DNA from: Candidatus Poribacteria bacterium
GTDB lineage: Bacteria > Poribacteria > WGA-4E > WGA-3G
Length of the DNA: 64,000 nt
Assembly: GCA_022828145.1 (NCBI GenBank)
Contig: JAJEJA010000046.1
Span: 19,916-83,915, forward strand
Direction: 5' to 3'
Position 1 is the stretch's first letter; every line of letters begins with the position of its first letter. Position numbers and translations under genes: made by a program. Below are positions 1 to 64,000 of this stretch, piece by piece. The notes beneath the pieces are model-generated. The model worked only from the letters and a program-made list of their open reading frames with translations, was not told the origin of the DNA and did not search any database.

Positions 1-2
1 CC

Positions 3-329
3 GAAGTGCTTTATGATGAGAACGGAAAACCTATTGCACAAAAGAATAATGCGTTTCTTCATAAGCTTTTAGATTATGATCGGCTGATTATTGCTGGACA
101 AGCAAAAAGCCACTGTGTTGCTTGGACAATCAGTGATCTGTTAGATGAAATACAACAGACTGACACAAGTCTAACTGAAAAGGTATATCTCGTTGAAGAT
201 TTGACATCACCCGTTGTTGTTCCCGATATTGTAGACTATACTGATGCTGCTGATGCTGCTTTTGCAAAGTTTTCTAATGCGGGGATGCATATTGTTAAGT
301 CTACTGAACTGATAGATCGTTGGGTATGA
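3..329 (+). CDS. Isochorismatase-family cysteine hydrolase, C-terminal part
   Basis: Only the last ~109 codons lie in the window; the frame is open from base 3, so the gene begins upstream. The stretch AGQAKSHCVAWTISDLL matches the nucleophile region of isochorismatase/nicotinamidase-like hydrolases, with the Cys of KSHCV as the probable nucleophile. It is followed by a strand and helix (VYLVEDLTSPVV, then DAADAAFAKFSNAGMHIV) usual for the end of this Rossmann-like fold. The catalytic Asp and Lys lie upstream of the window, so the substrate (nicotinamide or another amide) cannot be judged. The gene ends in TGA and is followed by a dispersed hairpin repeat. Confidence 0.7.
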   Translation, partial: EVLYDENGKPIAQKNNAFLHKLLDYDRLIIAGQAKSHCVAWTISDLLDEIQQTDTSLTEKVYLVEDLTSPVVVPDIVDYTDAADAAFAKFSNAGMHIVKSTELIDRWV

Positions 330-370
330 TAGACTACTGCTTAGTCAAGTGTCTTTTGATGGTATAAAAT

Positions 371-440
371 AGTCGGGAATCGGAGTTCCCTCCTACAATA
401 CAAAAGATTCTGTAGGAGCGATCTCCGAATCGCGACCTAC
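371..440. repeat. Dispersed imperfect inverted repeat (GTCGGGAATCGG family)
   Basis: Two ~26-nt arms, GTCGGGAATCGGAGTTCCC... and ...GATCTCCGAATCGCGAC, are imperfect reverse complements separated by ~16 nt. The same arms occur at 15628-15695, 22940-23021 and 27182-27246, always between genes. It lies between two convergent genes here and could act as a bidirectional terminator; there is no clear T-run. Confidence 0.75.
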
Positions 441-460
441 AAAAGTATATTGACTAAACA

Positions 461-2239
461 CTACGACGATTCTTCTGGATACATTCCCTCTATTTCATCT
501 GAGAACTTTTCTATAATCACGTTACGCTTTAATTTCAACGTTGGGGTCATCTCATCTTCCTCCTGTGAGAATTCTCTTTCAAGTAAAGCGAACCTTCGAA
601 CCTGTTCAAAGTCAGCAAAATCTGTCAACCTTTCCCGAATTTCCTTCTGAATGAGCTGGTGTACCTCCCGCGTTTTTAACATTGCACTCATATCTGATGT
701 ATCTACTTCGTTCTCTTTACCCCACGAATTTAGAGCCTCAAAGTTTGGCACAATCAGAGCAGCAACGTTCTTCCTTTCATTCCCAACTAACATAATCTGG
801 TTGATGAAAGGACTCTGTATGAGTTGACTTTCTATCGGTTGCGGTGCGACATTTTTACCATTTGATAGGACGATGATGTTCTTCTTCCTATCCGTAATTT
901 TGATAAAACCATCTTCGTCTATTATGCCTATGTCTCCTGTATAAAACCATCCCTCCGAATCAATCACTTCTGCTGTTGCTTCATCATTGTTGAAGTAACC
1001 CTTCATCACATGCGGACCCCGAGTTAATATTTCTCCATCTTCTGCAATCTGTACTTCTATACCGGGAACAGGTTCACCCACTGTGCCAAATTTCCATTTT
1101 TCAGGATAATTAAGACTAATGACAGGAGATGTTTCGGTGAGTCCATATCCCTCTAATATCAGTATACCCGCTGCATGAAAAAACTCAGCGATGGACTGTG
1201 GTAATGCGGCACCACCGGATATGAAAAACCTAAGACTTCCACCTGTGGCTGCTTTCAATTTAGCGAAAACCAGTTTGTCAGCAATACCTTGCTTGATACT
1301 TAACATTAATGATGGATTCTGTCCTTGTTGGATACTTGTACTGACTTTTGAACCGACAGCCACACCCCAGTGAAATATTTTCTGTTTGAGTGGTGACCCC
1401 GCTTCAACCGCGCGTAGCACTCTGTCGTGCATAGTCTCATATAGACGGGGTACACTGAGCATCACAGTCGGTGATACCTCTTGCATATTTTGTGCTACGG
1501 TGAATGTACTTTCAGCATAAGCAATTTTCGCACCAGAAAACAACGGAACATAATGTCCCCCAAGTCTTTCAAAGACATGAGATAGCGGAAGGAAAGACAG
1601 AAGGACATCAGTTTCTCCGACATCAACGAGAGATTTACACGCATTGAAATTGAAGAGGAAATTTGCATGCGTTAACATGACACCCTTAGGATTTCCCGTA
1701 GTACCAGATGTGTAAATGATCGTCGCAATGTCATCTTCAGTTATGTTATTATCATTTTCTGTCTCTACGTCTTTTCCGTTTTCGCAGACATCAACATAAC
1801 TGACAACACCATCGGGTAATTCGTCTTCAGTTGAATCGTAGAGGATAATAGTTTCAAGTGTTTCAACATTGTCACGAATTGTAACCACTTTCTCCAACTG
1901 TTTAACAGTGGATACACATATAATTTTTGCTCCAGAATCGTTCAGGATATAGCCAACTTGTGCAGCAGTAAGTGTTGAGAACATCGGCACATTAATTGCA
2001 CCAATCTTCAAAATACCAAAGTCTGAGATTGCCCATTCAGGACGATTCTCAGATATAATTGCGATCCTATCCCCTTTTTTTACACCTAAAGAACGTAAGC
2101 CGTTACTGAACTGTTGAATAGAGTCACCAAAGTCAGCATAAGAGATATCTTGATATGTATCACCTTTCTGTTTATATGCTAAAGCGGGTTTATTAGCATG
2201 CTTCTGAATTGAATCTTCAATCATGGCAATAAGCGTCAT
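461..2239 (-). CDS. Long-chain acyl-CoA synthetase (AMP-forming), FadD-like
   Basis: A 592-residue member of the ANL adenylate-forming superfamily that activates fatty acids to acyl-AMP and then acyl-CoA. The P-loop signature YTSGTTGNPKGVMLTH is at residues ~176-191. YGLTETSP, GWFYTGDIG and the hinge DRKKNIIVLSNGKNVAPQPIE follow in the usual order. Length and the eukaryote-like NGKNVAPQPIE motif fit the ~600-residue long-chain class rather than short FadD. The ATG at 2239 is preceded by AGGAGGAAAC and by a good promoter at 2272-2300. Chain-length specificity is not readable from the sequence. It stands alone and converges on the hydrolase. Confidence 0.9.
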   Translation of the reverse strand: MTLIAMIEDSIQKHANKPALAYKQKGDTYQDISYADFGDSIQQFSNGLRSLGVKKGDRIAIISENRPEWAISDFGILKIGAINVPMFSTLTAAQVGYILNDSGAKIICVSTVKQLEKVVTIRDNVETLETIILYDSTEDELPDGVVSYVDVCENGKDVETENDNNITEDDIATIIYTSGTTGNPKGVMLTHANFLFNFNACKSLVDVGETDVLLSFLPLSHVFERLGGHYVPLFSGAKIAYAESTFTVAQNMQEVSPTVMLSVPRLYETMHDRVLRAVEAGSPLKQKIFHWGVAVGSKVSTSIQQGQNPSLMLSIKQGIADKLVFAKLKAATGGSLRFFISGGAALPQSIAEFFHAAGILILEGYGLTETSPVISLNYPEKWKFGTVGEPVPGIEVQIAEDGEILTRGPHVMKGYFNNDEATAEVIDSEGWFYTGDIGIIDEDGFIKITDRKKNIIVLSNGKNVAPQPIESQLIQSPFINQIMLVGNERKNVAALIVPNFEALNSWGKENEVDTSDMSAMLKTREVHQLIQKEIRERLTDFADFEQVRRFALLEREFSQEEDEMTPTLKLKRNVIIEKFSDEIEGMYPEESS

Positions 2240-2271
2240 GTTTCCCTCCTATCTATTATTGAATGGATTCT

Positions 2272-2300
2272 ATAATATCATAGTAGCTGCCTTATGTCAA
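2272..2300 (-). promoter_or_regulatory. Sigma-70 promoter of the acyl-CoA synthetase gene
   Basis: Read on the minus strand: TTGACA (2300-2295), a 17-bp spacer, and TATTAT (2277-2272). Transcription would start near 2265, leaving a 5' leader of about 25 nt with the AGGAGG ribosome site. It lies back to back with the promoter at 2325-2353. Confidence 0.65.
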
Positions 2301-2324
2301 ATTTCCATAATACCCTAAAAAAAT

Positions 2325-2353
2325 TTGACATTTCTGCAGATTTAGCGTATACT
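2325..2353 (+). promoter_or_regulatory. Sigma-70 promoter reading into the CRISPR leader
   Basis: TTGACA (2325-2330), 17-bp spacer, TATACT (2348-2353), directed toward the CRISPR array about 250 bp downstream. Both hexamers are near consensus. A leader-borne promoter would produce the pre-crRNA in the direction that leaves an ATTGAAAC 5' handle. Confidence 0.6.
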
Positions 2354-2602
2354 TATATCAAGCGCATGCATTGTAAACTTACGCGATGTGTCGATTGATT
2401 GTCAATGCAGTCAAAATTGCCTCTGAGCATAGATGGGGACTGGTTTTAGCGTCATTTTTGCTATCAAATCGTGTTTGGTGTAGTGTTCATAAGGGTTTTT
2501 ACCGTTTTTAACAATAATTATCACAAAAAAAAACCCTCGCGCAGTTCGTGTTTGGTTTTGGCAATTTTAGCCCTTACTGTGACTGGGTTCGCAGAGGGGT
2601 AA
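2354..2602 (+). promoter_or_regulatory. Putative CRISPR leader
   Basis: About 250 bp without a gene between the + strand promoter and the first repeat. It is AT-rich with A-runs and T-runs (for example a 9-A run near 2525) and carries no dispersed repeat. The opposite end of the array has decayed repeats, which is typical of the leader-distal end, so this side is taken as the leader. Confidence 0.55.
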
Positions 2603-3838
2603 GTTCAGAAAGACCTTCCCGTTTGAAGGGAATTGAAACCAGATTTCGCTCGCGTTCGTATCGCATTTCTTCACAATCGTTCAGAAAGACCTTCCCGTTT
2701 GAAGGGAATTGAAACTAGAAGGTAAAAAACGAATCCTTTTCCTTCAGACTGGGTTCAGAAAGACCTTCCCGTTTGAAGGGAATTGAAACGAATCCCAACA
2801 ACGGTACCGACACTTTCCACGCCTCAAGGTTCGGAAAGACCTTCCCGTTTGAAGGGAATTGAAACTTTTGCCCCATCATTCTGACCTCTAAATCATTTAT
2901 TGTTCGGAAAGACCTTCCCGTTTGAAGGGAATTGAAACTTCATCTTCTCGTTGGCTAGCCGTTCCAACTCCCAAATAGTTCGGAAAGACCTTCCCGTTTG
3001 AAGGGAATTGAAACAGGAAACGGTGATCTGGTCCCGTTGGTTTTGCAAGGTTCGGAAAGACCTTCCCGTTTGAAGGGAATTGAAACCTTAAGGCCGGATT
3101 CGAAGTTTTCAAAGTATTGGTAATGTTCGGAAAGACCTTCCCGTTTGAAGGGAATTGAAACCATTGGGATCTCCGGTTTCCAACCACCCGTAAGAAGAAG
3201 TTCGGAAAGACCTTCCCGTTTGAAGGGAATTGAAACTCAAGATGTTGAATAATTGCGTGCCTGTTACTATCTGAGTTCAGAAAGACCTTCCCGTTTGAAG
3301 GGAATTGAAACTTTATTATCAGGTTCATTATCTTCTCCTTTTAGTATTTGTTCAGAAAGACCTTCCCGTTTGAAGGGAATTGAAACACCGAAGTGTCACA
3401 CGGGGACACCCGACGTTCGCATTGTTCGGAAAGACCTTCCCGTTTGAAGGGAATTGAAACCGTTATACGGAGTAAAGCTGAAGACTTCCTCTGCCTCTAA
3501 GTGTTCGGAAAGACCTTCCCGTTTGAAGGGAATTGAAACAATAAATAGTGAAAAAGGTAATTTTTTCATTAGAAAACTGTTCGGAAAGACCTTCCCGTTT
3601 GAAGGGAATTGAAACGCATTGTGGCAGTCCAAAATCCTATCCACTTTTTATTGTTCGGAAAGACCTTCCCGTTTGAAGGGAATTGAAACTCGTTAAGGGC
3701 TGCTATCGTGTGACTCAAACGATAATCAGTTCGGAAAGACCTTCCCGTTTGAAGGGAATTGAAACTTTTCCCGTACTCAACCATGACCTTACCTTTTCCA
3801 GGTTCGGAAAGACCTTCCCGCTTCAATAGAATTAAAAC
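2603..3838 (+). CRISPR. CRISPR array, 17 repeats of 37 bp and 16 spacers, no adjacent cas genes
   Basis: Repeats start at 2603, 2679, 2753, 2829, 2902, 2978, 3050, 3125, 3200, 3275, 3350, 3424, 3503, 3579, 3653, 3729 and 3802. Each is 37 bp, begins GTTCRGAAAGACC, holds two overlapping short stems (CCTTC/GAAGG or TTCCC/GGGAA) and ends GGGAATTGAAAC. Spacers are 35-42 bp and all look different. The ATTGAAAC end is the 5' handle commonly seen for type I and type III systems. Repeat position 5 is A in repeats 1-3, 10 and 11 and G in the rest. The last repeat (3802-3838) has several changes in its 3' half, marking the old end. No cas gene lies in this window. Confidence 0.97.
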
Positions 3839-4433
3839 ACAACCTGTCAATACGAGAAGATAACTCTTATCCCGAAAAAATCCTATAATCCTGAAAATCA
3901 TGGTTCAGACAAGCGTTCAGAAAAACCTTCCCGTTTGGCATATAAACATATCGTCCCTACGGGACTGAAAGAGAGGTGGGGTAAACATTCTTCTATAAAC
4001 ATATCGTCCCTACGGGACTGAAGAGAGGACAACCCGTATAACCATAAGGATGCAGAGTGATGCATCAGGGTTCTAAGTTTTCTTAACTTCACATACGATG
4101 AATGCCATACGCGCATTCACATCATTGTTTTTAGGTCTCGCTTCTTTCTACCCGACATACAAAATAGCACTTGACAAAGAATTAGATCGGAAAAACCTTC
4201 CCATTTGAAAGGAATTGAAACAAGATCTATCAATACGAGAAGATAACTCTTATCCTGAAAAAAATCCTATAATCCTGGTTCAGACAAGCGTTCAGAAAAA
4301 CCTTCCCATTTCAATAGAATTAAAACAAAACCTATCAATACGAGAAGATGCCTCTTATCCTGAAAAAATCCTATTAATCCTGAAAATCATGGTTCAGACA
4401 AGCGTTCGGAAAGACCTTCCCGTTTGAAGGGAA
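3839..4433 (+). repeat. Decayed CRISPR tail mixed with dispersed repeat units
   Basis: Four further repeat-like copies lie here: a truncated one at 3915-3937, full-length diverged ones at 4185-4221 and 4290-4326, and one at 4404-4433 cut off by a mobile element. Between them sit three copies of a ~70-nt unit (from 3839, 4222 and 4327; it contains CAATACGAGAAGAT and ends GGTTCAGACAAGC). Part of that unit recurs at 38470-38600 and 63950-64000. A second block (3938-4184) holds two direct copies of ATAAACATATCGTCCCTACG plus a hairpin (GTCCCTACGGGAC). No gene is seen. Confidence 0.75.
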
Positions 4434-4639
4434 GGGTGTGTAAAGTTTTTGCACAGAAGATTCAGGAGCATATCCACCTCCTCCGTGCCTTCCACGATTC
4501 AGACAGATTGCAAAACATTCTTCCATCCTTCCACCCATTCCCTCTCCCATCCTTCCATTCTTCCATCCCTTTTTCCCTTCCGTGTCCTCCGCGCTTTCCG
4601 CGATTCTGACAAACAGAATGACAAAAACTTTACACACCC
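4434..4639. mobile_element. MITE-like element with GGGTGTGTAAAG ends, inserted in a CRISPR repeat
   Basis: A 206-bp element with 18-bp perfect terminal inverted repeats, GGGTGTGTAAAGTTTTTG at 4434 and its complement ending at 4639. The left end interrupts a CRISPR repeat after 30 of its 37 bases. The interior is a pyrimidine-rich CCTTCCAT-type low-complexity run with no open frame. A 200-bp relative with the same ends lies at 63731-63930. No transposase is present, so it would be non-autonomous. Confidence 0.65.
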
Positions 4640-4759
4640 GAAAAACACTTGCATATTATCGCTAAATCGGGTATTCTTTCTATACTTGCAGAGTCTTAGT
4701 TTATCCTCAGCAATAATCCGAGGATTTTATCTAACAATATACAAACTGGAGGAATCTGG

Positions 4760-5458
4760 ATGGCGCAGACACTATCCATAGTGATTCCGATTTACAATGA
4801 AGCGGACCATTTAGAAGAAGTTCTCAGACAGATAGAGGCAGTTGAAATCGGATTGAAAAAGGAACTAATCTTGGTTGATGATTGTTCAACCGATGGTACT
4901 CGTGAGATATTGGAAAAACTCCAAAATTCAGACGATAATGATGCTAAAATATTTTATCACGAGATCAATCGTGGTAAAGGAGCGACTCTAAGAACCGGTT
5001 TTGAACATATAACAGGTGATATTACCCTGATTCAAGATGCGGATTTGGAATATGACCCACAAGACTATCCAAAATTACTGGAACCCATCCTAAATGAGAC
5101 TGCAGATGTCGTGTACGGGTCGCGTTTTATGGAAGGTAGACAGGAAGGTTTATTAAGAAGTTACCTCGCAAATAGATTCCTAACCTTTCTCTCAAATCTT
5201 GTGAACGGTACAAAAATCACAGACATGGAAACCTGCTACAAGGTGATGAAATCGGATATATTGAAAAACATATCACTCACTTCAGATAGGTTCGGTTTTG
5301 AACCAGAAATAACAGCAAAATTGGCAAAACGAAAGTGTAGAATTGTTGACGTGCCGATCAGTTACCGAGGTAGAGACTATCATGAAGGAAAAACTGTGAG
5401 TTGGAAGGATGGTGTGGCAGCCATTTTTCATATTTTCAGGTTCCGTTTTTTTTCCTAA
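4760..5458 (+). CDS. Family 2 glycosyltransferase (dolichol-phosphate mannose synthase-like)
   Basis: A 232-residue GT-A fold transferase. Visible motifs are the opening strand LSIVIPIYNEADHLEEVL (residues ~5-22), VDDCSTDGTRE (~40) and the metal-binding QDADLEYDP (~91). VVYGSRFMEGR, ITDMETCYKVM and the FGFEPEITAKL/SYRGRDYHEGKT stretch close the domain. That order is the DPM1/ArnC-like class that makes polyprenyl-phosphate sugars, but here there is no C-terminal membrane segment. The ATG at 4760 follows GGAGGAATCTGG. The likely role is a lipid-linked sugar donor for envelope glycans; the sugar is unknown. A short gap separates it from the co-directional helicase gene. Confidence 0.88.
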   Translation: MAQTLSIVIPIYNEADHLEEVLRQIEAVEIGLKKELILVDDCSTDGTREILEKLQNSDDNDAKIFYHEINRGKGATLRTGFEHITGDITLIQDADLEYDPQDYPKLLEPILNETADVVYGSRFMEGRQEGLLRSYLANRFLTFLSNLVNGTKITDMETCYKVMKSDILKNISLTSDRFGFEPEITAKLAKRKCRIVDVPISYRGRDYHEGKTVSWKDGVAAIFHIFRFRFFS

Positions 5459-5499
5459 TAGAACCAGCTTAGTCCTTCAAACAAACGGATATGTTGTAA

Positions 5500-7269
5500 A
5501 TGCGTAACCTACAGGATTTATTAAGTGAGGTTGATAGTATACTCAAAAATCCCATCGCACTTGATGCGGAGGCGGGTATTACACAACCTGAAGTGAAGGA
5601 TGATAAACTATTAACTGAATTAGAGAAGCATTTCCAATACAAGGATTTTCGGGACGGTCAACGTGAGATAATTGAGACAATCCTCAACGGTGAAGATGTT
5701 TTTGCTGTATATCCAACCGGACACGGTAAATCGCTATGCTACCAACTACCTGCCCTGATGTTACCGGGTTTAACGGTAGTAGTATCACCCTTAATATCCT
5801 TAATGAAAGATCAGGTTGATACTTTAAGGCAACAAGGTATAAAGCACGTTTCTCTCATCAATAGTATGCAATCTTGGGATGAGAATCGTAATGAAATGAA
5901 CCGTGTCCAGAATGGGGACGTCAAACTCATCTATGTTTCACCTGAAAGACTGCGTAGTAGAAAGTTCTTAGACCTATTAAACACTTCTCTTATTTCACTG
6001 TTTGTGATTGATGAAGCACACTGTATTTCTCAATGGGGACACGACTTCCGTCCTGCATATCTGGCTATCTGTAACGCAATTGACTCGCTGTTCCCTAAGT
6101 CTATTGCGTTATTCACAGCGACAGCACCCCCAGACATTCGAGATGATGTGTTACGTATCTTGAAAATCACAAAAGCCAAGGTGCTTACCGGAGGGATTGA
6201 ACGTTCCAATTTAAGACTCAGCGTTAATGCAATTGAAAGAAAAGACAGAGAGGAACAGAAATACGAACTCCTGAAACAGTATGTATCTTCATTTGCAGGC
6301 AAAGGTATCATATATGCAGGACGCCGTAGAGAGACGGAAGAGATTGCAGACTTCCTTCAGAGACAAGGATATGCCGCTGATTTTTATCATGCTGGCAGAG
6401 AGACAGCTGAACGCAAACATATACAGGAAGCATTCTTTGACGATAGCACAAACGGGTTGAACATCGTTACTGCAACGAATGCATTCGGTATGGGAATAGA
6501 TAAACCGGATATCCGTTTTATAATCCATTGGACAGTGCCTGGAACATTGGAGGAATACTGTCAAGAAATTGGGCGCGCAGGTAGAGATGGAAAACCATCA
6601 GAGTGCATCCTGTTTTATATGCATAAAGATACTGAGTTACATGAATGGTTCATTAGAGAAAGTGCTCCCGATAAATCCTCACTGCTGAGACTCTTACAAG
6701 AACTTGAAAACATCAATGGGGCTGGAGAATATCGATTGATTGCAATGGAGGAATTAGCGTGGAGAATAGGTTTTAAGGACACAAAATTACAAGTCGGCCT
6801 ATCTTATTTAGAGAAGTTGGGATTTATTAAAAGATGGAATAATCTACCTTCTCGTGTATCAGTGACATTTAGGTCACAACCTGAAGATACCAATTTTGAG
6901 CAGTCAAAACTCTATTTACAACTTAGGCAACAACGCGTGACAGATATATTGAGTTTTTGTCAAACGCTTGAACTCAGTCCAAAGTCTTTAATGGAACAAC
7001 TCGTCGAACTGCAGAATGAAGGACATCTTCAGTATTGGGGTAAAGATGAATTAATGCTGATTGAAATACAACAAGATAGCGAGTTCTTCGCTTCAATATC
7101 GGAGGAGCAAATGGGGCTTGGGGACTATGTAAAACACAGAAAAAGCAGAATAGATAAAATGGTCTACTATGCAACTTCTGAAGGGTGCAGGATGAAAATT
7201 ATACGAGATTATTTCGGAGAGGAGGTGGCAGAGGATTACAGGTGCAACAACTGTGATAGGTGTTCATAA
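5500..7269 (+). CDS. RecQ-family ATP-dependent DNA helicase with C-terminal zinc motif
   Basis: 589 residues. Motif 0 (FRDGQREIIETIL, ~50-62), Walker A (PTGHGKS, ~72-78), DEAH (171-174) followed by CISQWGHDFRP, TATAPP, and ATNAFGMGIDKPDIRF with the arginine motif QEIGRAGRDGKP show a complete SF2 RecQ core that unwinds DNA 3' to 5'. The Cys cluster C..KIIRDYFGE...C..CDRC lies at the very C-terminus, after a ~150-residue winged-helix-like region, whereas in E. coli RecQ the zinc site precedes the winged helix. No HRDC domain is present. The family is known to include such rearranged forms. The role is DNA repair or recombination. Confidence 0.92.
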   Translation: MRNLQDLLSEVDSILKNPIALDAEAGITQPEVKDDKLLTELEKHFQYKDFRDGQREIIETILNGEDVFAVYPTGHGKSLCYQLPALMLPGLTVVVSPLISLMKDQVDTLRQQGIKHVSLINSMQSWDENRNEMNRVQNGDVKLIYVSPERLRSRKFLDLLNTSLISLFVIDEAHCISQWGHDFRPAYLAICNAIDSLFPKSIALFTATAPPDIRDDVLRILKITKAKVLTGGIERSNLRLSVNAIERKDREEQKYELLKQYVSSFAGKGIIYAGRRRETEEIADFLQRQGYAADFYHAGRETAERKHIQEAFFDDSTNGLNIVTATNAFGMGIDKPDIRFIIHWTVPGTLEEYCQEIGRAGRDGKPSECILFYMHKDTELHEWFIRESAPDKSSLLRLLQELENINGAGEYRLIAMEELAWRIGFKDTKLQVGLSYLEKLGFIKRWNNLPSRVSVTFRSQPEDTNFEQSKLYLQLRQQRVTDILSFCQTLELSPKSLMEQLVELQNEGHLQYWGKDELMLIEIQQDSEFFASISEEQMGLGDYVKHRKSRIDKMVYYATSEGCRMKIIRDYFGEEVAEDYRCNNCDRCS

Positions 7270-7277
7270 ATTAGGAT

Positions 7278-8483
7278 TTATTGTGTGTAAATATTGCGAA
7301 GAGCTTCTTGGAAAACTGTTTGCAGCGGGATTCCGGTCTGTTCAGCGATGCTTTTACAATCTTCATACTCAGGAACTGTTTTAATGGAAACGCCATTTAG
7401 GTAACCCCGTTTAGCACGGACGGGTCCCCACGGGGTGGTGATTTCAACAGTCTCGCGTTTTAGGATTACACGATCAGCAGCGTAATACCTAACACCGAAA
7501 GTGGTGGTTTCTGTGAGGAGGATATGGATCAGTTTCTGTCTATTTTCTGCGGAACAGATAACATTGATCTGTATTGCAGGGCGTCCCTTCTTCATGAGGA
7601 GCGGGACAAAAAAGACATCTAACGCACCACAATCAAATAATTTCTCCATGACATACCCCGAAACTTCAGGTGACATGTCATCTACATTTGTTTCTATAAT
7701 TTCTATACAGTCATTGGTTTCAGACACGTTGGAGATGTCGCCTATACATATTCGTAGTAGGTTTGGCTGCATTTCAAGGTCTCTTGAACCAGCACCGTAG
7801 CCGACATGAGATACCGTCATGTTAGGCATGACTCCAAATCTATCAGCAAGTGTTGAGATAATCGCTGCCCCTGTTGGTGTAACTAATTCTTTAGGAATGC
7901 CTGTCTGACGAATGGGTATACCTTGCAACAGAGTCATCGTGCCAGGGACAGGAACAGGCATCATACCGTGGGCACATTCAACAAAACCGCGACCGAGAGA
8001 GAGAGGCGAAGCGTGTATTTTCTCTACTCCGAGTTTATTTAGTCCGATAACCGCTCCGACGATGTCCACTATAGAATCGATACCACTGACTTCATGAAGA
8101 TGCACATTTTCTTTTTCAGTATTGTGGACTTTAGCCTCTGCTTCAGCAAGTCTGTCAAAGATGTTTTTTGATTTTTCACGAACGGTTGTGTCTAATTCAC
8201 TTGAATCAATGAGACCGAATATATCGGAAAGGTGTCTGCTGGGAGCATGTGAGTGTTTGTGATGGTTGCTTTCCTGGGAATGCTCATGAACTTCAACTTT
8301 AGCTTGCGTACCAAAAATGCCATGTTTCTCTGTTTTGTGAAAATCAAGACTGAATTCTTCATCCAATTTAAGTTTCGATAATTCTGTTTTGATATAATCT
8401 GGGTCGATTCCTGTGTCAACAAGAGCTCCAAGAACCATATCACCACTAATGCCGGAGAAGCAGTCAAAGTACACAATTTTCAA
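7278..8483 (-). CDS. larC: LarC, nickel-pincer cofactor nickel insertion protein
   Basis: 401 residues of the LarC (former DUF111) family, which inserts nickel into the pyridinium bisthiocarboxylate mononucleotide cofactor of lactate racemase-type enzymes. The family start YFDCFSGISGDMVLGALVD is clear. A His-rich stretch (HEHSQESNHHKHSHAPSRH, ~65-83) suits metal binding, and HLHEVSGIDSIVDIVG and LVTPTGAAI follow. In Lactobacillus the gene is split by a programmed frameshift; here it is one continuous frame. The start is a TTG at 8483 with AAGGAC upstream. LarA, LarB and LarE are not in this window. It converges on the helicase gene with an 8-bp gap. Confidence 0.92.
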   Translation of the reverse strand: MKIVYFDCFSGISGDMVLGALVDTGIDPDYIKTELSKLKLDEEFSLDFHKTEKHGIFGTQAKVEVHEHSQESNHHKHSHAPSRHLSDIFGLIDSSELDTTVREKSKNIFDRLAEAEAKVHNTEKENVHLHEVSGIDSIVDIVGAVIGLNKLGVEKIHASPLSLGRGFVECAHGMMPVPVPGTMTLLQGIPIRQTGIPKELVTPTGAAIISTLADRFGVMPNMTVSHVGYGAGSRDLEMQPNLLRICIGDISNVSETNDCIEIIETNVDDMSPEVSGYVMEKLFDCGALDVFFVPLLMKKGRPAIQINVICSAENRQKLIHILLTETTTFGVRYYAADRVILKRETVEITTPWGPVRAKRGYLNGVSIKTVPEYEDCKSIAEQTGIPLQTVFQEALRNIYTQ

Positions 8484-8563
8484 TTGGGGATAGTCCTTTG
8501 GTAATGATAACTGGAATGAAGACGATTTCTATTGAAACGAATACTAAAGGCAATGTGTTTATA

Positions 8564-8606
8564 CATCATCAGCAGATGTATAATTTCCTATTATCTGCTG
8601 ATGATG
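8564..8606. terminator. Perfect 14-bp hairpin downstream of the sigma factor gene
   Basis: CATCATCAGCAGAT (8564-8577) and its exact complement (8593-8606) with a 15-nt loop, lying 13 nt after the sigma gene stop and before the larC start. There is no T-run on either side, so it may be an mRNA 3'-end or stability hairpin, or a symmetric regulator site for larC, rather than a classical terminator. Confidence 0.5.
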
Positions 8607-8618
8607 CACAAAGAATCG

Positions 8619-10289
8619 TCATTTTTGGAACAGCTCCAGGAGCAATTCTTTCGGTTCGTTCCTTCTAAGTTTGTTTAGTGCCTCTACTTCGATCTGTCGA
8701 ACGCGTTCACGACTAATTTGAAGTTTCGTACCAATTTCAGCGAGGGTGTATTCTGTTCCATCAATTAGTCCGTATCGTAGCACAATCACATGTGTTTCAC
8801 GAGGATTGAGCGTTCTATTCAGAACTTCTTCTAACGCCTCGATTTTGGAGTAGTTAACTAATTCTGTTTCGGGTGTAATCTGTGAGTGGTCCGGTATGAT
8901 TTCACGAAAGGACACCTCAGGGGATGCCTCATTTATCGGTGCGTCTAATGAGATCGGGTCTCTTGTTGCTTGTAAGATTTCATCAACCTTTTTCTCAGAA
9001 AGTTTAACCTCTTGAGCGATCTCTTTTGTAGTGGGTTCACGTCCCAGTTTGATAGTAAGATTAGATTGCACCTGTTTTATCAACCGACGTGTCTCGCCAA
9101 TATAACATGGGACACGAATGATCTGACCTTGTTGGTCTATTGCACGTTTTATTGACTGCATCACCCACCATGTTGCATAAGTGCTGAAGCGGAAACGTAG
9201 TGTGTGGTCGAATTTTTCAACTGCTTTCATCAGACCAATACTACCTTCCTGCATCAGATCGAGGAAGGTGAGAGCAGTTCTATTAAAATGATGCTGTTTT
9301 GCTATGCTTGCCACTAATCTTAAATTGGCTTCAACAATTTTCATTTTTGTACCGTGTGCAAGCTCATCAGCTTCGGTTAGTTTAGATAGGACGTTCTTGA
9401 GATGTGCCAATTCTGTCTGAATAGTTTCCAATAGTGGATGTAGTGTGTTTGGACTACACTCCTTATCCGAAGTTTTGACAATATTGGAGTAAGTAATTTC
9501 ATCCAAGAAATCAGTAGGTAATTTATCCAAGAGTTGATTGATCTCGTATAACGTGATATTGAACGTCTCAAGCAAACGCAGCTCTTCATGCTTATCAATG
9601 GGTTCCGCGTTTAGAATAGAATCGTATTCAGAACTTTGAACAGATGTATCATCTTTATCATTCTCGGATTTGGACGGCAGTTCAGATTTTTTTAGTAAGG
9701 CATCTAAATTTTTACGAACTGTTTCACTTGCGAATGAACGGAATGAACGCCCGCGTTCAGGACTCCAACTTTCGATTGCACTTATGATAGCAAGGTAACC
9801 AACTTGCTGAAAATCAGGACCCACAATACCGGAATATTCAGGTTTGGTAAGGTATGCCTTGAGGATGTGCAGATTTCCCGTTAAGAGTTTCGCTTTCGTT
9901 TTATCTAACTTTTGTTGTTTTTTATTCAATCTATCTAAGATGCTCTCTATAGATTGCAAATGCGATGATATTTGATCAATGATACGTCCGTGATCTTTCT
10001 GAAATGGATTTACTTTGTGCCCTGATGTTTTACGGCTTTTTGTTGGATAATCCAGGGCATTTAACACCCACATCGGAAGCAGTTTAAAGTTTGATGTAAA
10101 CGCTTGTACACCCTCTTGGTATGACGCAAAGAGTTCTCTTTCTTGTTCAGGTTCTAATAGAGGTGTCTTGGCAATTGTCTGCAAGTAGGCAAATGTTTCA
10201 TCTTTAATAGGAGCAGTGCTGTCCTCCTTTTTTTCTTCTGAAGGAAGCACTTCAAACTCTACTGAATCAATTGGGTTATAATCTTTCAT
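8619..10289 (-). CDS. RNA polymerase sigma-70 factor with an apparent extra region-2 domain
   Basis: 556 residues. Region 1.2 (AYLQTIAKTPLLEPEQERELF) is at ~34-54. A canonical region 2 is at ~317-395 (ANLRLVASIAKQ, FLDLMQEGSIGLMKAVEKFD, FSTYATWWVMQSIKRAI). Region 3 is at ~410-450 and region 4 at ~487-545 (LNPRETHVIVLRYGL, ISRERVRQIEVEAL). An additional region-2-like unit lies at ~138-200: GNLHILKAYL, DFQQVGYLAIISAIESWSPERG, FRSFASETVRKNLDALL. It follows the same order as regions 2.1-2.3 but lacks the aromatic promoter-melting residues. The strong canonical part suggests an RpoD-like housekeeping or close alternative factor. The ATG at 10289 has AAGGAAAA upstream. Confidence 0.9.
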   Translation of the reverse strand: MKDYNPIDSVEFEVLPSEEKKEDSTAPIKDETFAYLQTIAKTPLLEPEQERELFASYQEGVQAFTSNFKLLPMWVLNALDYPTKSRKTSGHKVNPFQKDHGRIIDQISSHLQSIESILDRLNKKQQKLDKTKAKLLTGNLHILKAYLTKPEYSGIVGPDFQQVGYLAIISAIESWSPERGRSFRSFASETVRKNLDALLKKSELPSKSENDKDDTSVQSSEYDSILNAEPIDKHEELRLLETFNITLYEINQLLDKLPTDFLDEITYSNIVKTSDKECSPNTLHPLLETIQTELAHLKNVLSKLTEADELAHGTKMKIVEANLRLVASIAKQHHFNRTALTFLDLMQEGSIGLMKAVEKFDHTLRFRFSTYATWWVMQSIKRAIDQQGQIIRVPCYIGETRRLIKQVQSNLTIKLGREPTTKEIAQEVKLSEKKVDEILQATRDPISLDAPINEASPEVSFREIIPDHSQITPETELVNYSKIEALEEVLNRTLNPRETHVIVLRYGLIDGTEYTLAEIGTKLQISRERVRQIEVEALNKLRRNEPKELLLELFQK

Positions 10290-10656
10290 TTTGATTTTCC
10301 TTATTTCAGTGCTAATCTGATACCATTTCTATTAGGTTTCCATCATTTCCGACTGTTAGAAATGAAAAGGAGAACTGCACAAACTAAAAGTTTATGCTAC
10401 AATTAATATAAAGTCAATTTGAAATGGTATAGGTGCAATCGCATAATCAATGATACTCTATTAAACAATCTTGAACATAATAAGTGAATTACACATCCAT
10501 GTCGAATTGTCACATAATTTAATTACTGTAGAATATTGAGATATATTGAGGTAAAATACGTCTAATCATTATCTCTGTTTCAACTTGTTTCTTTTCCACG
10601 AAGTACTATAAGTTTTTGTGGTTTTAAACCCTTACTATGAATAAAGGAGACATTCT
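10290..10656. other. Intergenic region between divergent genes
   Basis: 367 bp between the divergent sigma factor and pentapeptide-repeat genes. It is AT-rich and must hold both promoters. I see no dispersed repeat, hairpin or reading frame. A TACAATTAATATAA stretch near 10396-10410 is a possible -10 region but no convincing -35 pairs with it. Confidence 0.4.
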
Positions 10657-11232
10657 ATGCAAGAAGAACTTCAATCTGATGTAATCAAAAGAATCTTAGT
10701 TGGTGAATCACTCGCCAATGAAAACTTATCCAATATTGACCTATCCAACCAATCGCTTGTTGGTGCAGATCTGTCCTCGTCAGATTTGAGCAATGCCAAT
10801 TTAAACGGTGCTGATCTGACTGATGCCAATCTGAACGATGCTGATCTGACTGGGGCAGATTTATCAAACGCAACGTTATTAAGAACCTATTTGGTCGGTG
10901 CTAATCTAACAGAGACAAAACTCGAGAACGCAAATTTGTTCGGGGCATTCCTGAGTGGGAGTCTACTTTCCGGCACAAATTTCCGTAATGCTGACTTGCG
11001 AAGAGCAACAATGGGGTGCCCAAAATGTATACCCACTGCACCATTCGGTAATCTTACAACATTTGAGAATGCTAACCTTGAAGAGGCAATTTTTGGCGAA
11101 ATCAAATTAGAAGGTGTCGTGTTACTCGGTGCTAATTTCAAGGACGCATACCTATATGAGGTAGACCTCACTGAAGCCATCTACAGAGAATCAGACCTTG
11201 AGGGTGCAATAACAAAACAAGGATTAAACTAA
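10657..11232 (+). CDS. Pentapeptide-repeat protein
   Basis: 191 residues, mostly A(D/N)LxX pentapeptides. About 20 consecutive units run from ~residue 20 to 115 (ENLSNIDLSNQSLVGADLSS and on), and a second short run (ANLEEAIFGEIKLEGVVLLG) lies near 145-185 after a loop containing CPKCIPTAP. Such repeats fold as a right-handed quadrilateral beta-helix; some members (Qnr, MfpA) mimic DNA and protect gyrase, most have no known role. No signal peptide is seen, so it is probably cytoplasmic. The start has GGAGACATTCT upstream. Confidence 0.85.
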   Translation: MQEELQSDVIKRILVGESLANENLSNIDLSNQSLVGADLSSSDLSNANLNGADLTDANLNDADLTGADLSNATLLRTYLVGANLTETKLENANLFGAFLSGSLLSGTNFRNADLRRATMGCPKCIPTAPFGNLTTFENANLEEAIFGEIKLEGVVLLGANFKDAYLYEVDLTEAIYRESDLEGAITKQGLN

Positions 11233-11249
11233 ACCTCAAATGCTATATT

Positions 11250-11347
11250 GTAGGTCGGGTAGAGCGAAGCGAAACCCGACATGTATTGATTGTGTCTATC
11301 CTGTCGCCAGTTAATATTTTATTGGCGCTTCGCTCTACCCGACCTAC
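11250..11347. repeat. Inverted repeat GTAGGTCGGGTAGAGCGAAGCG family
   Basis: A 98-bp unit with 22-bp arms reading GTAGGTCGGGTAGAGCGAAG at the left and its complement at the right. A rearranged copy with both arms is at 34472-34567. It follows the pentapeptide-repeat gene and may act as a 3' hairpin. The rest of the gap to 11596 contains CTGGACTGTCCAC, a motif also flanking the repeats at 15.6 and 22.9 kb, and otherwise nothing recognisable. Confidence 0.7.
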
Positions 11348-11596
11348 TTATTTAGTCTGGACTGTCCACTTAGTTGTAATTTTACCGATGTAATTCAGTA
11401 AATGCTGCCAAGCGATAGTATCTGTTGAAAACCTGATGCTATTATATGTTTAGAGCAATCTACAATATAATGAGACGAATCTAAACATAAATAGTTTACA
11501 AACCGTCTTTTTTTCAATGGATTCGTTAGAATGCTATAACAGGTATTATAACACAAGCCAGATTATTTGTCAAATAAATATTAACAATATCGGAAC

Positions 11597-13459
11597 TTAT
11601 TCAAAAACTTGTTGTTCACACATTTTTTGATAAAGTCCGCCTTTTTCAACTAAGTCAGCATGTGTTCCCCTTTCAACGATACTGCCATCTTTAAGGACAA
11701 GAATCGTATCCGCGCGTTGAACAGTTGAAAGTCGATGGGCAATTATAAAGCAGGTTCTGCCATGCATCAGCTCCAGTAGCGACTTCTGTATGACTGCCTC
11801 AGATTGTGAATCCAGTGCAGAAGTCGCTTCATCCAAAATCAGAATTGGAGCATCTTTCAAAAATGCACGCGCAATTGAGATCCGTTGTTGTTCACCCCCT
11901 GAAAGCTTACCGCCTGATTCACCAATTTGTTCATTGTACCTATCTGTCATGGACATAATGAAATCGTGTGCGTTCGCTTTTTTAGCGGCATCTGCGATAG
12001 CATTCAAGCTCACATCCGGTGTACCGTAGGCAATATTCTCTTGTACTGTCCCATCAAACAGAAACGTATCTTGTGGAACAAGGGCAATATTCTGTCTCAA
12101 CGATTCAAGCGTAACTGTTTCTATCGGATTGTCGTCAATTAATATCGTACCAGAACTTACAGTATAGAATCTTTGCAGCAGATGCAATAGTGTTGTCTTA
12201 CCACTACCACTTGGACCGACAAATGCAATTACCTGACCAGGATCAGCCTTAAAGCTCACATTTTTGATTACTAAATCTTCCTGATAGGCGAAATTCACAT
12301 CTCGGAATTCTACCACGCCTTTTATATTAGATAATTCCGTTTCTTTCTCTGAAGTCCTATCCTGTTCCCTTTCAATCTTCATCAATTCAAAGATACGTTC
12401 ACCAGAGGCTAAACTCTGCTGTAGTACTGTATTCACACTGCCGATAATCTTGACAGGTTTATACATTAAAGCTACCATCACGATATAACTTGCGAACCAA
12501 CCGATTGATAATGCCCCATTTATAACTTGCCAACATCCCAGACCAAAGACTAAAGCGGTGCCTATTGCACCCATCCATTCAATCAGCGGTGGCAGAAGAA
12601 CTGCAAAACGGGAACGACGAATTGCCATGCGGTATTGTGATGTCGTGATGTCTTCAAATCGTTGCCTCTCAAAATCTTCCGCAGTAAAACTCTTTATGAT
12701 ACTGATACCAGATAAGGTCTCTTTAAGCTGTGTATAAATGTCAGAGCTTTTCTGTTGTATCTCCTCGCTTGCTTTTCGAACCCTACCACCAATACGATAA
12801 ATAGAGTAGGCAACCAAGGGAAGAACAAGAATCGAGAGGAGAGTCATCAAAATGCTCTTATACAGCATCACAGAGACAAAAATGACAACCTGAATCATAG
12901 CACGCATAATTGACGCAGTAGCTGTAACAGCCTGCTGCATACCTCGGACATCATCTGTAACCCGTGTCATTATATCGCCACTGTGCTGTTGCGAAATCTT
13001 CCGAAGTGATGTAGAAATGATTTTGTCGTATAGATCATTACGTATCCTTAAACTTACCTTATTGCCAACTCTATCCATCAGAAAATCACTAATATAGACA
13101 AAGACTCCTTTTACTAAGACGATAGCAAGCACACCGAGTAAAATCCAGAAATAGAAACGGAACGCATCACCCGTACCCGTTAGTGTGATTTTAATACCTT
13201 GAAATAGATGCTCATGCTGGAAAATAGTGATGGTTTGGTTGACACCTGAATCCTTGAAGTTTTCCAGTTCCTTTAGGGAGTCAAGGGTATCTGCTAAGAG
13301 TTGAATCCTGGCAAGTTCACAGATTGATACGACTAAAGCACAACCCATAGCAATAAAGATTGAAATTTTGAAGGATTTCAGATATTGCAGAAACTGATGC
13401 AGGACTTTTTTCTCTGGCAAGGATATCGCCCCAGATAGGCGATGTAAGACTTTTTTCAT
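11597..13459 (-). CDS. ABC exporter, fused permease-ATPase (MsbA-like)
   Basis: About 620 residues: a six-helix transmembrane domain (roughly residues 20-320) followed by one nucleotide-binding domain with Walker A GPSGSGKTT, Q-loop VPQDTFLFDGTV, signature LSGGEQQRISIARAFL, Walker B ILILDEATSALD and the H-loop in FIIAHRLS. This is the half-size type IV exporter layout shared by MsbA (lipid A flipping) and many drug or peptide exporters. A LpxI gene elsewhere in the window makes a lipid A-type role reasonable, but the substrate is inferred. The ATG at 13459 lacks a good ribosome site; a GTG at 13483 inside a hairpin repeat is the alternative. It is last in a minus-strand run with the Clp1-like and SppA genes. 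Confidence 0.88.
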   Translation of the reverse strand: MKKVLHRLSGAISLPEKKVLHQFLQYLKSFKISIFIAMGCALVVSICELARIQLLADTLDSLKELENFKDSGVNQTITIFQHEHLFQGIKITLTGTGDAFRFYFWILLGVLAIVLVKGVFVYISDFLMDRVGNKVSLRIRNDLYDKIISTSLRKISQQHSGDIMTRVTDDVRGMQQAVTATASIMRAMIQVVIFVSVMLYKSILMTLLSILVLPLVAYSIYRIGGRVRKASEEIQQKSSDIYTQLKETLSGISIIKSFTAEDFERQRFEDITTSQYRMAIRRSRFAVLLPPLIEWMGAIGTALVFGLGCWQVINGALSIGWFASYIVMVALMYKPVKIIGSVNTVLQQSLASGERIFELMKIEREQDRTSEKETELSNIKGVVEFRDVNFAYQEDLVIKNVSFKADPGQVIAFVGPSGSGKTTLLHLLQRFYTVSSGTILIDDNPIETVTLESLRQNIALVPQDTFLFDGTVQENIAYGTPDVSLNAIADAAKKANAHDFIMSMTDRYNEQIGESGGKLSGGEQQRISIARAFLKDAPILILDEATSALDSQSEAVIQKSLLELMHGRTCFIIAHRLSTVQRADTILVLKDGSIVERGTHADLVEKGGLYQKMCEQQVFE

Positions 13460-13476
13460 AGTATGTTTTAGGTAAC

Positions 13477-13493
13477 GGCACACGGCGTGTGCC
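13477..13493. repeat. Hairpin GGCACAC-ggc-GTGTGCC
   Basis: A perfect 7-bp stem with 3-nt loop between the Clp1-like stop and the ABC exporter start, flanked by GTAGTAGGCAC-type sequence. The same design (GGCACTC-tcc-GAGTGCC after AATAGTAGTA) forms the tandem repeat at 63782-63893. Confidence 0.55.
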
Positions 13494-13515
13494 TACTACT
13501 TTGCAGGAATGAAAA

Positions 13516-14640
13516 CTAATCCGATGGATTAGGTATTTCATAATGCTGATAATCTCCAAACTGAATCATCGCTGCTTGACTGAGAACACCAGTATGACAA
13601 CGAATTCTCAGTTCTTGATTCTTAAAATCAACTGACTCTATTATACCGATACCTATTGTCGTTCCTGATGTGCCAACTAAGCCGACGCTTCTCTGATGAA
13701 AATATGAAGGAGTCTCTGTAGTTACGTTTCTCAAACTTAGATAGTCCTTGATCCTATTTATATCACTTGGAATTAATCTTCTGTTGGCAATTAATGCTAA
13801 TTCACGATGTCCCCATTCCGCATATAGTATATCTTCCTCAGTAAGTTCCATGAGAATGTCTACCTCTCTCTGATTCGCAATTCTACCTTTAAAGAAGGGG
13901 GTACGCACACTGTTTATATCTGAAAACGTAATGTTCTGAATTTCACTATTTCTAAAATACGTCTTAAACTTCGTCCGTCGATGCTCTTGACGTCTCTGTT
14001 GACTTTTTATGCGAGCCATCTTATGTACTGGCAGATAGTGTATCTTTAACCAATCCATCAACTTGTAACTTGCAGTGATCTTTTCCATTTCTCTTGAACG
14101 TCCTATACAGACGATATGATGTGGTTGAATTATGTCTATTTTCTGCTGTTTGAGCATTACAGCTGCGGGTTCATGAATATAACCTGTTGTGTCTATAACG
14201 ACAAACTCGGCAGACGCTTCCTGTGCAGCATCTACCATCAGACGGGTACCAGACACTAAGGGAAGAAAGTTCCTTACAGGGGATATTGCACCAACATAGT
14301 ATAGCGAATCAGCATTCAACGCGGTGGTTACACTGTTCCCATCTTCAACGATATGATTCTGGTTAACATTCACTCCATCCAAAAGCTTACCGGTAGAAGC
14401 ATCACAGGAAGGAAGTAGTTTCATACCTATCATCGTTGGAGGTCCAATGGTAGATTGACCAATGTCTGTGTCTATGAGTGCAGATCTTAAACCCTGATTG
14501 ACAGCGACATCAATAAGATATTGACAGAAGGTAGTTTTACCCGCGTCTAACGCTCCCAGAACCAGGATGTGTTGATTCGGTTTGACTATTTCATCCGACA
14601 GACGTTCCCAATCGGGATTAAGTTGGTATGTGCGACTCAT
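13516..14640 (-). CDS. Clp1/Nol9-type P-loop kinase-like protein
   Basis: 374 residues. A Walker A loop, LVLGALDAGKTTFCQYL (~26-42), is followed by the Clp1/Grc3 family motif IDTDIGQSTIGPPTMIGM (~57-74). FVVIDTTGYIHEPAAVMLKQQKIDIIQPHHIVCIG and a C-terminal beta region come after. Eukaryotic and archaeal relatives phosphorylate 5'-hydroxyl RNA ends; bacterial members are little studied, so RNA kinase activity is an inference from family. It sits 12 bp after sppA and 56 bp before the ABC exporter, all on the minus strand. The ATG at 14640 has only a weak ribosome site, suggesting coupling to sppA translation. Confidence 0.8.
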   Translation of the reverse strand: MSRTYQLNPDWERLSDEIVKPNQHILVLGALDAGKTTFCQYLIDVAVNQGLRSALIDTDIGQSTIGPPTMIGMKLLPSCDASTGKLLDGVNVNQNHIVEDGNSVTTALNADSLYYVGAISPVRNFLPLVSGTRLMVDAAQEASAEFVVIDTTGYIHEPAAVMLKQQKIDIIQPHHIVCIGRSREMEKITASYKLMDWLKIHYLPVHKMARIKSQQRRQEHRRTKFKTYFRNSEIQNITFSDINSVRTPFFKGRIANQREVDILMELTEEDILYAEWGHRELALIANRRLIPSDINRIKDYLSLRNVTTETPSYFHQRSVGLVGTSGTTIGIGIIESVDFKNQELRIRCHTGVLSQAAMIQFGDYQHYEIPNPSD

Positions 14641-14652
14641 TATGCATTGGTG

Positions 14653-15519
14653 TTAATCACCCAAACTCAGTTCATATCGGAAAGTAACGCCAGGGAAACT
14701 GATGAAGTTTTCAATTTGAGAATTGTGTTCAATACCTATGAGTTGTTCAAGCAGAGAAGATCTGCGTTCTTTTCGGATTATCTTCGGTTTTCCTTCAATT
14801 TTACCGAGTTTTCCAGCAACGATTATCGCATCTTGCAGGTTACCTATCTGATCAATCAATTTGTGTGATAAAGCTTGGTTACCAGAATATATCCTACCAT
14901 CCGCAAGTTCAACGATTTCATCACGGGTTAGGTGTTCATTCCGCGATTGGTGGATAGCGTCAACAAATTGATTATAGACATCATCTACTGTCTCTTGAAG
15001 TATTGCTTTATCTTCAACTGAAAGGTCACGGAACATGGATCCAGCATCTTTGAACTGACCGCTCTTAATCACCTGTTGTTCCAATCCAACTTTCTCGTAA
15101 AGTCCCTTTATTTTGGTAAACTGCATGATGACACCGATACTGCCAGTCAATGTCCCCGGATTTGCCATGATAGTATCTGCTGCACATGCTATATAGTAAC
15201 CCCCAGATGCCGCTGAACCAGCCATAGATGCAACTATCGGTTTATCCAACTTCGTTAATTCACGGTGTATCTCCTGAACAGGTGCAACACTGCCACCGGG
15301 TGAATTGATCCTTAACACAATTGCTTTCACATTTGGATTATCTCGGTATGTATGAATAAGGCTAATCGTAGCATCTGATTTGGTAATGATACCTGGAATA
15401 TCAATCACGGCTACCCTTGGACCGATTGTCGGAGGGTTGATTAAAAAAGGTACCATTAAAGTAACAAAAAACAGTATCACAATCACAAGTATGATCAGAT
15501 ATACACTTTTTTTTCTCAT
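14653..15519 (-). CDS. sppA: Signal peptide peptidase SppA (S49 serine protease)
   Basis: 288 residues with an N-terminal membrane anchor (YLIILVIVILFFVTLMVPFL, ~7-26). The catalytic Ser lies in ASMAGSAASGGYYIACAAD, preceded by the strand AIVLRINSPGGSV; the general-base Lys region is DGRIYSGNQALSHKLID. Length fits the short, single-domain SppA of Gram-positives and many other phyla, about half of E. coli SppA, which would assemble as an oligomer. It degrades remnant signal peptides in the membrane. The ATG at 15519 has GGAAGC upstream and this gene heads the three-gene run. Confidence 0.92.
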   Translation of the reverse strand: MRKKSVYLIILVIVILFFVTLMVPFLINPPTIGPRVAVIDIPGIITKSDATISLIHTYRDNPNVKAIVLRINSPGGSVAPVQEIHRELTKLDKPIVASMAGSAASGGYYIACAADTIMANPGTLTGSIGVIMQFTKIKGLYEKVGLEQQVIKSGQFKDAGSMFRDLSVEDKAILQETVDDVYNQFVDAIHQSRNEHLTRDEIVELADGRIYSGNQALSHKLIDQIGNLQDAIIVAGKLGKIEGKPKIIRKERRSSLLEQLIGIEHNSQIENFISFPGVTFRYELSLGD

Positions 15520-15627
15520 AGAATTGCTTCCATAGTAGGTGAGATTACGGTGACTATTCAGTCAGGATTAGTTACGAACAGATCAGATTAGGAGTGTTTA
15601 TAGTGGATAGTCCAGACTAAATATCCA

Positions 15628-15695
15628 GGTCGCGATTCGGAGATCGCTCCTACCAATAGTCTGTTCTGTAGGAGGGAACTCCGATTCCCGACTAT
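15628..15695. repeat. Dispersed inverted repeat, GTCGGGAATCGG family (inverted copy)
   Basis: Arms GGTCGCGATTCGGAGATCGC... and ...GGAACTCCGATTCCCGAC, in the opposite order to the copy at 371-440. The unit is itself bracketed by ATAGTCCAGACTAA and TATGGACTGTCTAA, an outer pair that also flanks the copy at 22.9 kb. It fills the gap between the sugar transferase stop and the sppA start. Confidence 0.7.
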
Positions 15696-15726
15696 TACTT
15701 ATACCCACAAACTTAGTATGGACTGT

Positions 15727-16428
15727 CTAATAGTCCTCGTCACGTTTCCCAGGAAAAAAGATAACCCAAAGCGTTCTCACCAACCAAGCGATATCACGAA
15801 AGAAGCTTCGATTTGCAAGATAATGTAGGTCAAGTTCTAATTTCTTAGGCATTAATTCCGTAATGTAATAATGTTCTGGATTCTCTGTAGTTTTCAGTTT
15901 TTTCTCCTCGTCTCTATTTTCAATTTGAGAGGGACCCGTAATACCCGGCTTTACTTGTAGAACTTGCTCTTGGCGTTCAGAGTAGAATTTGACATATTCC
16001 GGAGCCTCTGGACGAGGACCTATTAAGCTCATGTCCCCTTTCACAACATTGATGAGATTAGGCAGTTCGTCTAATTTCAACTTCCGCAAGAATCCGCCAA
16101 TCACAGTTATACGAACATCCTGATGCGTTGTTAGTCCTATTCCAATTTGATCAGCGTTCTCAACCATAGTCCGGAATTTATACATTTTAAAATGCTTACC
16201 ATTCTTACCTACTCTTGTTGCTTTGTAAAACACAGGTCCACGCGACTGGAATCTCGCAAGAAAAATACTAACGATGAAGACAGGGGATGTGATTGTTAAG
16301 AGTACCAGGGATAGGATAAAATCAAAACAACGTTTTATCCAACGTGACCCACTTGACCATTTAATACATGGCGATGTTTCGTCAATGGCTGTGAAGCAAT
16401 CCTGTGGTGGAGAATCCTGAGTGAGCAT
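15727..16428 (-). CDS. Undecaprenyl-phosphate sugar-1-phosphate transferase (WcaJ/PglC-like)
   Basis: 233 residues of the bacterial sugar transferase family, which starts a glycan by moving a sugar-1-phosphate to undecaprenyl phosphate. One membrane helix (CFDFILSLVLLTITSPVFIVSIFLARF, ~30-55) precedes the catalytic block: GPVFYKATRVGKNGKHFKMYKFRTMV, LRKLKLDELPNLINVVKGDMSLIGPRPE and VKPGITGPSQI. The short, single-helix form resembles the PglC-type core without the N-terminal helices of WcaJ. Its ATG overlaps the stop of the CapD-type gene by one base (TAATG), so both are translated together. Confidence 0.92.
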   Translation of the reverse strand: MLTQDSPPQDCFTAIDETSPCIKWSSGSRWIKRCFDFILSLVLLTITSPVFIVSIFLARFQSRGPVFYKATRVGKNGKHFKMYKFRTMVENADQIGIGLTTHQDVRITVIGGFLRKLKLDELPNLINVVKGDMSLIGPRPEAPEYVKFYSERQEQVLQVKPGITGPSQIENRDEEKKLKTTENPEHYYITELMPKKLELDLHYLANRSFFRDIAWLVRTLWVIFFPGKRDEDY

Positions 16429-18404
16429 TACACGCCTCTATCTGTATCAGAAGGTTCGGTCGATTCGGTATCTTGACTTGAACTCATCAGATGTCTTCTA
16501 ATATTCTCTTGGTTTTCAACCTCACGACTTTGAACAAATTCACGATTCGGTTCATAAGTAGGAACTAACTCCTGTAGTTTCGCAATAATCCCATCTGTTT
16601 CAAGTGAATCGGCATATTTAGAAAGTTCATCAATCTGCGAAAGCAGTTGTTCCTCCTCAATCGTCTCTAATTGTGCCACAAAGATACGTTGGTGTTTGGT
16701 TGCAGTGACGCCTTCTTGCGGTGTGAGGAGTTCTTCATAGAGTTTCTCACCGGGTTCCAATCCAGTAAAGTCTATCTTTATGTCTACATCTAATTCTAAA
16801 CCTGATAGTCGGATTAAGTCTCTTGCCAGGTCAAGGATCTTTATCGGTTCTCCCATATCTAACATCAAGATTTCACCACCATTACCCATTGCACCCGCCT
16901 GTATTAGAAGTTGTACCGCTTCAGGTATCGTCATAAAGTAACGCGTAGCTTCTCTGTGTGTGACCGTAACGGGTCCACCTTTTGCGATCTGTCGCTTAAA
17001 GTTAGGAAGAACGCTTGCTCTACTACCGATAACATTTCCAAAACGAACAGCGATGAATTTCGTCCCGTTTCTATTTGCTTTACACTGAATTAACTTCTCT
17101 GTTACCCGTTTGGATGCCCCGTAGACACTCGTAGGATTAACCGATTTGTCAGATGAAACCAGGATAAATGCCTCTACATGATGCTTGATAGCAGAATCAA
17201 TAAGATTCTTAGTACCGATAATGTTATTTTTTACCGCTTCGTCAGGGTGAGCCTCCATGAATTTGACGTGTTTGTGTGCAGCAGCATGAAATATAATATG
17301 AGGTCTGTATCGCTTGATAATCTGAAAAACTTTAGAATTATCACGAATATCGCCTATTACAAGCTCGCGATTAATTGGGGGATCCAATTCTCGCAATTCC
17401 ATATCAATGTGATAAATGCTGTTTTCGCCACGACCAAATAAGATCAATAACTCTGGATCAAGTTTAGCAACTTGTCTACACAACTCAGAACCGATAGACC
17501 CACCAGCACCCGTAACCATCACGCGCTTACCAGATAGATACTTGGAAATTTCAGCTAAATCTATCGGAGATGTAGAACGGTTAAGAAGGTCTTCTAACTT
17601 GACTTCACGGATATGATTGATGCTAACCTTACCCTCCAGGATCGCATGAATACTCGGTACAATTTTGAAATGACATCTTCTATATTCACATTGACGAATA
17701 ATGTCCCTTATCTTACCGCCGGGGGCAGATGGCATGGCGATTATAACTTCTTCAATCGTCCGCTTTCTTGCGATATAGGTGAGGTCTCTTGTCGTACCGA
17801 GTACTTCAAGACCCGCAATCGTTTTACCGACTTTCTGCAAATTGTCATCTATAAAACCTATAGGCAAATAACCTTTCTCAGGATGAGACCGTAATTCCCG
17901 CAAAACACCGATTCCAGCAGCACCAGCTCCAACTATCAATACCTTGGTTCGCGGTAATGCAACCTCATTATGTCTGCCTTCACGGAATAACTTATAGGAG
18001 AACTTAGCAAATCCAATGATGAATGCGTTGTAGAAAATGTCAACTAAGAAGAAACTCCATGTATCAAACCTTTGAAAAAATGCCGATATAGTATATAACA
18101 CCAAGCCTGACACACATACTGCATAGATTATAGAACGAAATTCTTTCACGCCAGCATATTGCCAAATAGGTTTATACAGACGAAAACATACGAAGGTGAG
18201 AAGACGAACTAATGTGACAACAGCACATATCATTAAAACTAAAGGATATGTTCCCACATTTGAAAATATCGGTATCTGCTTGAATTGATCTATTATATCA
18301 AAGTTAAGCTGACTACATGTAAAGTATGTTAATATTAATGCAAGATTAACAAGAAAAAAATCAATTACAATTGAAGAACTCCATCTGACTTTTGTTTTTT
18401 CCAT
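16428..18404 (-). CDS. CapD/PglF-type membrane nucleotide-sugar 4,6-dehydratase
   Basis: 658 residues. Four membrane helices span ~10-130. A first Rossmann domain (VLIVGAGAAGIGVLREL, ~150) is followed by a second, catalytic SDR domain (GKRVMVTGAGGSIGSELCRQV, ~290). Related PglF and CapD proteins convert UDP-GlcNAc to the 4-keto-6-deoxy sugar. In this family the usual YxxxK is relaxed; here SSDKSVNPTSVYGASKRVTEKL is present with YGASK. FGNVIGSRASVLPNFKRQI is another family mark. A GAGGTAAT ribosome site precedes the ATG. With the sugar transferase it forms the start of a bacillosamine- or QuiNAc-type glycan pathway; the exact sugar is inferred. Confidence 0.92.
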   Translation of the reverse strand: MEKTKVRWSSSIVIDFFLVNLALILTYFTCSQLNFDIIDQFKQIPIFSNVGTYPLVLMICAVVTLVRLLTFVCFRLYKPIWQYAGVKEFRSIIYAVCVSGLVLYTISAFFQRFDTWSFFLVDIFYNAFIIGFAKFSYKLFREGRHNEVALPRTKVLIVGAGAAGIGVLRELRSHPEKGYLPIGFIDDNLQKVGKTIAGLEVLGTTRDLTYIARKRTIEEVIIAMPSAPGGKIRDIIRQCEYRRCHFKIVPSIHAILEGKVSINHIREVKLEDLLNRSTSPIDLAEISKYLSGKRVMVTGAGGSIGSELCRQVAKLDPELLILFGRGENSIYHIDMELRELDPPINRELVIGDIRDNSKVFQIIKRYRPHIIFHAAAHKHVKFMEAHPDEAVKNNIIGTKNLIDSAIKHHVEAFILVSSDKSVNPTSVYGASKRVTEKLIQCKANRNGTKFIAVRFGNVIGSRASVLPNFKRQIAKGGPVTVTHREATRYFMTIPEAVQLLIQAGAMGNGGEILMLDMGEPIKILDLARDLIRLSGLELDVDIKIDFTGLEPGEKLYEELLTPQEGVTATKHQRIFVAQLETIEEEQLLSQIDELSKYADSLETDGIIAKLQELVPTYEPNREFVQSREVENQENIRRHLMSSSQDTESTEPSDTDRGV

Positions 18405-18430
18405 ATTACCTCCCTTGGCTACTTTTGCAA

Positions 18431-19663
18431 TTAGATTTCAGTATAGACCTGTTCCAATCTTTCAACGAGTACATTCCAATCATAACTGTCCTCAACCCTT
18501 TTTCTACCTGCCCTCGCGATACTTTCACGTCTCTCACGATCCTCAATTAAATCTATAACGGTTTCAGCAAAACCTTCTGGTGTATCTGCGATGACAACTT
18601 CCTTCTCACGTTCCGCCTCTAAACCCATGGCACCAATGGATGTTGTTACAACAGGTGTCTGCATAGCCATTGCCTCTAAGTTCTTAGTCTGTATGCCTGA
18701 ACCGGATCTTAAGGGGGCAACAAATATCGTTGCCTTCTCAAAGTACGGTCGTATATCAGGAACATAACCTGTAACAACTACACCTTTCGTTTTTTCCAAC
18801 TGCTTTACTTGGTTGGTAGGATGATTACCCACAATCTGAAAAGATACATCAGGATAACGTTCCTGTATCAATGGTAAAATATCTTCACAAAAATAGATAA
18901 CAGCATCAGAATTTGGAAAATAGTTCATAGTTCCTGTAAATAGCAGGTTTATAGATTCTTCTGATGCCAATCCACTATGGATACCAGATTGCCTGTCGGT
19001 TTCTGTGCTGATACTCTCATCGGCATCACTATGATGAAAGTACTTTAAATCAACTCCCATCGGGACAACGGATAAGTCGAGATTTTCATCCTGTTTAAGC
19101 AGATAGTCTTTATCGAATTGTGCTACGACTGTTCCACGATCAAATGATTTCATTATCTCAACTTCATAACTTCTGACACGTTTTTCCTCTAATCTTACCA
19201 AAAATCGTTTTGGTGTGCAATCTAAATCTGCTCGACGACTCAGATTTAAGGCTAACGAATCGCATAAATCCAATACCTTAGAGACACGTTTTTCATCTTT
19301 CACATATTGTCCCATGCGAAAGAGTTGGGCATGAATGAGATCAATATCCTCCTCCTGCAGAAGTTGGTTTATCTTTTGTTGCATCTGTTGCGAATACCAA
19401 TAATGTACTTGTAAAGGTAGTCGAGAAAAGAAGTGAACAGCAGTATTTACTTTCGCCAAAAAAGAACGAAAACGAACCCATTCAATTCGTTTACAGTAAG
19501 GTCTAAGATGTTTTACCGCAGCAACGTCATCATCAGACTCAGCGAAAAAGACTAAGGTGATTTCATGACGTTTTGACAGTTGTCTGATAAAGTGATATGA
19601 GCGAATACGGTCTCCTCTCTGTGGTGGATATGGACACCGTAAACTCAAGTAAAGGATACGCAT
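18431..19663 (-). CDS. Family 4 glycosyltransferase (exosortase-associated TIGR03087-like)
   Basis: 410 residues from the ATG at 19663, which has GGAAAG seven bases upstream; a TTG at 19678 is a weaker alternative. The N-terminal MRILYLSLRCPYPPQRGDRIRSYHFIRQL and the C-terminal nucleotide-sugar site (GSGIQTKNLEAMAMQTPVVTT) are those of GT-B enzymes. The opening closely recalls the sugar transferases found with PEP-CTERM/exosortase polysaccharide loci, but no exosortase gene is visible here. It is 26 bp upstream of the dehydratase gene on the same strand, so a three-gene glycan operon is likely. Confidence 0.87.
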   Translation of the reverse strand: MRILYLSLRCPYPPQRGDRIRSYHFIRQLSKRHEITLVFFAESDDDVAAVKHLRPYCKRIEWVRFRSFLAKVNTAVHFFSRLPLQVHYWYSQQMQQKINQLLQEEDIDLIHAQLFRMGQYVKDEKRVSKVLDLCDSLALNLSRRADLDCTPKRFLVRLEEKRVRSYEVEIMKSFDRGTVVAQFDKDYLLKQDENLDLSVVPMGVDLKYFHHSDADESISTETDRQSGIHSGLASEESINLLFTGTMNYFPNSDAVIYFCEDILPLIQERYPDVSFQIVGNHPTNQVKQLEKTKGVVVTGYVPDIRPYFEKATIFVAPLRSGSGIQTKNLEAMAMQTPVVTTSIGAMGLEAEREKEVVIADTPEGFAETVIDLIEDRERRESIARAGRKRVEDSYDWNVLVERLEQVYTEI

Positions 19664-19684
19664 AAGTTGACTTTCCAATACATC

Positions 19685-19720
19685 CCTGGTAGGTGCGGTT
19701 AGGAAACCGCACCTACCAGG
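19685..19720. repeat. 16-bp perfect hairpin (CCTGGTAGGTGCGGTT family)
   Basis: CCTGGTAGGTGCGGTT, four unpaired bases, then the exact complement. Related single arms occur near 38625 and 40795. It sits just upstream of the glycosyltransferase start, so it would be in the 5' region of that operon. Confidence 0.65.
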
Positions 19721-19742
19721 GTGTTCACATATTTTTATATTT

Positions 19743-19898
19743 TAACGTGAGTTTGATAAATCAGAACAAATAACTTACGTAGGTTGGGTTGAGGAACGAA
19801 ACCCAACATCTTGACCCATTATAGAGCAATATATGTTGGGTTTCGTGCCTCAACCCAACCTACAATGAATATTGCATTTAATTATCAAACTCACGTTA
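19743..19898. mobile_element. MITE family A, copy 1
   Basis: 156 bp with terminal inverted repeats TAACGTGAGTTTGATAA and its complement. Inner inverted arms GTAGGTTGGGTTGAGGAACG... make the whole unit foldable into a long hairpin. It is nearly identical to the copy at 26041-26196, with an inverted longer copy at 28914-29083 and a truncated copy at 34193. There is no coding capacity. Here it separates the glycosyltransferase start from the Trm112-like stop. Confidence 0.8.
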
Positions 19899-19923
19899 TT
19901 TTATAATAATCAGACTATTCTGC

Positions 19924-20115
19924 TTAAGCAGGCAATTCTGCCTCGTCGATTAACAGGACGGGTATCCCATCGCGAATTGGATATCGACGTTTACATTCAC
20001 CTCGACATACCAATTTCTGCTCTGTTTCTATATACTCTATTTTACCCTTACAAGCAGGGCATGCAAGAATATCAAGCAAAGTCTGTGATAACGTATAAGG
20101 TTTTTCAGATTTCAA
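19924..20115 (-). CDS. Trm112-family zinc-ribbon protein
   Basis: 63 residues with LLDILACPACKGKIEYI (Cys 19 and 22), a second Cys pair in LVCRGECKRRYPIRDGIPVLLIDEAE, and the family end DGIPVLL. This is the YcaR/Trm112 fold; in eukaryotes and archaea Trm112 activates several methyltransferases, while bacterial roles are poorly known. It starts at a TTG (20115) after GGGAGAG. It lies 47 bp downstream of secA on the same strand and may be cotranscribed with it. Confidence 0.85.
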   Translation of the reverse strand: MKSEKPYTLSQTLLDILACPACKGKIEYIETEQKLVCRGECKRRYPIRDGIPVLLIDEAELPA

Positions 20116-20162
20116 TTCATCTCTCCCAGAAGAAATCTATAGCATACGGATTTAGAATTGCA

Positions 20163-22865
20163 TTACCTTCCATGACACTTCTTATATTTTACACCACTGC
20201 CACATGGACAAAGTTCATTCCTTCCAACTTTTGGTACTGTTCCCATGGCTTGTTGTGAAGCAAATTCTGCTTCAGACTGACTGGTATAGTTTGGATGTCT
20301 CCGTTGTGCAGGACGACGTTGTCTGCTCTGACGTCTTTCAGGCACAGGACGCGTAGGTTGCGTCGTTACTTCCATCTTAAAAATAAATTCGCTAACCTGC
20401 TTCTCAATATTCTTATACATGGATTCAAAAATACCCAATGCCTCGCTCTTAAATACAACGATAGGGTCTTTTCCTCCATATTGCTCAAACCTTATGCCGT
20501 GCTGAATATAGTCAATGTTATGCAAATGATCTTTCCAATGGTGGTCAATCGCATTTAAGACCAGTAAACGTTCAAGTAGACGCATGTTTTCTGAACCCAA
20601 CTCTTCTTCGCGTCGTTTATAAAAACTCTTTAATTCATGCAGAATCTCACTATGAAGTTCTTCTGCGGATATCTCCTTGAGAGGCGTTTTGAAATTAGGA
20701 CTAATTAAAAAGGTTGTAACTAACCACTTCTCAAACTGATCAAGTTCTTCAGGTTCACGGGGTCCCCTTTCTGGAATGACTTCGTATACCTCATCAGCGA
20801 CAACATTGTCTATCATATTCCAAACTGTATCTTTGGGATCCTCTTCAGAAAGTATTGAATCTCTTAATGAGTATATTGTATCGCGCTGTGCTTCCATAAC
20901 ATCATCAAACTTCAGGATGTTTTTTCGTGCTTCAAAGTTTATTTCCTCAACGCGGGTCTGTGCTTTTTCTATTGACTTTGTTACCCAAGGGTGTTCAAGT
21001 GGAATGGTGTCATCCATACCAGCTCTTGTCATGGTATTTGTCATAAATCCTTGTAATCGTTCTGATCCGAACTTTCGCATCAGATCATCTTCAAGTGATA
21101 AGTAAAAGCGCGATGAACCTGGATCACCTTGTCTTCCAGACCGACCCCTTAATTGGTTATCAATGCGTCGCGAATCATGTCTTTCTGTACCGACAATATG
21201 CAATCCGCCCGCGTTCAGCACATGTTCTTTATTCTTTTCGCAGATCGCTTCCGCCTCAGAAAATGCAGTTTGCCATTCTTCAGATTCTGTAGACAGTGTT
21301 CTTAAATCTACCTTCTTTTTACGTAATGTGTCCTTTGCTAAACCTTCAGGATTGCCCCCAAGAAGAATATCCACGCCTCGACCTGCCATATTGGTAGCAA
21401 TCGTTACTGCCCCCGGCATGCCTGCTTGTGCAATGATGTCTGCTTCACGCGCGTGTTCCTTAGCATTCAGTACTTGATGCTTAATGTTTCTATTTCTTGC
21501 CCTTAGGAGTTTGCTTAGCTTCTCGGAATTCTCAATTGAAATCGTTCCAACAAGCACAGGTCTGCCTTTCTCATGCTGCTCCTGAATATCCTCCAAGACT
21601 GCGTTATATTTCGCTTCCTCTGTCCTATAAATCTGATCAGGATTGTCAATACGGATCATCGGTTCATTCGTCGGTACGACGACGACATCTAAACCGTATA
21701 TATGTGCAAATTCGTTTGCTTCTGTCGCAGCGGTTCCTGTCATACCTGCAAGTTTATCATATAGACGGAAATAATTTTGGTAGGTGATAGTTGCAAATGT
21801 TTCGCTCTCTTGTGCTATGCGGACACGCTCTTTTGCCTCAATTGCCTGATGCAAACCTTCATTAAGACGGCGACCTACCAGTTTTCTACCCGTAAATTCA
21901 TCAATAAGCAAAACCTCTCCATTCTCCACAAGATAGTCAATATCCCGTTTCCAAAGATGGTGCGCATTCAGAGACTGATTGACATGATGCACAAGCATAA
22001 CATGATCAGGTTCATACATATTCGCGATACCGAGTAACCGTTGCACCTCTTCTATACCATCATCCGTGAGTGAGACATTACCCCGAGATTTGCCTTTATC
22101 ATCAATAACAAAATGCTCTTCAGTACGTAACTGTGTAACGATATAATTGATTCTTCTATATAGTTCTGCCGGTTTGTCAGAGGCGTCTGATATGATAAGT
22201 GGTGTGCGTGCTTCATCAACGAGAATACTATCTACTTCATCCAAAATAGCATAGATATGGCCACGTTGAACCTTGTTTTCAAGTGTGAGGGCTCTGTTGT
22301 CATTTAGGTAATCAAAACCGAACTGACTATGTACCCCATAGGTGATGTCTGCTTTATATGCAAGTTTTCTTTGTTCATAAGGCATCTGGTTCAGTGTTAG
22401 ACCGACAGACATGCCCAGGAAATTATATATTTGCCCCATCCATTCAGCATCGCGTTGTGCAAGATAGTCGTTGACAGTGGCGAGGTGAACACCATTTCCG
22501 GTAAGCGCATTTAGATAGACTGCAAGTGTTGATGTTAATGTCTTACCTTCACCTGTTCTCATTTCAGCGATGGACCCACTATGTAAGGCGGATCCTCCGA
22601 TAATCTGGACATCATAGTGTCGTTGTTTCAATGTCCGTACCGCAGTCTCTCGCACCACAGCGAAGGCATCCGGTAATAATTCGTCAAGTGTAGCACCTGA
22701 TTCTATCTGTCGTCTGAAGTGTGGTGTTTTTGCCTGTAATTGGGCATCGGTTAATTTCTTTACTTGCGGTTCACGCTGGTTAACCGCTTCAACTATGTCT
22801 GTAAACTTCTTTACGTCCCTGTCCTCTTTACTACCAAAGACCTTGGTCATTATTTTATCAAACAT
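20163..22865 (-). CDS. secA: SecA, preprotein translocase ATPase
   Basis: 900 residues, full family length. Nucleotide-binding domain 1 contains [22 protein letters not shown] (Walker A) and [18 protein letters not shown]. The preprotein cross-linking region follows, then NBD2 with [13 protein letters not shown] and [31 protein letters not shown]. The C-terminus ends in the SEC-C zinc motif [14 protein letters not shown], used to bind SecB or ribosomes. SecA drives protein export through SecYEG at the cytoplasmic membrane. The ATG at 22865 has AAGGAGAGAA directly upstream. Confidence 0.98.
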
Positions 22866-22939
22866 TTCTCTCCTTGAAGAATATCAACTTAAGCACACAC
22901 TAATGGATTGTCTATTCTAACATTGTGTGTATCATCAAT

Positions 22940-23021
22940 AGTCGGGAATCGGCCAGTTTTATATAGTTGGCCTCCTACAGAACTGAGTATTGGTAGGAGC
23001 GATCTCCGAATCGCGACCTAC
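22940..23021. repeat. Dispersed inverted repeat, GTCGGGAATCGG family
   Basis: Left arm GTCGGGAATCGG with a short internal GGCCAGTTTTATATAGTTGGCC hairpin-like insert, and right arm GGAGCGATCTCCGAATCGCG. Outer motifs ATGGATTGTCTATTC and GTCTGGACTGTCCAC bracket it as at 15.6 kb. It lies between the membrane protein stop and the secA start. Confidence 0.65.
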
Positions 23022-23042
23022 ATATTTCGTCTGGACTGTCCA

Positions 23043-24179
23043 CTAAGAGGCAGCTGTTAATTGATACCCTTCATCTCCTGTCAATATAGGCTGCTGTTCC
23101 TCAACAGCATTCGGCTTTATAATATTCTCTCCATCAACGTGTTTTTTAAGTATAACATAAATCAGAGTCGTTCCTACAGAGACTAACGAAAAAAGATAAC
23201 CGAGAATACCTCCAAATAAAGATATTAACATAAATGCTAAAAAGATAGCACAGATAGTTGTGGAAAAACTCATATCGGGAAGTTCTGTATTAAAAAAAGC
23301 ACCATCATCACTTAGAAAGATACCTGAGATTTTTTCTATAATGCCACCCAACCATCTGTTTACATATAACAACGCGTCCGGCAAAAATGATGGATGCAGA
23401 TAGTAGGTCGGCAGCAGTGCGATTAAAAACCCACCTATACAAAACAGTGCCCAAATTGGGACATGAAACAACTTTAAAGCAGATAAAAGTAATCCATAAC
23501 CCATGAGGCGCCACGGCTGATTCCATACAATAAAAAAAAGTTGATAGATAATTTCAAACGCATCTACTTCTGTTGTTGCCGACATAGCAGGAATAAGGAA
23601 TAAACCTGCCAAACACACTGAAAGTATAAATAGGAGGAGTATGCCAAACAAGAATCCGATAGGTGTAAAAATAGAAGATATCGTAAGGATGGTTCCCTTA
23701 AGGAATGGTATTTTCGCTAATAATCCGACACATATAGGGATTATTAGTAGGCAAAGGATGAGTAAAAATAACCAAAGAAAGGGCCCAATAACTGTTTTCC
23801 ATCTCCTTCTCAATACACCTAATGCATTACCGATAGTATAGAGTGTATCACCCCGTAACTGTTCAAAAGTAATCTTGGATGAAAGTGTACTACATAAAAG
23901 AAATACAATTCCAAAAATTACAATACCAAACCACATCGCAACAGATGAAATAACACTTAAGTCATGGTCTACGAAGGGTAGAATAGGAAGTAATCCGTGA
24001 GATGTCCAAATATCCTGTGCCTTTGAACCATCCACTATAATCAGGCTGAGATAAACTAAAATCTGATAAATAAGGTAAGCAAGTATTATCCCCGTAAAAT
24101 GAATTCCAATCCTGCGACCGCTGAATCCATATCGGTAAACCCGGAGAATATCCTTGTAATTGAAGTGAATCTGTTCCAT
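23043..24179 (-). CDS. Polytopic membrane protein of unknown function
   Basis: 378 residues with about eight hydrophobic segments (for example GIHFTGIILAYLIYQILVYLSLIIV near 25, AMWFGIVIFGIVFLLCS near 100, WLFLLILCLLIIPICVGLLA near 140, GFLFGILLLFILSVCLAGLFLIPAMSAT near 180). A cytoplasmic-looking N-terminal segment and a short polar C-terminal tail flank them. No catalytic motif stands out and I do not recognise the family with confidence. It is monocistronic, convergent with nothing, and divergent from the methyltransferase. The start ATG at 24179 has a weak ribosome site. Confidence 0.7.
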   Translation of the reverse strand: MEQIHFNYKDILRVYRYGFSGRRIGIHFTGIILAYLIYQILVYLSLIIVDGSKAQDIWTSHGLLPILPFVDHDLSVISSVAMWFGIVIFGIVFLLCSTLSSKITFEQLRGDTLYTIGNALGVLRRRWKTVIGPFLWLFLLILCLLIIPICVGLLAKIPFLKGTILTISSIFTPIGFLFGILLLFILSVCLAGLFLIPAMSATTEVDAFEIIYQLFFIVWNQPWRLMGYGLLLSALKLFHVPIWALFCIGGFLIALLPTYYLHPSFLPDALLYVNRWLGGIIEKISGIFLSDDGAFFNTELPDMSFSTTICAIFLAFMLISLFGGILGYLFSLVSVGTTLIYVILKKHVDGENIIKPNAVEEQQPILTGDEGYQLTAAS

Positions 24180-24399
24180 ACTACTCGTTATCTAATATCT
24201 GGTGTTGATTGAACTTCTGATGATAAATTATATTCACAGAATTATGTCTGCCGCCGCATTGATTAATCCTTAAAAATATTACCATACTTTACCGATTCAT
24301 GTCAAATATATTATTTTTGAAGGGAAGGATGGAAGGATGGAAGGGTGAAAGATGTTTTGGGTGGGATTCTTGAATTTGAAGGAAAAAAGAAATTTAAAC

Positions 24400-25074
24400 A
24401 TGGGGGAACAACAATCAGTGAAAAGAATACTTGAACCAGAAGTCATGGATACCAAGGAAGAAGCTGAAGCTTATGACGCAATGGGACACGGTGAAGTTGA
24501 TAAAGCTTTTGTTGACCGTGTAATCACACTCGGTGCAAAATCCGGACATTTTCTTGATGTTGGTACGGGTCCAGCTCAAATACCGATCCTACTTGCACAA
24601 AGGTGCCCAAATATTAACCTCACTGCTATAGATTTGTCAATTGAGATGTTGAAAATTGCTGAAAGACATATTTCTGACAATGATCTAACAGAACGTATCA
24701 CGCTTGAACTTGTAGATGCGAAATCCTTACCCTATCCTGATAACACCTTTGACGGTCTGATTTCAAACAGTATTGTGCATCACATCCATGATTCATTGAA
24801 AGCACTCAAAGAGATGGCGAGAGTCATGAAACCTACAGGTGTAGTTCTTATAAGAGACCTTATCCGACCAGAAACACCAGAGGCAGCACAAGCATTCGTA
24901 GACAAATATGCTGCGGAGGATACGCCTATTCAACAGAAACTCTATTATGAATCTTTCCTGGCATCTTTTACAATTGCTGAAGTAGAACAGATGTTGATAC
25001 AAGCGGACATACCAGGGGCAGCTGTAGTGCAAAGCACTGATAGACATTGGTCTATTGAACGAGGTGCTGATTAA
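24400..25074 (+). CDS. Class I SAM-dependent methyltransferase
   Basis: About 224 residues from the ATG at 24400. Motif I is HFLDVGTGPAQIPILLAQ, followed by the motif II acid TAIDLSIEMLKIA, then VDAKSLPYPDNTFDGLISNSIVHHI (post I/motif III) and RVMKPTGVVLIRDLIRP. This is the Methyltransf_11/25 UbiE-like layout, so the substrate is a small molecule or lipid that cannot be named. An in-frame ATG at 24352 has a better-looking GAAGGGTGAAAG upstream. But it lies in GGATGGAAGG low-complexity DNA and adds an unconserved-looking tail, so I prefer 24400. Confidence 0.82.
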   Translation: MGEQQSVKRILEPEVMDTKEEAEAYDAMGHGEVDKAFVDRVITLGAKSGHFLDVGTGPAQIPILLAQRCPNINLTAIDLSIEMLKIAERHISDNDLTERITLELVDAKSLPYPDNTFDGLISNSIVHHIHDSLKALKEMARVMKPTGVVLIRDLIRPETPEAAQAFVDKYAAEDTPIQQKLYYESFLASFTIAEVEQMLIQADIPGAAVVQSTDRHWSIERGAD

Positions 25075-25217
25075 CACTGATATGTGTCAACTTAGTGATG
25101 TTCCCAGGCCAGTCAGCTCGGTTTCCTAACCTTATACGTCAATTTAGCGATTTCCGAAACCATAGCTGTAGCACATTCATCCTTGATTGTGCTTCTTTGA
25201 AGGCGTATAAAAAATGT

Positions 25218-25246
25218 TTGACAATTTCTTGCAAATGTGATATGCT
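25218..25246 (+). promoter_or_regulatory. Sigma-70 promoter of the discoidin-like gene
   Basis: TTGACA (25218-25223), 17-bp spacer, TATGCT (25241-25246). It would give a leader of about 75 nt before the AAGGAGG site. The upstream part of the gap (25140-25190) carries AGCACATTCATCCTTGATTG, a dispersed motif found inverted at 38995-39020. Confidence 0.65.
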
Positions 25247-25326
25247 GCATTAATTTCAATTTTAAGATTCACGATATAGCAAACTTACATACAAGTGAAA
25301 TTCATTTTTTAAGGAGGATGAACAAC

Positions 25327-26022
25327 ATGAAAATGCTATCAGTATTAGCAGCACTTATCTTGATGATACCTTTTTTAGTTATCTATTCAAGCAACATGGC
25401 ACAGGCTGAGGAAGTGTTGGGTACAGGAACAGGATCACTGTTAGGAGGCGACCTAACCGACCCAGAAGACGATGGGGATCCTGAAGCAGATAAAAATTAC
25501 AACGCCATTTTCTCATCCAGCGATGAACCCGGGTTCGCGGGCGGAGAATTCGCGTTTAACGTCTTTGATAACGTACTTGGCGGCGGTAACGCAAAATGGT
25601 GCTGAGGCCCTGGCGGAGGCATTCCGGCGGAAGGCCTACACGTGACAGCTGAGTTTGATGTACCTTATGCACTGACACACTTCACAGTCTCGTCAGCGAA
25701 CGATGTTCCTAACAGAAACCCTATAGAGTGGGAAATTCAAGGATCAAACGATGGCGAGGATTTTACCACTATTTTTTCTCACGACGGTGATAGTTTTTGG
25801 AACGAGCGACTGCAAGTCGTCCGTTTTGATGCAGGAGACGATTTTGACGTTCAGAAAGTCGGGTATCGGTTTTTCCGACACGTTACTTTTAACACCGTAG
25901 CGAACCCAGCTGGAGCGTATTTTCAAATCGGCGAAATCGAATACTTTGGCGATGATAAGTTCCCTGTAGAGGCAGAAGGAAAACTTGCAACCCAATGGGG
26001 AAACATCAAAAAAGTCCGATAA
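25327..26022 (+). CDS. Secreted discoidin-like (F5/8 type C) domain protein with an in-frame TGA
   Basis: The ATG at 25327 follows AAGGAGG by nine bases and gives a clear signal peptide (MKMLSVLAALILMIPFLVIYSSNMAQAEE). A stop TGA at 25603-25605 interrupts the frame after GGGNAKWC. The same frame continues without any shift through GPGGGIPAEGLHVTAEFDVP and EWEIQGSNDGEDFTTIF, typical of F5/8C-like carbohydrate-binding domains, to 26022. The TGA sits where relatives, as I recall them, have a second Cys (WCC). A recent nonsense mutation, sequencing error or recoding as selenocysteine are all possible. The protein ends GKLATQWGNIKKVR, a tail shared with the LamG protein downstream. Confidence 0.7.
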
Positions 26023-26040
26023 ACACAAATATCACCTATT

Positions 26041-26196
26041 TAACGTGAGTTTGATAAATCAGAACAAATAACTTACGTAGGTTGGGTTGAGGAACGAAAC
26101 CCAACATCTTGACCCATTATAGAGCAATACATGTTGGGTTTCGTTCCTCAACCCAACCTACAACGCATATTGCATTTAATTATCAAACTCACGTTA
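26041..26196. mobile_element. MITE family A, copy 2
   Basis: 156 bp, same orientation as copy 1 and almost identical, with both TAACGTGAGTTTGATAA ends intact. It begins 18 bp after the discoidin-like gene stop and could serve as its 3' hairpin. Confidence 0.8.
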
Positions 26197-26393
26197 TTTA
26201 CTAAAATGGCTTGAATCTAAGTAATTACTTAGGTTTGAGTCGTTTTCATTTCCACAACAAATAGAAACAGATAGAAGTGGTATAATTTCAAAAAATATCT
26301 GTATTTTAATTCCCGACAAATAAGAAAACATGGTATACTATTAACAGCAATCCATGATATATATTAGAACACAACATTTAAAGGAGATTAAAA

Positions 26394-27140
26394 ATGTCAA
26401 AAGTTAGTTTAGTACTCTTTTTGTGTCTACTCTTAGCTATAAGCAGTGTCTGTATAGCAAATGTTGCTGAAGATGGACTCGTTGTATTCTTACCCTTTGA
26501 TGAAGGTGCTGGTAAATCGGTAAAAGATGTAACAGGAAATGGGCATGATGGCGCATTTGAAGGCGCACCGAAATGGGTCGATGGAAAATTCAATTCAGCA
26601 CTTGAATTTGACGGTAAAAATGACTATGTGGTCGTCCCAGATAACAACGCATTAGATTTTACAAACAAAATTACAATGATGGCATGGTTCAGTCCAAATG
26701 ATGATTTAACAAGCAGACGTCTCATGGTAAAAAACGATTCTATCTTCGTCATTTTTGACTTTGGAAATACAAAAAGCATAGATTTCCTCGTAAAACCGAA
26801 TAACCTATTCGCTGAATCATCAACTATCGACTGGAAAATCGGTGAATGGTACCACTTTGCGGGGACATTCGACGGAAAAACACTCCAAGTTTTTGTCAAC
26901 GGTAAACTGGAAGGTGAAGCAGACAATCCAACTGATATTACACCCTCAGACTTAGATCTCTGGATTGGTGGTGATGATTACGGACGAGAATCGGATATGT
27001 TCCCAGGGAAAATCGATGAAGTACGGATATATAATAAAGTCCTAACTGAATCACAAATCCAGCGCGTGATGGATACCCCACAAGATGTTGACGCAAAAGG
27101 AAAACTTACAACGACTTGGGGAAAAATAAAGGGTCGGTAA
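26394..27140 (+). CDS. Secreted LamG/concanavalin-A-like lectin domain protein
   Basis: 248 residues. A signal peptide (VSLVLFLCLLLAISSVCIA) is followed by one LamG-like jelly-roll. Visible elements are DGLVVFLPFDEGAGKSVKDVTGNGHDG, ALEFDGKNDYVVVPDNNALDF, WYHFAGTFDGKTLQVFVNGKLEG, and the closing PGKIDEVRIYNKVLTESQIQ. Such domains bind glycans or calcium-dependent ligands outside the cell. The last residues GKLTTTWGKIKGR match the tail of the preceding secreted protein. AAGGAGATTAAAA precedes the ATG. A possible promoter has TATACT at 26334-26339 with a weak -35. Confidence 0.88.
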   Translation: MSKVSLVLFLCLLLAISSVCIANVAEDGLVVFLPFDEGAGKSVKDVTGNGHDGAFEGAPKWVDGKFNSALEFDGKNDYVVVPDNNALDFTNKITMMAWFSPNDDLTSRRLMVKNDSIFVIFDFGNTKSIDFLVKPNNLFAESSTIDWKIGEWYHFAGTFDGKTLQVFVNGKLEGEADNPTDITPSDLDLWIGGDDYGRESDMFPGKIDEVRIYNKVLTESQIQRVMDTPQDVDAKGKLTTTWGKIKGR

Positions 27141-27181
27141 CTGCATATATAGTAAATTATGTAAATAAGTTTACATATATT

Positions 27182-27246
27182 CTGTAGGAGCGATCTCCGA
27201 ATCGCGACGCAACCCCTAATAGTCGGGAATCGGAGTTCCCTCCTAC
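27182..27246. repeat. Dispersed inverted repeat, GTCGGGAATCGG family (inverted copy)
   Basis: TGTAGGAGCGATCTCCGAAT... then GTCGGGAATCGGAGTTCCC with a 12-nt spacer, arms in the inverted order of 371-440. It lies between the LamG gene and gpmI and may form a 3' hairpin for the former. Confidence 0.7.
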
Positions 27247-27293
27247 ATCTCAAAATGTCAAGCTAATTGTAAAATCCACTATATAGGAGGTTT

Positions 27294-28913
27294 ATGACAA
27301 ACCACCAGACTCGTCCTGTCGTTCTCATCATCAGAGATGGATGGGGCAATAATCCATATCCTGAATATCAGGAATCAAATGCGGTGCATTTGGCAAAAAC
27401 ACCTGTAGATGACCGGTTGCGGAAAACATATCCGCACGTGCAAATTCACACTTCCGGTGAAGATGTCGGTCTACCTGCAGGTGTCATTGGTAACAGCGAA
27501 GTCGGACATCAGAATATAGGTGCAGGACGGATTGTCAATCAGGAATTACTTCGCATTAGCACAATGATCCGTTCTGGCGAATTCAACAAGAACGAAGTCC
27601 TCTTGAAAACGTTTGCAAAAGTAAAGAATAGCGGAACGCATTTACATCTCATGGGGTTAGCAAGTGATGCAGGTGTTCACAGTTCACTTGAACATCTCTA
27701 CGGTCTGCTTGCACTCGCTAAATCTAATGGATTGAATGCTAATCAAGTATTTATACATAATTTTAGTGATGGACGAGATTGTCAACCTGATCTTGGGATA
27801 AAGTTTTGCCAACAGATTGAGGCGAAATTAAATGAGATCGGAATCGGGAAGATCGCATCCGTGATCGGTCGTTTCTACGCAATGGACCGTGATGACAGAT
27901 GGGAACGTGTAGAGATCGCCTATAGATTATTGACAGAGGGTGCTGGATCACACGTAAAAGATGCAACAGCGGCATACAGTGCCTATTATAAGGATCCTGA
28001 TGATCAGAACCGTAAAGGTGATGAATTCATTAGACCGACTGTAATTGTTGACAACGAAGGGAAACCCCTACCAAGAATATCTGATGGTGATTCAGTAATT
28101 TTCTATAACTTCCGTGGAGATCGCCCCCGTGAACTCACCAAAGCATTCTGTCTGGATAACTTCCCATTTCGAGCTGAAGGTAAAGATGGCGTTGTGCGAG
28201 AAATGGGTTTTAAACGGAATTGCAAAATGAGCGTTAACTTTGTTACAATGACTCAATATGAACAGCGATTACCGGTCAAAGCAGTTGTTTCCAAACCGCC
28301 AAAAATGCGAAATACGCTCGGAGCATACCTTAGTGAAGTTGGGATGAAACAGTTCCGGTGTGCCGAGACAGAGAAGTTTCCACATGTCACTTTTTTCTTC
28401 AATGATTATATAGATGAGGCTTATGAAGGTGAAGACAGACAGATTATTGCATCACCCCGCGATGTAATGACTTATGATCAAAAACCTGAGATGTCTGCCC
28501 CTGATGTAACAGATGAAATGTTGCGACGCATCGCAACCGGCAAGTATGATCTGATGGTCCTAAACTATGCAAACGGGGATATGGTGGGACATACAGGATC
28601 GCTCCCCGCAGCGATAAAAGCTGTCGAAGCCGTTGATAACGGTGTCGGAAAGATCGTGAATGCTGTTTTAGCAAAAGGGGGCGCACTCATTGTAACTGCT
28701 GATCATGGGAATTGTGAACAGATGATTGATCCTGAAACGGGTGGTATACATACCGCCCACACAACTTACGATGTTGATCTCATCGTCGTTGATGATCGGT
28801 ATAAAGGCAAACAACTGAGGATAGGCGGAAGACTTGCTGACATTGCTCCGACAGCACTTCGTCTCCTCGGATTAAAACAGCCGACTGATATGACAGGTGA
28901 ATCCTTAATCTAA
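27294..28913 (+). CDS. gpmI: 2,3-bisphosphoglycerate-independent phosphoglycerate mutase
   Basis: 539 residues, alkaline phosphatase superfamily, interconverting 3- and 2-phosphoglycerate in glycolysis with two manganese ions. VLIIRDGWGNNPYPEYQESNAV opens the protein. GVIGNSEVGHQNIGAGR carries the Ser nucleophile, HNFSDGRDCQPD and GRFYAMDRDDRWER mark the transferase domain, and NYANGDMVGHTG and VTADHGNCEQMIDPETGGIHTAHT give the metal ligands. The ATG has AGGAGGTTT upstream. A MITE begins directly after the stop. Confidence 0.96.
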   Translation: MTNHQTRPVVLIIRDGWGNNPYPEYQESNAVHLAKTPVDDRLRKTYPHVQIHTSGEDVGLPAGVIGNSEVGHQNIGAGRIVNQELLRISTMIRSGEFNKNEVLLKTFAKVKNSGTHLHLMGLASDAGVHSSLEHLYGLLALAKSNGLNANQVFIHNFSDGRDCQPDLGIKFCQQIEAKLNEIGIGKIASVIGRFYAMDRDDRWERVEIAYRLLTEGAGSHVKDATAAYSAYYKDPDDQNRKGDEFIRPTVIVDNEGKPLPRISDGDSVIFYNFRGDRPRELTKAFCLDNFPFRAEGKDGVVREMGFKRNCKMSVNFVTMTQYEQRLPVKAVVSKPPKMRNTLGAYLSEVGMKQFRCAETEKFPHVTFFFNDYIDEAYEGEDRQIIASPRDVMTYDQKPEMSAPDVTDEMLRRIATGKYDLMVLNYANGDMVGHTGSLPAAIKAVEAVDNGVGKIVNAVLAKGGALIVTADHGNCEQMIDPETGGIHTAHTTYDVDLIVVDDRYKGKQLRIGGRLADIAPTALRLLGLKQPTDMTGESLI

Positions 28914-29083
28914 TAACGTGAGTTTGATAATTAAATGCAATATGCGTTGTAGGTTGGGTTGAGGCACGCCAATCAAATATTAACTGGCAACATGAATTGT
29001 TCTATAATGGGTCAAGATGTTGGGTTTCGTGCCTCAACCCAACCTACGTAAGTTATTTGTTTTGATTTATCAAACTCACGTTA
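28914..29083. mobile_element. MITE family A, copy 3 (inverted, longer form)
   Basis: 170 bp with both TAACGTGAGTTTGATAA ends, opposite orientation to copies 1 and 2. One inner arm differs: it reads AGGCACGCCAATCAAATATT, so the loop is about 14 bp longer, as in copy 4. It abuts the gpmI stop codon. Confidence 0.8.
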
Positions 29084-29146
29084 CACCGTCAATTCCTACA
29101 AAATTGGACTTGACAAAGCAAAAGTTGCAAACTAAGGAGATTTAGC

Positions 29147-30160
29147 ATGTCCATGTCCACGCTCCCCCCGTATGACCACCATGTCCGACACGATTTCAGG
29201 CTGTTTGCAGGACGCGCGAATCCAGGATTGGCTAAAGATATCGCTTCAATTTTAGGTGTAGAATTAGGGAAAATATCGATCGGTACTTTTCCAAACAGTG
29301 AAACACGCGTACAAATTGAAGAGAGTATTCGCGGAACCGATAGCTACATCATACAACCAACAAGTGAACCTGCAAATGAGAACCTAATGGAACTCCTCAT
29401 CACTATTGATGCTCTGAAACGGGCATCCGCAAAGCAGATTACCGCAATCATCCCATACTTCGGCTATGCACGGCAAGATCACAAGACAACAGGACGAGAA
29501 CCTATTAGTGCAAAACTCGTGGCTGATCTCCTCACCACCGCAGGCGCAAGTCGTGTTATGGCTATTGACCTCCATGTGCCACAGATACAGGGATTCTTTG
29601 ATATTCCGATGGACCATCTAACGGCTGTTACGACATTAACAAACTACTTTCGCGAGAAGAACATCGAAAACGGTGTAATTGTCGCACCAGATGTCGGACG
29701 CGCAAAACTCGCTGAAAAATATACCGACATCCTACGACTCCCGTTAGCTATCATGCACAAACGCCGAAATGGGAAAGATGGACAAGATGTCAAATTTGTT
29801 GAACTTGTCGGAGATGTCAAAAATAAAACGCCTATCATAATAGACGATGAAATAGCAACCGGCGGCAGTATATCCGAACAAGCACAAGCATTAGCAGAAG
29901 CTGGCGCAAAACCCGCTTATGTCAGCATTACACATCCCGTACTTGTCGGACCCGCAATAGAAAGACTGCAACACGATTCAATAAAAGAAGTGGTGACGAC
30001 AAACACAATACCGGTATCAGGAAAGAAAGAGACTAAACTTGAGGGTAAAATCGAAGTACTCTCTATCGCACCACTGCTCGCAGAAGCAATCCTAAGAGTT
30101 CATCAACACAGATCTGTTAGTCAAGTCTTCAGAGACCAACATCTCGATTTTGCTGTTTAA
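29147..30160 (+). CDS. prs: Ribose-phosphate pyrophosphokinase (PRPP synthetase)
   Basis: 337 residues. It makes PRPP from ribose 5-phosphate and ATP for nucleotide, His and Trp synthesis. The N-terminal part has RLFAGRANPGLAKDIA and GTFPNSETRVQIEESIRGTDSYIIQPT; PYFGYARQDHKTTGREPISAKLVADLL contains the ATP-binding loop; APDVGRAKLAEKYTDIL and PIIIDDEIATGGSISEQA form the PRPP-binding site. The usual VDDMVDTAGT is varied to IDDEIATGGS, as in some non-class-I synthetases. It starts at the first of two ATGs after AAGGAGATTTAGC. Confidence 0.95.
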   Translation: MSMSTLPPYDHHVRHDFRLFAGRANPGLAKDIASILGVELGKISIGTFPNSETRVQIEESIRGTDSYIIQPTSEPANENLMELLITIDALKRASAKQITAIIPYFGYARQDHKTTGREPISAKLVADLLTTAGASRVMAIDLHVPQIQGFFDIPMDHLTAVTTLTNYFREKNIENGVIVAPDVGRAKLAEKYTDILRLPLAIMHKRRNGKDGQDVKFVELVGDVKNKTPIIIDDEIATGGSISEQAQALAEAGAKPAYVSITHPVLVGPAIERLQHDSIKEVVTTNTIPVSGKKETKLEGKIEVLSIAPLLAEAILRVHQHRSVSQVFRDQHLDFAV

Positions 30161-30190
30161 CCTGAAATTTCGCCTCTACTGATAAGATAG

Positions 30191-31288
30191 ATGATACCTA
30201 TACTCTACCTCAGTCATTATCGATCAATTATCGGTGGAGGCGAAAGACAGCTCTACTATCTCACGGCAAACTTAGATAAAACCAAATTCCAACCTATCGT
30301 AGTCTGTCCAAATGAGGGACCTTATGTCCATCAATTAAGGAGAGTTGATGTCAGCACATCTGTTATGAAACTCCCACCTTGGCGAAGAACCATTTCATTG
30401 TTGACACGACACCTGACTGTAATCAGATTAACAGATCTTGCCAAGAAACATAATATACAACTCATACATTCCGCTGACCCTTGGTTAAACCCCTATGCCA
30501 ACCGAATTAAAAGGAGACTGGATATACCCGTAGTTTCACATGTTCCTAATCTCCTTACACCTGAACAGGTTGATAAGTACGAGTGTGAGTTCATGGATCG
30601 TTTCATCTCAATCTCAGCACAAGGCAAGAAACCCCTTGTAAATGCAGGTATATCATCTGAAAAGATAGAAGTTGTAACAAATTGTGTAGATCTGTCTATG
30701 TTCAAACCTAATTCTATCCAAAACAGAACAGACTCAGACCTTTTCGTCGTGGGTATAGTTGGTAGGATAGAACCTTTCAAGCGCCAGAAGTCATTCATTG
30801 AGATTGCCAGACAGGTACATCAACAGTGTGATAATGTTCGTTTTCACATCATCGGTTCGTCCCCTGACACTAACAGACATCGTATTTATGAAAATGAAGT
30901 CAGACGTTCGGTTTTAGACTATAAGCTTCAAGACGTAGTTTATTTTATGGGGTATAGGAATGATATGCCGAAAGCCATGACTGAACTTGATCTATTGGTA
31001 ACGCTTTCCGCTGGTAGTGTCATCGCTGAAGCAATGGCATGTGGGAAACCGGTTATTGGAACGCCAATCGGCAGCACAGCTGATATGATTGTGGACGGTA
31101 AGACAGGTTACATTTTACCAGAAGATGCAATAGAGCTTATATCTGAAAAAATTGTACACCTTGTAAAAAATCCTGACACCTGTATGCAAATGGGAAATAC
31201 TGCCAGAAAACATGCTGAAAGAAACTTCAGTATAGAAAAATATGTACACAGGATACAAGCAATTTATGAGACGCTCGTGTCAAAGTAA
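30191..31288 (+). CDS. Family 4 glycosyltransferase
   Basis: 365-residue GT-B enzyme. The acceptor half opens with ILYLSHYRSIIGGGERQLYYLTANL. The donor half has VVGIVGRIEPFKRQKSFIEIARQVH and the E(x)7E-type site SVIAEAMACGKPVIGTPIGSTADMIVDGKTGYIL, typical of retaining GT4 enzymes. It follows prs by 30 bp on the same strand. No other glycan genes adjoin it, so the product is unknown; a lipopolysaccharide or capsule sugar is possible. Confidence 0.87.
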   Translation: MIPILYLSHYRSIIGGGERQLYYLTANLDKTKFQPIVVCPNEGPYVHQLRRVDVSTSVMKLPPWRRTISLLTRHLTVIRLTDLAKKHNIQLIHSADPWLNPYANRIKRRLDIPVVSHVPNLLTPEQVDKYECEFMDRFISISAQGKKPLVNAGISSEKIEVVTNCVDLSMFKPNSIQNRTDSDLFVVGIVGRIEPFKRQKSFIEIARQVHQQCDNVRFHIIGSSPDTNRHRIYENEVRRSVLDYKLQDVVYFMGYRNDMPKAMTELDLLVTLSAGSVIAEAMACGKPVIGTPIGSTADMIVDGKTGYILPEDAIELISEKIVHLVKNPDTCMQMGNTARKHAERNFSIEKYVHRIQAIYETLVSK

Positions 31289-31465
31289 TAGTTAATCAGT
31301 ATTTGACACACAATTAAATCATACTTGACAATTATCTGAATATGTGATTAACTATAGTGTGTTATGAGGAATATAAAAATCTTAGTTCCTTCATTTCCTT
31401 TTAGAAATAGTAGTTTTCAATAAACATCTTATTGATTTGTATGAGGAAAACCACAGGAGCAGATA

Positions 31466-32374
31466 ATGCCTACAGGACGGATAAAGTATTTCAATTTGGA
31501 TAAAGGTTTCGGTTTTATTGCACAAGATAGTAGTGAAGAAGATGTCTTCTTACACAGTTCCGCGATTAAAAACGCAGACTACGAAGAACTTCGTGTAGGA
31601 CAACGGGTTAAGTATATCGTTGTAGAAGGTGATAGAGGATTAGTAGCGAAGAATGTAGAGGTTTTACTGACACCCACCGAACGACGATGGTTACGTCAAG
31701 GAAAGACTATTATTCCACGGGGTTATTCAGGTTTTCCAAATCAGAACCAAGATCAGTATTATGGTGAAGAGAGACGACAGTCGCGCAGACAAACTACCAG
31801 AAATTCTAACATTGAATCTGAATTACAGAAGGAGCAGACAGCGGATAACTCACAGGTAAAGACAGCTAATGATACCGATGATGCAAAAGTAACCGTATCA
31901 AGACAATTGAGTTTTGGGGATTTATACATTCTGAAACAGATAAATCTGGAAACACCCATGTATTTTGCCTTGTACAATCATGTTCAATTACCTGCTATTG
32001 TATTAGAGATGACACTTTCTAGCTTAACGCTAAACTGCAACGGTGAAGAAAGAAGTTTACAAAAAACTGAAATAAAATATTGTTATAAAGATGAAGATGC
32101 TGAGAATGTTAAATCTCTGCTTACATTCAATGAGGAGATCAAAGCTCAACAGCTTAAACCGGTTCAGACACAAGACAGTGTCTACAGTCTTGACACTGAA
32201 TCCATCCAAGAATCTCGTCAAGAAGGCAAACGCATTGAAATTACTTTACGTGAAGGAGAAGTATTTCAAGGAACTGTCGATTGGATTAGTCCGTATGAAA
32301 TAAAACTGGTATTAGATAATGCCTCAAAGGTTGTTGTTTTCCGCCATGCAATCTGTAACTTCATCCTAATATAG
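31466..32374 (+). CDS. Cold-shock domain protein fused to Sm/Hfq-like domains
   Basis: 302 residues. A cold-shock domain fills 1-68 with RNP1 KGFGFI and RNP2 DVFLH, so it binds single-stranded RNA or DNA. A polar linker (70-145) follows. The C-terminal 253-302 (IEITLREGEVFQGTVDWISP ... VVVFRHAICNFILI) follows the Hfq pattern: a strand, G(x)V in strand 2, and an FRHAI corresponding to the Hfq Sm2 signature YKHAI. The middle (150-207, ILKQINLETPMYFALYNHVQ ... LQKTEIKYCY) looks like a second, more diverged Sm fold. Two Sm-like units behind a cold-shock domain suggest an RNA chaperone. AGGAGCAGATA precedes the ATG. The cold-shock assignment is firm, the Sm assignment inferred. Confidence 0.8.
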   Translation: MPTGRIKYFNLDKGFGFIAQDSSEEDVFLHSSAIKNADYEELRVGQRVKYIVVEGDRGLVAKNVEVLLTPTERRWLRQGKTIIPRGYSGFPNQNQDQYYGEERRQSRRQTTRNSNIESELQKEQTADNSQVKTANDTDDAKVTVSRQLSFGDLYILKQINLETPMYFALYNHVQLPAIVLEMTLSSLTLNCNGEERSLQKTEIKYCYKDEDAENVKSLLTFNEEIKAQQLKPVQTQDSVYSLDTESIQESRQEGKRIEITLREGEVFQGTVDWISPYEIKLVLDNASKVVVFRHAICNFILI

Positions 32375-32389
32375 ATAAGGAAAAATAAT

Positions 32390-32989
32390 ATGAGTTCAAT
32401 TGCTGATGATGTGATGCTTACGTATCAAGAACTTATTGATGAAATCAATCAGGAGATAGATCGTATACGTAATGAATACGGTAGATCCCCGTGTCCATCT
32501 AATTGCTTTCAATGTTGTTCAAACACCTCCACAATACCTATCAGTGAAGTGGAAGCGCGTGATCTGAAAAAAGGTTTAGATGCACTTCCGTCTGAGATTC
32601 GTCAACACATACGCCAGAAAGCTGAACGGACTATAAGGGAATTAGAAGCGAAAGGTTACACACCTGAGAACATGGTTAAGGACACAGGTATGAAAGCAAT
32701 TGATGTTGTCAAAGGTAAATCTTCTGGGGAATGTCCGATGCTTATCGGTGGCATCTGTTCTGTCTATGAACATCGACCCGTGATATGTCGTGTATGGGGT
32801 TACCCGATAGATAATGGACAGAATTTAGCATGCTGTAAGAAGACATTTATCGGTCAATACCGTAACTATAAACCGCTAAAATATGCAGATTATTGGCAAC
32901 GGTGCAAGAATCTTAGTGACGCACTTGGTAGTAAACAGAAAACTCCCAATTGTTATTTAGTGGTTGCGTTGTTGGAGGATGCGTCTTGA
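32390..32989 (+). CDS. YkgJ-family cysteine-cluster protein
   Basis: 199 residues with the family's Cys pattern: CPSNCFQCCSN near 33-43, then CPMLIGGICSVYEHRPVICRVWGYP near 115-139, and a late CC pair (NLACCKKTF). These proteins are thought to bind zinc or an iron-sulfur cluster; their function is not established. It starts 15 bp after the cold-shock/Sm gene and is probably cotranscribed. Its 3' end overlaps the DUF971 gene on the other strand by 37 bp. Confidence 0.85.
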   Translation: MSSIADDVMLTYQELIDEINQEIDRIRNEYGRSPCPSNCFQCCSNTSTIPISEVEARDLKKGLDALPSEIRQHIRQKAERTIRELEAKGYTPENMVKDTGMKAIDVVKGKSSGECPMLIGGICSVYEHRPVICRVWGYPIDNGQNLACCKKTFIGQYRNYKPLKYADYWQRCKNLSDALGSKQKTPNCYLVVALLEDAS

Positions 32990-33297
32990 TACGTATCTGT
33001 AGAAAGTTCGTATAGAAAACTGAAGGTATAAATCCCTGTCTTATGTCCATCACTCCACTGTAGCTGCACAGCATAACGTCCTACCGGCTTAATTCCCACC
33101 AGATGTAGATTATTCCAGTATTCTGCAGTTGGAAGGACTCTAAACGGGTCATTTTCTTGTTTGATAGCACTACACCTGGCACACGGACATTTTTCCCTGA
33201 GTATACGGTATGGTATCTCGCTGCGTAGTCCGTCCTTCCATTCTATAGATAGACTCTGTGGTAAACGTCTGATTTCAGTTGGTTGATGATTTTGCAT
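32953..33297 (-). CDS. DUF971 (gamma-butyrobetaine hydroxylase N-terminal-like) protein
   Basis: 114 residues. PTEIRRLPQSLSIEWKDGLRSEIPYRILREKCPCARC and VGIKPVGRYAVQLQWSDGHKTGIYTFSFLYEL match the stand-alone DUF971 domain. The CxxC pair (CPCARC) matches the zinc site of that domain in gamma-butyrobetaine hydroxylase. Stand-alone members often occur near Fe-S or apbC-like genes; none is adjacent here. It overlaps the YkgJ gene tail to tail. Confidence 0.88.
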   Translation of the reverse strand: MQNHQPTEIRRLPQSLSIEWKDGLRSEIPYRILREKCPCARCSAIKQENDPFRVLPTAEYWNNLHLVGIKPVGRYAVQLQWSDGHKTGIYTFSFLYELSTDTYQDASSNNATTK

Positions 33298-33376
33298 GTG
33301 AAGTTAGAAAGGTATCCTCTTCATTTGTATGACGTATTCGGTTTGATATGACATCTATTGGCATGATACACGCTTC

Positions 33377-34180
33377 TTACGCAACGGCTACGATCGCTAT
33401 TTTCCATTTGTCTGCTTGATTGCATAAAACTTCAGGTTCCATTACAAAAGTGCGTCCTGCTTCTACTGCCAATACACTTGCTCTGGCATCATGCAAGGTC
33501 TTTAGTGTCTGCATACCAACTGTAGGCACATCAATTCGAAAATCGTGGTTCTTTTCAGCAGCCTTAGCAACGACAACTCCCTTACCACCTAACTCTCCAC
33601 CTCGTAAAATAGTTTTGTCAGTTCCCTCAATGGCTTCAATTGCAACAACCATCTGATTTTTTACAACAACTGTCTGTCCGATACCGAGTTCGGCAATTTT
33701 GCGTGCAGTAAGAATACCTGCTTTTATCTCTTCCCACTGAGCAGCAGTTGGATGCCGCTTTGTGAGAACGCCTGGGTCAGGTAAGAGATGTTTAAGGAAC
33801 TGATCCTGTCTTAGAATCATCAGTCCAGCATTTTCAAAGTGCTCAAGGACAGCTGAGATGATTGCAGAAGTTTTCTTGTTAAGGTTTTGTGTCAAGATCT
33901 TAATTGTCGTTGCATCCACTTTAAAGGGATTAAGTAATATGCTTGGTTCAATCTTGCCAATAATTACAATCTCTTTTGTATTGAGTTCAAGCAATTTTCT
34001 CGTGATTTTCTGGATCTGTCCAACACCGAAAGGATATATTTCACACGGTATATCTTTAAAGCGGTTCTCTTCGTCGTTTGTGATAGGTATGACGACAAGT
34101 TCCCGTCCTTGTGAAACTATACTTTTTGCGGTTAGAACAGGCAGTTGACCTGATCCAGCAATTATACCAACTCTGTCCAA
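33377..34180 (-). CDS. lpxI: LpxI-family UDP-2,3-diacylglucosamine pyrophosphatase
   Basis: 267 residues from a TTG at 34180. VGIIAGSGQLPVLTAKSIVSQGRELVVIPI opens the protein, with GVGQIQKITRKLL and the C-terminal DUF1009 core (LGIGQTVVVKNQMVVAIEAIEGTD, KAAEKNHDFRIDVPTVGMQT). LpxI hydrolyses UDP-2,3-diacylglucosamine to lipid X in lipid A synthesis, in place of LpxH, and marks a diderm envelope. A longer frame exists to 34255 but runs into a MITE. The family begins at about this TTG, and AAGGA sits at the right distance, its last base being the MITE's first base. Confidence 0.88.
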   Translation of the reverse strand: MDRVGIIAGSGQLPVLTAKSIVSQGRELVVIPITNDEENRFKDIPCEIYPFGVGQIQKITRKLLELNTKEIVIIGKIEPSILLNPFKVDATTIKILTQNLNKKTSAIISAVLEHFENAGLMILRQDQFLKHLLPDPGVLTKRHPTAAQWEEIKAGILTARKIAELGIGQTVVVKNQMVVAIEAIEGTDKTILRGGELGGKGVVVAKAAEKNHDFRIDVPTVGMQTLKTLHDARASVLAVEAGRTFVMEPEVLCNQADKWKIAIVAVA

Positions 34181-34192
34181 GACACTGTTCCT

Positions 34193-34331
34193 TAACGTGA
34201 GTTTGATAATTAAATGCAATATGCGTTGTAGGTTGGGTTGAGGAACGCCAATCAAATATTAACTGGCAACATGTATTGCTCTATAATAGGTCAAAATGTT
34301 GGGTTTCGTGCCTCAACCCCAACCTACGTAA
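34193..34331. mobile_element. MITE family A, copy 4 (truncated)
   Basis: Keeps one TAACGTGAGTTTGATAA end and both inner arms, in the longer form seen in copy 3, but loses homology just after CCTACGTAA, so the second terminal repeat is missing. It lies immediately upstream of the lpxI ribosome site and may carry or displace its promoter. Confidence 0.75.
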
Positions 34332-34608
34332 CTGAATCCTTATGGTTATACGGGACTAAAGAGGGTTTCTGGCATCGAAAAACCCTTAACTTTACACCCG
34401 ACAAATGCCAAACGCGCATTTGGCGTTGATTTGGCTGAATGCCAAAGGCATTCATAGCGTTGATTTATAGATTTCGCTTCGCTCTATTCGACCTACAAAA
34501 GAAAACTATACCTTCAAATTAGAAGTTGACAGTATTGTAGATCGGGTAGAGCGAAGCGAAACCCGACAAATACCAATTAGAAGTTGACAGAACAGTAGAA
34601 GAATTCGG
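34332..34608. repeat. Mosaic of dispersed repeat fragments
   Basis: No gene. It contains CCTTATGGTTATACGGGACT (its inverse is in the CRISPR tail near 4040) and an inverted ATGCCAAACGCGCATTTGGC unit related to those at 4100 and 38820. The two arms of the GTAGGTCGGGTAGAGCG family are at 34472-34496 and 34536-34567, and a short direct repeat ATTAGAAGTTGACAG occurs twice. Confidence 0.6.
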
Positions 34609-35850
34609 TTATGTATGCCGAATTGCTTCAATCGGACTAAGTTTTGCAGCCTGACTCGCTGGATAATAACCGAAAAACACACCAACTGCAGTTCCCGCAG
34701 CGACAGATGTGAGAACTGATTTAATAGTGACAACAGAGGGCCACCCAAACATATCTGGCATAAATTTTCCAACTGCCCATGCAAATCCCTGTCCAGCAAT
34801 TGCCCCGAGAGCAATACCGAGTAAACTTCCAAACAGACACAATAGAACAGATTCTGTCAAGAATTGGAAACGGATATGATAGTTTTTCGCCCCGACAGCT
34901 TTACGCAAACCTATCTCAGGAATACGTTCCGTAACGGAAACAAGCATGATGTTAAGGATTCCGATTCCCCCGACGATCAATGAAACTGATGCGATCACGA
35001 CCAGCACCATCTCAATAATGAAGATAGTCTTTTTTGCACTTTCAATACCTTTCTGTGCCTGCCACGTTCTGAAGAAAGTATCATCTCCACCGTGGTTGCG
35101 TCTGATGACCGTCTGCACCTCTTTTACTGCTTGGTCAACAACCAAGGGGCTTTTTGCCCGAACCATAATATGACCGACATTGCTGTGTCCCCAAAATCTT
35201 GTTTGAGCAGTTGTGATAGGAATGAAAATCATATTATCATCGCTTTTACCTGCCTCCAACCCCGGACCGCGACTATTCATGACACCGATAATATTGAAAC
35301 GTCTGTTATTGATAGACACCTCTTTTCCTATCGGGTCCAGACCTTTGAACTGTTCCTTCCAAACCTGTGAACCAATAACACAGACTTTGTTCCAGAGGTC
35401 CATATCCGTATCAGCCAGGAATCTGCCGATTTGCGTATGCCATTGTCTGACAGCTTGGTATTCAACGGTAGTAGCACGCATGTAAGTCTTTTGGTGTTTT
35501 CCTGCCACCTCTAAGTTTATGTAATAACTGCCTTCGACGGTTGCGACTTCAACGGATGGACATTCAGTCAATACATCCCGCAAATCATCCATATTAAGGT
35601 AGTTAGGACTATTGTTTCGTTGCCATCTATTGTTCTTCTTAATGTATCCAGGGCGGTATACACCAAACATACTCGGTCCACCGATTTTCTCAAACTCTAA
35701 CATGATGAGTTTTTCTGCACCTGCGCCTAATGACATCATAGCGATCACACCTGCAATACCTATAGTAATGCCTAACAAGGTCAGAATAGTTCTAAGTTTG
35801 CTTGCGAAAAGTGCAGACAGTGCTGTAATAAGATTCTCAAGGATTCTCAT
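34609..35850 (-). CDS. MacB/FtsX-type ABC transporter permease
   Basis: 413 residues. One N-terminal helix (LRTILTLLGITIGIAGVIAMMSLGAGA, ~19-45) is followed by a ~220-residue periplasmic MacB core domain (VCVIGSQVWKEQFKGLDPIGKEV, FNIIGVMNSRG). A C-terminal FtsX domain with three helices follows (VVIASVSLIVGGIGILNIMLVSVTERIPEIGLRKAVGA). MacB-like permeases drive periplasmic lipoprotein, peptide or antibiotic export with a separate ATPase and an adaptor. Neither partner is adjacent in this window, so it is either an orphan or works with subunits elsewhere. Confidence 0.9.
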   Translation of the reverse strand: MRILENLITALSALFASKLRTILTLLGITIGIAGVIAMMSLGAGAEKLIMLEFEKIGGPSMFGVYRPGYIKKNNRWQRNNSPNYLNMDDLRDVLTECPSVEVATVEGSYYINLEVAGKHQKTYMRATTVEYQAVRQWHTQIGRFLADTDMDLWNKVCVIGSQVWKEQFKGLDPIGKEVSINNRRFNIIGVMNSRGPGLEAGKSDDNMIFIPITTAQTRFWGHSNVGHIMVRAKSPLVVDQAVKEVQTVIRRNHGGDDTFFRTWQAQKGIESAKKTIFIIEMVLVVIASVSLIVGGIGILNIMLVSVTERIPEIGLRKAVGAKNYHIRFQFLTESVLLCLFGSLLGIALGAIAGQGFAWAVGKFMPDMFGWPSVVTIKSVLTSVAAGTAVGVFFGYYPASQAAKLSPIEAIRHT

Positions 35851-36043
35851 TTCGTTTTATCCAGATAAAGCTTGTATACGGAGATTTGAAATACATCATA
35901 AAGATAAGATCCGAACATTGCTTCTGTTAGCAATTCGTGGTAAAAGTGCTAAATCTTATGTATCTCATTCCCTCAGTGCTAAGTATAACACACAATGAGA
36001 GTAATTTGCAAATTAGTCCTTCGGTATGCATTTATCGCTATAC

Positions 36044-37690
36044 TCAAAGTTGCTTAGACACCTGTTCTGCTAATCGGGTCAGTGCGCGCGACATGTCCGA
36101 TTTATCAAGTTTCACCTCAATAAGGACATAGTGTTGTGTCTCTGCAAGCGCGATTTTCATAGCACTGTCAAATTCACCTTCAGTGCGAACAACAAACCCG
36201 CGTCCTGTACCGATGAGTTCCGGCAGCCGGGAATAGTGCCAATTCTCTATATCATTGAAACTGCCTTCAATGAACGGACGAATGGTGCCATAGCCAGAAT
36301 TGTTCAGGACAAGGATGATCGGATTGAGTCCGTAACGGATAGTCGTTGACAACTCGGTGCCGGTCATTTGGAATGCCCCATCTCCTACAATAACAAGTGG
36401 TCGGGAAGTGGGTTTGCCGAGTTGTGCACCAATTGCAGCAGGGACTGCGAATCCCATTGAGGTATAATAGGCAAGGCTAATAAACTCCGTGCGTTCAGGG
36501 AGTCGTAGGTCCGCAGCAGCCCAAAGACCATCACCAACATCCGGAATAACTGTCATGTCTTTCTGTAACAACAGGTTCAGTTGTTGGAATAGGCGGCGCA
36601 CTGTTAGGGGTTGGTCAGGCACCATCTCAAAAGGTTCTGGCACTGTCAGCACCCATTCCAAGTCTATGTCCCCACGTTTATGGAGTTTTGAAGAATGCAA
36701 GCCATCCATAAAATCCTCTAATGTGACATCTTCATAAGTAGAGTAACCGACCGAGATTCTATCCGAAGTTGCATATACACAACGACTTCGCTCAAGATTT
36801 GATTGATATGTCCCAAAGTTCACATCTGTCATGAATGCACCGCAAACGATAACACAATCGGCTGATTCAACAAGCATCGTGACTTCATCTCTGGCTGTCG
36901 CTCCCCCATAAATTCCCAAGTAAAGCGGATGTGCCTCTGGCATCACCGATTTGCCCAACAACGTTGTCGCCACAGGGAATTGTCTCGTTTCAGCAAGTCG
37001 AAGTAACTTGTCTTGATAGCCGAATCTATGGATTTCTGCACCTGCTAAAATAACTGAATTTTCGGATTGATTTATAAACGCAACGGCATCCGTTAAGGCA
37101 GCATCCAAAGTTTTAGGGTCACTGTGATGGCCGCCCGTTGAAGGCCGTTGGTAAACTAATCCCGGTGTACTTACCATATCGCGCGGCAGCTCAATGTAGC
37201 CCGGACGCTTATGCCAATACACAGTATCCAGAACTCTATCTATCTCGTTGAAGGCAGTAAAAGGGTCGTCAAGAAGTGCTGAGGCAACAGTTATCTCGTC
37301 ATAGATACGTTGCTGTGTATAAAAATCTCTACCTTTATGATGTAAAAGCGCATCCGTTGTCCGTTCCTTTATCCCTGGGCTACCGCTAATAACAACAAGG
37401 GGTGATTTTTCAGCATAAGCTGCGGTGACTGCGTTGATCATGGATAATCCACCGACACCGTACGTCACGCACGCAGCTCCCATCCCCTTTGTCCGAGCAT
37501 AGGCATCTGCAGCAAATCCCGCCGTTTCTTCCCGCGTAGTGCCGATATGTTGAATAGAACTCTGCTCAATCATATCAAAGAACTGCACAATATAATCACC
37601 GGCTATGCCAAAAATGTGGTCAATATCGTAACTCTTTAGTTTTCTCAGAAGATACTCACCGATTGTGGGAGTCGGTTGGCTATTTGACAT
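36044..37690 (-). CDS. Thiamine diphosphate-dependent alpha-keto acid decarboxylase
   Basis: 548 residues from the ATG at 37690 (GAGAGG upstream); the frame extends to 37771 but the family starts here (PTIGEYLLRKLKSYDIDHIFGIAGDY). The catalytic Glu is in GTTREETAGFAADAYARTKG, and the ThDP/magnesium site is GDGAFQMTGTELSTTIRYG with the closing NNSGYGT. This order, and the pattern of the middle domain, is closest to pyruvate or indolepyruvate decarboxylases rather than acetolactate synthases. The product would be an aldehyde plus CO2. The exact keto acid is not decided by these motifs. Confidence 0.86.
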   Translation of the reverse strand: MSNSQPTPTIGEYLLRKLKSYDIDHIFGIAGDYIVQFFDMIEQSSIQHIGTTREETAGFAADAYARTKGMGAACVTYGVGGLSMINAVTAAYAEKSPLVVISGSPGIKERTTDALLHHKGRDFYTQQRIYDEITVASALLDDPFTAFNEIDRVLDTVYWHKRPGYIELPRDMVSTPGLVYQRPSTGGHHSDPKTLDAALTDAVAFINQSENSVILAGAEIHRFGYQDKLLRLAETRQFPVATTLLGKSVMPEAHPLYLGIYGGATARDEVTMLVESADCVIVCGAFMTDVNFGTYQSNLERSRCVYATSDRISVGYSTYEDVTLEDFMDGLHSSKLHKRGDIDLEWVLTVPEPFEMVPDQPLTVRRLFQQLNLLLQKDMTVIPDVGDGLWAAADLRLPERTEFISLAYYTSMGFAVPAAIGAQLGKPTSRPLVIVGDGAFQMTGTELSTTIRYGLNPIILVLNNSGYGTIRPFIEGSFNDIENWHYSRLPELIGTGRGFVVRTEGEFDSAMKIALAETQHYVLIEVKLDKSDMSRALTRLAEQVSKQL

Positions 37691-37917
37691 AAAATACCTC
37701 TCTAACATTTGGATACCATTGCTCCATAAAACATATAGGAAAATAGGATAAAAGACTACAAAACTCGTCAAGTGTATAGCCTGTCAACGACAGAAAACTT
37801 CTTGGATCCCTCTTCAGTTTTTCATATTTTGTCTTATGTTAGAATCCATAAAGGCAAATGTTGTCCGTATATCATAAACTAATTATGACAAAATGTAAAT
37901 CGTTAAGCAGATTACAC

Positions 37918-37947
37918 TTGACACAATATTAATATACGTGTTACAAT
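37918..37947 (+). promoter_or_regulatory. Sigma-70 promoter of the structured RNA
   Basis: TTGACA (37918-37923), 18-bp spacer, TACAAT (37942-37947). The predicted start, six to eight bases downstream, falls at the first base of the closing stem of the RNA at 37954. Confidence 0.65.
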
Positions 37948-37953
37948 AATAAG

Positions 37954-38036
37954 TGCCAGGGACGAAATGCGGCTCCATGCCGCGTGATTGTCGGGCTGCG
38001 GTTCGTTCAATCCTATATCCCTGGTATTTTTATTGT
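37954..38036 (+). ncRNA. Compact three-way-junction small RNA, probably DUF3800-associated
   Basis: Closing stem P1 pairs TGCCAGGGA (37954-37962) with TCCCTGGTA (38018-38026), nine pairs including one G-U. P2 pairs ATGCGGC (37967-37973) with GCCGCGT (37979-37985) around a five-base loop. P3 has GATTG/CAATC (37986-37990 with 38008-38012) and CGGGC/GTTCG closed by the UNCG-type tetraloop TGCG (37997-38000). TATTTTTATT follows P1, so P1 can also terminate. A good promoter places the start exactly at P1. It abuts a DUF3800 gene remnant; DUF3800-linked RNA motifs have been described by comparative genomics. Strand is inferred from the promoter. Confidence 0.6.
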
Positions 38037-38320
38037 CTCCACTTCAAGACTTGCGCGGTCAGAGGGGCATTTTGTGTGTAATAGACACCCTGACTTGATT
38101 CCCGTGTGTCGTCAATATCATGCACAAGCCGAAATGCCTTCCATAGATATGCCAAATATCGTTCTTCACCTCGCTCATAGAGTCTCTGTAATGCCCAAAC
38201 AAAATAGTCAACAGTCTGCAAACCTGCATGCTCATTTGGCGTTGCTGCAGATATATTCAGAGAAACATCGGTTAGTATATGATTTTGTAAATTGTTCTGA
38301 TTTTGTAGATTGAGGTTTGT
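38030..38320 (-). pseudogene. DUF3800 protein, C-terminal remnant
   Basis: An open stretch of 96 codons bounded upstream by a TAA at 38321-38323. It contains EHAGLQTVDYFVWALQRLYERGEERYLAYLWKAF and ends YYTQNAPLTAQVLKWRQ. This matches my memory of the C-terminal end of DUF3800 proteins, which are about 250 residues and often mobile-element associated. The N-terminal catalytic-looking Asp region is missing and there is no plausible start, so it is a decayed copy. The stop codon directly borders the structured RNA on the opposite strand. Confidence 0.6.
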
Positions 38321-39134
38321 TTATTCTCCATAAAACGCCTTATTCAAATCCTTATCTTCCCTACTAACATCAAAATCCGCATCCTCTACAATTATATCAC
38401 AATCTTGATTTAGGTACCGATCTAAATTTCCGATGGTAGTACAAGGGGTATGTAAAAGTTTTGCACTCTATCTGTCTGAACCAGGATTTGCAGGATTAGT
38501 AGGATTTCCAGGATAAGAGGTTTCTTGTGCTATCGGATGGATAGGATGGAAATGTATTCTTTGTCTGAACCAGGATTTGCAGGATTATAGGATTTTCAGG
38601 ATAATTTGTCCCTTGTATCCCGCCTGGTAGGTTCGGTTTCCTAACCAATGCAGAATACCAAACGCGTATTCTGCGATAGGCGTTAATTGCGTGAAAAACG
38701 TTAGTGGGTTTAATACACCTTTCGTCCCCTCTGAGGCTTGCTATTGGTTGGATCCATGGGAACTATACACCTTTCGCCTCTCTAAGGCTTTGGATAATCA
38801 CATATCAGCACCCGCTGAATGCCATACGCGCATTCATAGCGTTGATTTCGGTGCGGAAGGTGTATAGAAAACATATCCCACGAAAACCTAAGCACCAGCG
38901 GTGCGACAGGTATGAGGATAAAATCGGTTTTATATAGCCTGCCAAGAAGAGGAATATCTTTAAATTGACTCTTATGGTAGTTGGAGAAAGATAGCACAAT
39001 CAAGGATGAATGTGCTACAGCAGAATCCAGATGGATGGTGTGCGGAAAATCGTAATAAAGGATGAATGTGCTTCACACATAGTCTTGGGAATCGCTAATT
39101 TGACCCATAGTAATTTCACAGCGTAGGAACATTA
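38321..39134. repeat. Gene-free region with several dispersed repeats
   Basis: ATTATATCACAATCTTGATTTAGG... at 38391-38443 is repeated at 41000-41052. Two units around CTGAACCAGGATTTGCAGGATT lie at 38476-38500 and 38562-38600, related to the CRISPR tail spacers. TATACACCTT and its complement bracket 38763-38867, which encloses the GAATGCCATACGCGCATTCA palindrome. AGCACAATCAAGGATGAATG at ~38993 matches 25170 inverted. No convincing gene is present. Confidence 0.6.
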
Positions 39135-39314
39135 TCATGCCCGGTGTGCAGTTTTCTCATGTTTGTCATATTCTTCCTGTCGAAGCTCTGCGACTGTGCG
39201 TTCGACATCTTGATAGACTTCCTCTTCGCTGACACCTTTATTTTGTTCGTGGACACTTTTCATGACTTGCAAGAGTTGCGCCCAATTTTCAGGTGACGTT
39301 GATTTTTTTGGCAT
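39135..39314 (-). CDS. Small hypothetical protein, third gene of the toxin-antitoxin operon
   Basis: 59 residues from the ATG at 39314 (an in-frame GTG lies at 39320). It is charged and helical (WAQLLQVMKSVHEQNKGVSEEEVYQDVERTVAELRQEEYDKHEK) with no membrane segment. It starts within a few bases of the antitoxin stop, so it is translated with it. I do not recognise the family; an accessory antitoxin or regulator is a guess from position. Confidence 0.55.
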   Translation of the reverse strand: MPKKSTSPENWAQLLQVMKSVHEQNKGVSEEEVYQDVERTVAELRQEEYDKHEKTAHRA

Positions 39315-39319
39315 GATCA

Positions 39320-39637
39320 CTACACAATTACCCTCAATCCGTTTAACTTTGAAAGAATCTCCAACACTTTATCCAATTGCAGTGGGTGCTTGGTACTAAG
39401 GAGATAGGTAAGGTCCTGCGGACTGAGATGCGTCCAATTGACAAGTCTGTCAATCCCACCCTGTGCCTCTGCAACATCTTTCATGCATAACAAAATTGTC
39501 TCAATGTTGCCATCTTTAGCAAAATCTTGAAGTGCAACTTCCAGGTAACCTTTTGCAAATTCCGGTTCGGCAAGGTCTTTAAGAAGATAGTCTTTAAAAG
39601 GTATTGTGCATTGCTGTAGTTTAATATCTATATTCAT
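39320..39637 (-). CDS. HigA-like antitoxin, probable addiction-module antidote
   Basis: 105 residues from the ATG at 39637, chosen because AAGGAG lies eight bases upstream and it falls just after the toxin stop. FKDYLLKDLAEPEFAKGYLEVALQDF and the C-terminal helix-turn-helix (GGIDRLVNWTHLSPQDLTYLLSTKHPLQLDKVLEILSKL) match the antidote family paired with Gp49-like toxins. It would neutralise the toxin and repress the operon. The toxin-first gene order is the usual one for higBA-type modules. Confidence 0.8.
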   Translation of the reverse strand: MNIDIKLQQCTIPFKDYLLKDLAEPEFAKGYLEVALQDFAKDGNIETILLCMKDVAEAQGGIDRLVNWTHLSPQDLTYLLSTKHPLQLDKVLEILSKLNGLRVIV

Positions 39638-39642
39638 GGTAA

Positions 39643-39981
39643 TTACTCCTTCATTTGTACTAAGAAGTCGTTCCAATAGTCTTGTGCTTTTTCAATATCC
39701 CGCTGTTGTGTGCTTTTAGTTCCACCACAAAGCAGAACAACAATGTCATTTTGAAAGATTCCGTAATAGACACGAAATCCAGGACCATAATGGATCCTCA
39801 ATTCATATAAACTTGAACTTAATCGCTTGAAATCGCCAAAATTACCTGTCCGCAAACGTGCAATTCTATTAGAGATAGCTATCCGTGCATTTCGATCTTT
39901 AATCTGCATGTACCATTGCTGATACGCATCACGTCCGCTTGGTGTTATGTAAGTGACTATTTCTCTGTGACGAATTTGCAT
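39643..39981 (-). CDS. RelE/HigB-superfamily toxin (Gp49-like killer protein)
   Basis: 112 residues: AYQQWYMQIKDRNARIAISNRIARLRTGNFGDFKRLSSSLYELRIHYGPGFRVYYGIFQNDIVVLLCGGTKSTQQRDIEKAQDYW can be followed in short blocks. The blocks GNFGD, ELRIHYGPGFRVYY and LLCGGTKSTQ..DI..A show the phage-derived addiction-module killer family. Relatives cleave mRNA at the ribosome. First gene of a three-gene minus-strand operon; the antitoxin starts six bases after its stop. Confidence 0.85.
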   Translation of the reverse strand: MQIRHREIVTYITPSGRDAYQQWYMQIKDRNARIAISNRIARLRTGNFGDFKRLSSSLYELRIHYGPGFRVYYGIFQNDIVVLLCGGTKSTQQRDIEKAQDYWNDFLVQMKE

Positions 39982-40139
39982 ATCTTAAGTATAATGCCTT
40001 TTTGGTAATTAATCAATTTATTATTACAATACCTTCGCCAAAAGAAACGCTTTATATTTTTCAACAAACCTTTTTGAATAATTTCCAACAGACCCAGCGA
40101 GGCGACAAGTGTATAGAAAACGGTTATCCTGAAGACTGT

Positions 40140-40646
40140 TCAATCATGTGTACATGCCTCAATACGTGCTGAAATATACAAGCTGAGCAGAACTGAGATT
40201 GTGAAAAGAATGATTCCCCAACTCGGTTTTATCTGTGCACCACCCGGTAAGGTTCTAATTGTCAATATGAGTATGGCAACGATGTAGACATCAAGCATAG
40301 AAAAGCGACCCCATTTGTGAACGAGTGCTGATATACCCCTGTTCAAGTTACCATCATTGAGCTTGTGATAGAAAACGCCTAACTTTAGGATTGGGAACAC
40401 GACAGAAAAAATAAAGATTATAGACGCAAGTAAAATGTCCAAGACAACACCATTTTTAATCAGTGCCCATACGCTGCTCAGGATGGAATAACTTGATGGT
40501 CCTGGTGTGATGAACGCCATGATAAAACCTTTGATACCGCCTCCGTTTGCATCAATCCGCATCACAGGGAGCATAATACCTAAACCTAAGCACACCACAG
40601 CGATGTTTACAAGCCATGTGAGTCTTATTCTCTCTTGTGTGGTCAT
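40140..40646 (-). CDS. PqiA-like membrane protein (duplicate copy)
   Basis: 168 residues, four membrane helices, with the PqiA-domain core VFPILKLGVFYHKL ... KWGRFSMLDVYIVAILILTIRTLPGGAQIKPSWGIILF. It differs from the copy at 43636-44142 by very few residues. The DNA match covers about 40137-40670. It includes the last codons of the transglutaminase-like gene on one side and the ATGATTGAACA start of the large Ig-like gene on the other, so this copy derives from the operon copy. Single PqiA domains are linked to lipid or solute handling at the envelope; the role here is unknown. Confidence 0.85.
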   Translation of the reverse strand: MTTQERIRLTWLVNIAVVCLGLGIMLPVMRIDANGGGIKGFIMAFITPGPSSYSILSSVWALIKNGVVLDILLASIIFIFSVVFPILKLGVFYHKLNDGNLNRGISALVHKWGRFSMLDVYIVAILILTIRTLPGGAQIKPSWGIILFTISVLLSLYISARIEACTHD

Positions 40647-41090
40647 ATCCTAATCTTCAACGAACTACCTATCTAAAGGGTTTTTAGCAAGAAATCAACC
40701 TTTTCGAGTTTTCACTCTTTGGTTTTTCAGGTTCATAGTGTCCATTTATAGTGAAGTTTGAAAATAATTACACACTTTCGGACCACGGTAGGTGCGGTTT
40801 CCCAACCGCACTGGTACAAACTGTATAATTAATTCAAAAATTTACTATAATGTGTTTTCTATTTAGTGTTAGAGTAGACACAACACTAATAATCATTTTG
40901 CTCTTTGTAGGATCGGTGCAGGAAATATACTGTAGAGATGCCGAGGATACTTCAATTACTTATTCACTGAAACAGAATTCTCCTCTAAATTAGATTGTAA
41001 TTATATCACAATCTTGTTTTAGGCAGTGCTCTAAATTTCCGATGGCAGTACAGACTTTGCTTTATCCTATTGCCTAAAATTCAGGAATCG
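40647..41090. other. Intergenic region downstream of the large operon
   Basis: No gene. The first ~25 bp are a remnant of the transglutaminase-like gene's end from the duplication. A GGTAGGTGCGGTTTCCCAACC arm lies near 40790. The stretch 41000-41052 repeats 38391-38443. The remainder is AT-rich without recognisable structure. Confidence 0.5.
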
Positions 41091-43643
41091 TTACCAAATA
41101 ACTGTCTCAATTTCCTTTTCAAAGACGCCTTTGGGATATTGCGGATCGTTGAGTCGGATAACAAGTGTATCCTTGATTTTTCTACCTAAGAAATTAATTG
41201 TTTTATTCGGCTTGACATACCTTTCAACAGACTCCCCGGGGAGAAGTGTGCACTCCTGTGAAGTTAGATGTGGAAAGAGGTAAAATCGCTGCTTTTTAAA
41301 ACGCACTTCAAATATACATAACTCGGTTTCACCGATGTTGGTTATCCTCAAAGGTATACCGTTAGAACTTTGTTCTTGATTTTTGACCTCAATCCCGGCT
41401 TTTCCTCCGACAATATCTGCTACGAATTGGATTGGTAGAACCATTCCGGAGTTTTTATCCTTAAAGTCTAAAGTATCTGAAATGCGTCCGGCAACTGAGT
41501 GAGCTTGTGGATTGATAGTCAACTGATGATGTCCCGTATAGTTTTCTGCATGACTATCGGCAACCTTTAAGAATCCCGATTGAGATAGTTCATCAGGTAT
41601 TTGAACGCTGCACACCACGTCACCCTCATTATCACTGCGTTTTATTGTTATAGCTGCGTGTTGTGGGGTATCAAACAGATAAATCTTAGGAAGATATAAA
41701 GCGGAAGGGTTAGCTACAAGATGGGCCATATCATATTTTGCAGTGAAGCGATGCACACGACGGTTCGCTAAATAGCAATCTGTGATCAGCGATGCACGTA
41801 TCTGTTTGCGATAGGCATTAGCAGGTCTTTCACTCACGACCTGGACCAACGGGGATGTAACCATAGGTTCAAATGCTGCTTCGTTTTGGATATCCAGTTC
41901 ACTTTCTGCAAAACGTAAAACAGTGGATGGTTGAATATCTCCTTTCAGTCCACCTACTCCAAAAATATCAAGTTCAAGTGGCACGGATTCAGATGTATTC
42001 TGTTCCATTTGAGGAAAGACCAACTCATCGTTACGTACAATTGGAACAGGTCCGTTTACTTTACCAAACACATAGATTGGTGATTGAAATTTCCTCTTCG
42101 GTTCTTTCTTAGTTTCCAATTGAATCCATCCTAAATTAAGTCCGGGCAGGAGATGTTCTGGTCGGATGGTAGCGGTTATCTCACGCTCTTTGCGGCCAGA
42201 TAGAACAAGCGTTTCAGGTTTAATGCGTAGCCAATCCGTAGCAGAACGAAGTGTTAATTCCAATTTCTGTTTAGATCTGTTCCGCAGTGTCACCTTCTGC
42301 CCTGTCTTTTCAATCTGTATTCTAGATGCGATCCCGTGTGAACAGCAGATTATTTCGTATAAGCGCGTAGGGTCAAGTCGCATTTCACCATCAATCTCAG
42401 CACGATATATGTATGTGCCATCAGAAAGACTCAGCGTTACACCAAACCCATCCTCTCTTTTTTTAAAGAAAAGCGTTCGCGGTGCCCAATCATTGAAACT
42501 GCCCATTAGATAACCGAGACGTTCTTCCCCTGTCCGTGGGAATTGAAAATCTACGTCACTAAAAATCATAACGGATTCGCAGAAATTATCTTCTGTGTTA
42601 ACGTCAATTGGTAAAGGCTTTTCTTGTTCATCAAATGTTTCAACATGGTGGAAATCAGTTTGTTCTTTCTCTAATATCAACGTTGTTTCATTGACAATTT
42701 TGTACCATGTCCACACTGATATTTTCTCATCTGCTAAATGGAGTTCACCAACGTTCCGTCCCAGCTTCAGTTTTTCAACATTTACAGTAACAGGTAAATC
42801 TGTTGTATCATATCCATCAGTTTGGATTTGAGTCGGGGCAACTATCCAGTCCGAATCCGCTGTTGAAATTTGCATTGATAACCTATGTCGGGTAATATTC
42901 GGAACAGGAATAGTTTGTTGGAAAGATTTAAGGGTAATCCCTGTCTTTTTTTCTCGTGGAAGGATTACCCCCGGGTTTTTTAAATCTAATGCGTACTGTA
43001 GTTCCCTTTTTGATGTAATAATAGATACGTCAAAAGTTGATTCGTCATTTTGTGTTATTTCAAGATGGGTTGGCGGGTAAAGCGTAAAATCTCCAATGAG
43101 TAGAAACTCAGTAGTCGGTGCTTCTGTCCCCTCACGTTTATCAGCAATAGAGACTTTATGCGTAGTTATCTCACCGAAATTGATATATTCTGGGAGCGTC
43201 AAATTGGTAGATTGAGCGTCTGGGGGTTGCACACGTAACAATATCTGACTAAATGTTTTACGTTTTGAACTGGAAATGACGCTCAGTTTTACCACATTTT
43301 CCGATGAAGGATTTGGTAGGTTTCTTAGGTTGAGTTTCAGTTCAAGTTCCAATGGTTCTGATGTTGATGTCAGAGTCGCAGGTTTTGATCTCTCTGCCCG
43401 TTTTATCCACTTTTCAAATCCGCGAGGAATACGAATTCGTTCAACATGCAACTTCCCGTCACCAACATTTGATATTTCAACTTTTACAGATTGGTTTGGA
43501 TTATCAAACGAATCCACATTGATATTCGCATCAGTATAGAGGAAGGGGTCAGTAATCGGTGTAATCTTATATGGAGGTGGAGTTGGATCATGCGCTAATG
43601 GTAGGTAGAGTTCGCGATGAACTTTCTTTAGATGTTCAATCAT
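41091..43643 (-). CDS. Large multi-domain Ig-like protein with a CBM48-type domain
   Basis: About 850 residues from the ATG at 43643, which overlaps the PqiA-like stop. The N-terminal part (PFLYTDANINVDSF, VEISNVGDGKLHVERIRIPRGFEKW) is an Ig-like beta-sandwich resembling the one in the Hsp70-like protein (PWIYADANANIRDL). At ~372-430, GYLMGSFNDWAPRTLFFKK, DGTYIYRAEIDGE and RLDP form an AMPK/CBM48-type glycogen-binding domain. Further beta-sandwich repeats follow (TLRSATDWLRIKPETLVLSGR; LRITNIGETELCIFEVRF). No signal peptide is seen, so it is probably cytoplasmic, a scaffold or client-binding partner. It is the last gene of the operon. Confidence 0.75.
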   Translation of the reverse strand: MIEHLKKVHRELYLPLAHDPTPPPYKITPITDPFLYTDANINVDSFDNPNQSVKVEISNVGDGKLHVERIRIPRGFEKWIKRAERSKPATLTSTSEPLELELKLNLRNLPNPSSENVVKLSVISSSKRKTFSQILLRVQPPDAQSTNLTLPEYINFGEITTHKVSIADKREGTEAPTTEFLLIGDFTLYPPTHLEITQNDESTFDVSIITSKRELQYALDLKNPGVILPREKKTGITLKSFQQTIPVPNITRHRLSMQISTADSDWIVAPTQIQTDGYDTTDLPVTVNVEKLKLGRNVGELHLADEKISVWTWYKIVNETTLILEKEQTDFHHVETFDEQEKPLPIDVNTEDNFCESVMIFSDVDFQFPRTGEERLGYLMGSFNDWAPRTLFFKKREDGFGVTLSLSDGTYIYRAEIDGEMRLDPTRLYEIICCSHGIASRIQIEKTGQKVTLRNRSKQKLELTLRSATDWLRIKPETLVLSGRKEREITATIRPEHLLPGLNLGWIQLETKKEPKRKFQSPIYVFGKVNGPVPIVRNDELVFPQMEQNTSESVPLELDIFGVGGLKGDIQPSTVLRFAESELDIQNEAAFEPMVTSPLVQVVSERPANAYRKQIRASLITDCYLANRRVHRFTAKYDMAHLVANPSALYLPKIYLFDTPQHAAITIKRSDNEGDVVCSVQIPDELSQSGFLKVADSHAENYTGHHQLTINPQAHSVAGRISDTLDFKDKNSGMVLPIQFVADIVGGKAGIEVKNQEQSSNGIPLRITNIGETELCIFEVRFKKQRFYLFPHLTSQECTLLPGESVERYVKPNKTINFLGRKIKDTLVIRLNDPQYPKGVFEKEIETVIW

Positions 43644-44142
43644 GTGTACATGCCTCAATACGTGCTGAAATATACAAGCTGAGCAGAACTGAGATTGTGA
43701 AAAGAATGATTCCCCAACTTGGTTTTATCTGTGCCCCTCCTGGTAGGGTCCTAATTGTCAATATGAGTATGGCAACGATGTAAACATCAAGCATAGAAAA
43801 GCGACCCCATTTGTGAACGAGTGCTGATATACCCCTATTCAACTTGCCATCATTGAGCTTGTGATAGAAAACGCCTAACTTTAGGATTGGGAACACGACA
43901 GAAAAAATAAAGATTATAGACGCAAGTAAAATGTCCAAGACAACACCATTTTTAATCAGTGTCCATACACTGCTCAGGATGGAATAACTGGATGGTCCTG
44001 GAGTGATGAACGCCATGATAAAACCTTTGATACCGCCTCCGTTTGCATCAATCCGCATCACAGGGAGCATAATACCTAAACCTAAACACACCACAGCGAT
44101 GTTTACAAGCCATGTGAGTCTTATTTTTTCTTGTGTGGTCAT
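43636..44142 (-). CDS. PqiA-like membrane protein (operon copy)
   Basis: 168 residues, nearly identical to 40140-40646. Four helices: residues ~10-27, ~62-82, ~118-134 and ~143-160. The motif SMLDVYIVAILILTIRTLP matches the PqiA core (WSMLDVFVVAIL). It lies 18 bp after the transglutaminase-like gene with AGGAT directly before the ATG, and its stop overlaps the next start by eight bases. Single-domain PqiA proteins are found with MCE-type transporters, none of which is in this window. Confidence 0.85.
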   Translation of the reverse strand: MTTQEKIRLTWLVNIAVVCLGLGIMLPVMRIDANGGGIKGFIMAFITPGPSSYSILSSVWTLIKNGVVLDILLASIIFIFSVVFPILKLGVFYHKLNDGKLNRGISALVHKWGRFSMLDVYIVAILILTIRTLPGGAQIKPSWGIILFTISVLLSLYISARIEACTHD

Positions 44143-44160
44143 ATCCTAATCTTCAACGAA

Positions 44161-45225
44161 CTACCAATCTAAAGGGCTTTTTGATTCTGTTGTGTCATCA
44201 TACACTGTGTCATCGTACCTGTCGTCATCATCGTCATCTGCAAACACAAAACGGTAGACCAAATACCCAATTGGCACGCCTAAACCGAGAATAAAAAAGA
44301 GTGTAGCTATTATCCCACCTATTATGTTATTTGACTCTGGTGTGTTTTTTTCTGTTGGCTCTTTTGAGTCAGGCTTTGGCTCTTCAGGTTTCGGTTCTAC
44401 AGGTACAGGTGTCGTTTTGATAGGAGGCTTTTCGGGTGTTAGATCTGGATCTTTTGGTGTAGGTTTAGGTTCAACTGGTGGAGTTATTGTTGTTTTGTTT
44501 GGTTTTGGAGCGGGTCCAACTTTAGAAGGTGATAAAGGAACAACTGCTTCCACAGTGCTACCAGAAGATACTGGCATTACACCGACGGTCCAACCAGTAC
44601 CGGTTGTTTCGCAGTAATAGTATTTTGTACCATCGTAAGTAACTGAGGTACCAGAGAAATCCCCACTAACGCCGAGTGCAATGTGTCCTGGTGTAAAAAT
44701 CAGAGCAGTTTTTTCTCCTAAACCGCGGAGAATAGCAGCAACAAGAATAGTCGTATCTTCGCAATCACCACCACCTTCAATCAGAGTCTCAACAGCGTAA
44801 CGTCTAAATTCATCAAAACCAGTTGTTACGTCATCAAACGTATAGGGTAGTGATTGCACGAAGCTTAAAACGAAATCAACTCGATCCTGTTTTGTCCAAC
44901 TTCTATTTTGTTTAAAGGTGCGTTCAAACTCCCGTGTCAGATTGCTAAGGGTTGTTCTGCCTTCTTCTACTAATTTGGGTATATCGTAACGTTCTTTGCC
45001 TGAGTAAGAATTATACCGTTCTAAGTCAATTGTCATGAGGACTGTGTATGGTCGTTTCTTAAAATTCCATACATACCGTCTGCCAATAGTCTGGCGTGTC
45101 TGAGAGGGGCGTTGCTGTGTGATACCTTCTACTATCTGGACAGAACTTAGGGCATCTTTAGCAATAGCATCCACATTGATAAGAAGTCCAATGAAAAGTA
45201 AGACAATAAGAGATCTGATGTGCAT
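44161..45225 (-). CDS. Membrane-anchored transglutaminase-like cysteine protease
   Basis: 354 residues. A signal peptide (SLIVLLFIGLLINVDAIA) is followed by a transglutaminase-like domain with C155 in GGGDCEDTTILVAAILRGLG, H181 in FTPGHIALGV and a third polar residue near CETTGTGW (~205-211). This is the Cys-His-(Asp/Glu) triad order. A Pro/Lys-rich spacer (EPKPTPKDPDLTPEKPPIKT) leads to one membrane helix (~298-322) and an acidic tail (DDDDDDRYDDTVYDD). The catalytic domain therefore faces the periplasm. The start has GGAGAA upstream. Such domains cleave or cross-link peptides; the target is unknown. Confidence 0.8.
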   Translation of the reverse strand: MHIRSLIVLLFIGLLINVDAIAKDALSSVQIVEGITQQRPSQTRQTIGRRYVWNFKKRPYTVLMTIDLERYNSYSGKERYDIPKLVEEGRTTLSNLTREFERTFKQNRSWTKQDRVDFVLSFVQSLPYTFDDVTTGFDEFRRYAVETLIEGGGDCEDTTILVAAILRGLGEKTALIFTPGHIALGVSGDFSGTSVTYDGTKYYYCETTGTGWTVGVMPVSSGSTVEAVVPLSPSKVGPAPKPNKTTITPPVEPKPTPKDPDLTPEKPPIKTTPVPVEPKPEEPKPDSKEPTEKNTPESNNIIGGIIATLFFILGLGVPIGYLVYRFVFADDDDDDRYDDTVYDDTTESKSPLDW

Positions 45226-45231
45226 TGTGTG

Positions 45232-46404
45232 CTATTCTCCGCGAATGACTACAGGTTTCTGTATGATTTCACCGTCTGCTATCCGTCTGAGACCGGGTAA
45301 GAGCACCTCAACAATGGATCCGGATTCACATTCAGTTTTTCGTGAAGCTTGGATTGCATGTATACGTGCATCCGCCTGAGTCTTTCCAATATCTATAGGG
45401 ACAACTTCAAGACCTACAAGATTTAATAATTCACTTAACTGCTTAGGTAGTTTTCCAGAATTTAAAAATCTTGCAGCACCATTGAATAGTCTATCTTTGA
45501 TAAATAGCGGAATGAATTGGTTATATTCTTCTAAATTGCCAATCATAGTTCGCTCTTCATATCCGAAAAGTCTACCTTCAAACCATGCAGTGTGATATGA
45601 ACATTTGTTGAGTATATCAACTAACTCAGTTTCAGTTTTTATATCTGTTTCCAATTCAAGTGAATCTGGTACTGGTGTCGAATCTCCACGAATTGTTTTC
45701 AGTTTATCTTTAAGACATTGTTCACTATGTTTGAGTGTGTCAATAAGATCTTGATTAGTTTCAGTGTGTTGTTCTAATTCGTTTTTCCACTTTCTAATTG
45801 TGCTTCCAATAAAATTCAATATTAATGTTACGTTCTGACTTGATGTAGGTTTTTCAATGTTTTCAAATTTAATTGCTTCTCCTTCTCTGTAGGCACGCGC
45901 TAATTCTCGAATTTTTTCACCAGTTTCTTGCACATTTATTTCTGCTTCTTGCTGATAATCAATTGAAGGTTGTCCAGTCATCTGAAACCCTTCAAAGTGA
46001 GGTATCTGTATCTCATCTGTAGAACTTTTAGGTGTCTCTACTTGTTCTGATTGTGAAACTGACGGTCTGATTTTAGGTTCTGTCAATTCAACTGTCATTT
46101 GTCTCTTGATCTCAGCTAGTAATTCCTCTAAGTCTGAGATAGGAGCTAACTGTCGTTCTTGATCGATATTAAAGCCAAATTTTATCCAGTTCTCAAAGTC
46201 TTCTGGTAAATTTACTTTTAGTTGACTGTCAATTGGTACGTGCTCTTTTTTCCATGTTTCAGATGTCTGCATGCCAATTTCTAAGTAGAGAAACTCAACG
46301 ATTTTTCCTTGTTGACCGTGATTTTTTAATAGTAAAATTGGATAATTGTTTTCCCAGCCAGTGCATATAGAAATATTTTCAATTGATGTTACTTCTTGCA
46401 TCAT
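45232..46404 (-). CDS. GrpE-like protein, soluble paralogue
   Basis: 390 residues. The N-terminal ~135 residues are an unrecognised domain, then a coiled-coil helical part (EAEINVQETGEKIRELARAY, LKHSEQCLKDKLKTIRG). The last 60 residues (VGLEVVPIDIGKTQADARIHAI, GSIVEVLLPGLRRIADGEIIQKPVVI) align with the GrpE beta domain: G-V, D-x-x-x-H-x-A, G-x-V-x-x-V, G, DG-x-x-x-R/K-P-x-V. Residues ~180-390 are clearly paralogous to the next gene upstream. GrpE exchanges nucleotide on Hsp70; two Hsp70-like genes lie just upstream. No signal peptide or membrane segment. GrpE identity is inferred from pattern. Confidence 0.65.
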   Translation of the reverse strand: MMQEVTSIENISICTGWENNYPILLLKNHGQQGKIVEFLYLEIGMQTSETWKKEHVPIDSQLKVNLPEDFENWIKFGFNIDQERQLAPISDLEELLAEIKRQMTVELTEPKIRPSVSQSEQVETPKSSTDEIQIPHFEGFQMTGQPSIDYQQEAEINVQETGEKIRELARAYREGEAIKFENIEKPTSSQNVTLILNFIGSTIRKWKNELEQHTETNQDLIDTLKHSEQCLKDKLKTIRGDSTPVPDSLELETDIKTETELVDILNKCSYHTAWFEGRLFGYEERTMIGNLEEYNQFIPLFIKDRLFNGAARFLNSGKLPKQLSELLNLVGLEVVPIDIGKTQADARIHAIQASRKTECESGSIVEVLLPGLRRIADGEIIQKPVVIRGE

Positions 46405-46418
46405 CCTATCTAACCTTC

Positions 46419-47858
46419 TTACTCTCCACGCATTATAATAGGCTTTTGAATAATTTCACCGTCATCTTTCCGCTGCAATCCAGGCAAAATGACTTCAACA
46501 ACAGATCCAGATTCGGCATCGGTCTTTCGTGAGCCTTGTATTTCATGGAAACGCGAATCTGCCTTCGTTTTGCCTATCTCAATAGGTACAACTTCAAAAC
46601 CTACAAGTTGTAGAAATTCATTTAATTGTTCAGGAATATTGTCATACTGGACAAATCTCGCAACACCGTTGAATAATCTATCTTTTATAAACTGCGGAAT
46701 AAACTGGTTATATTCTGTTTCGTCGAATTTGCGTCCAAGTTGTAATCCAGTAAGCATCCCTTCATAACGTGACACATACGCGTTACATTCTCTTTGGATT
46801 TCGTTATTTGCTACATCCGTGTCTAACTCAGGCTTCGTTGGTACAGGCGGAGCAGGTCCACGGATTTCTTTTAGTTTATCTTTGATAGCCTGACTGGCAT
46901 ATCCCAATGATTGAATAAGATTGGCATCCACTGTAGTTGATTGTTTTAGTTCATTTTCCCATTCCTCCATAAGTCGCGCTATCAAATTTAAAATCAGCAC
47001 AACATTTTGACTTGGTGTTGGATTTTCTATACTAATCATGTCAATCGATTCACCGCTTTCATAAGCAAGTGCCAATGATTCAACTTTTGTCTGTGCTTCT
47101 TGGATAATCTCCTCTAATTGAAGTTGATCGTAAACTTGCGGCTGTTGACCATCGGATCTGTCTGGAACACTGTCTGAACCAATATTCACTAATGCTAGTT
47201 CAAGACCGTCTAAGCGACTTTCCACTTTAGATAAGGTGCTTTGTAGGTTTGTCTGTTCATTACGAAGTGTAGTATGGTTAGACATCATACTCTCTAATTT
47301 CTCGGTGTTTTCTTTGCCTTGTTGACGAATCAGTTTTAATTGTCCATCCCAACGTTGATCGTTTTCCTGTGATCTATCTTTCCACTGTCGTTGACTGTTT
47401 TCGAATCTGAATTGCAGCTGACGGATTTCCTGTTTACTAAAAAAAAATAGAACCCCAATTATTAGAATAATGATTGAACCAATTATCATAAGAATAATTT
47501 GAAACGGATTGTCTACCTTCTCCTCTAAAATTGACTGTTTGCCTTCCAGGCTCACAAATCTATCGTTAATTCTCTTATTCAATGATTCTAAAGGGTTTGG
47601 TTCATCCAGGGGTTCTTGTTCAGCAATGCTATCTTCACCGTTTGTTTGTTTAGCAATAGTTTCTTCATCGTCTGTTTGTTTAGGCGTAGTATCTTCACTG
47701 TTCATCTGTTTAGGCGTAGTATCTTCACCGTTCATCTGTTTAGGCGTAGTATCTTCACCGTTTGTTTGTTTAGGAGACTCCTGTGAATATAAAAACGAAG
47801 TGATTCCCAAAAGTAACAGGGCTAATAACAGAACATATTTGAAGTGATGTGTTTTCAT
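46419..47858 (-). CDS. GrpE-like protein, membrane-anchored paralogue with decapeptide repeats
   Basis: About 479 residues from the ATG at 47858 (GAGGAAAAA upstream). A hydrophobic N-terminus (YVLLLALLLLGITSFLYSQ) is followed by five to six copies of a ten-residue unit, TPKQMNGEDT. A membrane helix (QIILMIIGSIIILIIGVLFFF, ~120-140), long coiled coils and the GrpE-like end (VGFEVVPIEIGKTKADSRFHEI, GSVVEVILPGLQRKDDGEIIQKP) come next. The N-terminal repeats would lie outside and the GrpE-like part in the cytoplasm if the first segment is a signal peptide. The C-terminal ~200 residues match the next gene downstream. It could tether the Hsp70-like partner to the membrane. Confidence 0.65.
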   Translation of the reverse strand: MKTHHFKYVLLLALLLLGITSFLYSQESPKQTNGEDTTPKQMNGEDTTPKQMNSEDTTPKQTDDEETIAKQTNGEDSIAEQEPLDEPNPLESLNKRINDRFVSLEGKQSILEEKVDNPFQIILMIIGSIIILIIGVLFFFSKQEIRQLQFRFENSQRQWKDRSQENDQRWDGQLKLIRQQGKENTEKLESMMSNHTTLRNEQTNLQSTLSKVESRLDGLELALVNIGSDSVPDRSDGQQPQVYDQLQLEEIIQEAQTKVESLALAYESGESIDMISIENPTPSQNVVLILNLIARLMEEWENELKQSTTVDANLIQSLGYASQAIKDKLKEIRGPAPPVPTKPELDTDVANNEIQRECNAYVSRYEGMLTGLQLGRKFDETEYNQFIPQFIKDRLFNGVARFVQYDNIPEQLNEFLQLVGFEVVPIEIGKTKADSRFHEIQGSRKTDAESGSVVEVILPGLQRKDDGEIIQKPIIMRGE

Positions 47859-47917
47859 TTTTTCCTCATGAATAACTGCATGAATTGCGTATCTATACAC
47901 ATGTTTTTATTAAAATC

Positions 47918-49168
47918 TTAATCCATCAAAATTGGGATAGTAAATTCAATTGATCTCTTTTCCTTTTGATTCGGTAAAATTGCTGTGAATGTCCCATGCA
48001 TATCATCATGCAAGGTCACACTGAGTATAAATTCAAACGGACTGCGTGATGTATAAACCCTATCCGATAACGGGTCAATTTCAAGTGTGACAAGACGGTG
48101 GACATCACTGTTTTCTGTCATGGATAAACCGCAGTAGAGATGAACATCCAATTTTTCAGGTGAGCCTGTGAAGCGAAATGCTTTTTTTTGATGATACGGA
48201 GGTACCCAAGTTTTTGGAATAAGTTCCACCATGTTTCCATCAGGCAATCGAACACCAAAGCAGTAATTATAGAGAAAATGAAGTGGTTTTCCAAGATTAT
48301 TTTCTTCAAATTGCCGAACTAATTCTGCTGCCCCAAAAAGTGCCGCGACTTCCTGTGTTTCAAGAAATGTTGCAATGCAACGGTCACGCAACATCCGAAT
48401 AATAGTTTCAGTAGTATCGTCAATTCTGCCAGAAAAACCGACAGCAATAGGCAGATCATCTCCAACTTTTTGCAATGCTTTCTGTACACCTGAGACCTTT
48501 TTGCCTATATCCATGAAGTAGTCAGTAAACCGCAACATATTGGTTAACTCAACAACAAATCTACCTTCTGATTGACTACAAAATGTATGATAGATAACAA
48601 AATCATTACGAGCAAAATCTATCATTAACAGATGGCATTTGTTTGTATTGATGAGTGCATCCTCCAATGTCTTCTGATAATATGCAGCAAGACACAGAAT
48701 CTGGCTAAGCATACCGCGGAGCGTCACATTTGAAGATTTGAGAAATGCAACTTGTGCTTCACTGTTTACACGCTTGAGTGCATTCCTGAGTTGTTGACGA
48801 TGTATATATGTCCACTGGGACGGTGTGATAGCATATACCGACATCCTATCAATGAAATATCCTTGTTTGGGTAACTGACGTTGAAAAATCTCCTCAAAAA
48901 ATGCGTCAAATAAGTATCCTAAAGTTTCTTCATCTGTGATTTCCTTGAATTTCACATCTAAATCTGGAAACCGCACTTCTGTGAGGTTGTTTGAGTTGAG
49001 ACGTTTGAATTCATCACCGAAACAAACACTCAATGTGTTATCAACTTCCAGTTGAAATCCCACTTCCCACGGCAGCCTAAGATTGATGTCTTGTACTTGG
49101 TTATCACCTAAAACGGTAATCTGAATTTCTGGTGCTGAGAGATTGATGATGCATACGTTTTTTGACAT
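47918..49168 (-). CDS. Degenerate Hsp70/actin-like (ASKHA) protein
   Basis: 416 residues. Elements in Hsp70 order but with lost nucleotide-binding residues are visible. VYAITPSQWTYIHRQQLRNALKRV resembles the VTVPAYF...R.A...A region, and LLMIDFARNDFVIYH takes the place of VFDLGGGTFDVS. PIAVGFSGRIDDTTETIIRML takes the place of the VGGSTRIP segment. A ~110-residue C-terminal beta domain (RLVTLEIDPLSDRVYTS) follows. The glycines of the phosphate loops are gone, so ATP hydrolysis is doubtful. It sits between the complete Hsp70-like gene and the GrpE-like genes and may be a regulatory pseudo-chaperone. The fold call is an inference. Confidence 0.55.
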   Translation of the reverse strand: MSKNVCIINLSAPEIQITVLGDNQVQDINLRLPWEVGFQLEVDNTLSVCFGDEFKRLNSNNLTEVRFPDLDVKFKEITDEETLGYLFDAFFEEIFQRQLPKQGYFIDRMSVYAITPSQWTYIHRQQLRNALKRVNSEAQVAFLKSSNVTLRGMLSQILCLAAYYQKTLEDALINTNKCHLLMIDFARNDFVIYHTFCSQSEGRFVVELTNMLRFTDYFMDIGKKVSGVQKALQKVGDDLPIAVGFSGRIDDTTETIIRMLRDRCIATFLETQEVAALFGAAELVRQFEENNLGKPLHFLYNYCFGVRLPDGNMVELIPKTWVPPYHQKKAFRFTGSPEKLDVHLYCGLSMTENSDVHRLVTLEIDPLSDRVYTSRSPFEFILSVTLHDDMHGTFTAILPNQKEKRSIEFTIPILMD

Positions 49169-49186
49169 CGGTGTACCATTATGTAA

Positions 49187-51919
49187 TCAGATTTCCTCTA
49201 CAAACTCTGGTTCATCCCTTTCTACTGTTGCCCTATATTTCCCACCCGCAACAAGTGCAACCACCTTAATTTGACCTTTCTCTTCAACCGCCATTTTTAA
49301 ACTCGCTTCTCTTAACAATTCCTCCGAAACCTCATCTGGAATGTCAGGTGTGTAGCACCCAACTTTTGAAGTTTCTGTAAGATTATTGTCCTTACCAAAA
49401 TGCTCGCGCACCTCAATAGCTACCTCTTTCGAATTAAGTGGGAAATCAATAGTGATTGAACTCTCGTCAGGGATAATGCGTCCCCTTGGAATCAATTCTT
49501 GAAAAATGGTCTTGGTTCCATAGCGTTTCAAAATACCAAGACGTGAGCGGGTTCTGTGTACTAAATCTATTTTAAACTTAGTTCCAGGTGCCTTCTGACT
49601 GTAGGCGTAATGCACTGCTCCAATTACAACGCGCTCTTTGAGATGTTCAGCTAAATTAATAGGAATATTCTTATTATATTTTTTCTGTAGGTGACTCGAC
49701 ATCAATGTTTTCAGCAATGGCATTTTAGAGGATTGTCCAGCAAGAACTATTGTGTCTGGTAATAAACCCCTATTATCAGCAATCATTGTATCAATATCTG
49801 CAAAAGTTTCATTTAACACCGGTTCAATAAGAGATTGTAACTGTTGTACAGTAAATTTGATGTCAACTGATCCATCTACGAGGTTTTCTAAGGGACGCAC
49901 GTCTTTTCCAACAACAACGTCCAATTGGAATATACCCTCAGTCTCCTTATTTTTACTTAAGTCCTTTTTCATTTGTTCAGCAACTCGATACAAAACAGAA
50001 CTGTTGTTTATAACTGCCTCATCATATTTAGGATTATTGGATACCTTTAAGATTTTCCTCTGTTTGTGATAAGGAATATCAAAAGAAATGTTACCTTTTG
50101 CTTTATGAATTCTCTGTTCGAATTCTTCAAGAACAGAATCAATAATCCCTTGAGTTATGTCATCACCACCATAATTTCTATTTCCGCCGAGACTAAGAGG
50201 CTCAATCGTAAAGATGTCACTATTGTATTTTACTTGAGAAAGAGCAATATCAATGGTCCCACCACCGAAGTCGTAAACTAACATTCTATAGTTATTCGGT
50301 ATAGTATTATATATTTCAAGGTGATGGTCAATGTATCCAATAGAAGCGGCCGAAGCTTCATCAATGAAATGAAGATCTGTTATGCCCATTTCATTAAAAG
50401 CGTTTTCAAGGTCATCACGCTGTTTTTGAAGGTACATAGTCGGATGAGTTACAACGCACTTTGTAATCCTTGACGGGATTTTTTGCTGATCCAGATAGTT
50501 TTCTGCTTCGGTGATAATGTGTTTAAGAATATGAGAAACAACTTTAGGCGGTTGCAATTTCGTCTGATTCTCTGGAAAATGGCGGTGCCACTTGTATCCT
50601 AACCAACGTTTCACTGATCGGATGTAGTAAGGTCCGTCCGTAATACTTGTGCGATCAGTCTCAGCACCATAACCAACCTTATAATTCTTTCCATTCTTAG
50701 GTTGTGAATGGTAAATAATAGTTGAAGGCATAATTTCTGGTGGGGTCACTTCGGTATCCAATGGAATAAGTTTCGGTTCAAGGGAATCCAAATCAATATA
50801 TGCACAACATGAATTCGTCGTCCCGAAATCTATTGCAAGATAATGCGGATATTCTTCCAACTCATTAACTCGGACATTCAGGACACCTTCATACTGTGGG
50901 TTTTCCATGCAATTAGAGTTAATCGTAAAGTTACTTTGGTGATCTCCATGTTCAAGATTATTTGCAGATATTCGCATGTCAATATTATAGTGTCCTCCGC
51001 TTTCAATGTTTATTGGATATTCAAGGTTTGAAAATTGAAGGAGGTTGGAAGGATCATTGAATTCAATATTTTGGATTGCCAACGGTTGTTCGCCTGTGTT
51101 CTGAAGCGTCATCGTATGGGTTTTCTCACGATCCTGTGTGATTTCCAGATGCAGATGCGTTGATGACAGCTGCAGTTTTGGCGGATCTGGAACTATTTCT
51201 CTCTGGAGCATAATTCGTTTTTCAATCGGTTGGGAACAGTCTTGGAGTTCAAAATTTAGTTTTACCTCATTTGGCTCATCGGTGAGTCGATTGCAATCAA
51301 TCTTCAACAAGACTTTTTTAATTGCTCCGTTTTTTTGATGCAGTTCTGGAGAATGACCAACACGAAGACCTGATATACCTATGATTTTAATTTCGTTGAT
51401 ATAGAATTGACTCTGCAGCACTTCAAGATGGAGTTCCTCCGTCACCGTCTCTGTACCTCTCCGGTAACGAACAACTATAGGATTTGGAGTTATCTTAAAA
51501 TCGGGACGTGGCAACGCCTCAAGACGTAGTGATTTTTCGCCTTCGCTGTTCGGCGGAACATCTTGGGAGCGTACAGTAATTGTTTCAGGATTTTGGGCTA
51601 ATTTTGCTGGATCCACCTGAATCTCTACTGGATGACTCTTACCCGCCTCAACTTCAAAAGACTCATCATTTGCATCTGTAAATTGGATGGTGTTTTCACG
51701 GATTGTCCGAATCGGATGGAACGAAATTGGGTAGGCACCGGTGTTTTCAATGAGAATGGTAAGGTCGCGAATATTCGCATTGGCGTCTGCGTAAATCCAC
51801 GGTTCTTCCTTCCATTTTACAGAAAAGTCAAAGACTTTACACCCGCAATAACCACAATATTTTTCGTGCAAATGGATCACCCATCCGACATTGCATTTGG
51901 TGCAGACTTTCCCTTCCAT
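49187..51919 (-). CDS. Zinc-ribbon / Ig-like / Hsp70 fusion ATPase
   Basis: 910 residues. A zinc ribbon (CTKCN...YCGYCGC, 6-27) and two or three beta-sandwich (ASH/Ig-like) units (40-355) precede a complete Hsp70-type ATPase: phosphate 1 LAIDFGTTNSCCAYI (361-375), VVTHPTMYLQKQRDDLENAF, FIDEASAASIGY, phosphate 2 LVYDFGGGTIDIALS, and adenosine motif IVLAGQSSKMPLLKTLM. The usual substrate-binding domain is replaced by a ~150-residue C-terminal extension. So this is an Hsp70 whose targeting part is at the N-terminus. The ATG has AGGAGTAGACGGTA upstream and starts seven bases after the tubulin-like stop. Confidence 0.85.
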   Translation of the reverse strand: MEGKVCTKCNVGWVIHLHEKYCGYCGCKVFDFSVKWKEEPWIYADANANIRDLTILIENTGAYPISFHPIRTIRENTIQFTDANDESFEVEAGKSHPVEIQVDPAKLAQNPETITVRSQDVPPNSEGEKSLRLEALPRPDFKITPNPIVVRYRRGTETVTEELHLEVLQSQFYINEIKIIGISGLRVGHSPELHQKNGAIKKVLLKIDCNRLTDEPNEVKLNFELQDCSQPIEKRIMLQREIVPDPPKLQLSSTHLHLEITQDREKTHTMTLQNTGEQPLAIQNIEFNDPSNLLQFSNLEYPINIESGGHYNIDMRISANNLEHGDHQSNFTINSNCMENPQYEGVLNVRVNELEEYPHYLAIDFGTTNSCCAYIDLDSLEPKLIPLDTEVTPPEIMPSTIIYHSQPKNGKNYKVGYGAETDRTSITDGPYYIRSVKRWLGYKWHRHFPENQTKLQPPKVVSHILKHIITEAENYLDQQKIPSRITKCVVTHPTMYLQKQRDDLENAFNEMGITDLHFIDEASAASIGYIDHHLEIYNTIPNNYRMLVYDFGGGTIDIALSQVKYNSDIFTIEPLSLGGNRNYGGDDITQGIIDSVLEEFEQRIHKAKGNISFDIPYHKQRKILKVSNNPKYDEAVINNSSVLYRVAEQMKKDLSKNKETEGIFQLDVVVGKDVRPLENLVDGSVDIKFTVQQLQSLIEPVLNETFADIDTMIADNRGLLPDTIVLAGQSSKMPLLKTLMSSHLQKKYNKNIPINLAEHLKERVVIGAVHYAYSQKAPGTKFKIDLVHRTRSRLGILKRYGTKTIFQELIPRGRIIPDESSITIDFPLNSKEVAIEVREHFGKDNNLTETSKVGCYTPDIPDEVSEELLREASLKMAVEEKGQIKVVALVAGGKYRATVERDEPEFVEEI

Positions 51920-51925
51920 TACCGT

Positions 51926-54900
51926 CTACTCCTTTTTTGGTGGGTTATCACGCCGTAATACCTCTTTGACATCCACATCGGCAACATTGAACGGTTTAAC
52001 AGGTTGTGAGGGTTTTTTCTGTGTATCTTTATCGGGTTTTGGTTCTTGTTCGGAAGCAGGTTCTTCCTCTTTGAGCGTAGGTTCTGTATCAAGTGTTGCC
52101 TCAGACCATTTATATTCATCTTCGGTTACGTTTGGTGTGCTGTGTTCTGATGGAGTGTGCTGCGACGTTTCCTGATTTTGTGCAGTATCATCCTGCATGA
52201 AAGCCCCCGCATCTACCTCACTTTCTTCGATTGCGTCATTGTCATAAGAACCAGAGTCTGCTGTTGGATTTTCAGTATTTTCGTCGCCAACTTCTTGGGG
52301 TAGTGGAGTTGAAGTGTCTTCTAACTCAGTTTGTAATGTTTGGAGTGGTGGCTGTGAAAAATGTGCGTCTAGTCCTGAGTCAATATCTACAGTCTCCGAA
52401 ACATTTCTCCCCGAATACACTTCATCCAAAAACCGGTTGTAATAATCACTCAAGTTATTACGCGTAGGTAAATCTTCTACCTCATGGAGCAACGGCGCTA
52501 TTATTTCTTTTGCAATTTCTTCACGAACAAACAATGAAAATTCTGTTTGAACATCCAGAATAAATTTATCGTAATATTCAGCGTTTTCCATTCGAGACAG
52601 TCTTTTAATTCCATCAGGATCATCATATAATCCAAGTGTTTGAAGCGATCCATCAACGTAATACTCAAAAACGTATCTTCCATAATCAAGACTGAACACA
52701 CCAGCAAATGCATTGTTGTTGATTCGCTTACAGATTTCTGGCACAAGACGTGACAATACGTTACACCAACGAGTGAGTCTATTGGTTTTGCTTCCGAGTT
52801 CAAGGTTATAGAAATCAGGGTTTTGATGGGTCAGATGTCCATAATCTCCTGGTGACTTGTCATAATGCTGTTTAAGTGCTTGGAAGACATCTAAATCGTC
52901 AATCGTAAAACCGAAATCTTCTTGATAGAAAAAAAGCAGGTGATCAACAGATGAATCACCATAGTTTGTAAATGCGAGTTTCCCCATTAGATCAGGCAGA
53001 ACATTCCCTGTTGGATCATGTCCAAAAATAATCTTAGGGATATTTGCTAATAAAGGTTTATATATAGATAGAAACGTTTGATATGGATTTGAACGTAGAG
53101 CGAGATTTGGAATTTCAGGACTACCGGATGCTAAATGCTTTTCCACCTCTTTCACAACATCATGGCTCCGAATTTGACTCAAGGCTAAACGTCTAAAGTT
53201 TTCTGTCATCTGATTAACGATGTCATCCTGATCTTTCTCTAAAAATGATGCCATCGTTCCTCCGTTTCGTAATGAACTCACTTTAGCTGATTTCAAAATG
53301 AGGCGACTGAGGTTTTCTGCATCTGTATCAATCTTATTGTCTTCGTTGTTTGTTACAATCATAACACACTCGGCTCTACGTGGATCAATAGCCTCATCAT
53401 AATCGTTTTTGAACCTCTGGACACATTCTCTCAGATTATCTGCGATCTGGTCTAAACGTTGTTTTATGGTTCGATGAGGGTTAGGTCCATCTGCATCCCT
53501 TGGTGTGACACCAAAGCCGAGTTCTTCTCGAATTTCATGTAATATTGAACGTAGAAAGTAATTCCTAAGTGATATGTAAATACTTGTTGAACTTTCAGAG
53601 ACTAACTCACTATATCTATCTATCAATGCTTGTCTATGGACTTTAACTGATTGATCGTGCAAACCGATGAGTTTTGTCCACCGATTGTTTTCTACTTGAG
53701 ATAATGTATCAAAATCAAGTTGGTTAAGGTCTAAAGAAGGTGGTAAGGTTGGACATTCTTCCATCGTTTTTTCAATTTCTTTGTCAAGATTCTCAAAAAA
53801 TACTTGGATGTCGCCTATTCCGTATGTACCATCAAATTCTAATTTATCTATCTGTGTGTTAAATGCATTTTCAACATCATTAAGGAATTCTCTCTTACAT
53901 GTGGGTGTTTGCATTTCCATTAATTTAAAATACTCACCCCCACCCTCAAATTTTTCTTTGAAGGTTTCTTTATCAGGGTAATTTTGCATTAGACTTTTCA
54001 AATCAGCAGTAGGTGCTGATTGGAACTTTGAGGATGCGGCTCCAAGTAATTTGTCTATCTGTCCCTTAAGAGGTTGTAATCCTTTGGGATTTGCTAAAGT
54101 TATAATGCTGTTACTCAGTATTTCCTGCCAATTTTTTTTAACATCATTGACTATATTGATTTCAGGACTATTTGCTCCAATCCATTTTTCACATAGTCTT
54201 TGGTTAACCAAGGCAGCTGATGCACTCGCAATTCGAAATTTTGGATACCATACGGCAGTTAAGCCTAAGCTGGCTAAGGATCTTGACATAACAGTATTCC
54301 TATTATTCTTTCCGACTTTTAAACTTCCATAACCAGGTAGTGCTTTACCATCTATACCGATAGCTTTTTTGAGTCCGAAGGTGTCCCCAGCAGTCTCAGC
54401 AAAAAGGTGTAACGCAACCATCAGATTCAAACCATCCTCATCAAAATTGCCATTTTGGTCAACGAATTTATAATTTGGATCTACACTACTACGAGAAACA
54501 AGCTTAATATCATCATACGGGTTTTTATATGGATCTTTTGCTTTAAGATTGTCAGGAAAGATTACATCATAATGTGTCTTAGGATGATTATAGTAATTCA
54601 ACTCCCAAAGACCACCGTAGCAATTCGCAGCATGGACAGCAATTCTATCTGTGGCATTTGCAGCTATATCCCGATCATGCATGGTAAAAATGCCATGAAC
54701 TTCATTACCATCTTTTCCAGCAATCAGGTTTCTACAAAAATAAGCCATATCAATCAGCATGCCGCTGCAAGTTCCGCCACAAAGCGATCCAACAAGATAA
54801 ATATGGATATTACCGCCTACAGTGGCATTATTAATTGGTAATCCCTTGGCTTGACAATGCTGTCCCAGAATGCGATTTGCATCCTTAGTTGTAGCAGGAG

Positions 54901-55321
54901 CAATAATAGCAGCGTGAGCTTTTAAAACAGTGTCTCGCATCTCATTCCAGTTTTCCCATAAACACATTCTCCCTGCCATTCGGATATTGGCTGCTCCTGC
55001 TTTAAAGTTTAGAGCAAAGTTTAAAAGATCCGGATTGAGCCAGTCTGCCCACTGTGGTCTGTAATTAGGTTTGTCATTAATGTCTAATCTAAGTTTAATA
55101 GAGTCAAAATTATCTACTGTTGCACTAACAAGACTAATTTGCTCATAGTCTTTCATCTGATTGGTGTTTTCTACTTCCATAGCACCATCCGTTTCAATGG
55201 CAATGTAGCGAAAAATTGGTAATCCTGCGTGCCCATATTCTTCTGACATAAGTTCGCGAAGTCTTTTCAAGATATTGGTTCCTGTTGTTCCAAGTCCAAT
55301 AAATAATGTCGGTCGAATCAT
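51926..55321 (-). CDS. Tubulin-like GTPase (Tubulin_2-type), large
   Basis: 1131 residues. The N-terminal TLFIGLGTTGTNILKRLREL (5-24) is the first nucleotide loop, and VGSLCGGTCSGMLIDMAYF (177-195) is the tubulin/FtsZ signature GGGTGSG with two changes. After this domain come ~700 residues of mostly helical sequence and a disordered, acidic, Pro/Glu-rich tail (~1000-1131). Bacterial proteins of this large tubulin-like type are known to occur beside vWA-domain proteins, as here, and have been proposed to act at membranes. The start has GGAGGACCGC upstream. Polymerisation is an inference. Confidence 0.85.
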   Translation of the reverse strand: MIRPTLFIGLGTTGTNILKRLRELMSEEYGHAGLPIFRYIAIETDGAMEVENTNQMKDYEQISLVSATVDNFDSIKLRLDINDKPNYRPQWADWLNPDLLNFALNFKAGAANIRMAGRMCLWENWNEMRDTVLKAHAAIIAPATTKDANRILGQHCQAKGLPINNATVGGNIHIYLVGSLCGGTCSGMLIDMAYFCRNLIAGKDGNEVHGIFTMHDRDIAANATDRIAVHAANCYGGLWELNYYNHPKTHYDVIFPDNLKAKDPYKNPYDDIKLVSRSSVDPNYKFVDQNGNFDEDGLNLMVALHLFAETAGDTFGLKKAIGIDGKALPGYGSLKVGKNNRNTVMSRSLASLGLTAVWYPKFRIASASAALVNQRLCEKWIGANSPEINIVNDVKKNWQEILSNSIITLANPKGLQPLKGQIDKLLGAASSKFQSAPTADLKSLMQNYPDKETFKEKFEGGGEYFKLMEMQTPTCKREFLNDVENAFNTQIDKLEFDGTYGIGDIQVFFENLDKEIEKTMEECPTLPPSLDLNQLDFDTLSQVENNRWTKLIGLHDQSVKVHRQALIDRYSELVSESSTSIYISLRNYFLRSILHEIREELGFGVTPRDADGPNPHRTIKQRLDQIADNLRECVQRFKNDYDEAIDPRRAECVMIVTNNEDNKIDTDAENLSRLILKSAKVSSLRNGGTMASFLEKDQDDIVNQMTENFRRLALSQIRSHDVVKEVEKHLASGSPEIPNLALRSNPYQTFLSIYKPLLANIPKIIFGHDPTGNVLPDLMGKLAFTNYGDSSVDHLLFFYQEDFGFTIDDLDVFQALKQHYDKSPGDYGHLTHQNPDFYNLELGSKTNRLTRWCNVLSRLVPEICKRINNNAFAGVFSLDYGRYVFEYYVDGSLQTLGLYDDPDGIKRLSRMENAEYYDKFILDVQTEFSLFVREEIAKEIIAPLLHEVEDLPTRNNLSDYYNRFLDEVYSGRNVSETVDIDSGLDAHFSQPPLQTLQTELEDTSTPLPQEVGDENTENPTADSGSYDNDAIEESEVDAGAFMQDDTAQNQETSQHTPSEHSTPNVTEDEYKWSEATLDTEPTLKEEEPASEQEPKPDKDTQKKPSQPVKPFNVADVDVKEVLRRDNPPKKE

Positions 55322-55343
55322 GCGGTCCTCCTATAGAAAATAA

Positions 55344-55682
55344 TTACTTTTTTACTCTTTGTGATGGGATTGCAAATAACAAACATGCGTCTATAATTAC
55401 TATCAAGACATAGAATAGTAAATAGAATATGGTGTGCCACCATTCAGAAACCCGTGGAATAGCGCGAAAGCATATCCAGACAGCAAGACCCGTCCCAAAA
55501 AGTAAATGTATGACAATCGCAATACGCCAAGCGCGCGTTGTCGCGCGTTCAATTCCGATTTCAATCATGAATAATCGGGCAAGTCCAAATGCTACTAACC
55601 ATACAATTCCATACCCAGCAAGATAGATATAAACTGGCAATACCAAAGGATCTATGAAAAAATCAGCAAGAACTTGCATCAT
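55344..55682 (-). CDS. Small three-helix membrane protein
   Basis: 112 residues with three or four hydrophobic segments: VYIYLAGYGIVWLVAFGLARLF (~17-38), IAIVIHLLFGTGLAVWICFRA (~53-73) and TIFYLLFYVLIVIIDACLLFA (~84-104). It begins with two adjacent ATGs after AAGGGGAC. It is not recognised as a named family. Its place between the vWA and tubulin-like genes suggests a membrane component of the same complex. Confidence 0.75.
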   Translation of the reverse strand: MMQVLADFFIDPLVLPVYIYLAGYGIVWLVAFGLARLFMIEIGIERATTRAWRIAIVIHLLFGTGLAVWICFRAIPRVSEWWHTIFYLLFYVLIVIIDACLLFAIPSQRVKK

Positions 55683-55810
55683 GTCCCCTTCAAATTTATA
55701 TTTTTCGTGTATATTCTTGTTAGATCAATTTCCAATTCTTTATGAACACTATAGCATAAAGAACACTATAGCATAAACAGAAATAAATTTCAACGTTACA
55801 TTTTGTTATT

Positions 55811-57769
55811 TCATCTTTTCAGGGGGTTTACATGTTCTGTCGAACCTTGAAAAGATTTGTCATCTGGTTTAGTGTCGGATCTATTATCCTTTGTATCATA
55901 TCGGACTCGGATCTCAATGCTGTCTTCATCTTGTTTCAATGTTAATGTGTCAGGTGGATTTATCACCTTTCCTTCTGTGTCGTCAATGGACTTATAATGA
56001 CGAATTCGTCCTTTCTCTTTTGACCATGGCAAAGGAGAAAGTTTCTCACAACGTAAGAAATCAGGACACCCTACATCAAAATGCAATTCATGTGCGTCGT
56101 TCTTATTAAACGCTAAAGAATTCTTGTCTGTGAGTTCGTATGATCCACCGTCGTTTGATATTAGTCCATCTATATCGTTCTCTAAAGTTAACTTAATTTG
56201 ATGTTTTACTGATTTAGGTTTTGCCTTTTTTATAGTCGCACTAATGAAAAGAAAGAGAATTACAACTACAACCGGTACAAGGATTACCCATATCACCCAC
56301 ATTGGGAAACCAGTGCCGCCCCCTGTAAGTTCATAAGGTATCTCTATTGCTGTTTTTAACGTTTCATTTTCATATTTGTAGTCAATTTCAAGTAAAACCT
56401 TGTTTCCATACCAGTCCAAACGACCCTGTTCCGGTACTTCTATGCTAAACGGTTCTCCTAACCGTTCTATAACTTTCGGTACACTAACGTTGCAGAGTTT
56501 GCGATTATCTTTATATTGAACCTGACAACGGATTTGTTCAATCTGGAATACATCTACATTTGGACTTTCTGTCTGAATCGTTAAAGATTCTCTATATTTG
56601 TCGTCAGCAAACTGGAGTTTCAACATTTTCGTTGCACTATCAGAATCGGAAAGATTGGCAACATAGATGCTTTTAATAACCGGAGTATAGTTCATTAAGG
56701 GGGCAGAATAAACTTTATCCTCTTCGTTGAAACTATAAGCCACTTCAAGCTTGATCTTATTGTCCGATGCAGCGATTTCACGATTGTTCGGAAGCATCAG
56801 GCGGAATTCATTAGGTGGTGGACTTCCATGAAGCTCAACAGAATCAACATTGAGAATGCTTGATGTATTATCTTCATTTATGATTTGAAGCGGTCTGTTA
56901 TTTTGGTCAACTATCTCTACATTGACGCTATTGAGTTTAAACTTGGATTCTTCGGAGTTTTCTGTATTTATTAACAGCGTTTCACTAAAGAACTTTCCTT
57001 CCTCATCTCTTGATAGTTGAATTCTCTGCACCGATTCTTTCGGCTTCGTAGGTGTTGCAATGAAAATTGAATCAATATTGCCCCGTTTTTGAAGTCGCCT
57101 TACTTCAATTCGGACATGGTTATTGACAAAGACCCCAAAAATCATTGGGTCATAAAATTCATCTTCAATTTCCGCCAGTCGTTTTAATACATCAGCAATT
57201 TCTGGATCATTTCTACCGCTGTAATCAATGTCACCATCGGTTACAAAAATCCAATAGGTCTCATCATCAGTTTCTCTATATAGCTTGTCATACACCTCTA
57301 CCTCTGCGCGCAGTAAGTAGGATACTAATCCGTAAAAGGCTCTATTGAGATTCATCGGATTGGGTAGTTCCTGCTGAAAGTGGTTTTTACTAACCTGTTC
57401 TCTCTTTATTTTAATGTCACCCCTTTTAGCATATTCAACGTAGGTAAGAATGTCTCCGCTTTGATACAGTGGTTTACCAACTAACGCAGCATCGCATTCC
57501 CTGATATATGTATCGTTTGCTATGTCCCGTAAATGTTGTGATATGTCTGTGAATAATAGATTTGTCAAGTATTCATTGACCCGTCGAATGTCGTTAGATT
57601 GCATATAGACGTTTGTGTCCCCGCCGATTTGTAGACTCACCATACTACCAGATACATCATAAATCACGATGATATGTTTGGCAGCTGCTATTATCGGTGT
57701 GAACAAGAAATAGATAAATATTATGGTAGTAAAAAGTGTGTTTCGTGTCATTATTTTGAAATGGTTCAT
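55811..57769 (-). CDS. Membrane-anchored von Willebrand factor A-domain protein
   Basis: About 652 residues from the ATG at 57769, preceded by AGGAGATTGCTC whose first bases are the previous stop. A signal peptide (NTLFTTIIFIYFLFTPIIAAA) leads to a vWA domain with the MIDAS motif DVSGSM (38-43) and a later WIFVTDGDIDYSGRNDPEI, so divalent-metal ligand binding is expected in the periplasm. Beta-rich domains follow, then one membrane helix (MWVIWVILVPVVVVILFLFIS) and a ~130-residue cytoplasmic tail. It could transmit a periplasmic signal to the cytoplasmic Hsp70/tubulin partners. Confidence 0.85.
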   Translation of the reverse strand: MNHFKIMTRNTLFTTIIFIYFLFTPIIAAAKHIIVIYDVSGSMVSLQIGGDTNVYMQSNDIRRVNEYLTNLLFTDISQHLRDIANDTYIRECDAALVGKPLYQSGDILTYVEYAKRGDIKIKREQVSKNHFQQELPNPMNLNRAFYGLVSYLLRAEVEVYDKLYRETDDETYWIFVTDGDIDYSGRNDPEIADVLKRLAEIEDEFYDPMIFGVFVNNHVRIEVRRLQKRGNIDSIFIATPTKPKESVQRIQLSRDEEGKFFSETLLINTENSEESKFKLNSVNVEIVDQNNRPLQIINEDNTSSILNVDSVELHGSPPPNEFRLMLPNNREIAASDNKIKLEVAYSFNEEDKVYSAPLMNYTPVIKSIYVANLSDSDSATKMLKLQFADDKYRESLTIQTESPNVDVFQIEQIRCQVQYKDNRKLCNVSVPKVIERLGEPFSIEVPEQGRLDWYGNKVLLEIDYKYENETLKTAIEIPYELTGGGTGFPMWVIWVILVPVVVVILFLFISATIKKAKPKSVKHQIKLTLENDIDGLISNDGGSYELTDKNSLAFNKNDAHELHFDVGCPDFLRCEKLSPLPWSKEKGRIRHYKSIDDTEGKVINPPDTLTLKQDEDSIEIRVRYDTKDNRSDTKPDDKSFQGSTEHVNPLKR

Positions 57770-57779
57770 GAGCAATCTC

Positions 57780-59165
57780 CTAATGTTCATAGTCTCGACA
57801 AATAAGCCTATCTTTACACAAAATAAATAGTTTATCTCCATACTGAATAGGGCTCGCAATGGGGGACGGTACTTTTTGCCATCCCATCGCTAACGTTTGA
57901 TGTTGGTCGGTAATATTTTGTCCAAGTGCCAAAATAGTCAATCCATAAGAATGAGCAGAATAAATCCGATTGTTTACCACAATCGATTGATGCGGTGCAA
58001 AAAGGTATTGATTACCATTTTTTGGTACGTTTTTATTTGGCAAAGGAACACCTCTATCGGTATCATAAGTATAGACAACTTGGCCTGATATATCAGATAA
58101 AAACAACTGCTTTCCATCCGTAAGCGGCGGATGTAAAAAAAGAGATAGACGATTTTCAATATTGTGTTCTCGCACATGATCTAAATCCATTACTTTAGTT
58201 AATTTTCCGGAATTTGGGTCAAAACGCTCAAGACTCCGATGACCACTATTGCTTATCGATTCAAAATAGACCATACCATTGACAGATACAGGGGCTGAGA
58301 ACGATCTATTTTCGTCAAACAGATCTCGTTTCTTAAACGAACTTGTGCCCATGTTGAGAGAAAAAATGCCACCTTGTTTAGATGTGAAAACGATATATTG
58401 ACCACAAAGCGTTGGAGACATCGGTTCGCTTTTCTCACCAAAGAGATCATGACCTATAATTAGCCCATTATACTTAGCAAGGTCGAAAAACAGCATACCC
58501 CGTTTCACCCCAACAACCATAACATCTTTCTCATTAACCCTACATTTCAACGGTGCACATCCATGTAAAGGTTTAATCTGTGATGCATCTACACGATTTA
58601 TATTGTTGATAAGGTTTGTTCTACCATCAATAACAGAAGTCTTTTGAATTCCCCCAGACACAACCGTATACAGATGAAGTCCATGATAAATTGGTGTTGA
58701 GCCATAAGTCAATTTATCACTAAACGGAATACTCCATTTCAAATTAAGGTTTCTCTGAACCGAGTCGTATGCAATACTGTATACATCCAACTTTTTTTCA
58801 CGAGAATTCGGCACAACAATAAGTCCATCAATAGCCAATAATCCGGGCAAGTTATCCCCAGTCTGTATCTCTGGTATATTCGCAACCCATGTTACGAACT
58901 CACTGTAATTCAGCGTATCGCCAGATGATTTCTCTGGTAGTGTTGCTGTGCGTTGCGGATTACCCGATGCCATATCCCATTGTGCAGGTTTTTTCAATTC
59001 TTGACGACAATCCGTGCAGTAACGTGCATAAGCGCGATTCCAACGTCCATCAGCACACCGAAAAGCAAATTGAGAGCACTGCTTGCAAAATGTCATAGTT
59101 ACGTCCGCATCTGTTGATGGTAAACTGCACTTCGCAATGTCATTTTTGTAAGGACATACCTTCAC
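57780..59165 (-). CDS. Zinc-ribbon protein with beta-propeller-like repeats
   Basis: 461 residues from a GTG at 59165 that overlaps the ZorB-like stop (GTGA). Two Cys pairs, FCKQCSQFAFRC (27-37) and YCTDCRQEL (49-57), form a zinc ribbon. The rest shows repeated short strands of PQQ/WD-like character (GLLAIDGLIVVPNSREKKLDVY, GVKRGMLFFDLAKYNGLIIGHD, GQYIVFTSKQGGIFSLN, NGMVYFESISN, DGKQLFLSDISGQVVYTY). It has no signal peptide, unlike most PQQ-like propellers. It is likely an adaptor or sensor in the cytoplasm. Confidence 0.7.
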   Translation of the reverse strand: MKVCPYKNDIAKCSLPSTDADVTMTFCKQCSQFAFRCADGRWNRAYARYCTDCRQELKKPAQWDMASGNPQRTATLPEKSSGDTLNYSEFVTWVANIPEIQTGDNLPGLLAIDGLIVVPNSREKKLDVYSIAYDSVQRNLNLKWSIPFSDKLTYGSTPIYHGLHLYTVVSGGIQKTSVIDGRTNLINNINRVDASQIKPLHGCAPLKCRVNEKDVMVVGVKRGMLFFDLAKYNGLIIGHDLFGEKSEPMSPTLCGQYIVFTSKQGGIFSLNMGTSSFKKRDLFDENRSFSAPVSVNGMVYFESISNSGHRSLERFDPNSGKLTKVMDLDHVREHNIENRLSLFLHPPLTDGKQLFLSDISGQVVYTYDTDRGVPLPNKNVPKNGNQYLFAPHQSIVVNNRIYSAHSYGLTILALGQNITDQHQTLAMGWQKVPSPIASPIQYGDKLFILCKDRLICRDYEH

Positions 59166-59824
59166 TGTATTTCTCCTGTCTCCGAATAAACTAAAACAAT
59201 TTCAATCCTGCGGTTTTTAGCGCGTTTTGATGCGGTATCATTCGCCTTTTCAATATCTGAACTATCACCTGCAGCAGGACGAAATTCTGCATAACCCGTT
59301 GCTTTTAAGGTTCTCGGATCTATTCCAATCCGATCAACGAAAAGTCGCAAAACAGCAATTGCTCTGTCTGACGACAGTTCCCAGTTTGATCGGTCTGGGG
59401 ATATGATAGGAACATTGTCAGTATGCCCCTCAATTTGAATACTTTGATATAATTTTTGTCCTTCCTGGTCTGTTCTATGTTGCTGCAGTAATCTACCAAC
59501 AGCAGTGAGTGTATATTCTCCAAGTAGTCTTAGTTTCGCTTCATCTGTGTTAAAGAGTATTTGGTCACTAAACATGAAACGCTGTAAGTTACCGTCCCTT
59601 TCAATTGTGATAATACCCTGTTCTATCGCACGCGCAAACCTTTCTGTAAATACCTCTTCTATCGTGTCTTGTTTTTCCTCCATTTGCATCTTCAAGAATA
59701 ATTTGCTGTTAGAGACGAATTGAATGAATATAAAAAACAGAAAGATAAGCAACATCGCGATGGATACATCTGTAAAAGCGGGCCATACGTTAAAGACAGA
59801 ATCCTGTCGCATTTTAAGATCCAT
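59162..59824 (-). CDS. MotB/ZorB-like OmpA-domain stator protein
   Basis: 220 residues. One membrane helix at ~18-37 contains D19 (AFTDVSIAMLLIFLFFIFI), the position of the proton-carrying Asp in MotB and ZorB. A short coiled segment is followed by an OmpA-like peptidoglycan-binding domain: MFSDQILFNTDEAKL, IEGHTDNVPI, NWELSSDRAIAVLRLF, ATGYAEFRP and KNRRIEIVL. This anchors the motor to the cell wall. The ATG is directly joined to the stop of the channel gene (TAAATG), the usual tight A-B coupling. Confidence 0.88.
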   Translation of the reverse strand: MDLKMRQDSVFNVWPAFTDVSIAMLLIFLFFIFIQFVSNSKLFLKMQMEEKQDTIEEVFTERFARAIEQGIITIERDGNLQRFMFSDQILFNTDEAKLRLLGEYTLTAVGRLLQQHRTDQEGQKLYQSIQIEGHTDNVPIISPDRSNWELSSDRAIAVLRLFVDRIGIDPRTLKATGYAEFRPAAGDSSDIEKANDTASKRAKNRRIEIVLVYSETGEIQ

Positions 59825-61651
59825 TTATGTTTTCCTTTTGCGATTAAACCCGAACCAGCGGCGAACTTCTGTTCCCCAACGATACAAACCAGGTTTGCTC
59901 ATTGTATTGTTCAGAGTGTCTACCTTCTTGCCGAGTTCAGTAAAATTATCCTGCAGTTCTCCTATCATTTTCTCTGTGCGTTGCTGATCATCCGCTTCTG
60001 TTTTTGAAAATGTATGTTGAAGTTGTTTTACACTGTTATCTAACGTTTGCATGATTTCATTCTGTTCATTAACCAACTCGCGTTGTCCTTCAAAATGTCC
60101 TCCAATTCGCTCAAAAACTTTATTTTGTGTCACAAGTGCATCTTGAATCTGAAGTTCACCAATCAATTGCGATAGTCTGTTAGCAATTAGCTGCTGATTT
60201 TGTTCTAAATCGGATCTGATTCGTTCAAAAACTATATTTTGATTTTCAAGTGCGGATCGTATCTGCAATTCACCAGCAACTGCCCGTAAATTATTTCCTG
60301 TTTCATGGAGTCCTTCCACCATAACTTGTTGATTTTCCACGATGGGTTGAAGTAGCGATTGAAGTTGAGTCTTAAGTGTATTTGCAAGTGTATCAGATAG
60401 GTTGTTGGCAAATTCGTCAACAAATTCTGATTGTGATTCCTGAGCCCTATCAATTGTGGCTTTTAATCCCGCGCTTTCTTGTCTGAACTCTGATACGACA
60501 TTTTCTAAACCCGCAAGCATTTCTGACTGATATTCTGATACTTGAGACATAGACCGCTCTGTAAAAAGTTCAAAGTCATTCACAATAGACTTCACATCTG
60601 ATTGATATTCGGCAACTTGAGATACCGACTGGTCTGTCAATCCTTTAAAATCGTTTACTATTGTATTCATAGTGGCTTGAAATTCTGAGATCTTATTCAT
60701 GAACTCCTTTGTTGTTTTGCCATATTCTTCCACAGCAGATTTTATCAGCACTTGGTATTCATTTATTCCTCCTAAGCTCTGCCGAAGTTCTGCGGGAATT
60801 TCACTCAATTCTTGTGTAATCACAAATTGTTGTTCAAGATATGCATCCCAGGACTTCTCAGTTAATTGTTGTATAGACTCTTGCATCTTTGAGACATTGG
60901 TTTCCGTTGCCAATTTAAACTCGTCCACAGTCACCTTAAGTCCATCCATAGAGGATACAATTGTTGTCTCTGGAGTTTGTGTGAAATAGGGTATTATTTT
61001 CGTAGACACAGTATTTTCAAACTGCGTGAGAAAAACGGAGTTTGCAAGATTAAATAACCACCCACAGAATCCCAGGCCGAACGATGCCAGCAATCCTGCT
61101 AAGGTCGTTTTAAATGCGGTGCCCATCCCTTTTAGTGTTTCTTGTAGTGCTTCAGAGATTTTAGGGAGTTGGTCAAGGTCGTCAATGTCTTCCAAGAGCG
61201 GTTGAACTTCAACCACTGTAGTTGTTAGTCCCCATAACGTCCCAACTAAACCGAGTATAATAAGGATACCGAGGATATAACGCGAAAGTCCGGCTTTTCT
61301 GCTGATTGCACCTGCATGTATGTCCCCAAGCACATCATGGTCAATTTCTCCACCATTCTGCTTAATGTTGACTAAATCTTGGATTCTACGAGAAATGCTG
61401 CTGAAACCGATAACTTTTTGGAGAATTAACGATTGACTAAATCTATTAAGGAAATCAGTAGAAACATCACTGAAGCCGTGATTTTTGATATGTTGCCTTA
61501 CATAAAAAAGACAAACACTTTCATATATTACCCGCAGGAAATGCCAACAATAGTTTGCAACGCCGATCCAAAAGAATATCTGAATCAAGTTAACAATGGC
61601 TTTGCCAATTGGGTCTTCAAGACTGAAAACTAGACGTAATAACTCGTTCAA
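59825..61651 (-). CDS. MotA/TolQ/ZorA-like proton channel with long coiled-coil tail
   Basis: 608 residues. Membrane segments at ~18-48, ~124-146 (ILGILIILGLVGTLWGLTTTV) and ~180-206 (FKTTLAGLLASFGLGFCGWLFNLA) hold the MotA/ExbB core, with GMGTAFKTTLAG corresponding to the conserved pore-lining segment. About 370 residues of heptad-rich tail follow (repeats of SQVSEYQSEM and QNKVFERI type) into the cytoplasm. A long tail on a MotA-like subunit next to a ZorB-like gene is the arrangement of Zorya ZorA. The start is a TTG at 61651; no ATG is near. It is the first gene of the operon. Confidence 0.85.
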   Translation of the reverse strand: MNELLRLVFSLEDPIGKAIVNLIQIFFWIGVANYCWHFLRVIYESVCLFYVRQHIKNHGFSDVSTDFLNRFSQSLILQKVIGFSSISRRIQDLVNIKQNGGEIDHDVLGDIHAGAISRKAGLSRYILGILIILGLVGTLWGLTTTVVEVQPLLEDIDDLDQLPKISEALQETLKGMGTAFKTTLAGLLASFGLGFCGWLFNLANSVFLTQFENTVSTKIIPYFTQTPETTIVSSMDGLKVTVDEFKLATETNVSKMQESIQQLTEKSWDAYLEQQFVITQELSEIPAELRQSLGGINEYQVLIKSAVEEYGKTTKEFMNKISEFQATMNTIVNDFKGLTDQSVSQVAEYQSDVKSIVNDFELFTERSMSQVSEYQSEMLAGLENVVSEFRQESAGLKATIDRAQESQSEFVDEFANNLSDTLANTLKTQLQSLLQPIVENQQVMVEGLHETGNNLRAVAGELQIRSALENQNIVFERIRSDLEQNQQLIANRLSQLIGELQIQDALVTQNKVFERIGGHFEGQRELVNEQNEIMQTLDNSVKQLQHTFSKTEADDQQRTEKMIGELQDNFTELGKKVDTLNNTMSKPGLYRWGTEVRRWFGFNRKRKT

Positions 61652-61700
61652 TTATATAAATCACCACCCATTATTTGATTCTATGTTATAATAATAATGC

Positions 61701-61729
61701 ATGATAAATGAATAATGAAAATTTGTCAA
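61701..61729 (-). promoter_or_regulatory. Promoter of the twelve-gene motor/tubulin/chaperone operon
   Basis: On the minus strand TTGACA (61729-61724), 17-bp spacer, TATCAT (61706-61701), about 50 bp upstream of the TTG start. It is the only good promoter I see for the run, where most gaps are under 30 bp and several genes overlap; the widest gap is the 128 bp before the vWA stop. Confidence 0.65.
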
Positions 61730-61882
61730 GTTATTTTAGACATTTTTTTTGAGATATTGCTCTGTGTTTTGTCTTGTCTTTGTACCGTATGAAGATTAAG
61801 TGATTAAATGGATAAATGCCGAATTTTAAATCTAAGAAAGGATTCGGATGTTTAGTTTAGCTTCAAAAAGTTTGTAAAGTCA

Positions 61883-63727
61883 ATGAAAATGAAACACACT
61901 CAGCTTTCCTCAATCCAGAACGGACATATTCTACAATACCCTGATACTGAGAATTCGGTTGCACACCAACGACAATTACAAAGCCTGACACGATTAGGTA
62001 AGAAAGCTTGGATCCAGTTAGATTCTACAACGATTCAGCCTCGCTTCCATCTGCACCTGCTTGTTCTGAACTTTATGCCAACGCAAGATGTAACATCAAT
62101 TCAAAGGCAACTCCACGAGATTGTTAAAGGTGGGGAAAGAAACAGATCAACGAATCGTCTGGGTTTCTTCTTCCTTGTTGCTCAGCCGCATACAGAGGAG
62201 GCTTTCTATGAAATAAGTGAATATGTTGATCGATGTATCGCTGGTGATCTCTCTGTAGCTGAACGATTACGCAATAGAACAGTGCTATACATATATCAGA
62301 CAGAAGGAAGCTCCTACGACATACTCAGTGAAGTTGGAACAAGCGAGTTTATAGATCAGTATCTCGTCAGTTATATACTTAGATTTGGTCTGGAATCAAT
62401 TCTCGGTTTTACATTGGAGATACCACGTTTCCTATCAATACTTGCAAATCAACAAGGTGCAATACCCTTCACCCGCTCCATTCTTCAACATCTTGATCGT
62501 GAAAATGGTCAGCAACAACAGGAGTCTACAGCCAATATTGAAGCGCACTTTTTACCGTTTCTTTTCTATGAAACTTACGATTCTCCCATAGTTAGAAGTT
62601 CATATTGGCAGATATTAACATCACAATTCGCTCAAGCTTTTCTGAAGGGGATACGAGAATTCTGCCATCAACAGGGGATCAGATTCGCAGTTGCTATACC
62701 TGAAAGCGCAAGATCACTCCAATACGATTTAGGGACAATAATGTCGCATGTTGATTGTCCGATTCTTACATCAGCTGATGGTGATACATCGCGACGTTTT
62801 GTTGTTTCAAAGTATATCTGTAGTCATCAGATGCAACCTGGTATTAACAGAAACCGTGAGGTGTCCTATTCTGAATGTTTGAAGGAGGCATGCCTCGGTT
62901 TTAATCATTGGGTCACAGCAAAAAATGTAAATACACAATCTAAAGGTAATGCCTACGAAGTATTAGGTAAACTCTTGCAGGTCAGTTCACCAGAACGGAA
63001 CATTCTGATGTTGGCACCAACTCAGAGCTTATGGATGAAACCTGATGAACAACAGTGGAATAGTATCATTAAAGCATGGGGTTGGTTGTGTCAATCTGTA
63101 TGGGAATCGGGTTATGACTTTGATATTATCTCTGAAGGTCAGTTTGTCAATATGAGGGTAGAAACGGAGAATTCCAGTATCTCCTTTCAAGGGAATTCTT
63201 ATCATTTGGTGCTGCTCCCATCCAGTATTTCGCTACACGAAACGACAGTGCATCGCTTGACGGAATTTAGTAAAGCCAAAGGAAGAATCATTGCAAATTC
63301 ACCTGTTCCTTATCTGCTGAATGGTCGTATCGGACTTGAACCTTACCTATTGGAACGATTGTTATATAGACGATATACTACTATCTTAGATGGCCCCGAA
63401 AATGAGAGAGAAATTGATCTCAAAAAGTATCTCAATAGTTTCGTTACCCAAAGCATCACTGTCTATTCTAAAGAGACAGACCATCGATCTGAAAACGTCC
63501 GGATACATACAAGAAAAGATGAAGATATGGACTTATACTATATGTTCAATTATGATAATAAGTCTATTGAAACATTGATTGAAATCGTAGGAGAATTCAG
63601 GAATGTAACAGAGATTAATCTGCTATCAGATAAAGAAATAGACACTGATTTCTGGCATGCGAACGGGAATACCTATTTGAATTGCACATTTAAACCTGAA
63701 ACTGGAAGGTTATTCACAGTTTCATAA
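61883..63727 (+). CDS. Putative glycoside hydrolase-like protein
   Basis: 614 residues, not recognised with certainty. The middle (SYWQILTSQFAQAFLKGIREFCHQQGIRFAVAIPES) resembles the active-site barrel of large glycoside hydrolases of the GH106/GH42-like kind. RNILMLAPTQSLWMKPDEQQWN and WESGYDFDIISEGQF resemble the amidotransferase-like domain that follows it in those enzymes. The remainder ends in a beta domain (YYMFNYDNKSIETLIEIVGEF). No signal peptide. The ATG at 61883 has no strong ribosome site. It is divergent from the motor operon, so the two may share a control region of ~230 bp. Confidence 0.5.
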   Translation: MKMKHTQLSSIQNGHILQYPDTENSVAHQRQLQSLTRLGKKAWIQLDSTTIQPRFHLHLLVLNFMPTQDVTSIQRQLHEIVKGGERNRSTNRLGFFFLVAQPHTEEAFYEISEYVDRCIAGDLSVAERLRNRTVLYIYQTEGSSYDILSEVGTSEFIDQYLVSYILRFGLESILGFTLEIPRFLSILANQQGAIPFTRSILQHLDRENGQQQQESTANIEAHFLPFLFYETYDSPIVRSSYWQILTSQFAQAFLKGIREFCHQQGIRFAVAIPESARSLQYDLGTIMSHVDCPILTSADGDTSRRFVVSKYICSHQMQPGINRNREVSYSECLKEACLGFNHWVTAKNVNTQSKGNAYEVLGKLLQVSSPERNILMLAPTQSLWMKPDEQQWNSIIKAWGWLCQSVWESGYDFDIISEGQFVNMRVETENSSISFQGNSYHLVLLPSSISLHETTVHRLTEFSKAKGRIIANSPVPYLLNGRIGLEPYLLERLLYRRYTTILDGPENEREIDLKKYLNSFVTQSITVYSKETDHRSENVRIHTRKDEDMDLYYMFNYDNKSIETLIEIVGEFRNVTEINLLSDKEIDTDFWHANGNTYLNCTFKPETGRLFTVS

Positions 63728-63730
63728 GTA

Positions 63731-63930
63731 GGGTGTGTAAAGTTATTATCACTATAAGTGTCAATTTTCGGATTTCATAAGCTCTTAATAGTAGTAGGCA
63801 CTCTCCGAGTGCCGTATAAACTCTTAATAGTAGTAAGCACTCTCCGAGTGCCGTATAAACTCTTAATAGTAGTAGGCACTCTCCGAGTGCCGTCTCTTAT
63901 GAAAAAAGATGACAGAATACTTACACACCC
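63731..63930. mobile_element. MITE-like element with GGGTGTGTAAAG ends, second copy
   Basis: 200 bp, left end GGGTGTGTAAAGTT at 63731 and right end ACTTACACACCC at 63930, matching the ends of the element at 4434-4639. The interior differs: it holds a 39-bp tandem repeat. It begins four bases after the preceding stop codon. Confidence 0.55.
63782..63893. repeat. 39-bp tandem repeat, about 2.9 copies
   Basis: Units start at 63782, 63821 and 63860. Each contains CTCTTAATAGTAGTAGGCAC and a perfect 7-bp hairpin GGCACTC-tcc-GAGTGCC; the second copy has one change (AAGCACTC). Confidence 0.85.
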
Positions 63931-64000
63931 GTTTCATCTAATCGAGGGAGTCTTATCCTGGTCAAATCTCAAAATCCTGAAAATCCTGGTTCAGACAAAT
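63931..64000. repeat. Partial copy of the CCTGGTTCAGACA dispersed unit
   Basis: AATCCTGAAAATCCTGGTTC near 63972-63991 matches the spacer-like units in the decayed CRISPR tail (3885-3912, 4380-4400) and the inverted copies at 38470-38600. It runs to the window edge. Confidence 0.55.

Follow-up and report, generated by a model that had tools for sequence, protein, structure and literature searches.

A Poribacteria operon joining a MotAB/ZorAB-like stator with a Tubulin_2 protein and Hsp70-type chaperones, most likely a Zorya-like conflict system

In the window (the whole stretch of DNA analysed, 64,000 nucleotides), positions 41091-61651 of the minus strand were found to be filled by 13 ORFs according to the ORF calls (Table 1). 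The initial annotation had described a twelve-gene operon on one strand; the single strand and the exact span are retained, whereas 13 ORFs and not twelve were counted. The genes are as tightly packed as it had described, with 10 of the 12 junctions measuring -23 to +22 nt. The widest junction, of 128 nt, leads from the vWA gene to that of the 112-aa membrane protein, and the remaining one is an apparent 80-nt overlap which arises because the vWA ORF is called from a far-upstream TTG start. The promoter proposed for the operon is present ahead of motA, but such sites are as frequent in shuffled sequence (36 in 12.2 kb against 36.4 +/- 5.4 in the shuffles, i.e. no excess), so that the position of the site and not its existence carries the argument. 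Several promoter-like sites are also present inside the operon.

Table 1. Features of the operon, in the direction of transcription (positions of the window)
Feature	Position	Strand	Basis
Promoter-like site TTGACA-17-TATCAT	61701..61729	-	11/12 consensus matches; motA start 50 nt downstream
MotA/ZorA-like channel subunit, 608 aa, long C-terminal tail	59825..61651	-	MotA_ExbB, PADLOC ZorA3, alignment
MotB/ZorB-like subunit, 220 aa, with a single TM helix and a peptidoglycan-binding OmpA domain	59162..59824	-	OmpA, ZorB1
461-aa protein	57780..59165	-	N-terminal cysteine pairs (zinc-ribbon-like) and beta-propeller-looking repeats, both by eye
vWA-type protein, DVSGS metal-site motif, TTG start uncertain	55811..57859	-	Motif, hydropathy
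112-aa multi-pass membrane protein	55344..55682	-	Hydropathy
Tubulin_2 (FtsZl1-type) predicted GTPase, 1131 aa	51926..55321	-	PF13809 E 4.8e-40
Hsp70, 910 aa, cysteine pairs at the N-terminus, Ig-like domains of HYDIN type	49187..51919	-	HSP70 E 8.2e-27
416-aa protein, likely second Hsp70-like	47918..49168	-	Predicted substrate-binding beta domain
GrpE-like protein, 493 aa, N-terminal hydrophobic segments, coiled coil	46419..47900	-	Hydropathy; same family as 390-aa neighbour
GrpE-like soluble paralogue, 390 aa	45232..46404	-	Predicted fold
LapG/transglutaminase-like predicted periplasmic cysteine protease, 354 aa	44161..45225	-	4fgo, LapG, conserved residues
PqiA-like 4-TM protein, 168 aa	43636..44142	-	PqiA E 9.5e-13
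Ig-/CBM48-like beta-domain protein, 855 aa, no TM	41091..43658	-	AMPK1_CBM E 4.3e-6

Among the Pfam profiles suggested for these proteins, Tubulin_2, HSP70, PqiA and OmpA (E 2.9e-12, in the MotB-like protein) were matched, whereas MotA_ExbB (E 1.8e-4, 21.7 bits against a cut-off of 22.9) and Transglut_core (E 0.04, in the LapG-like protein) stayed below their cut-offs, and VWA and GrpE gave no match. The stator assignment is carried further by the PADLOC models. ZorA3 matched the MotA-like protein with an E value of 5.1e-15 over residues 122-578, partly in the coiled-coil tail, and, with E values of 5.9e-9 and 3.5e-7, two further ZorA3 models matched just the segment of about residues 121-196; ZorB1 matched the MotB-like protein across residues 13-212 (E 4.9e-21). 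A Zorya-type stator, as claimed earlier, is thus supported. The NCBIfam ZorB1 model reached 32.3 bits only, against a cut-off of 400. In the PDB profile search, no solid relative was found for the MotA-like protein and the top-scoring solved relatives of the MotB-like protein were other than ZorB. The relatives of the MotA-like protein measure 571-735 aa as whole proteins. Asp19 in the TM region of the MotB-like protein, as well as Asp136 and Arg154 of its OmpA domain, are invariant (7/7). At E 0.01, the PADLOC search listed no hit to ZorC, ZorD or ZorE, already reported as absent, nor to ZorF or ZorG in the whole set of 13 proteins.

The loops FIGLGTTGT and GSLCGGTCSG of the tubulin-like protein have glycines conserved across a 23-sequence alignment; only weak eIF3 rows and no solid relative were obtained for it by PDB profile search. 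In the vWA-type protein, D68-x-S70-x-S72 and T207-D208 are invariant (7/7) and hydrophobic segments are present at 42-60 and 522-540, while the vWA domain itself was not matched by Pfam or PDB profile search. The four cysteines of the 461-aa protein (C27, C30, C50 and C53) are likewise invariant (7/7); this protein had no Pfam match and a single PDB profile row at E 0.051. The 112-aa membrane protein is kept in every compared locus that covers this part of the cluster.

The nucleotide-site motifs of the 910-aa Hsp70 are invariant (7/7), and its Ig part matched the Pfam HYDIN_VesB_CFA65-like Ig family (E 5.2e-10). For the 416-aa protein the best Pfam row (E 0.0098) belongs to an unrelated family, and PDB profile search and hhalign gave nothing significant. 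A weak AF2 model built from 7 sequences shows the fold of an Hsp70 substrate-binding beta domain; the phosphate and adenosine motifs of the Hsp70 ATPase could not be recognised by eye in a 7-row alignment and a 38-row consensus, and the model is of low quality in this region. The 416-aa ORF likely encodes a second, degenerate Hsp70-like protein. The GrpE-like proteins are predicted to have a helix pair and a beta domain, i.e. the GrpE fold. PF01025 was neither among the matches shown for 13 GrpE-like members nor listed at the GrpE-like genes of genome G000 up to E 10, the comparison with a GrpE profile by hhalign was not significant, and the PDB profile search with this family returned coiled coils and no solid relative. 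The GrpE identity of the 493-aa and 390-aa proteins is hence a prediction from the modelled fold alone. In locus L007 the Hsp70 ORF is 1209 aa long with a GrpE-like domain fused at its end. The private Hsp70/GrpE pair proposed for the operon is supported, with its GrpE-like partner resting on predicted fold.

The LapG-like protein has a signal-like N-terminus and a C-terminal TM segment. It matched PDB entry 4fgo ('Periplasmic protein'), which we take to be LapG, over 48 positions (E 5.9e-5), and the NCBIfam LapG model with an E value of 0.0035, far under cut-off. The catalytic triad of LapG is Cys-His-Asp. In the protein studied here C155, H181 and E206 are invariant (12/12, copies of the sister system described below included), the third position being Glu and not Asp in all of them. 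By sequence comparison the transglutaminase-like protein is nearest to the LapG-type cysteine proteases. From hydropathy, the vWA-type and transglutaminase-fold proteins are predicted to face outwards, in agreement with the earlier placement of both outside the cytoplasm. The PqiA-like gene is optional (3 of 8 loci, with the alignment interrupted in one), and the 855-aa Ig-type protein was matched in 7/7 compared loci, partially where the stretch ends. No nuclease or helicase was recognised in the operon, no GTPase family was found among its proteins by Pfam, and a P-loop pattern occurs once in them, within the MotA tail.

The order of the cluster is repeated in seven other Poribacteria loci (eight with the window). 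A first scan of the contigs was empty; the second, with an alignment as query, found the matches. Among 84 genomes examined from the phylum, the same 8 contain a close match to the tubulin (E <= 1.2e-55) and one to the MotA (E <= 5.3e-186), and the other 76 contain neither; the Fisher value of 2e-11 is only indicative because the genomes are related. The split between close and weak matches was set after the results had been seen. A wide gap separates the two classes, from E 5e-186 to 2e-8 in the case of MotA and from 1e-55 to 4e-13 in that of the tubulin. The weak matches were dropped before the count; they concern MotA in 20 genomes, some of them being the sister system's own MotA, and the tubulin in genomes G059 and G060. 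Both the repeated order and the shared distribution support the single system that the initial annotation had proposed. Even in its own genus the operon is patchy (2 of 18 genomes). Tubulin identity is 43% within the genus against 66% between two families, and MotB identity is 67-89% among 7, whereas a housekeeping GrpE is 55-62% identical inside the genus and 36% identical in comparisons with two further families; on these sequence comparisons the identities of the operon genes do not track kinship. Phage records and viral contigs gave no match. Eight plasmid records (Deinococcus, Thermus and others) showed 25-32% identity to the tubulin over 21-31% of its length.

A sister system with a short tubulin, MotAB and the LapG-like protein is present in 12 other genomes (for example at loci L100, L106, L108 and L109). 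Its tubulin-like proteins matched PF13809 with E values of 3.9e-9 and 7.6e-8, and sister tubulin and sister MotA again occupy identical genomes (12 of 84); for the sister MotA the gap runs from 1.5e-245 to 1e-19, the latter value coming from a fragment of 69 aa in G065, and weak sister-MotA matches in 13 genomes were dropped before the count. In comparison to the operon it is compact, with a tubulin of about 500 aa and an ATPase-fold-like protein of 1000 aa, and it lacks recognisable propeller-like and Ig proteins as well as a separate Hsp70 of the classical type. The large protein matched MreB/FtsA weakly, and actin/Hsp70-type motifs were read in it by eye; MreB at E 0.17 was its best row in the PDB profile search, which gave no solid relative. 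A vWA-like lipoprotein was also identified by eye. Among the parts that the two systems share, conservation is highest in the LapG-like protein, at 63-67% identity, whereas MotA and MotB reach 21-36%. The two systems never occur in one genome (8 and 12 of 84), a non-overlap which is not significant (P 0.27).

In one genus, the operon type and the sister system were found at the same genomic site. Both flank genes were present at 16 sites, of which two hold this system, four the sister system, three an Hsp70-type set, two TmtA-like genes, and one each TIR and restriction-like genes, the cargo having been identified on one or two representatives of each kind; three have no large insert. Six genomes were omitted from this count for lack of an observed left flank gene (G025 and G075, at contig ends, and G083, G023, G080 and G076). 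In most carriers the cluster lies outside this hotspot. The neighbours of the TPP-enzyme gene that flanks the operon in the window differ across 11 genomes of the same genus, and no empty site was found for the operon's position in the window, with 4 of the 11 stretches ending within 10 kb. The earlier proposal had offered defence, envelope remodelling or a contractile or transport task; since the hotspot is shared with antiviral-like genes, it favours defence over the other roles.

In the Zorya types I-III, ZorAB stands beside ZorCD, ZorE or ZorFG (PMC11890865, PMC8565338). The operon resembles them in its MotA-like protein with a long cytoplasmic tail and its MotB-like protein with an OmpA domain and a TM aspartate (PMC11890865), and differs in its tubulin, Hsp70/GrpE-like, vWA and LapG-like proteins, with no match to ZorC-G. 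Makarova and Koonin in 2010 predicted that FtsZl1/vWA/OmpA clusters, in which a P-loop GTPase and a kinase are frequent, remodel membranes (PMC2875224). The operon has in common with those clusters (PMC2875224) a Tubulin_2 protein with a long C-terminal part, a vWA protein carrying the metal-site motif, and a protein with an OmpA domain. In the operon, however, this domain is part of a MotB-type stator that is paired with MotA, Hsp70/GrpE-like proteins are added, and the P-loop GTPase and kinase were not found. The GAP1-N2 conflict systems of Kaur et al. 2020 are centred on a TRAFAC GTPase and GAP1, and include a tubulin theme, in which vWA and FNIII-repeat proteins also occur, and an Hsp70-GrpE theme, the two being called non-overlapping; some have a second Hsp70-type protein (PMC7159879). 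Both themes are represented in our operon (GrpE by predicted fold), but in one operon, with a predicted ion motor added and no P-loop GTPase recognised. The likeness to LapG covers the region around the catalytic Cys and the signal-like N-terminus; about 48 positions are matched, the C-terminal TM anchor and the Glu in place of Asp are different, and no LapA or LapD partner was recognised. By its defining genes the operon is neither Zorya nor a published GTPase-tubulin system, but a hybrid of both. No paper on a MotAB/ZorAB-tubulin operon was found among the matches listed in open-licence PubMed Central (titles and abstract starts).

The operon most likely encodes a Zorya-like envelope-sensing conflict system in which a tubulin/Hsp70 module forms the cytoplasmic arm instead of a nuclease. 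The co-occurrence of MotA and tubulin, together with the site shared with antiviral-like genes, makes a motor-triggered antiviral machine likely; defence, polymer formation and motor-tubulin coupling are what we infer. From knowledge of the families, a 5:2 MotAB stator would grip peptidoglycan by its OmpA domains, with the vWA and LapG-like proteins probably beside it in the periplasm. The Hsp70 is predicted to cycle ATP, the GrpE-like proteins to act as exchange factors and the tubulin-like protein to bind GTP, and the latter is likely handled by the operon's own Hsp70-type chaperones. Before infection, the degenerate Hsp70-like protein and the GrpE-like membrane protein may keep the tubulin inactive. 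A disturbance of the cell wall, likely by an incoming phage, would open the channel, and the long MotA tail would then release or assemble the tubulin-like protein. As no nuclease was recognised, the output may be sequestration or growth arrest by a polymer and not DNA cutting. For this chain as a whole, an envelope-anchored, ion-driven motor which would stop phage infection by acting through the MotA tail on a chaperone-handled tubulin, we consider the balance to be about even.

A rather unlikely alternative is that a MotAB-type stator powers the membrane- or envelope-remodelling machine of the Makarova and Koonin proposal, with the tubulin shaping membrane and the vWA, PqiA-like and LapG-like proteins acting on envelope material. 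The Tubulin_2, intact-site vWA and OmpA-domain proteins are parts named in PMC2875224, a PqiA-like and several other membrane proteins are encoded, and most carriers have the cluster away from the hotspot; but the PqiA-like gene is dispensable, and an accessory conflict system fits better because of the patchiness (8 of 84), the identities off kinship and the one-genus site shared with TmtA-like, TIR and restriction-like genes. It is unlikely that the stator drives the periplasmic LapG-like protease to cut or release surface proteins, with substrate delivered by tubulin and Hsp70, in a surface-processing or secretion/adhesion machine. The LapG-like protein is indeed the best conserved across the two systems, with its three putative catalytic residues unchanged, and stators power gliding and secretion too (PMC11890865), but Pfam revealed neither an adhesin nor an export channel or outer-membrane partner in the operon, and the patchy distribution and shared hotspot speak against this role. 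A divergent fourth Zorya type, with a tubulin/Hsp70 effector replacing ZorCD, ZorE or ZorFG, appears improbable: the ZorA3 and ZorB1 models span most of each protein and the published types vary in the genes adjoining ZorAB (PMC11890865 and PMC8565338), but the lack of a ZorC-G match, the low NCBIfam ZorB1 score and the solved relatives of MotB are against it, and in locus L013 a Tubulin_2/vWA/Hsp70 row is present without a stator on the available stretch, so that the motor is possibly the add-on. Two or more unrelated neighbouring operons, to which the 128-nt gap and the internal promoter-like sites could point, can hardly be entertained given the exact MotA/tubulin co-occurrence, the order in eight loci and the sister system, in which MotA and tubulin are paired again (12 of 84 genomes). 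Chance neighbours were rejected on the exact co-occurrence of the close matches.

The antiviral reading can be carried one step further, though tentatively and with considerable doubt: a rotary ion motor may drive or gate a tubulin-family polymer controlled by a dedicated Hsp70/GrpE set, as a non-nuclease antiviral weapon. The rotating stator tail would wind, feed or release a filament, and the infected cell would be walled off or jammed. To our knowledge, no tested function is known for large tubulin-like proteins with vWA partners. The operon joins this puzzle with a second one, the way in which the Zorya motor signals to its effector, and it presents a motor in two versions whose neighbours are tubulin and chaperones and not nucleases. 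If the rotary-motor reading is true, the operon would encode the first immune machine to unite a flagellar-type motor and a tubulin, in two versions at one defence hotspot. With this operon, two questions become testable: can a stator tail act on a polymer of the cytoskeleton, and do bacteria use force or filaments in their own defence?

The thirteen ORFs of the window operon (table) are one unit. Scanning public genomes with a profile, and retrieving further stretches afterwards, gave seven more Poribacteria loci with the same gene order (L003, L004, L005, L006, L007, the two contigs L011 and L012 of one genome, and the adjoining pieces L034 and L035 of one contig), although the last operon gene is only partly visible in several of them because the fetched stretch ends there. 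Profile searches of 84 genomes of the phylum gave close tubulin and close MotA matches in an identical set of eight (G000, which is the window's own genome, G008, G019, G021, G030, G043, G074 and G078), with two carriers among the 18 genomes of the window's genus; these counts take related genomes as independent, some genomes are incomplete, and sampling outside the phylum covered six distant loci. The conserved neighbourhood and the shared carriers thus bear out the single system proposed in the initial annotation, of which the same-strand run stood whereas the count of twelve genes did not.

Some variation was seen around this conserved order. Each locus has either a single GrpE-like gene or two, the 1209-aa Hsp70 ORF of L007 ends in an additional GrpE-like domain, and PqiA is found in three of the eight loci, the window included. 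The GrpE-like proteins and the 416-aa Hsp70-like protein, likely a degenerate Hsp70, were identified via predicted folds. The best promoter-like site of the operon lies 50 nt upstream of motA, and tubulin P0002 (Candidatus Poribacteria) is 81% identical to that of the window. In G008, the longest tubulin match (L026) is interrupted by stop codons and the PqiA-like gene aligns as separate pieces, so this copy of the cluster may be decaying.

Positions, sizes and matches of the genes and features considered
Locus	Position or order	Strand	Feature	Length (aa)	Match or remark
Window operon	41091-61651	-	13 ORFs, head to tail		
Window operon	gene 1	-	MotA-like	608	
Window operon	gene 2	-	MotB-like	220	
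Window operon	gene 3	-	cysteine pairs, propeller-like repeats	461	by eye
Window operon	gene 4	-	vWA-type	682	
Window operon	gene 5	-	small membrane protein	112	
Window operon	gene 6	-	Tubulin_2	1131	
Window operon	gene 7	-	Ig-Hsp70	910	
Window operon	gene 8	-	416-aa protein	416	
Window operon	genes 9, 10	-	GrpE-like, related to each other	493, 390	
Window operon	gene 11	-	transglutaminase/LapG-like	354	
Window operon	gene 12	-	PqiA-like	168	
Window operon	gene 13	-	beta-domain protein	855	
Window	47586-47795		~7 tandem 30-nt units in the 493-aa GrpE-like gene		scored as six 60-nt copies that overlap
Window	40140-40646		second PqiA-like gene		490/507 nt identical to operon copy
Window	39320-39981		Gp49-type toxin-like gene, weak antidote-like partner		E 4.6e-5; E 0.03
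L052	G000:C17:69424-69930		GrpE domain in open frame	1431	
L007 (G008)	~21961-22408		PqiA-like gene		aligns in pieces
L013 (Lentisphaerae)	5259-15895		Cys-rich, vWA-like, tubulin-like, Ig-type Hsp70 genes		
L135 (G017)	3278-11436		type III-D CRISPR module		Cas10 E 3e-65
L136 (G014)	5083-5763		ThsB-like TIR gene		E 1e-9
Sister system			lipoprotein, vWA-like by eye	~480	no Pfam match
Sister system			membrane protein	~160	
Sister system			tubulin-like	~500	Tubulin_2 E 3.9e-9 and 7.6e-8
Sister system			actin/Hsp70-type motifs by eye	~1000	weak MreB/FtsA match; MreB_Mbl E 0.002-0.008, below cut-off
Sister system			membrane protein, coiled-coil-like		
Sister system			MotA	694-802	
Sister system			MotB		
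Sister system			LapG-like		63-67% identical to window's

The tandem units encode TPKQMNGED-type repeats placed between two hydrophobic segments of the 493-aa protein. Downstream of the last operon gene, the second PqiA-like gene is probably a recent duplication, and the toxin-like pair also lies beside the operon. Elsewhere in the window's genome, the 1431-aa frame of L052 is perhaps a dedicated fusion. Among 11 genomes compared around orthologues of the flanking TPP-enzyme gene, the CRISPR module of G017 and the TIR gene of G014 adjoin this gene, a thinner picture of defence genes than at the hotspot described below.

The chromosomal surroundings of the cluster in the genus of G030 have brought to light a compact sister system (L100, L106, L108, L109; L101 in part). 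Its tubulin profile has matches in 12 of the 84 genomes and its MotA profile has close matches in those same 12, while no genome carries both systems, which is expected by chance alone with P 0.27. There are thus two forms of the MotAB-tubulin pairing, which together occur in 20 of the 84 genomes.

Both forms occupy a hotspot bordered by genes for a conserved 268-aa protein and a protein that is cysteine-synthase-like by eye, the latter with a close match in 35 of 38 genomes. Both flank genes are present in 16 of the 22 genomes of the genus examined (20 fetched, G030 and G078). Between them lie the present system in two (G030, G078), the sister system in four (G073, G061, G020, G024), an Hsp70-type gene set in three (G071, G062, G077), a large TmtA-like gene in two (G081, with E 3e-63 against PADLOC TmtA, and G070), a ThsB-type TIR gene among others in one (G028, E 1.3e-9), an HSDR_N-like gene in one (G082, E 6e-10) and no large insert in three, whose flank ORFs are ~141 bp (G018), ~184 bp (G034) and ~1.8 kb (G033) apart. 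G070 also has a T5orf172/PDC-S57 match (E 1e-32), and G077 a second HSDR_N gene (E 2e-15) between neighbouring flank genes. In G067 and G079 the sister tubulin is no more than ~10 kb away from the cysteine-synthase-like gene, as is the MotA-MotB-LapG end of the sister system in G075, and the five other carriers have the sister system elsewhere or on other contigs. The Hsp70-type set (L104, L105, L110) comprises an Hsp70 of ~845 aa, a membrane protein and one or two proteins starting with NPFHILGATxxD or NPFYILxATQxD, J-domain-like in look; the three of its proteins searched gave no PADLOC match.

The two carriers in the window's genus share 43% tubulin identity, whereas G030 and G043, from different families, share 66%. 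MotB is 67-89% identical among seven, but for housekeeping GrpE two pairs inside the genus reach 55-62% and two pairs with other families 36%. This identity comparison suggests horizontal transfer or replacement of the system. Tubulin-like genes were also seen on plasmids of Deinococcus, Thermus, Meiothermus, Azospirillum and Cylindrospermopsis (records H1-H8), one with an overlapping or adjacent vWA gene.

As the initial annotation had proposed, the operon has the motor features of Zorya and not its effector features; most likely it works like Zorya, yet by its defining genes it is no Zorya. The GAP1-N2 passages of Kaur et al. 2020 (PMC7159879) state the linked-gene themes of those systems as non-overlapping; the window operon has both the tubulin and the chaperone features, but no recognised GTPase core. 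According to PMC11890865, the Zorya motor is a 5:2 complex that works only with ion flow and with its tail intact; its proposed role is to detect attack on the envelope via peptidoglycan binding and to recruit a nuclease. With this motor as template, the OmpA domains, the vWA protein and the LapG-like protein would act on the periplasmic side, and the tubulin-like protein, the Hsp70, the second and likely degenerate Hsp70, and the GrpE-like proteins, of which one has membrane segments, on the cytoplasmic side. The chaperones may hold the tubulin-like protein unassembled until motor action switches them, and the polymer then formed would block the infected cell. Alternatively, the polymer could remodel the membrane, as was proposed in 2010 for FtsZl1 clusters (PMC2875224).

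In the Lentisphaerae locus, where a TIR-like protein is seen upstream (by eye), the vWA-like, tubulin and Ig-type Hsp70 genes are consecutive, and the Hsp70 is 26% identical to that of the window. No stator match was found in the 18.6 kb covered at this locus, so a tubulin-chaperone module can occur by itself, and the motor may be an addition made in Poribacteria.
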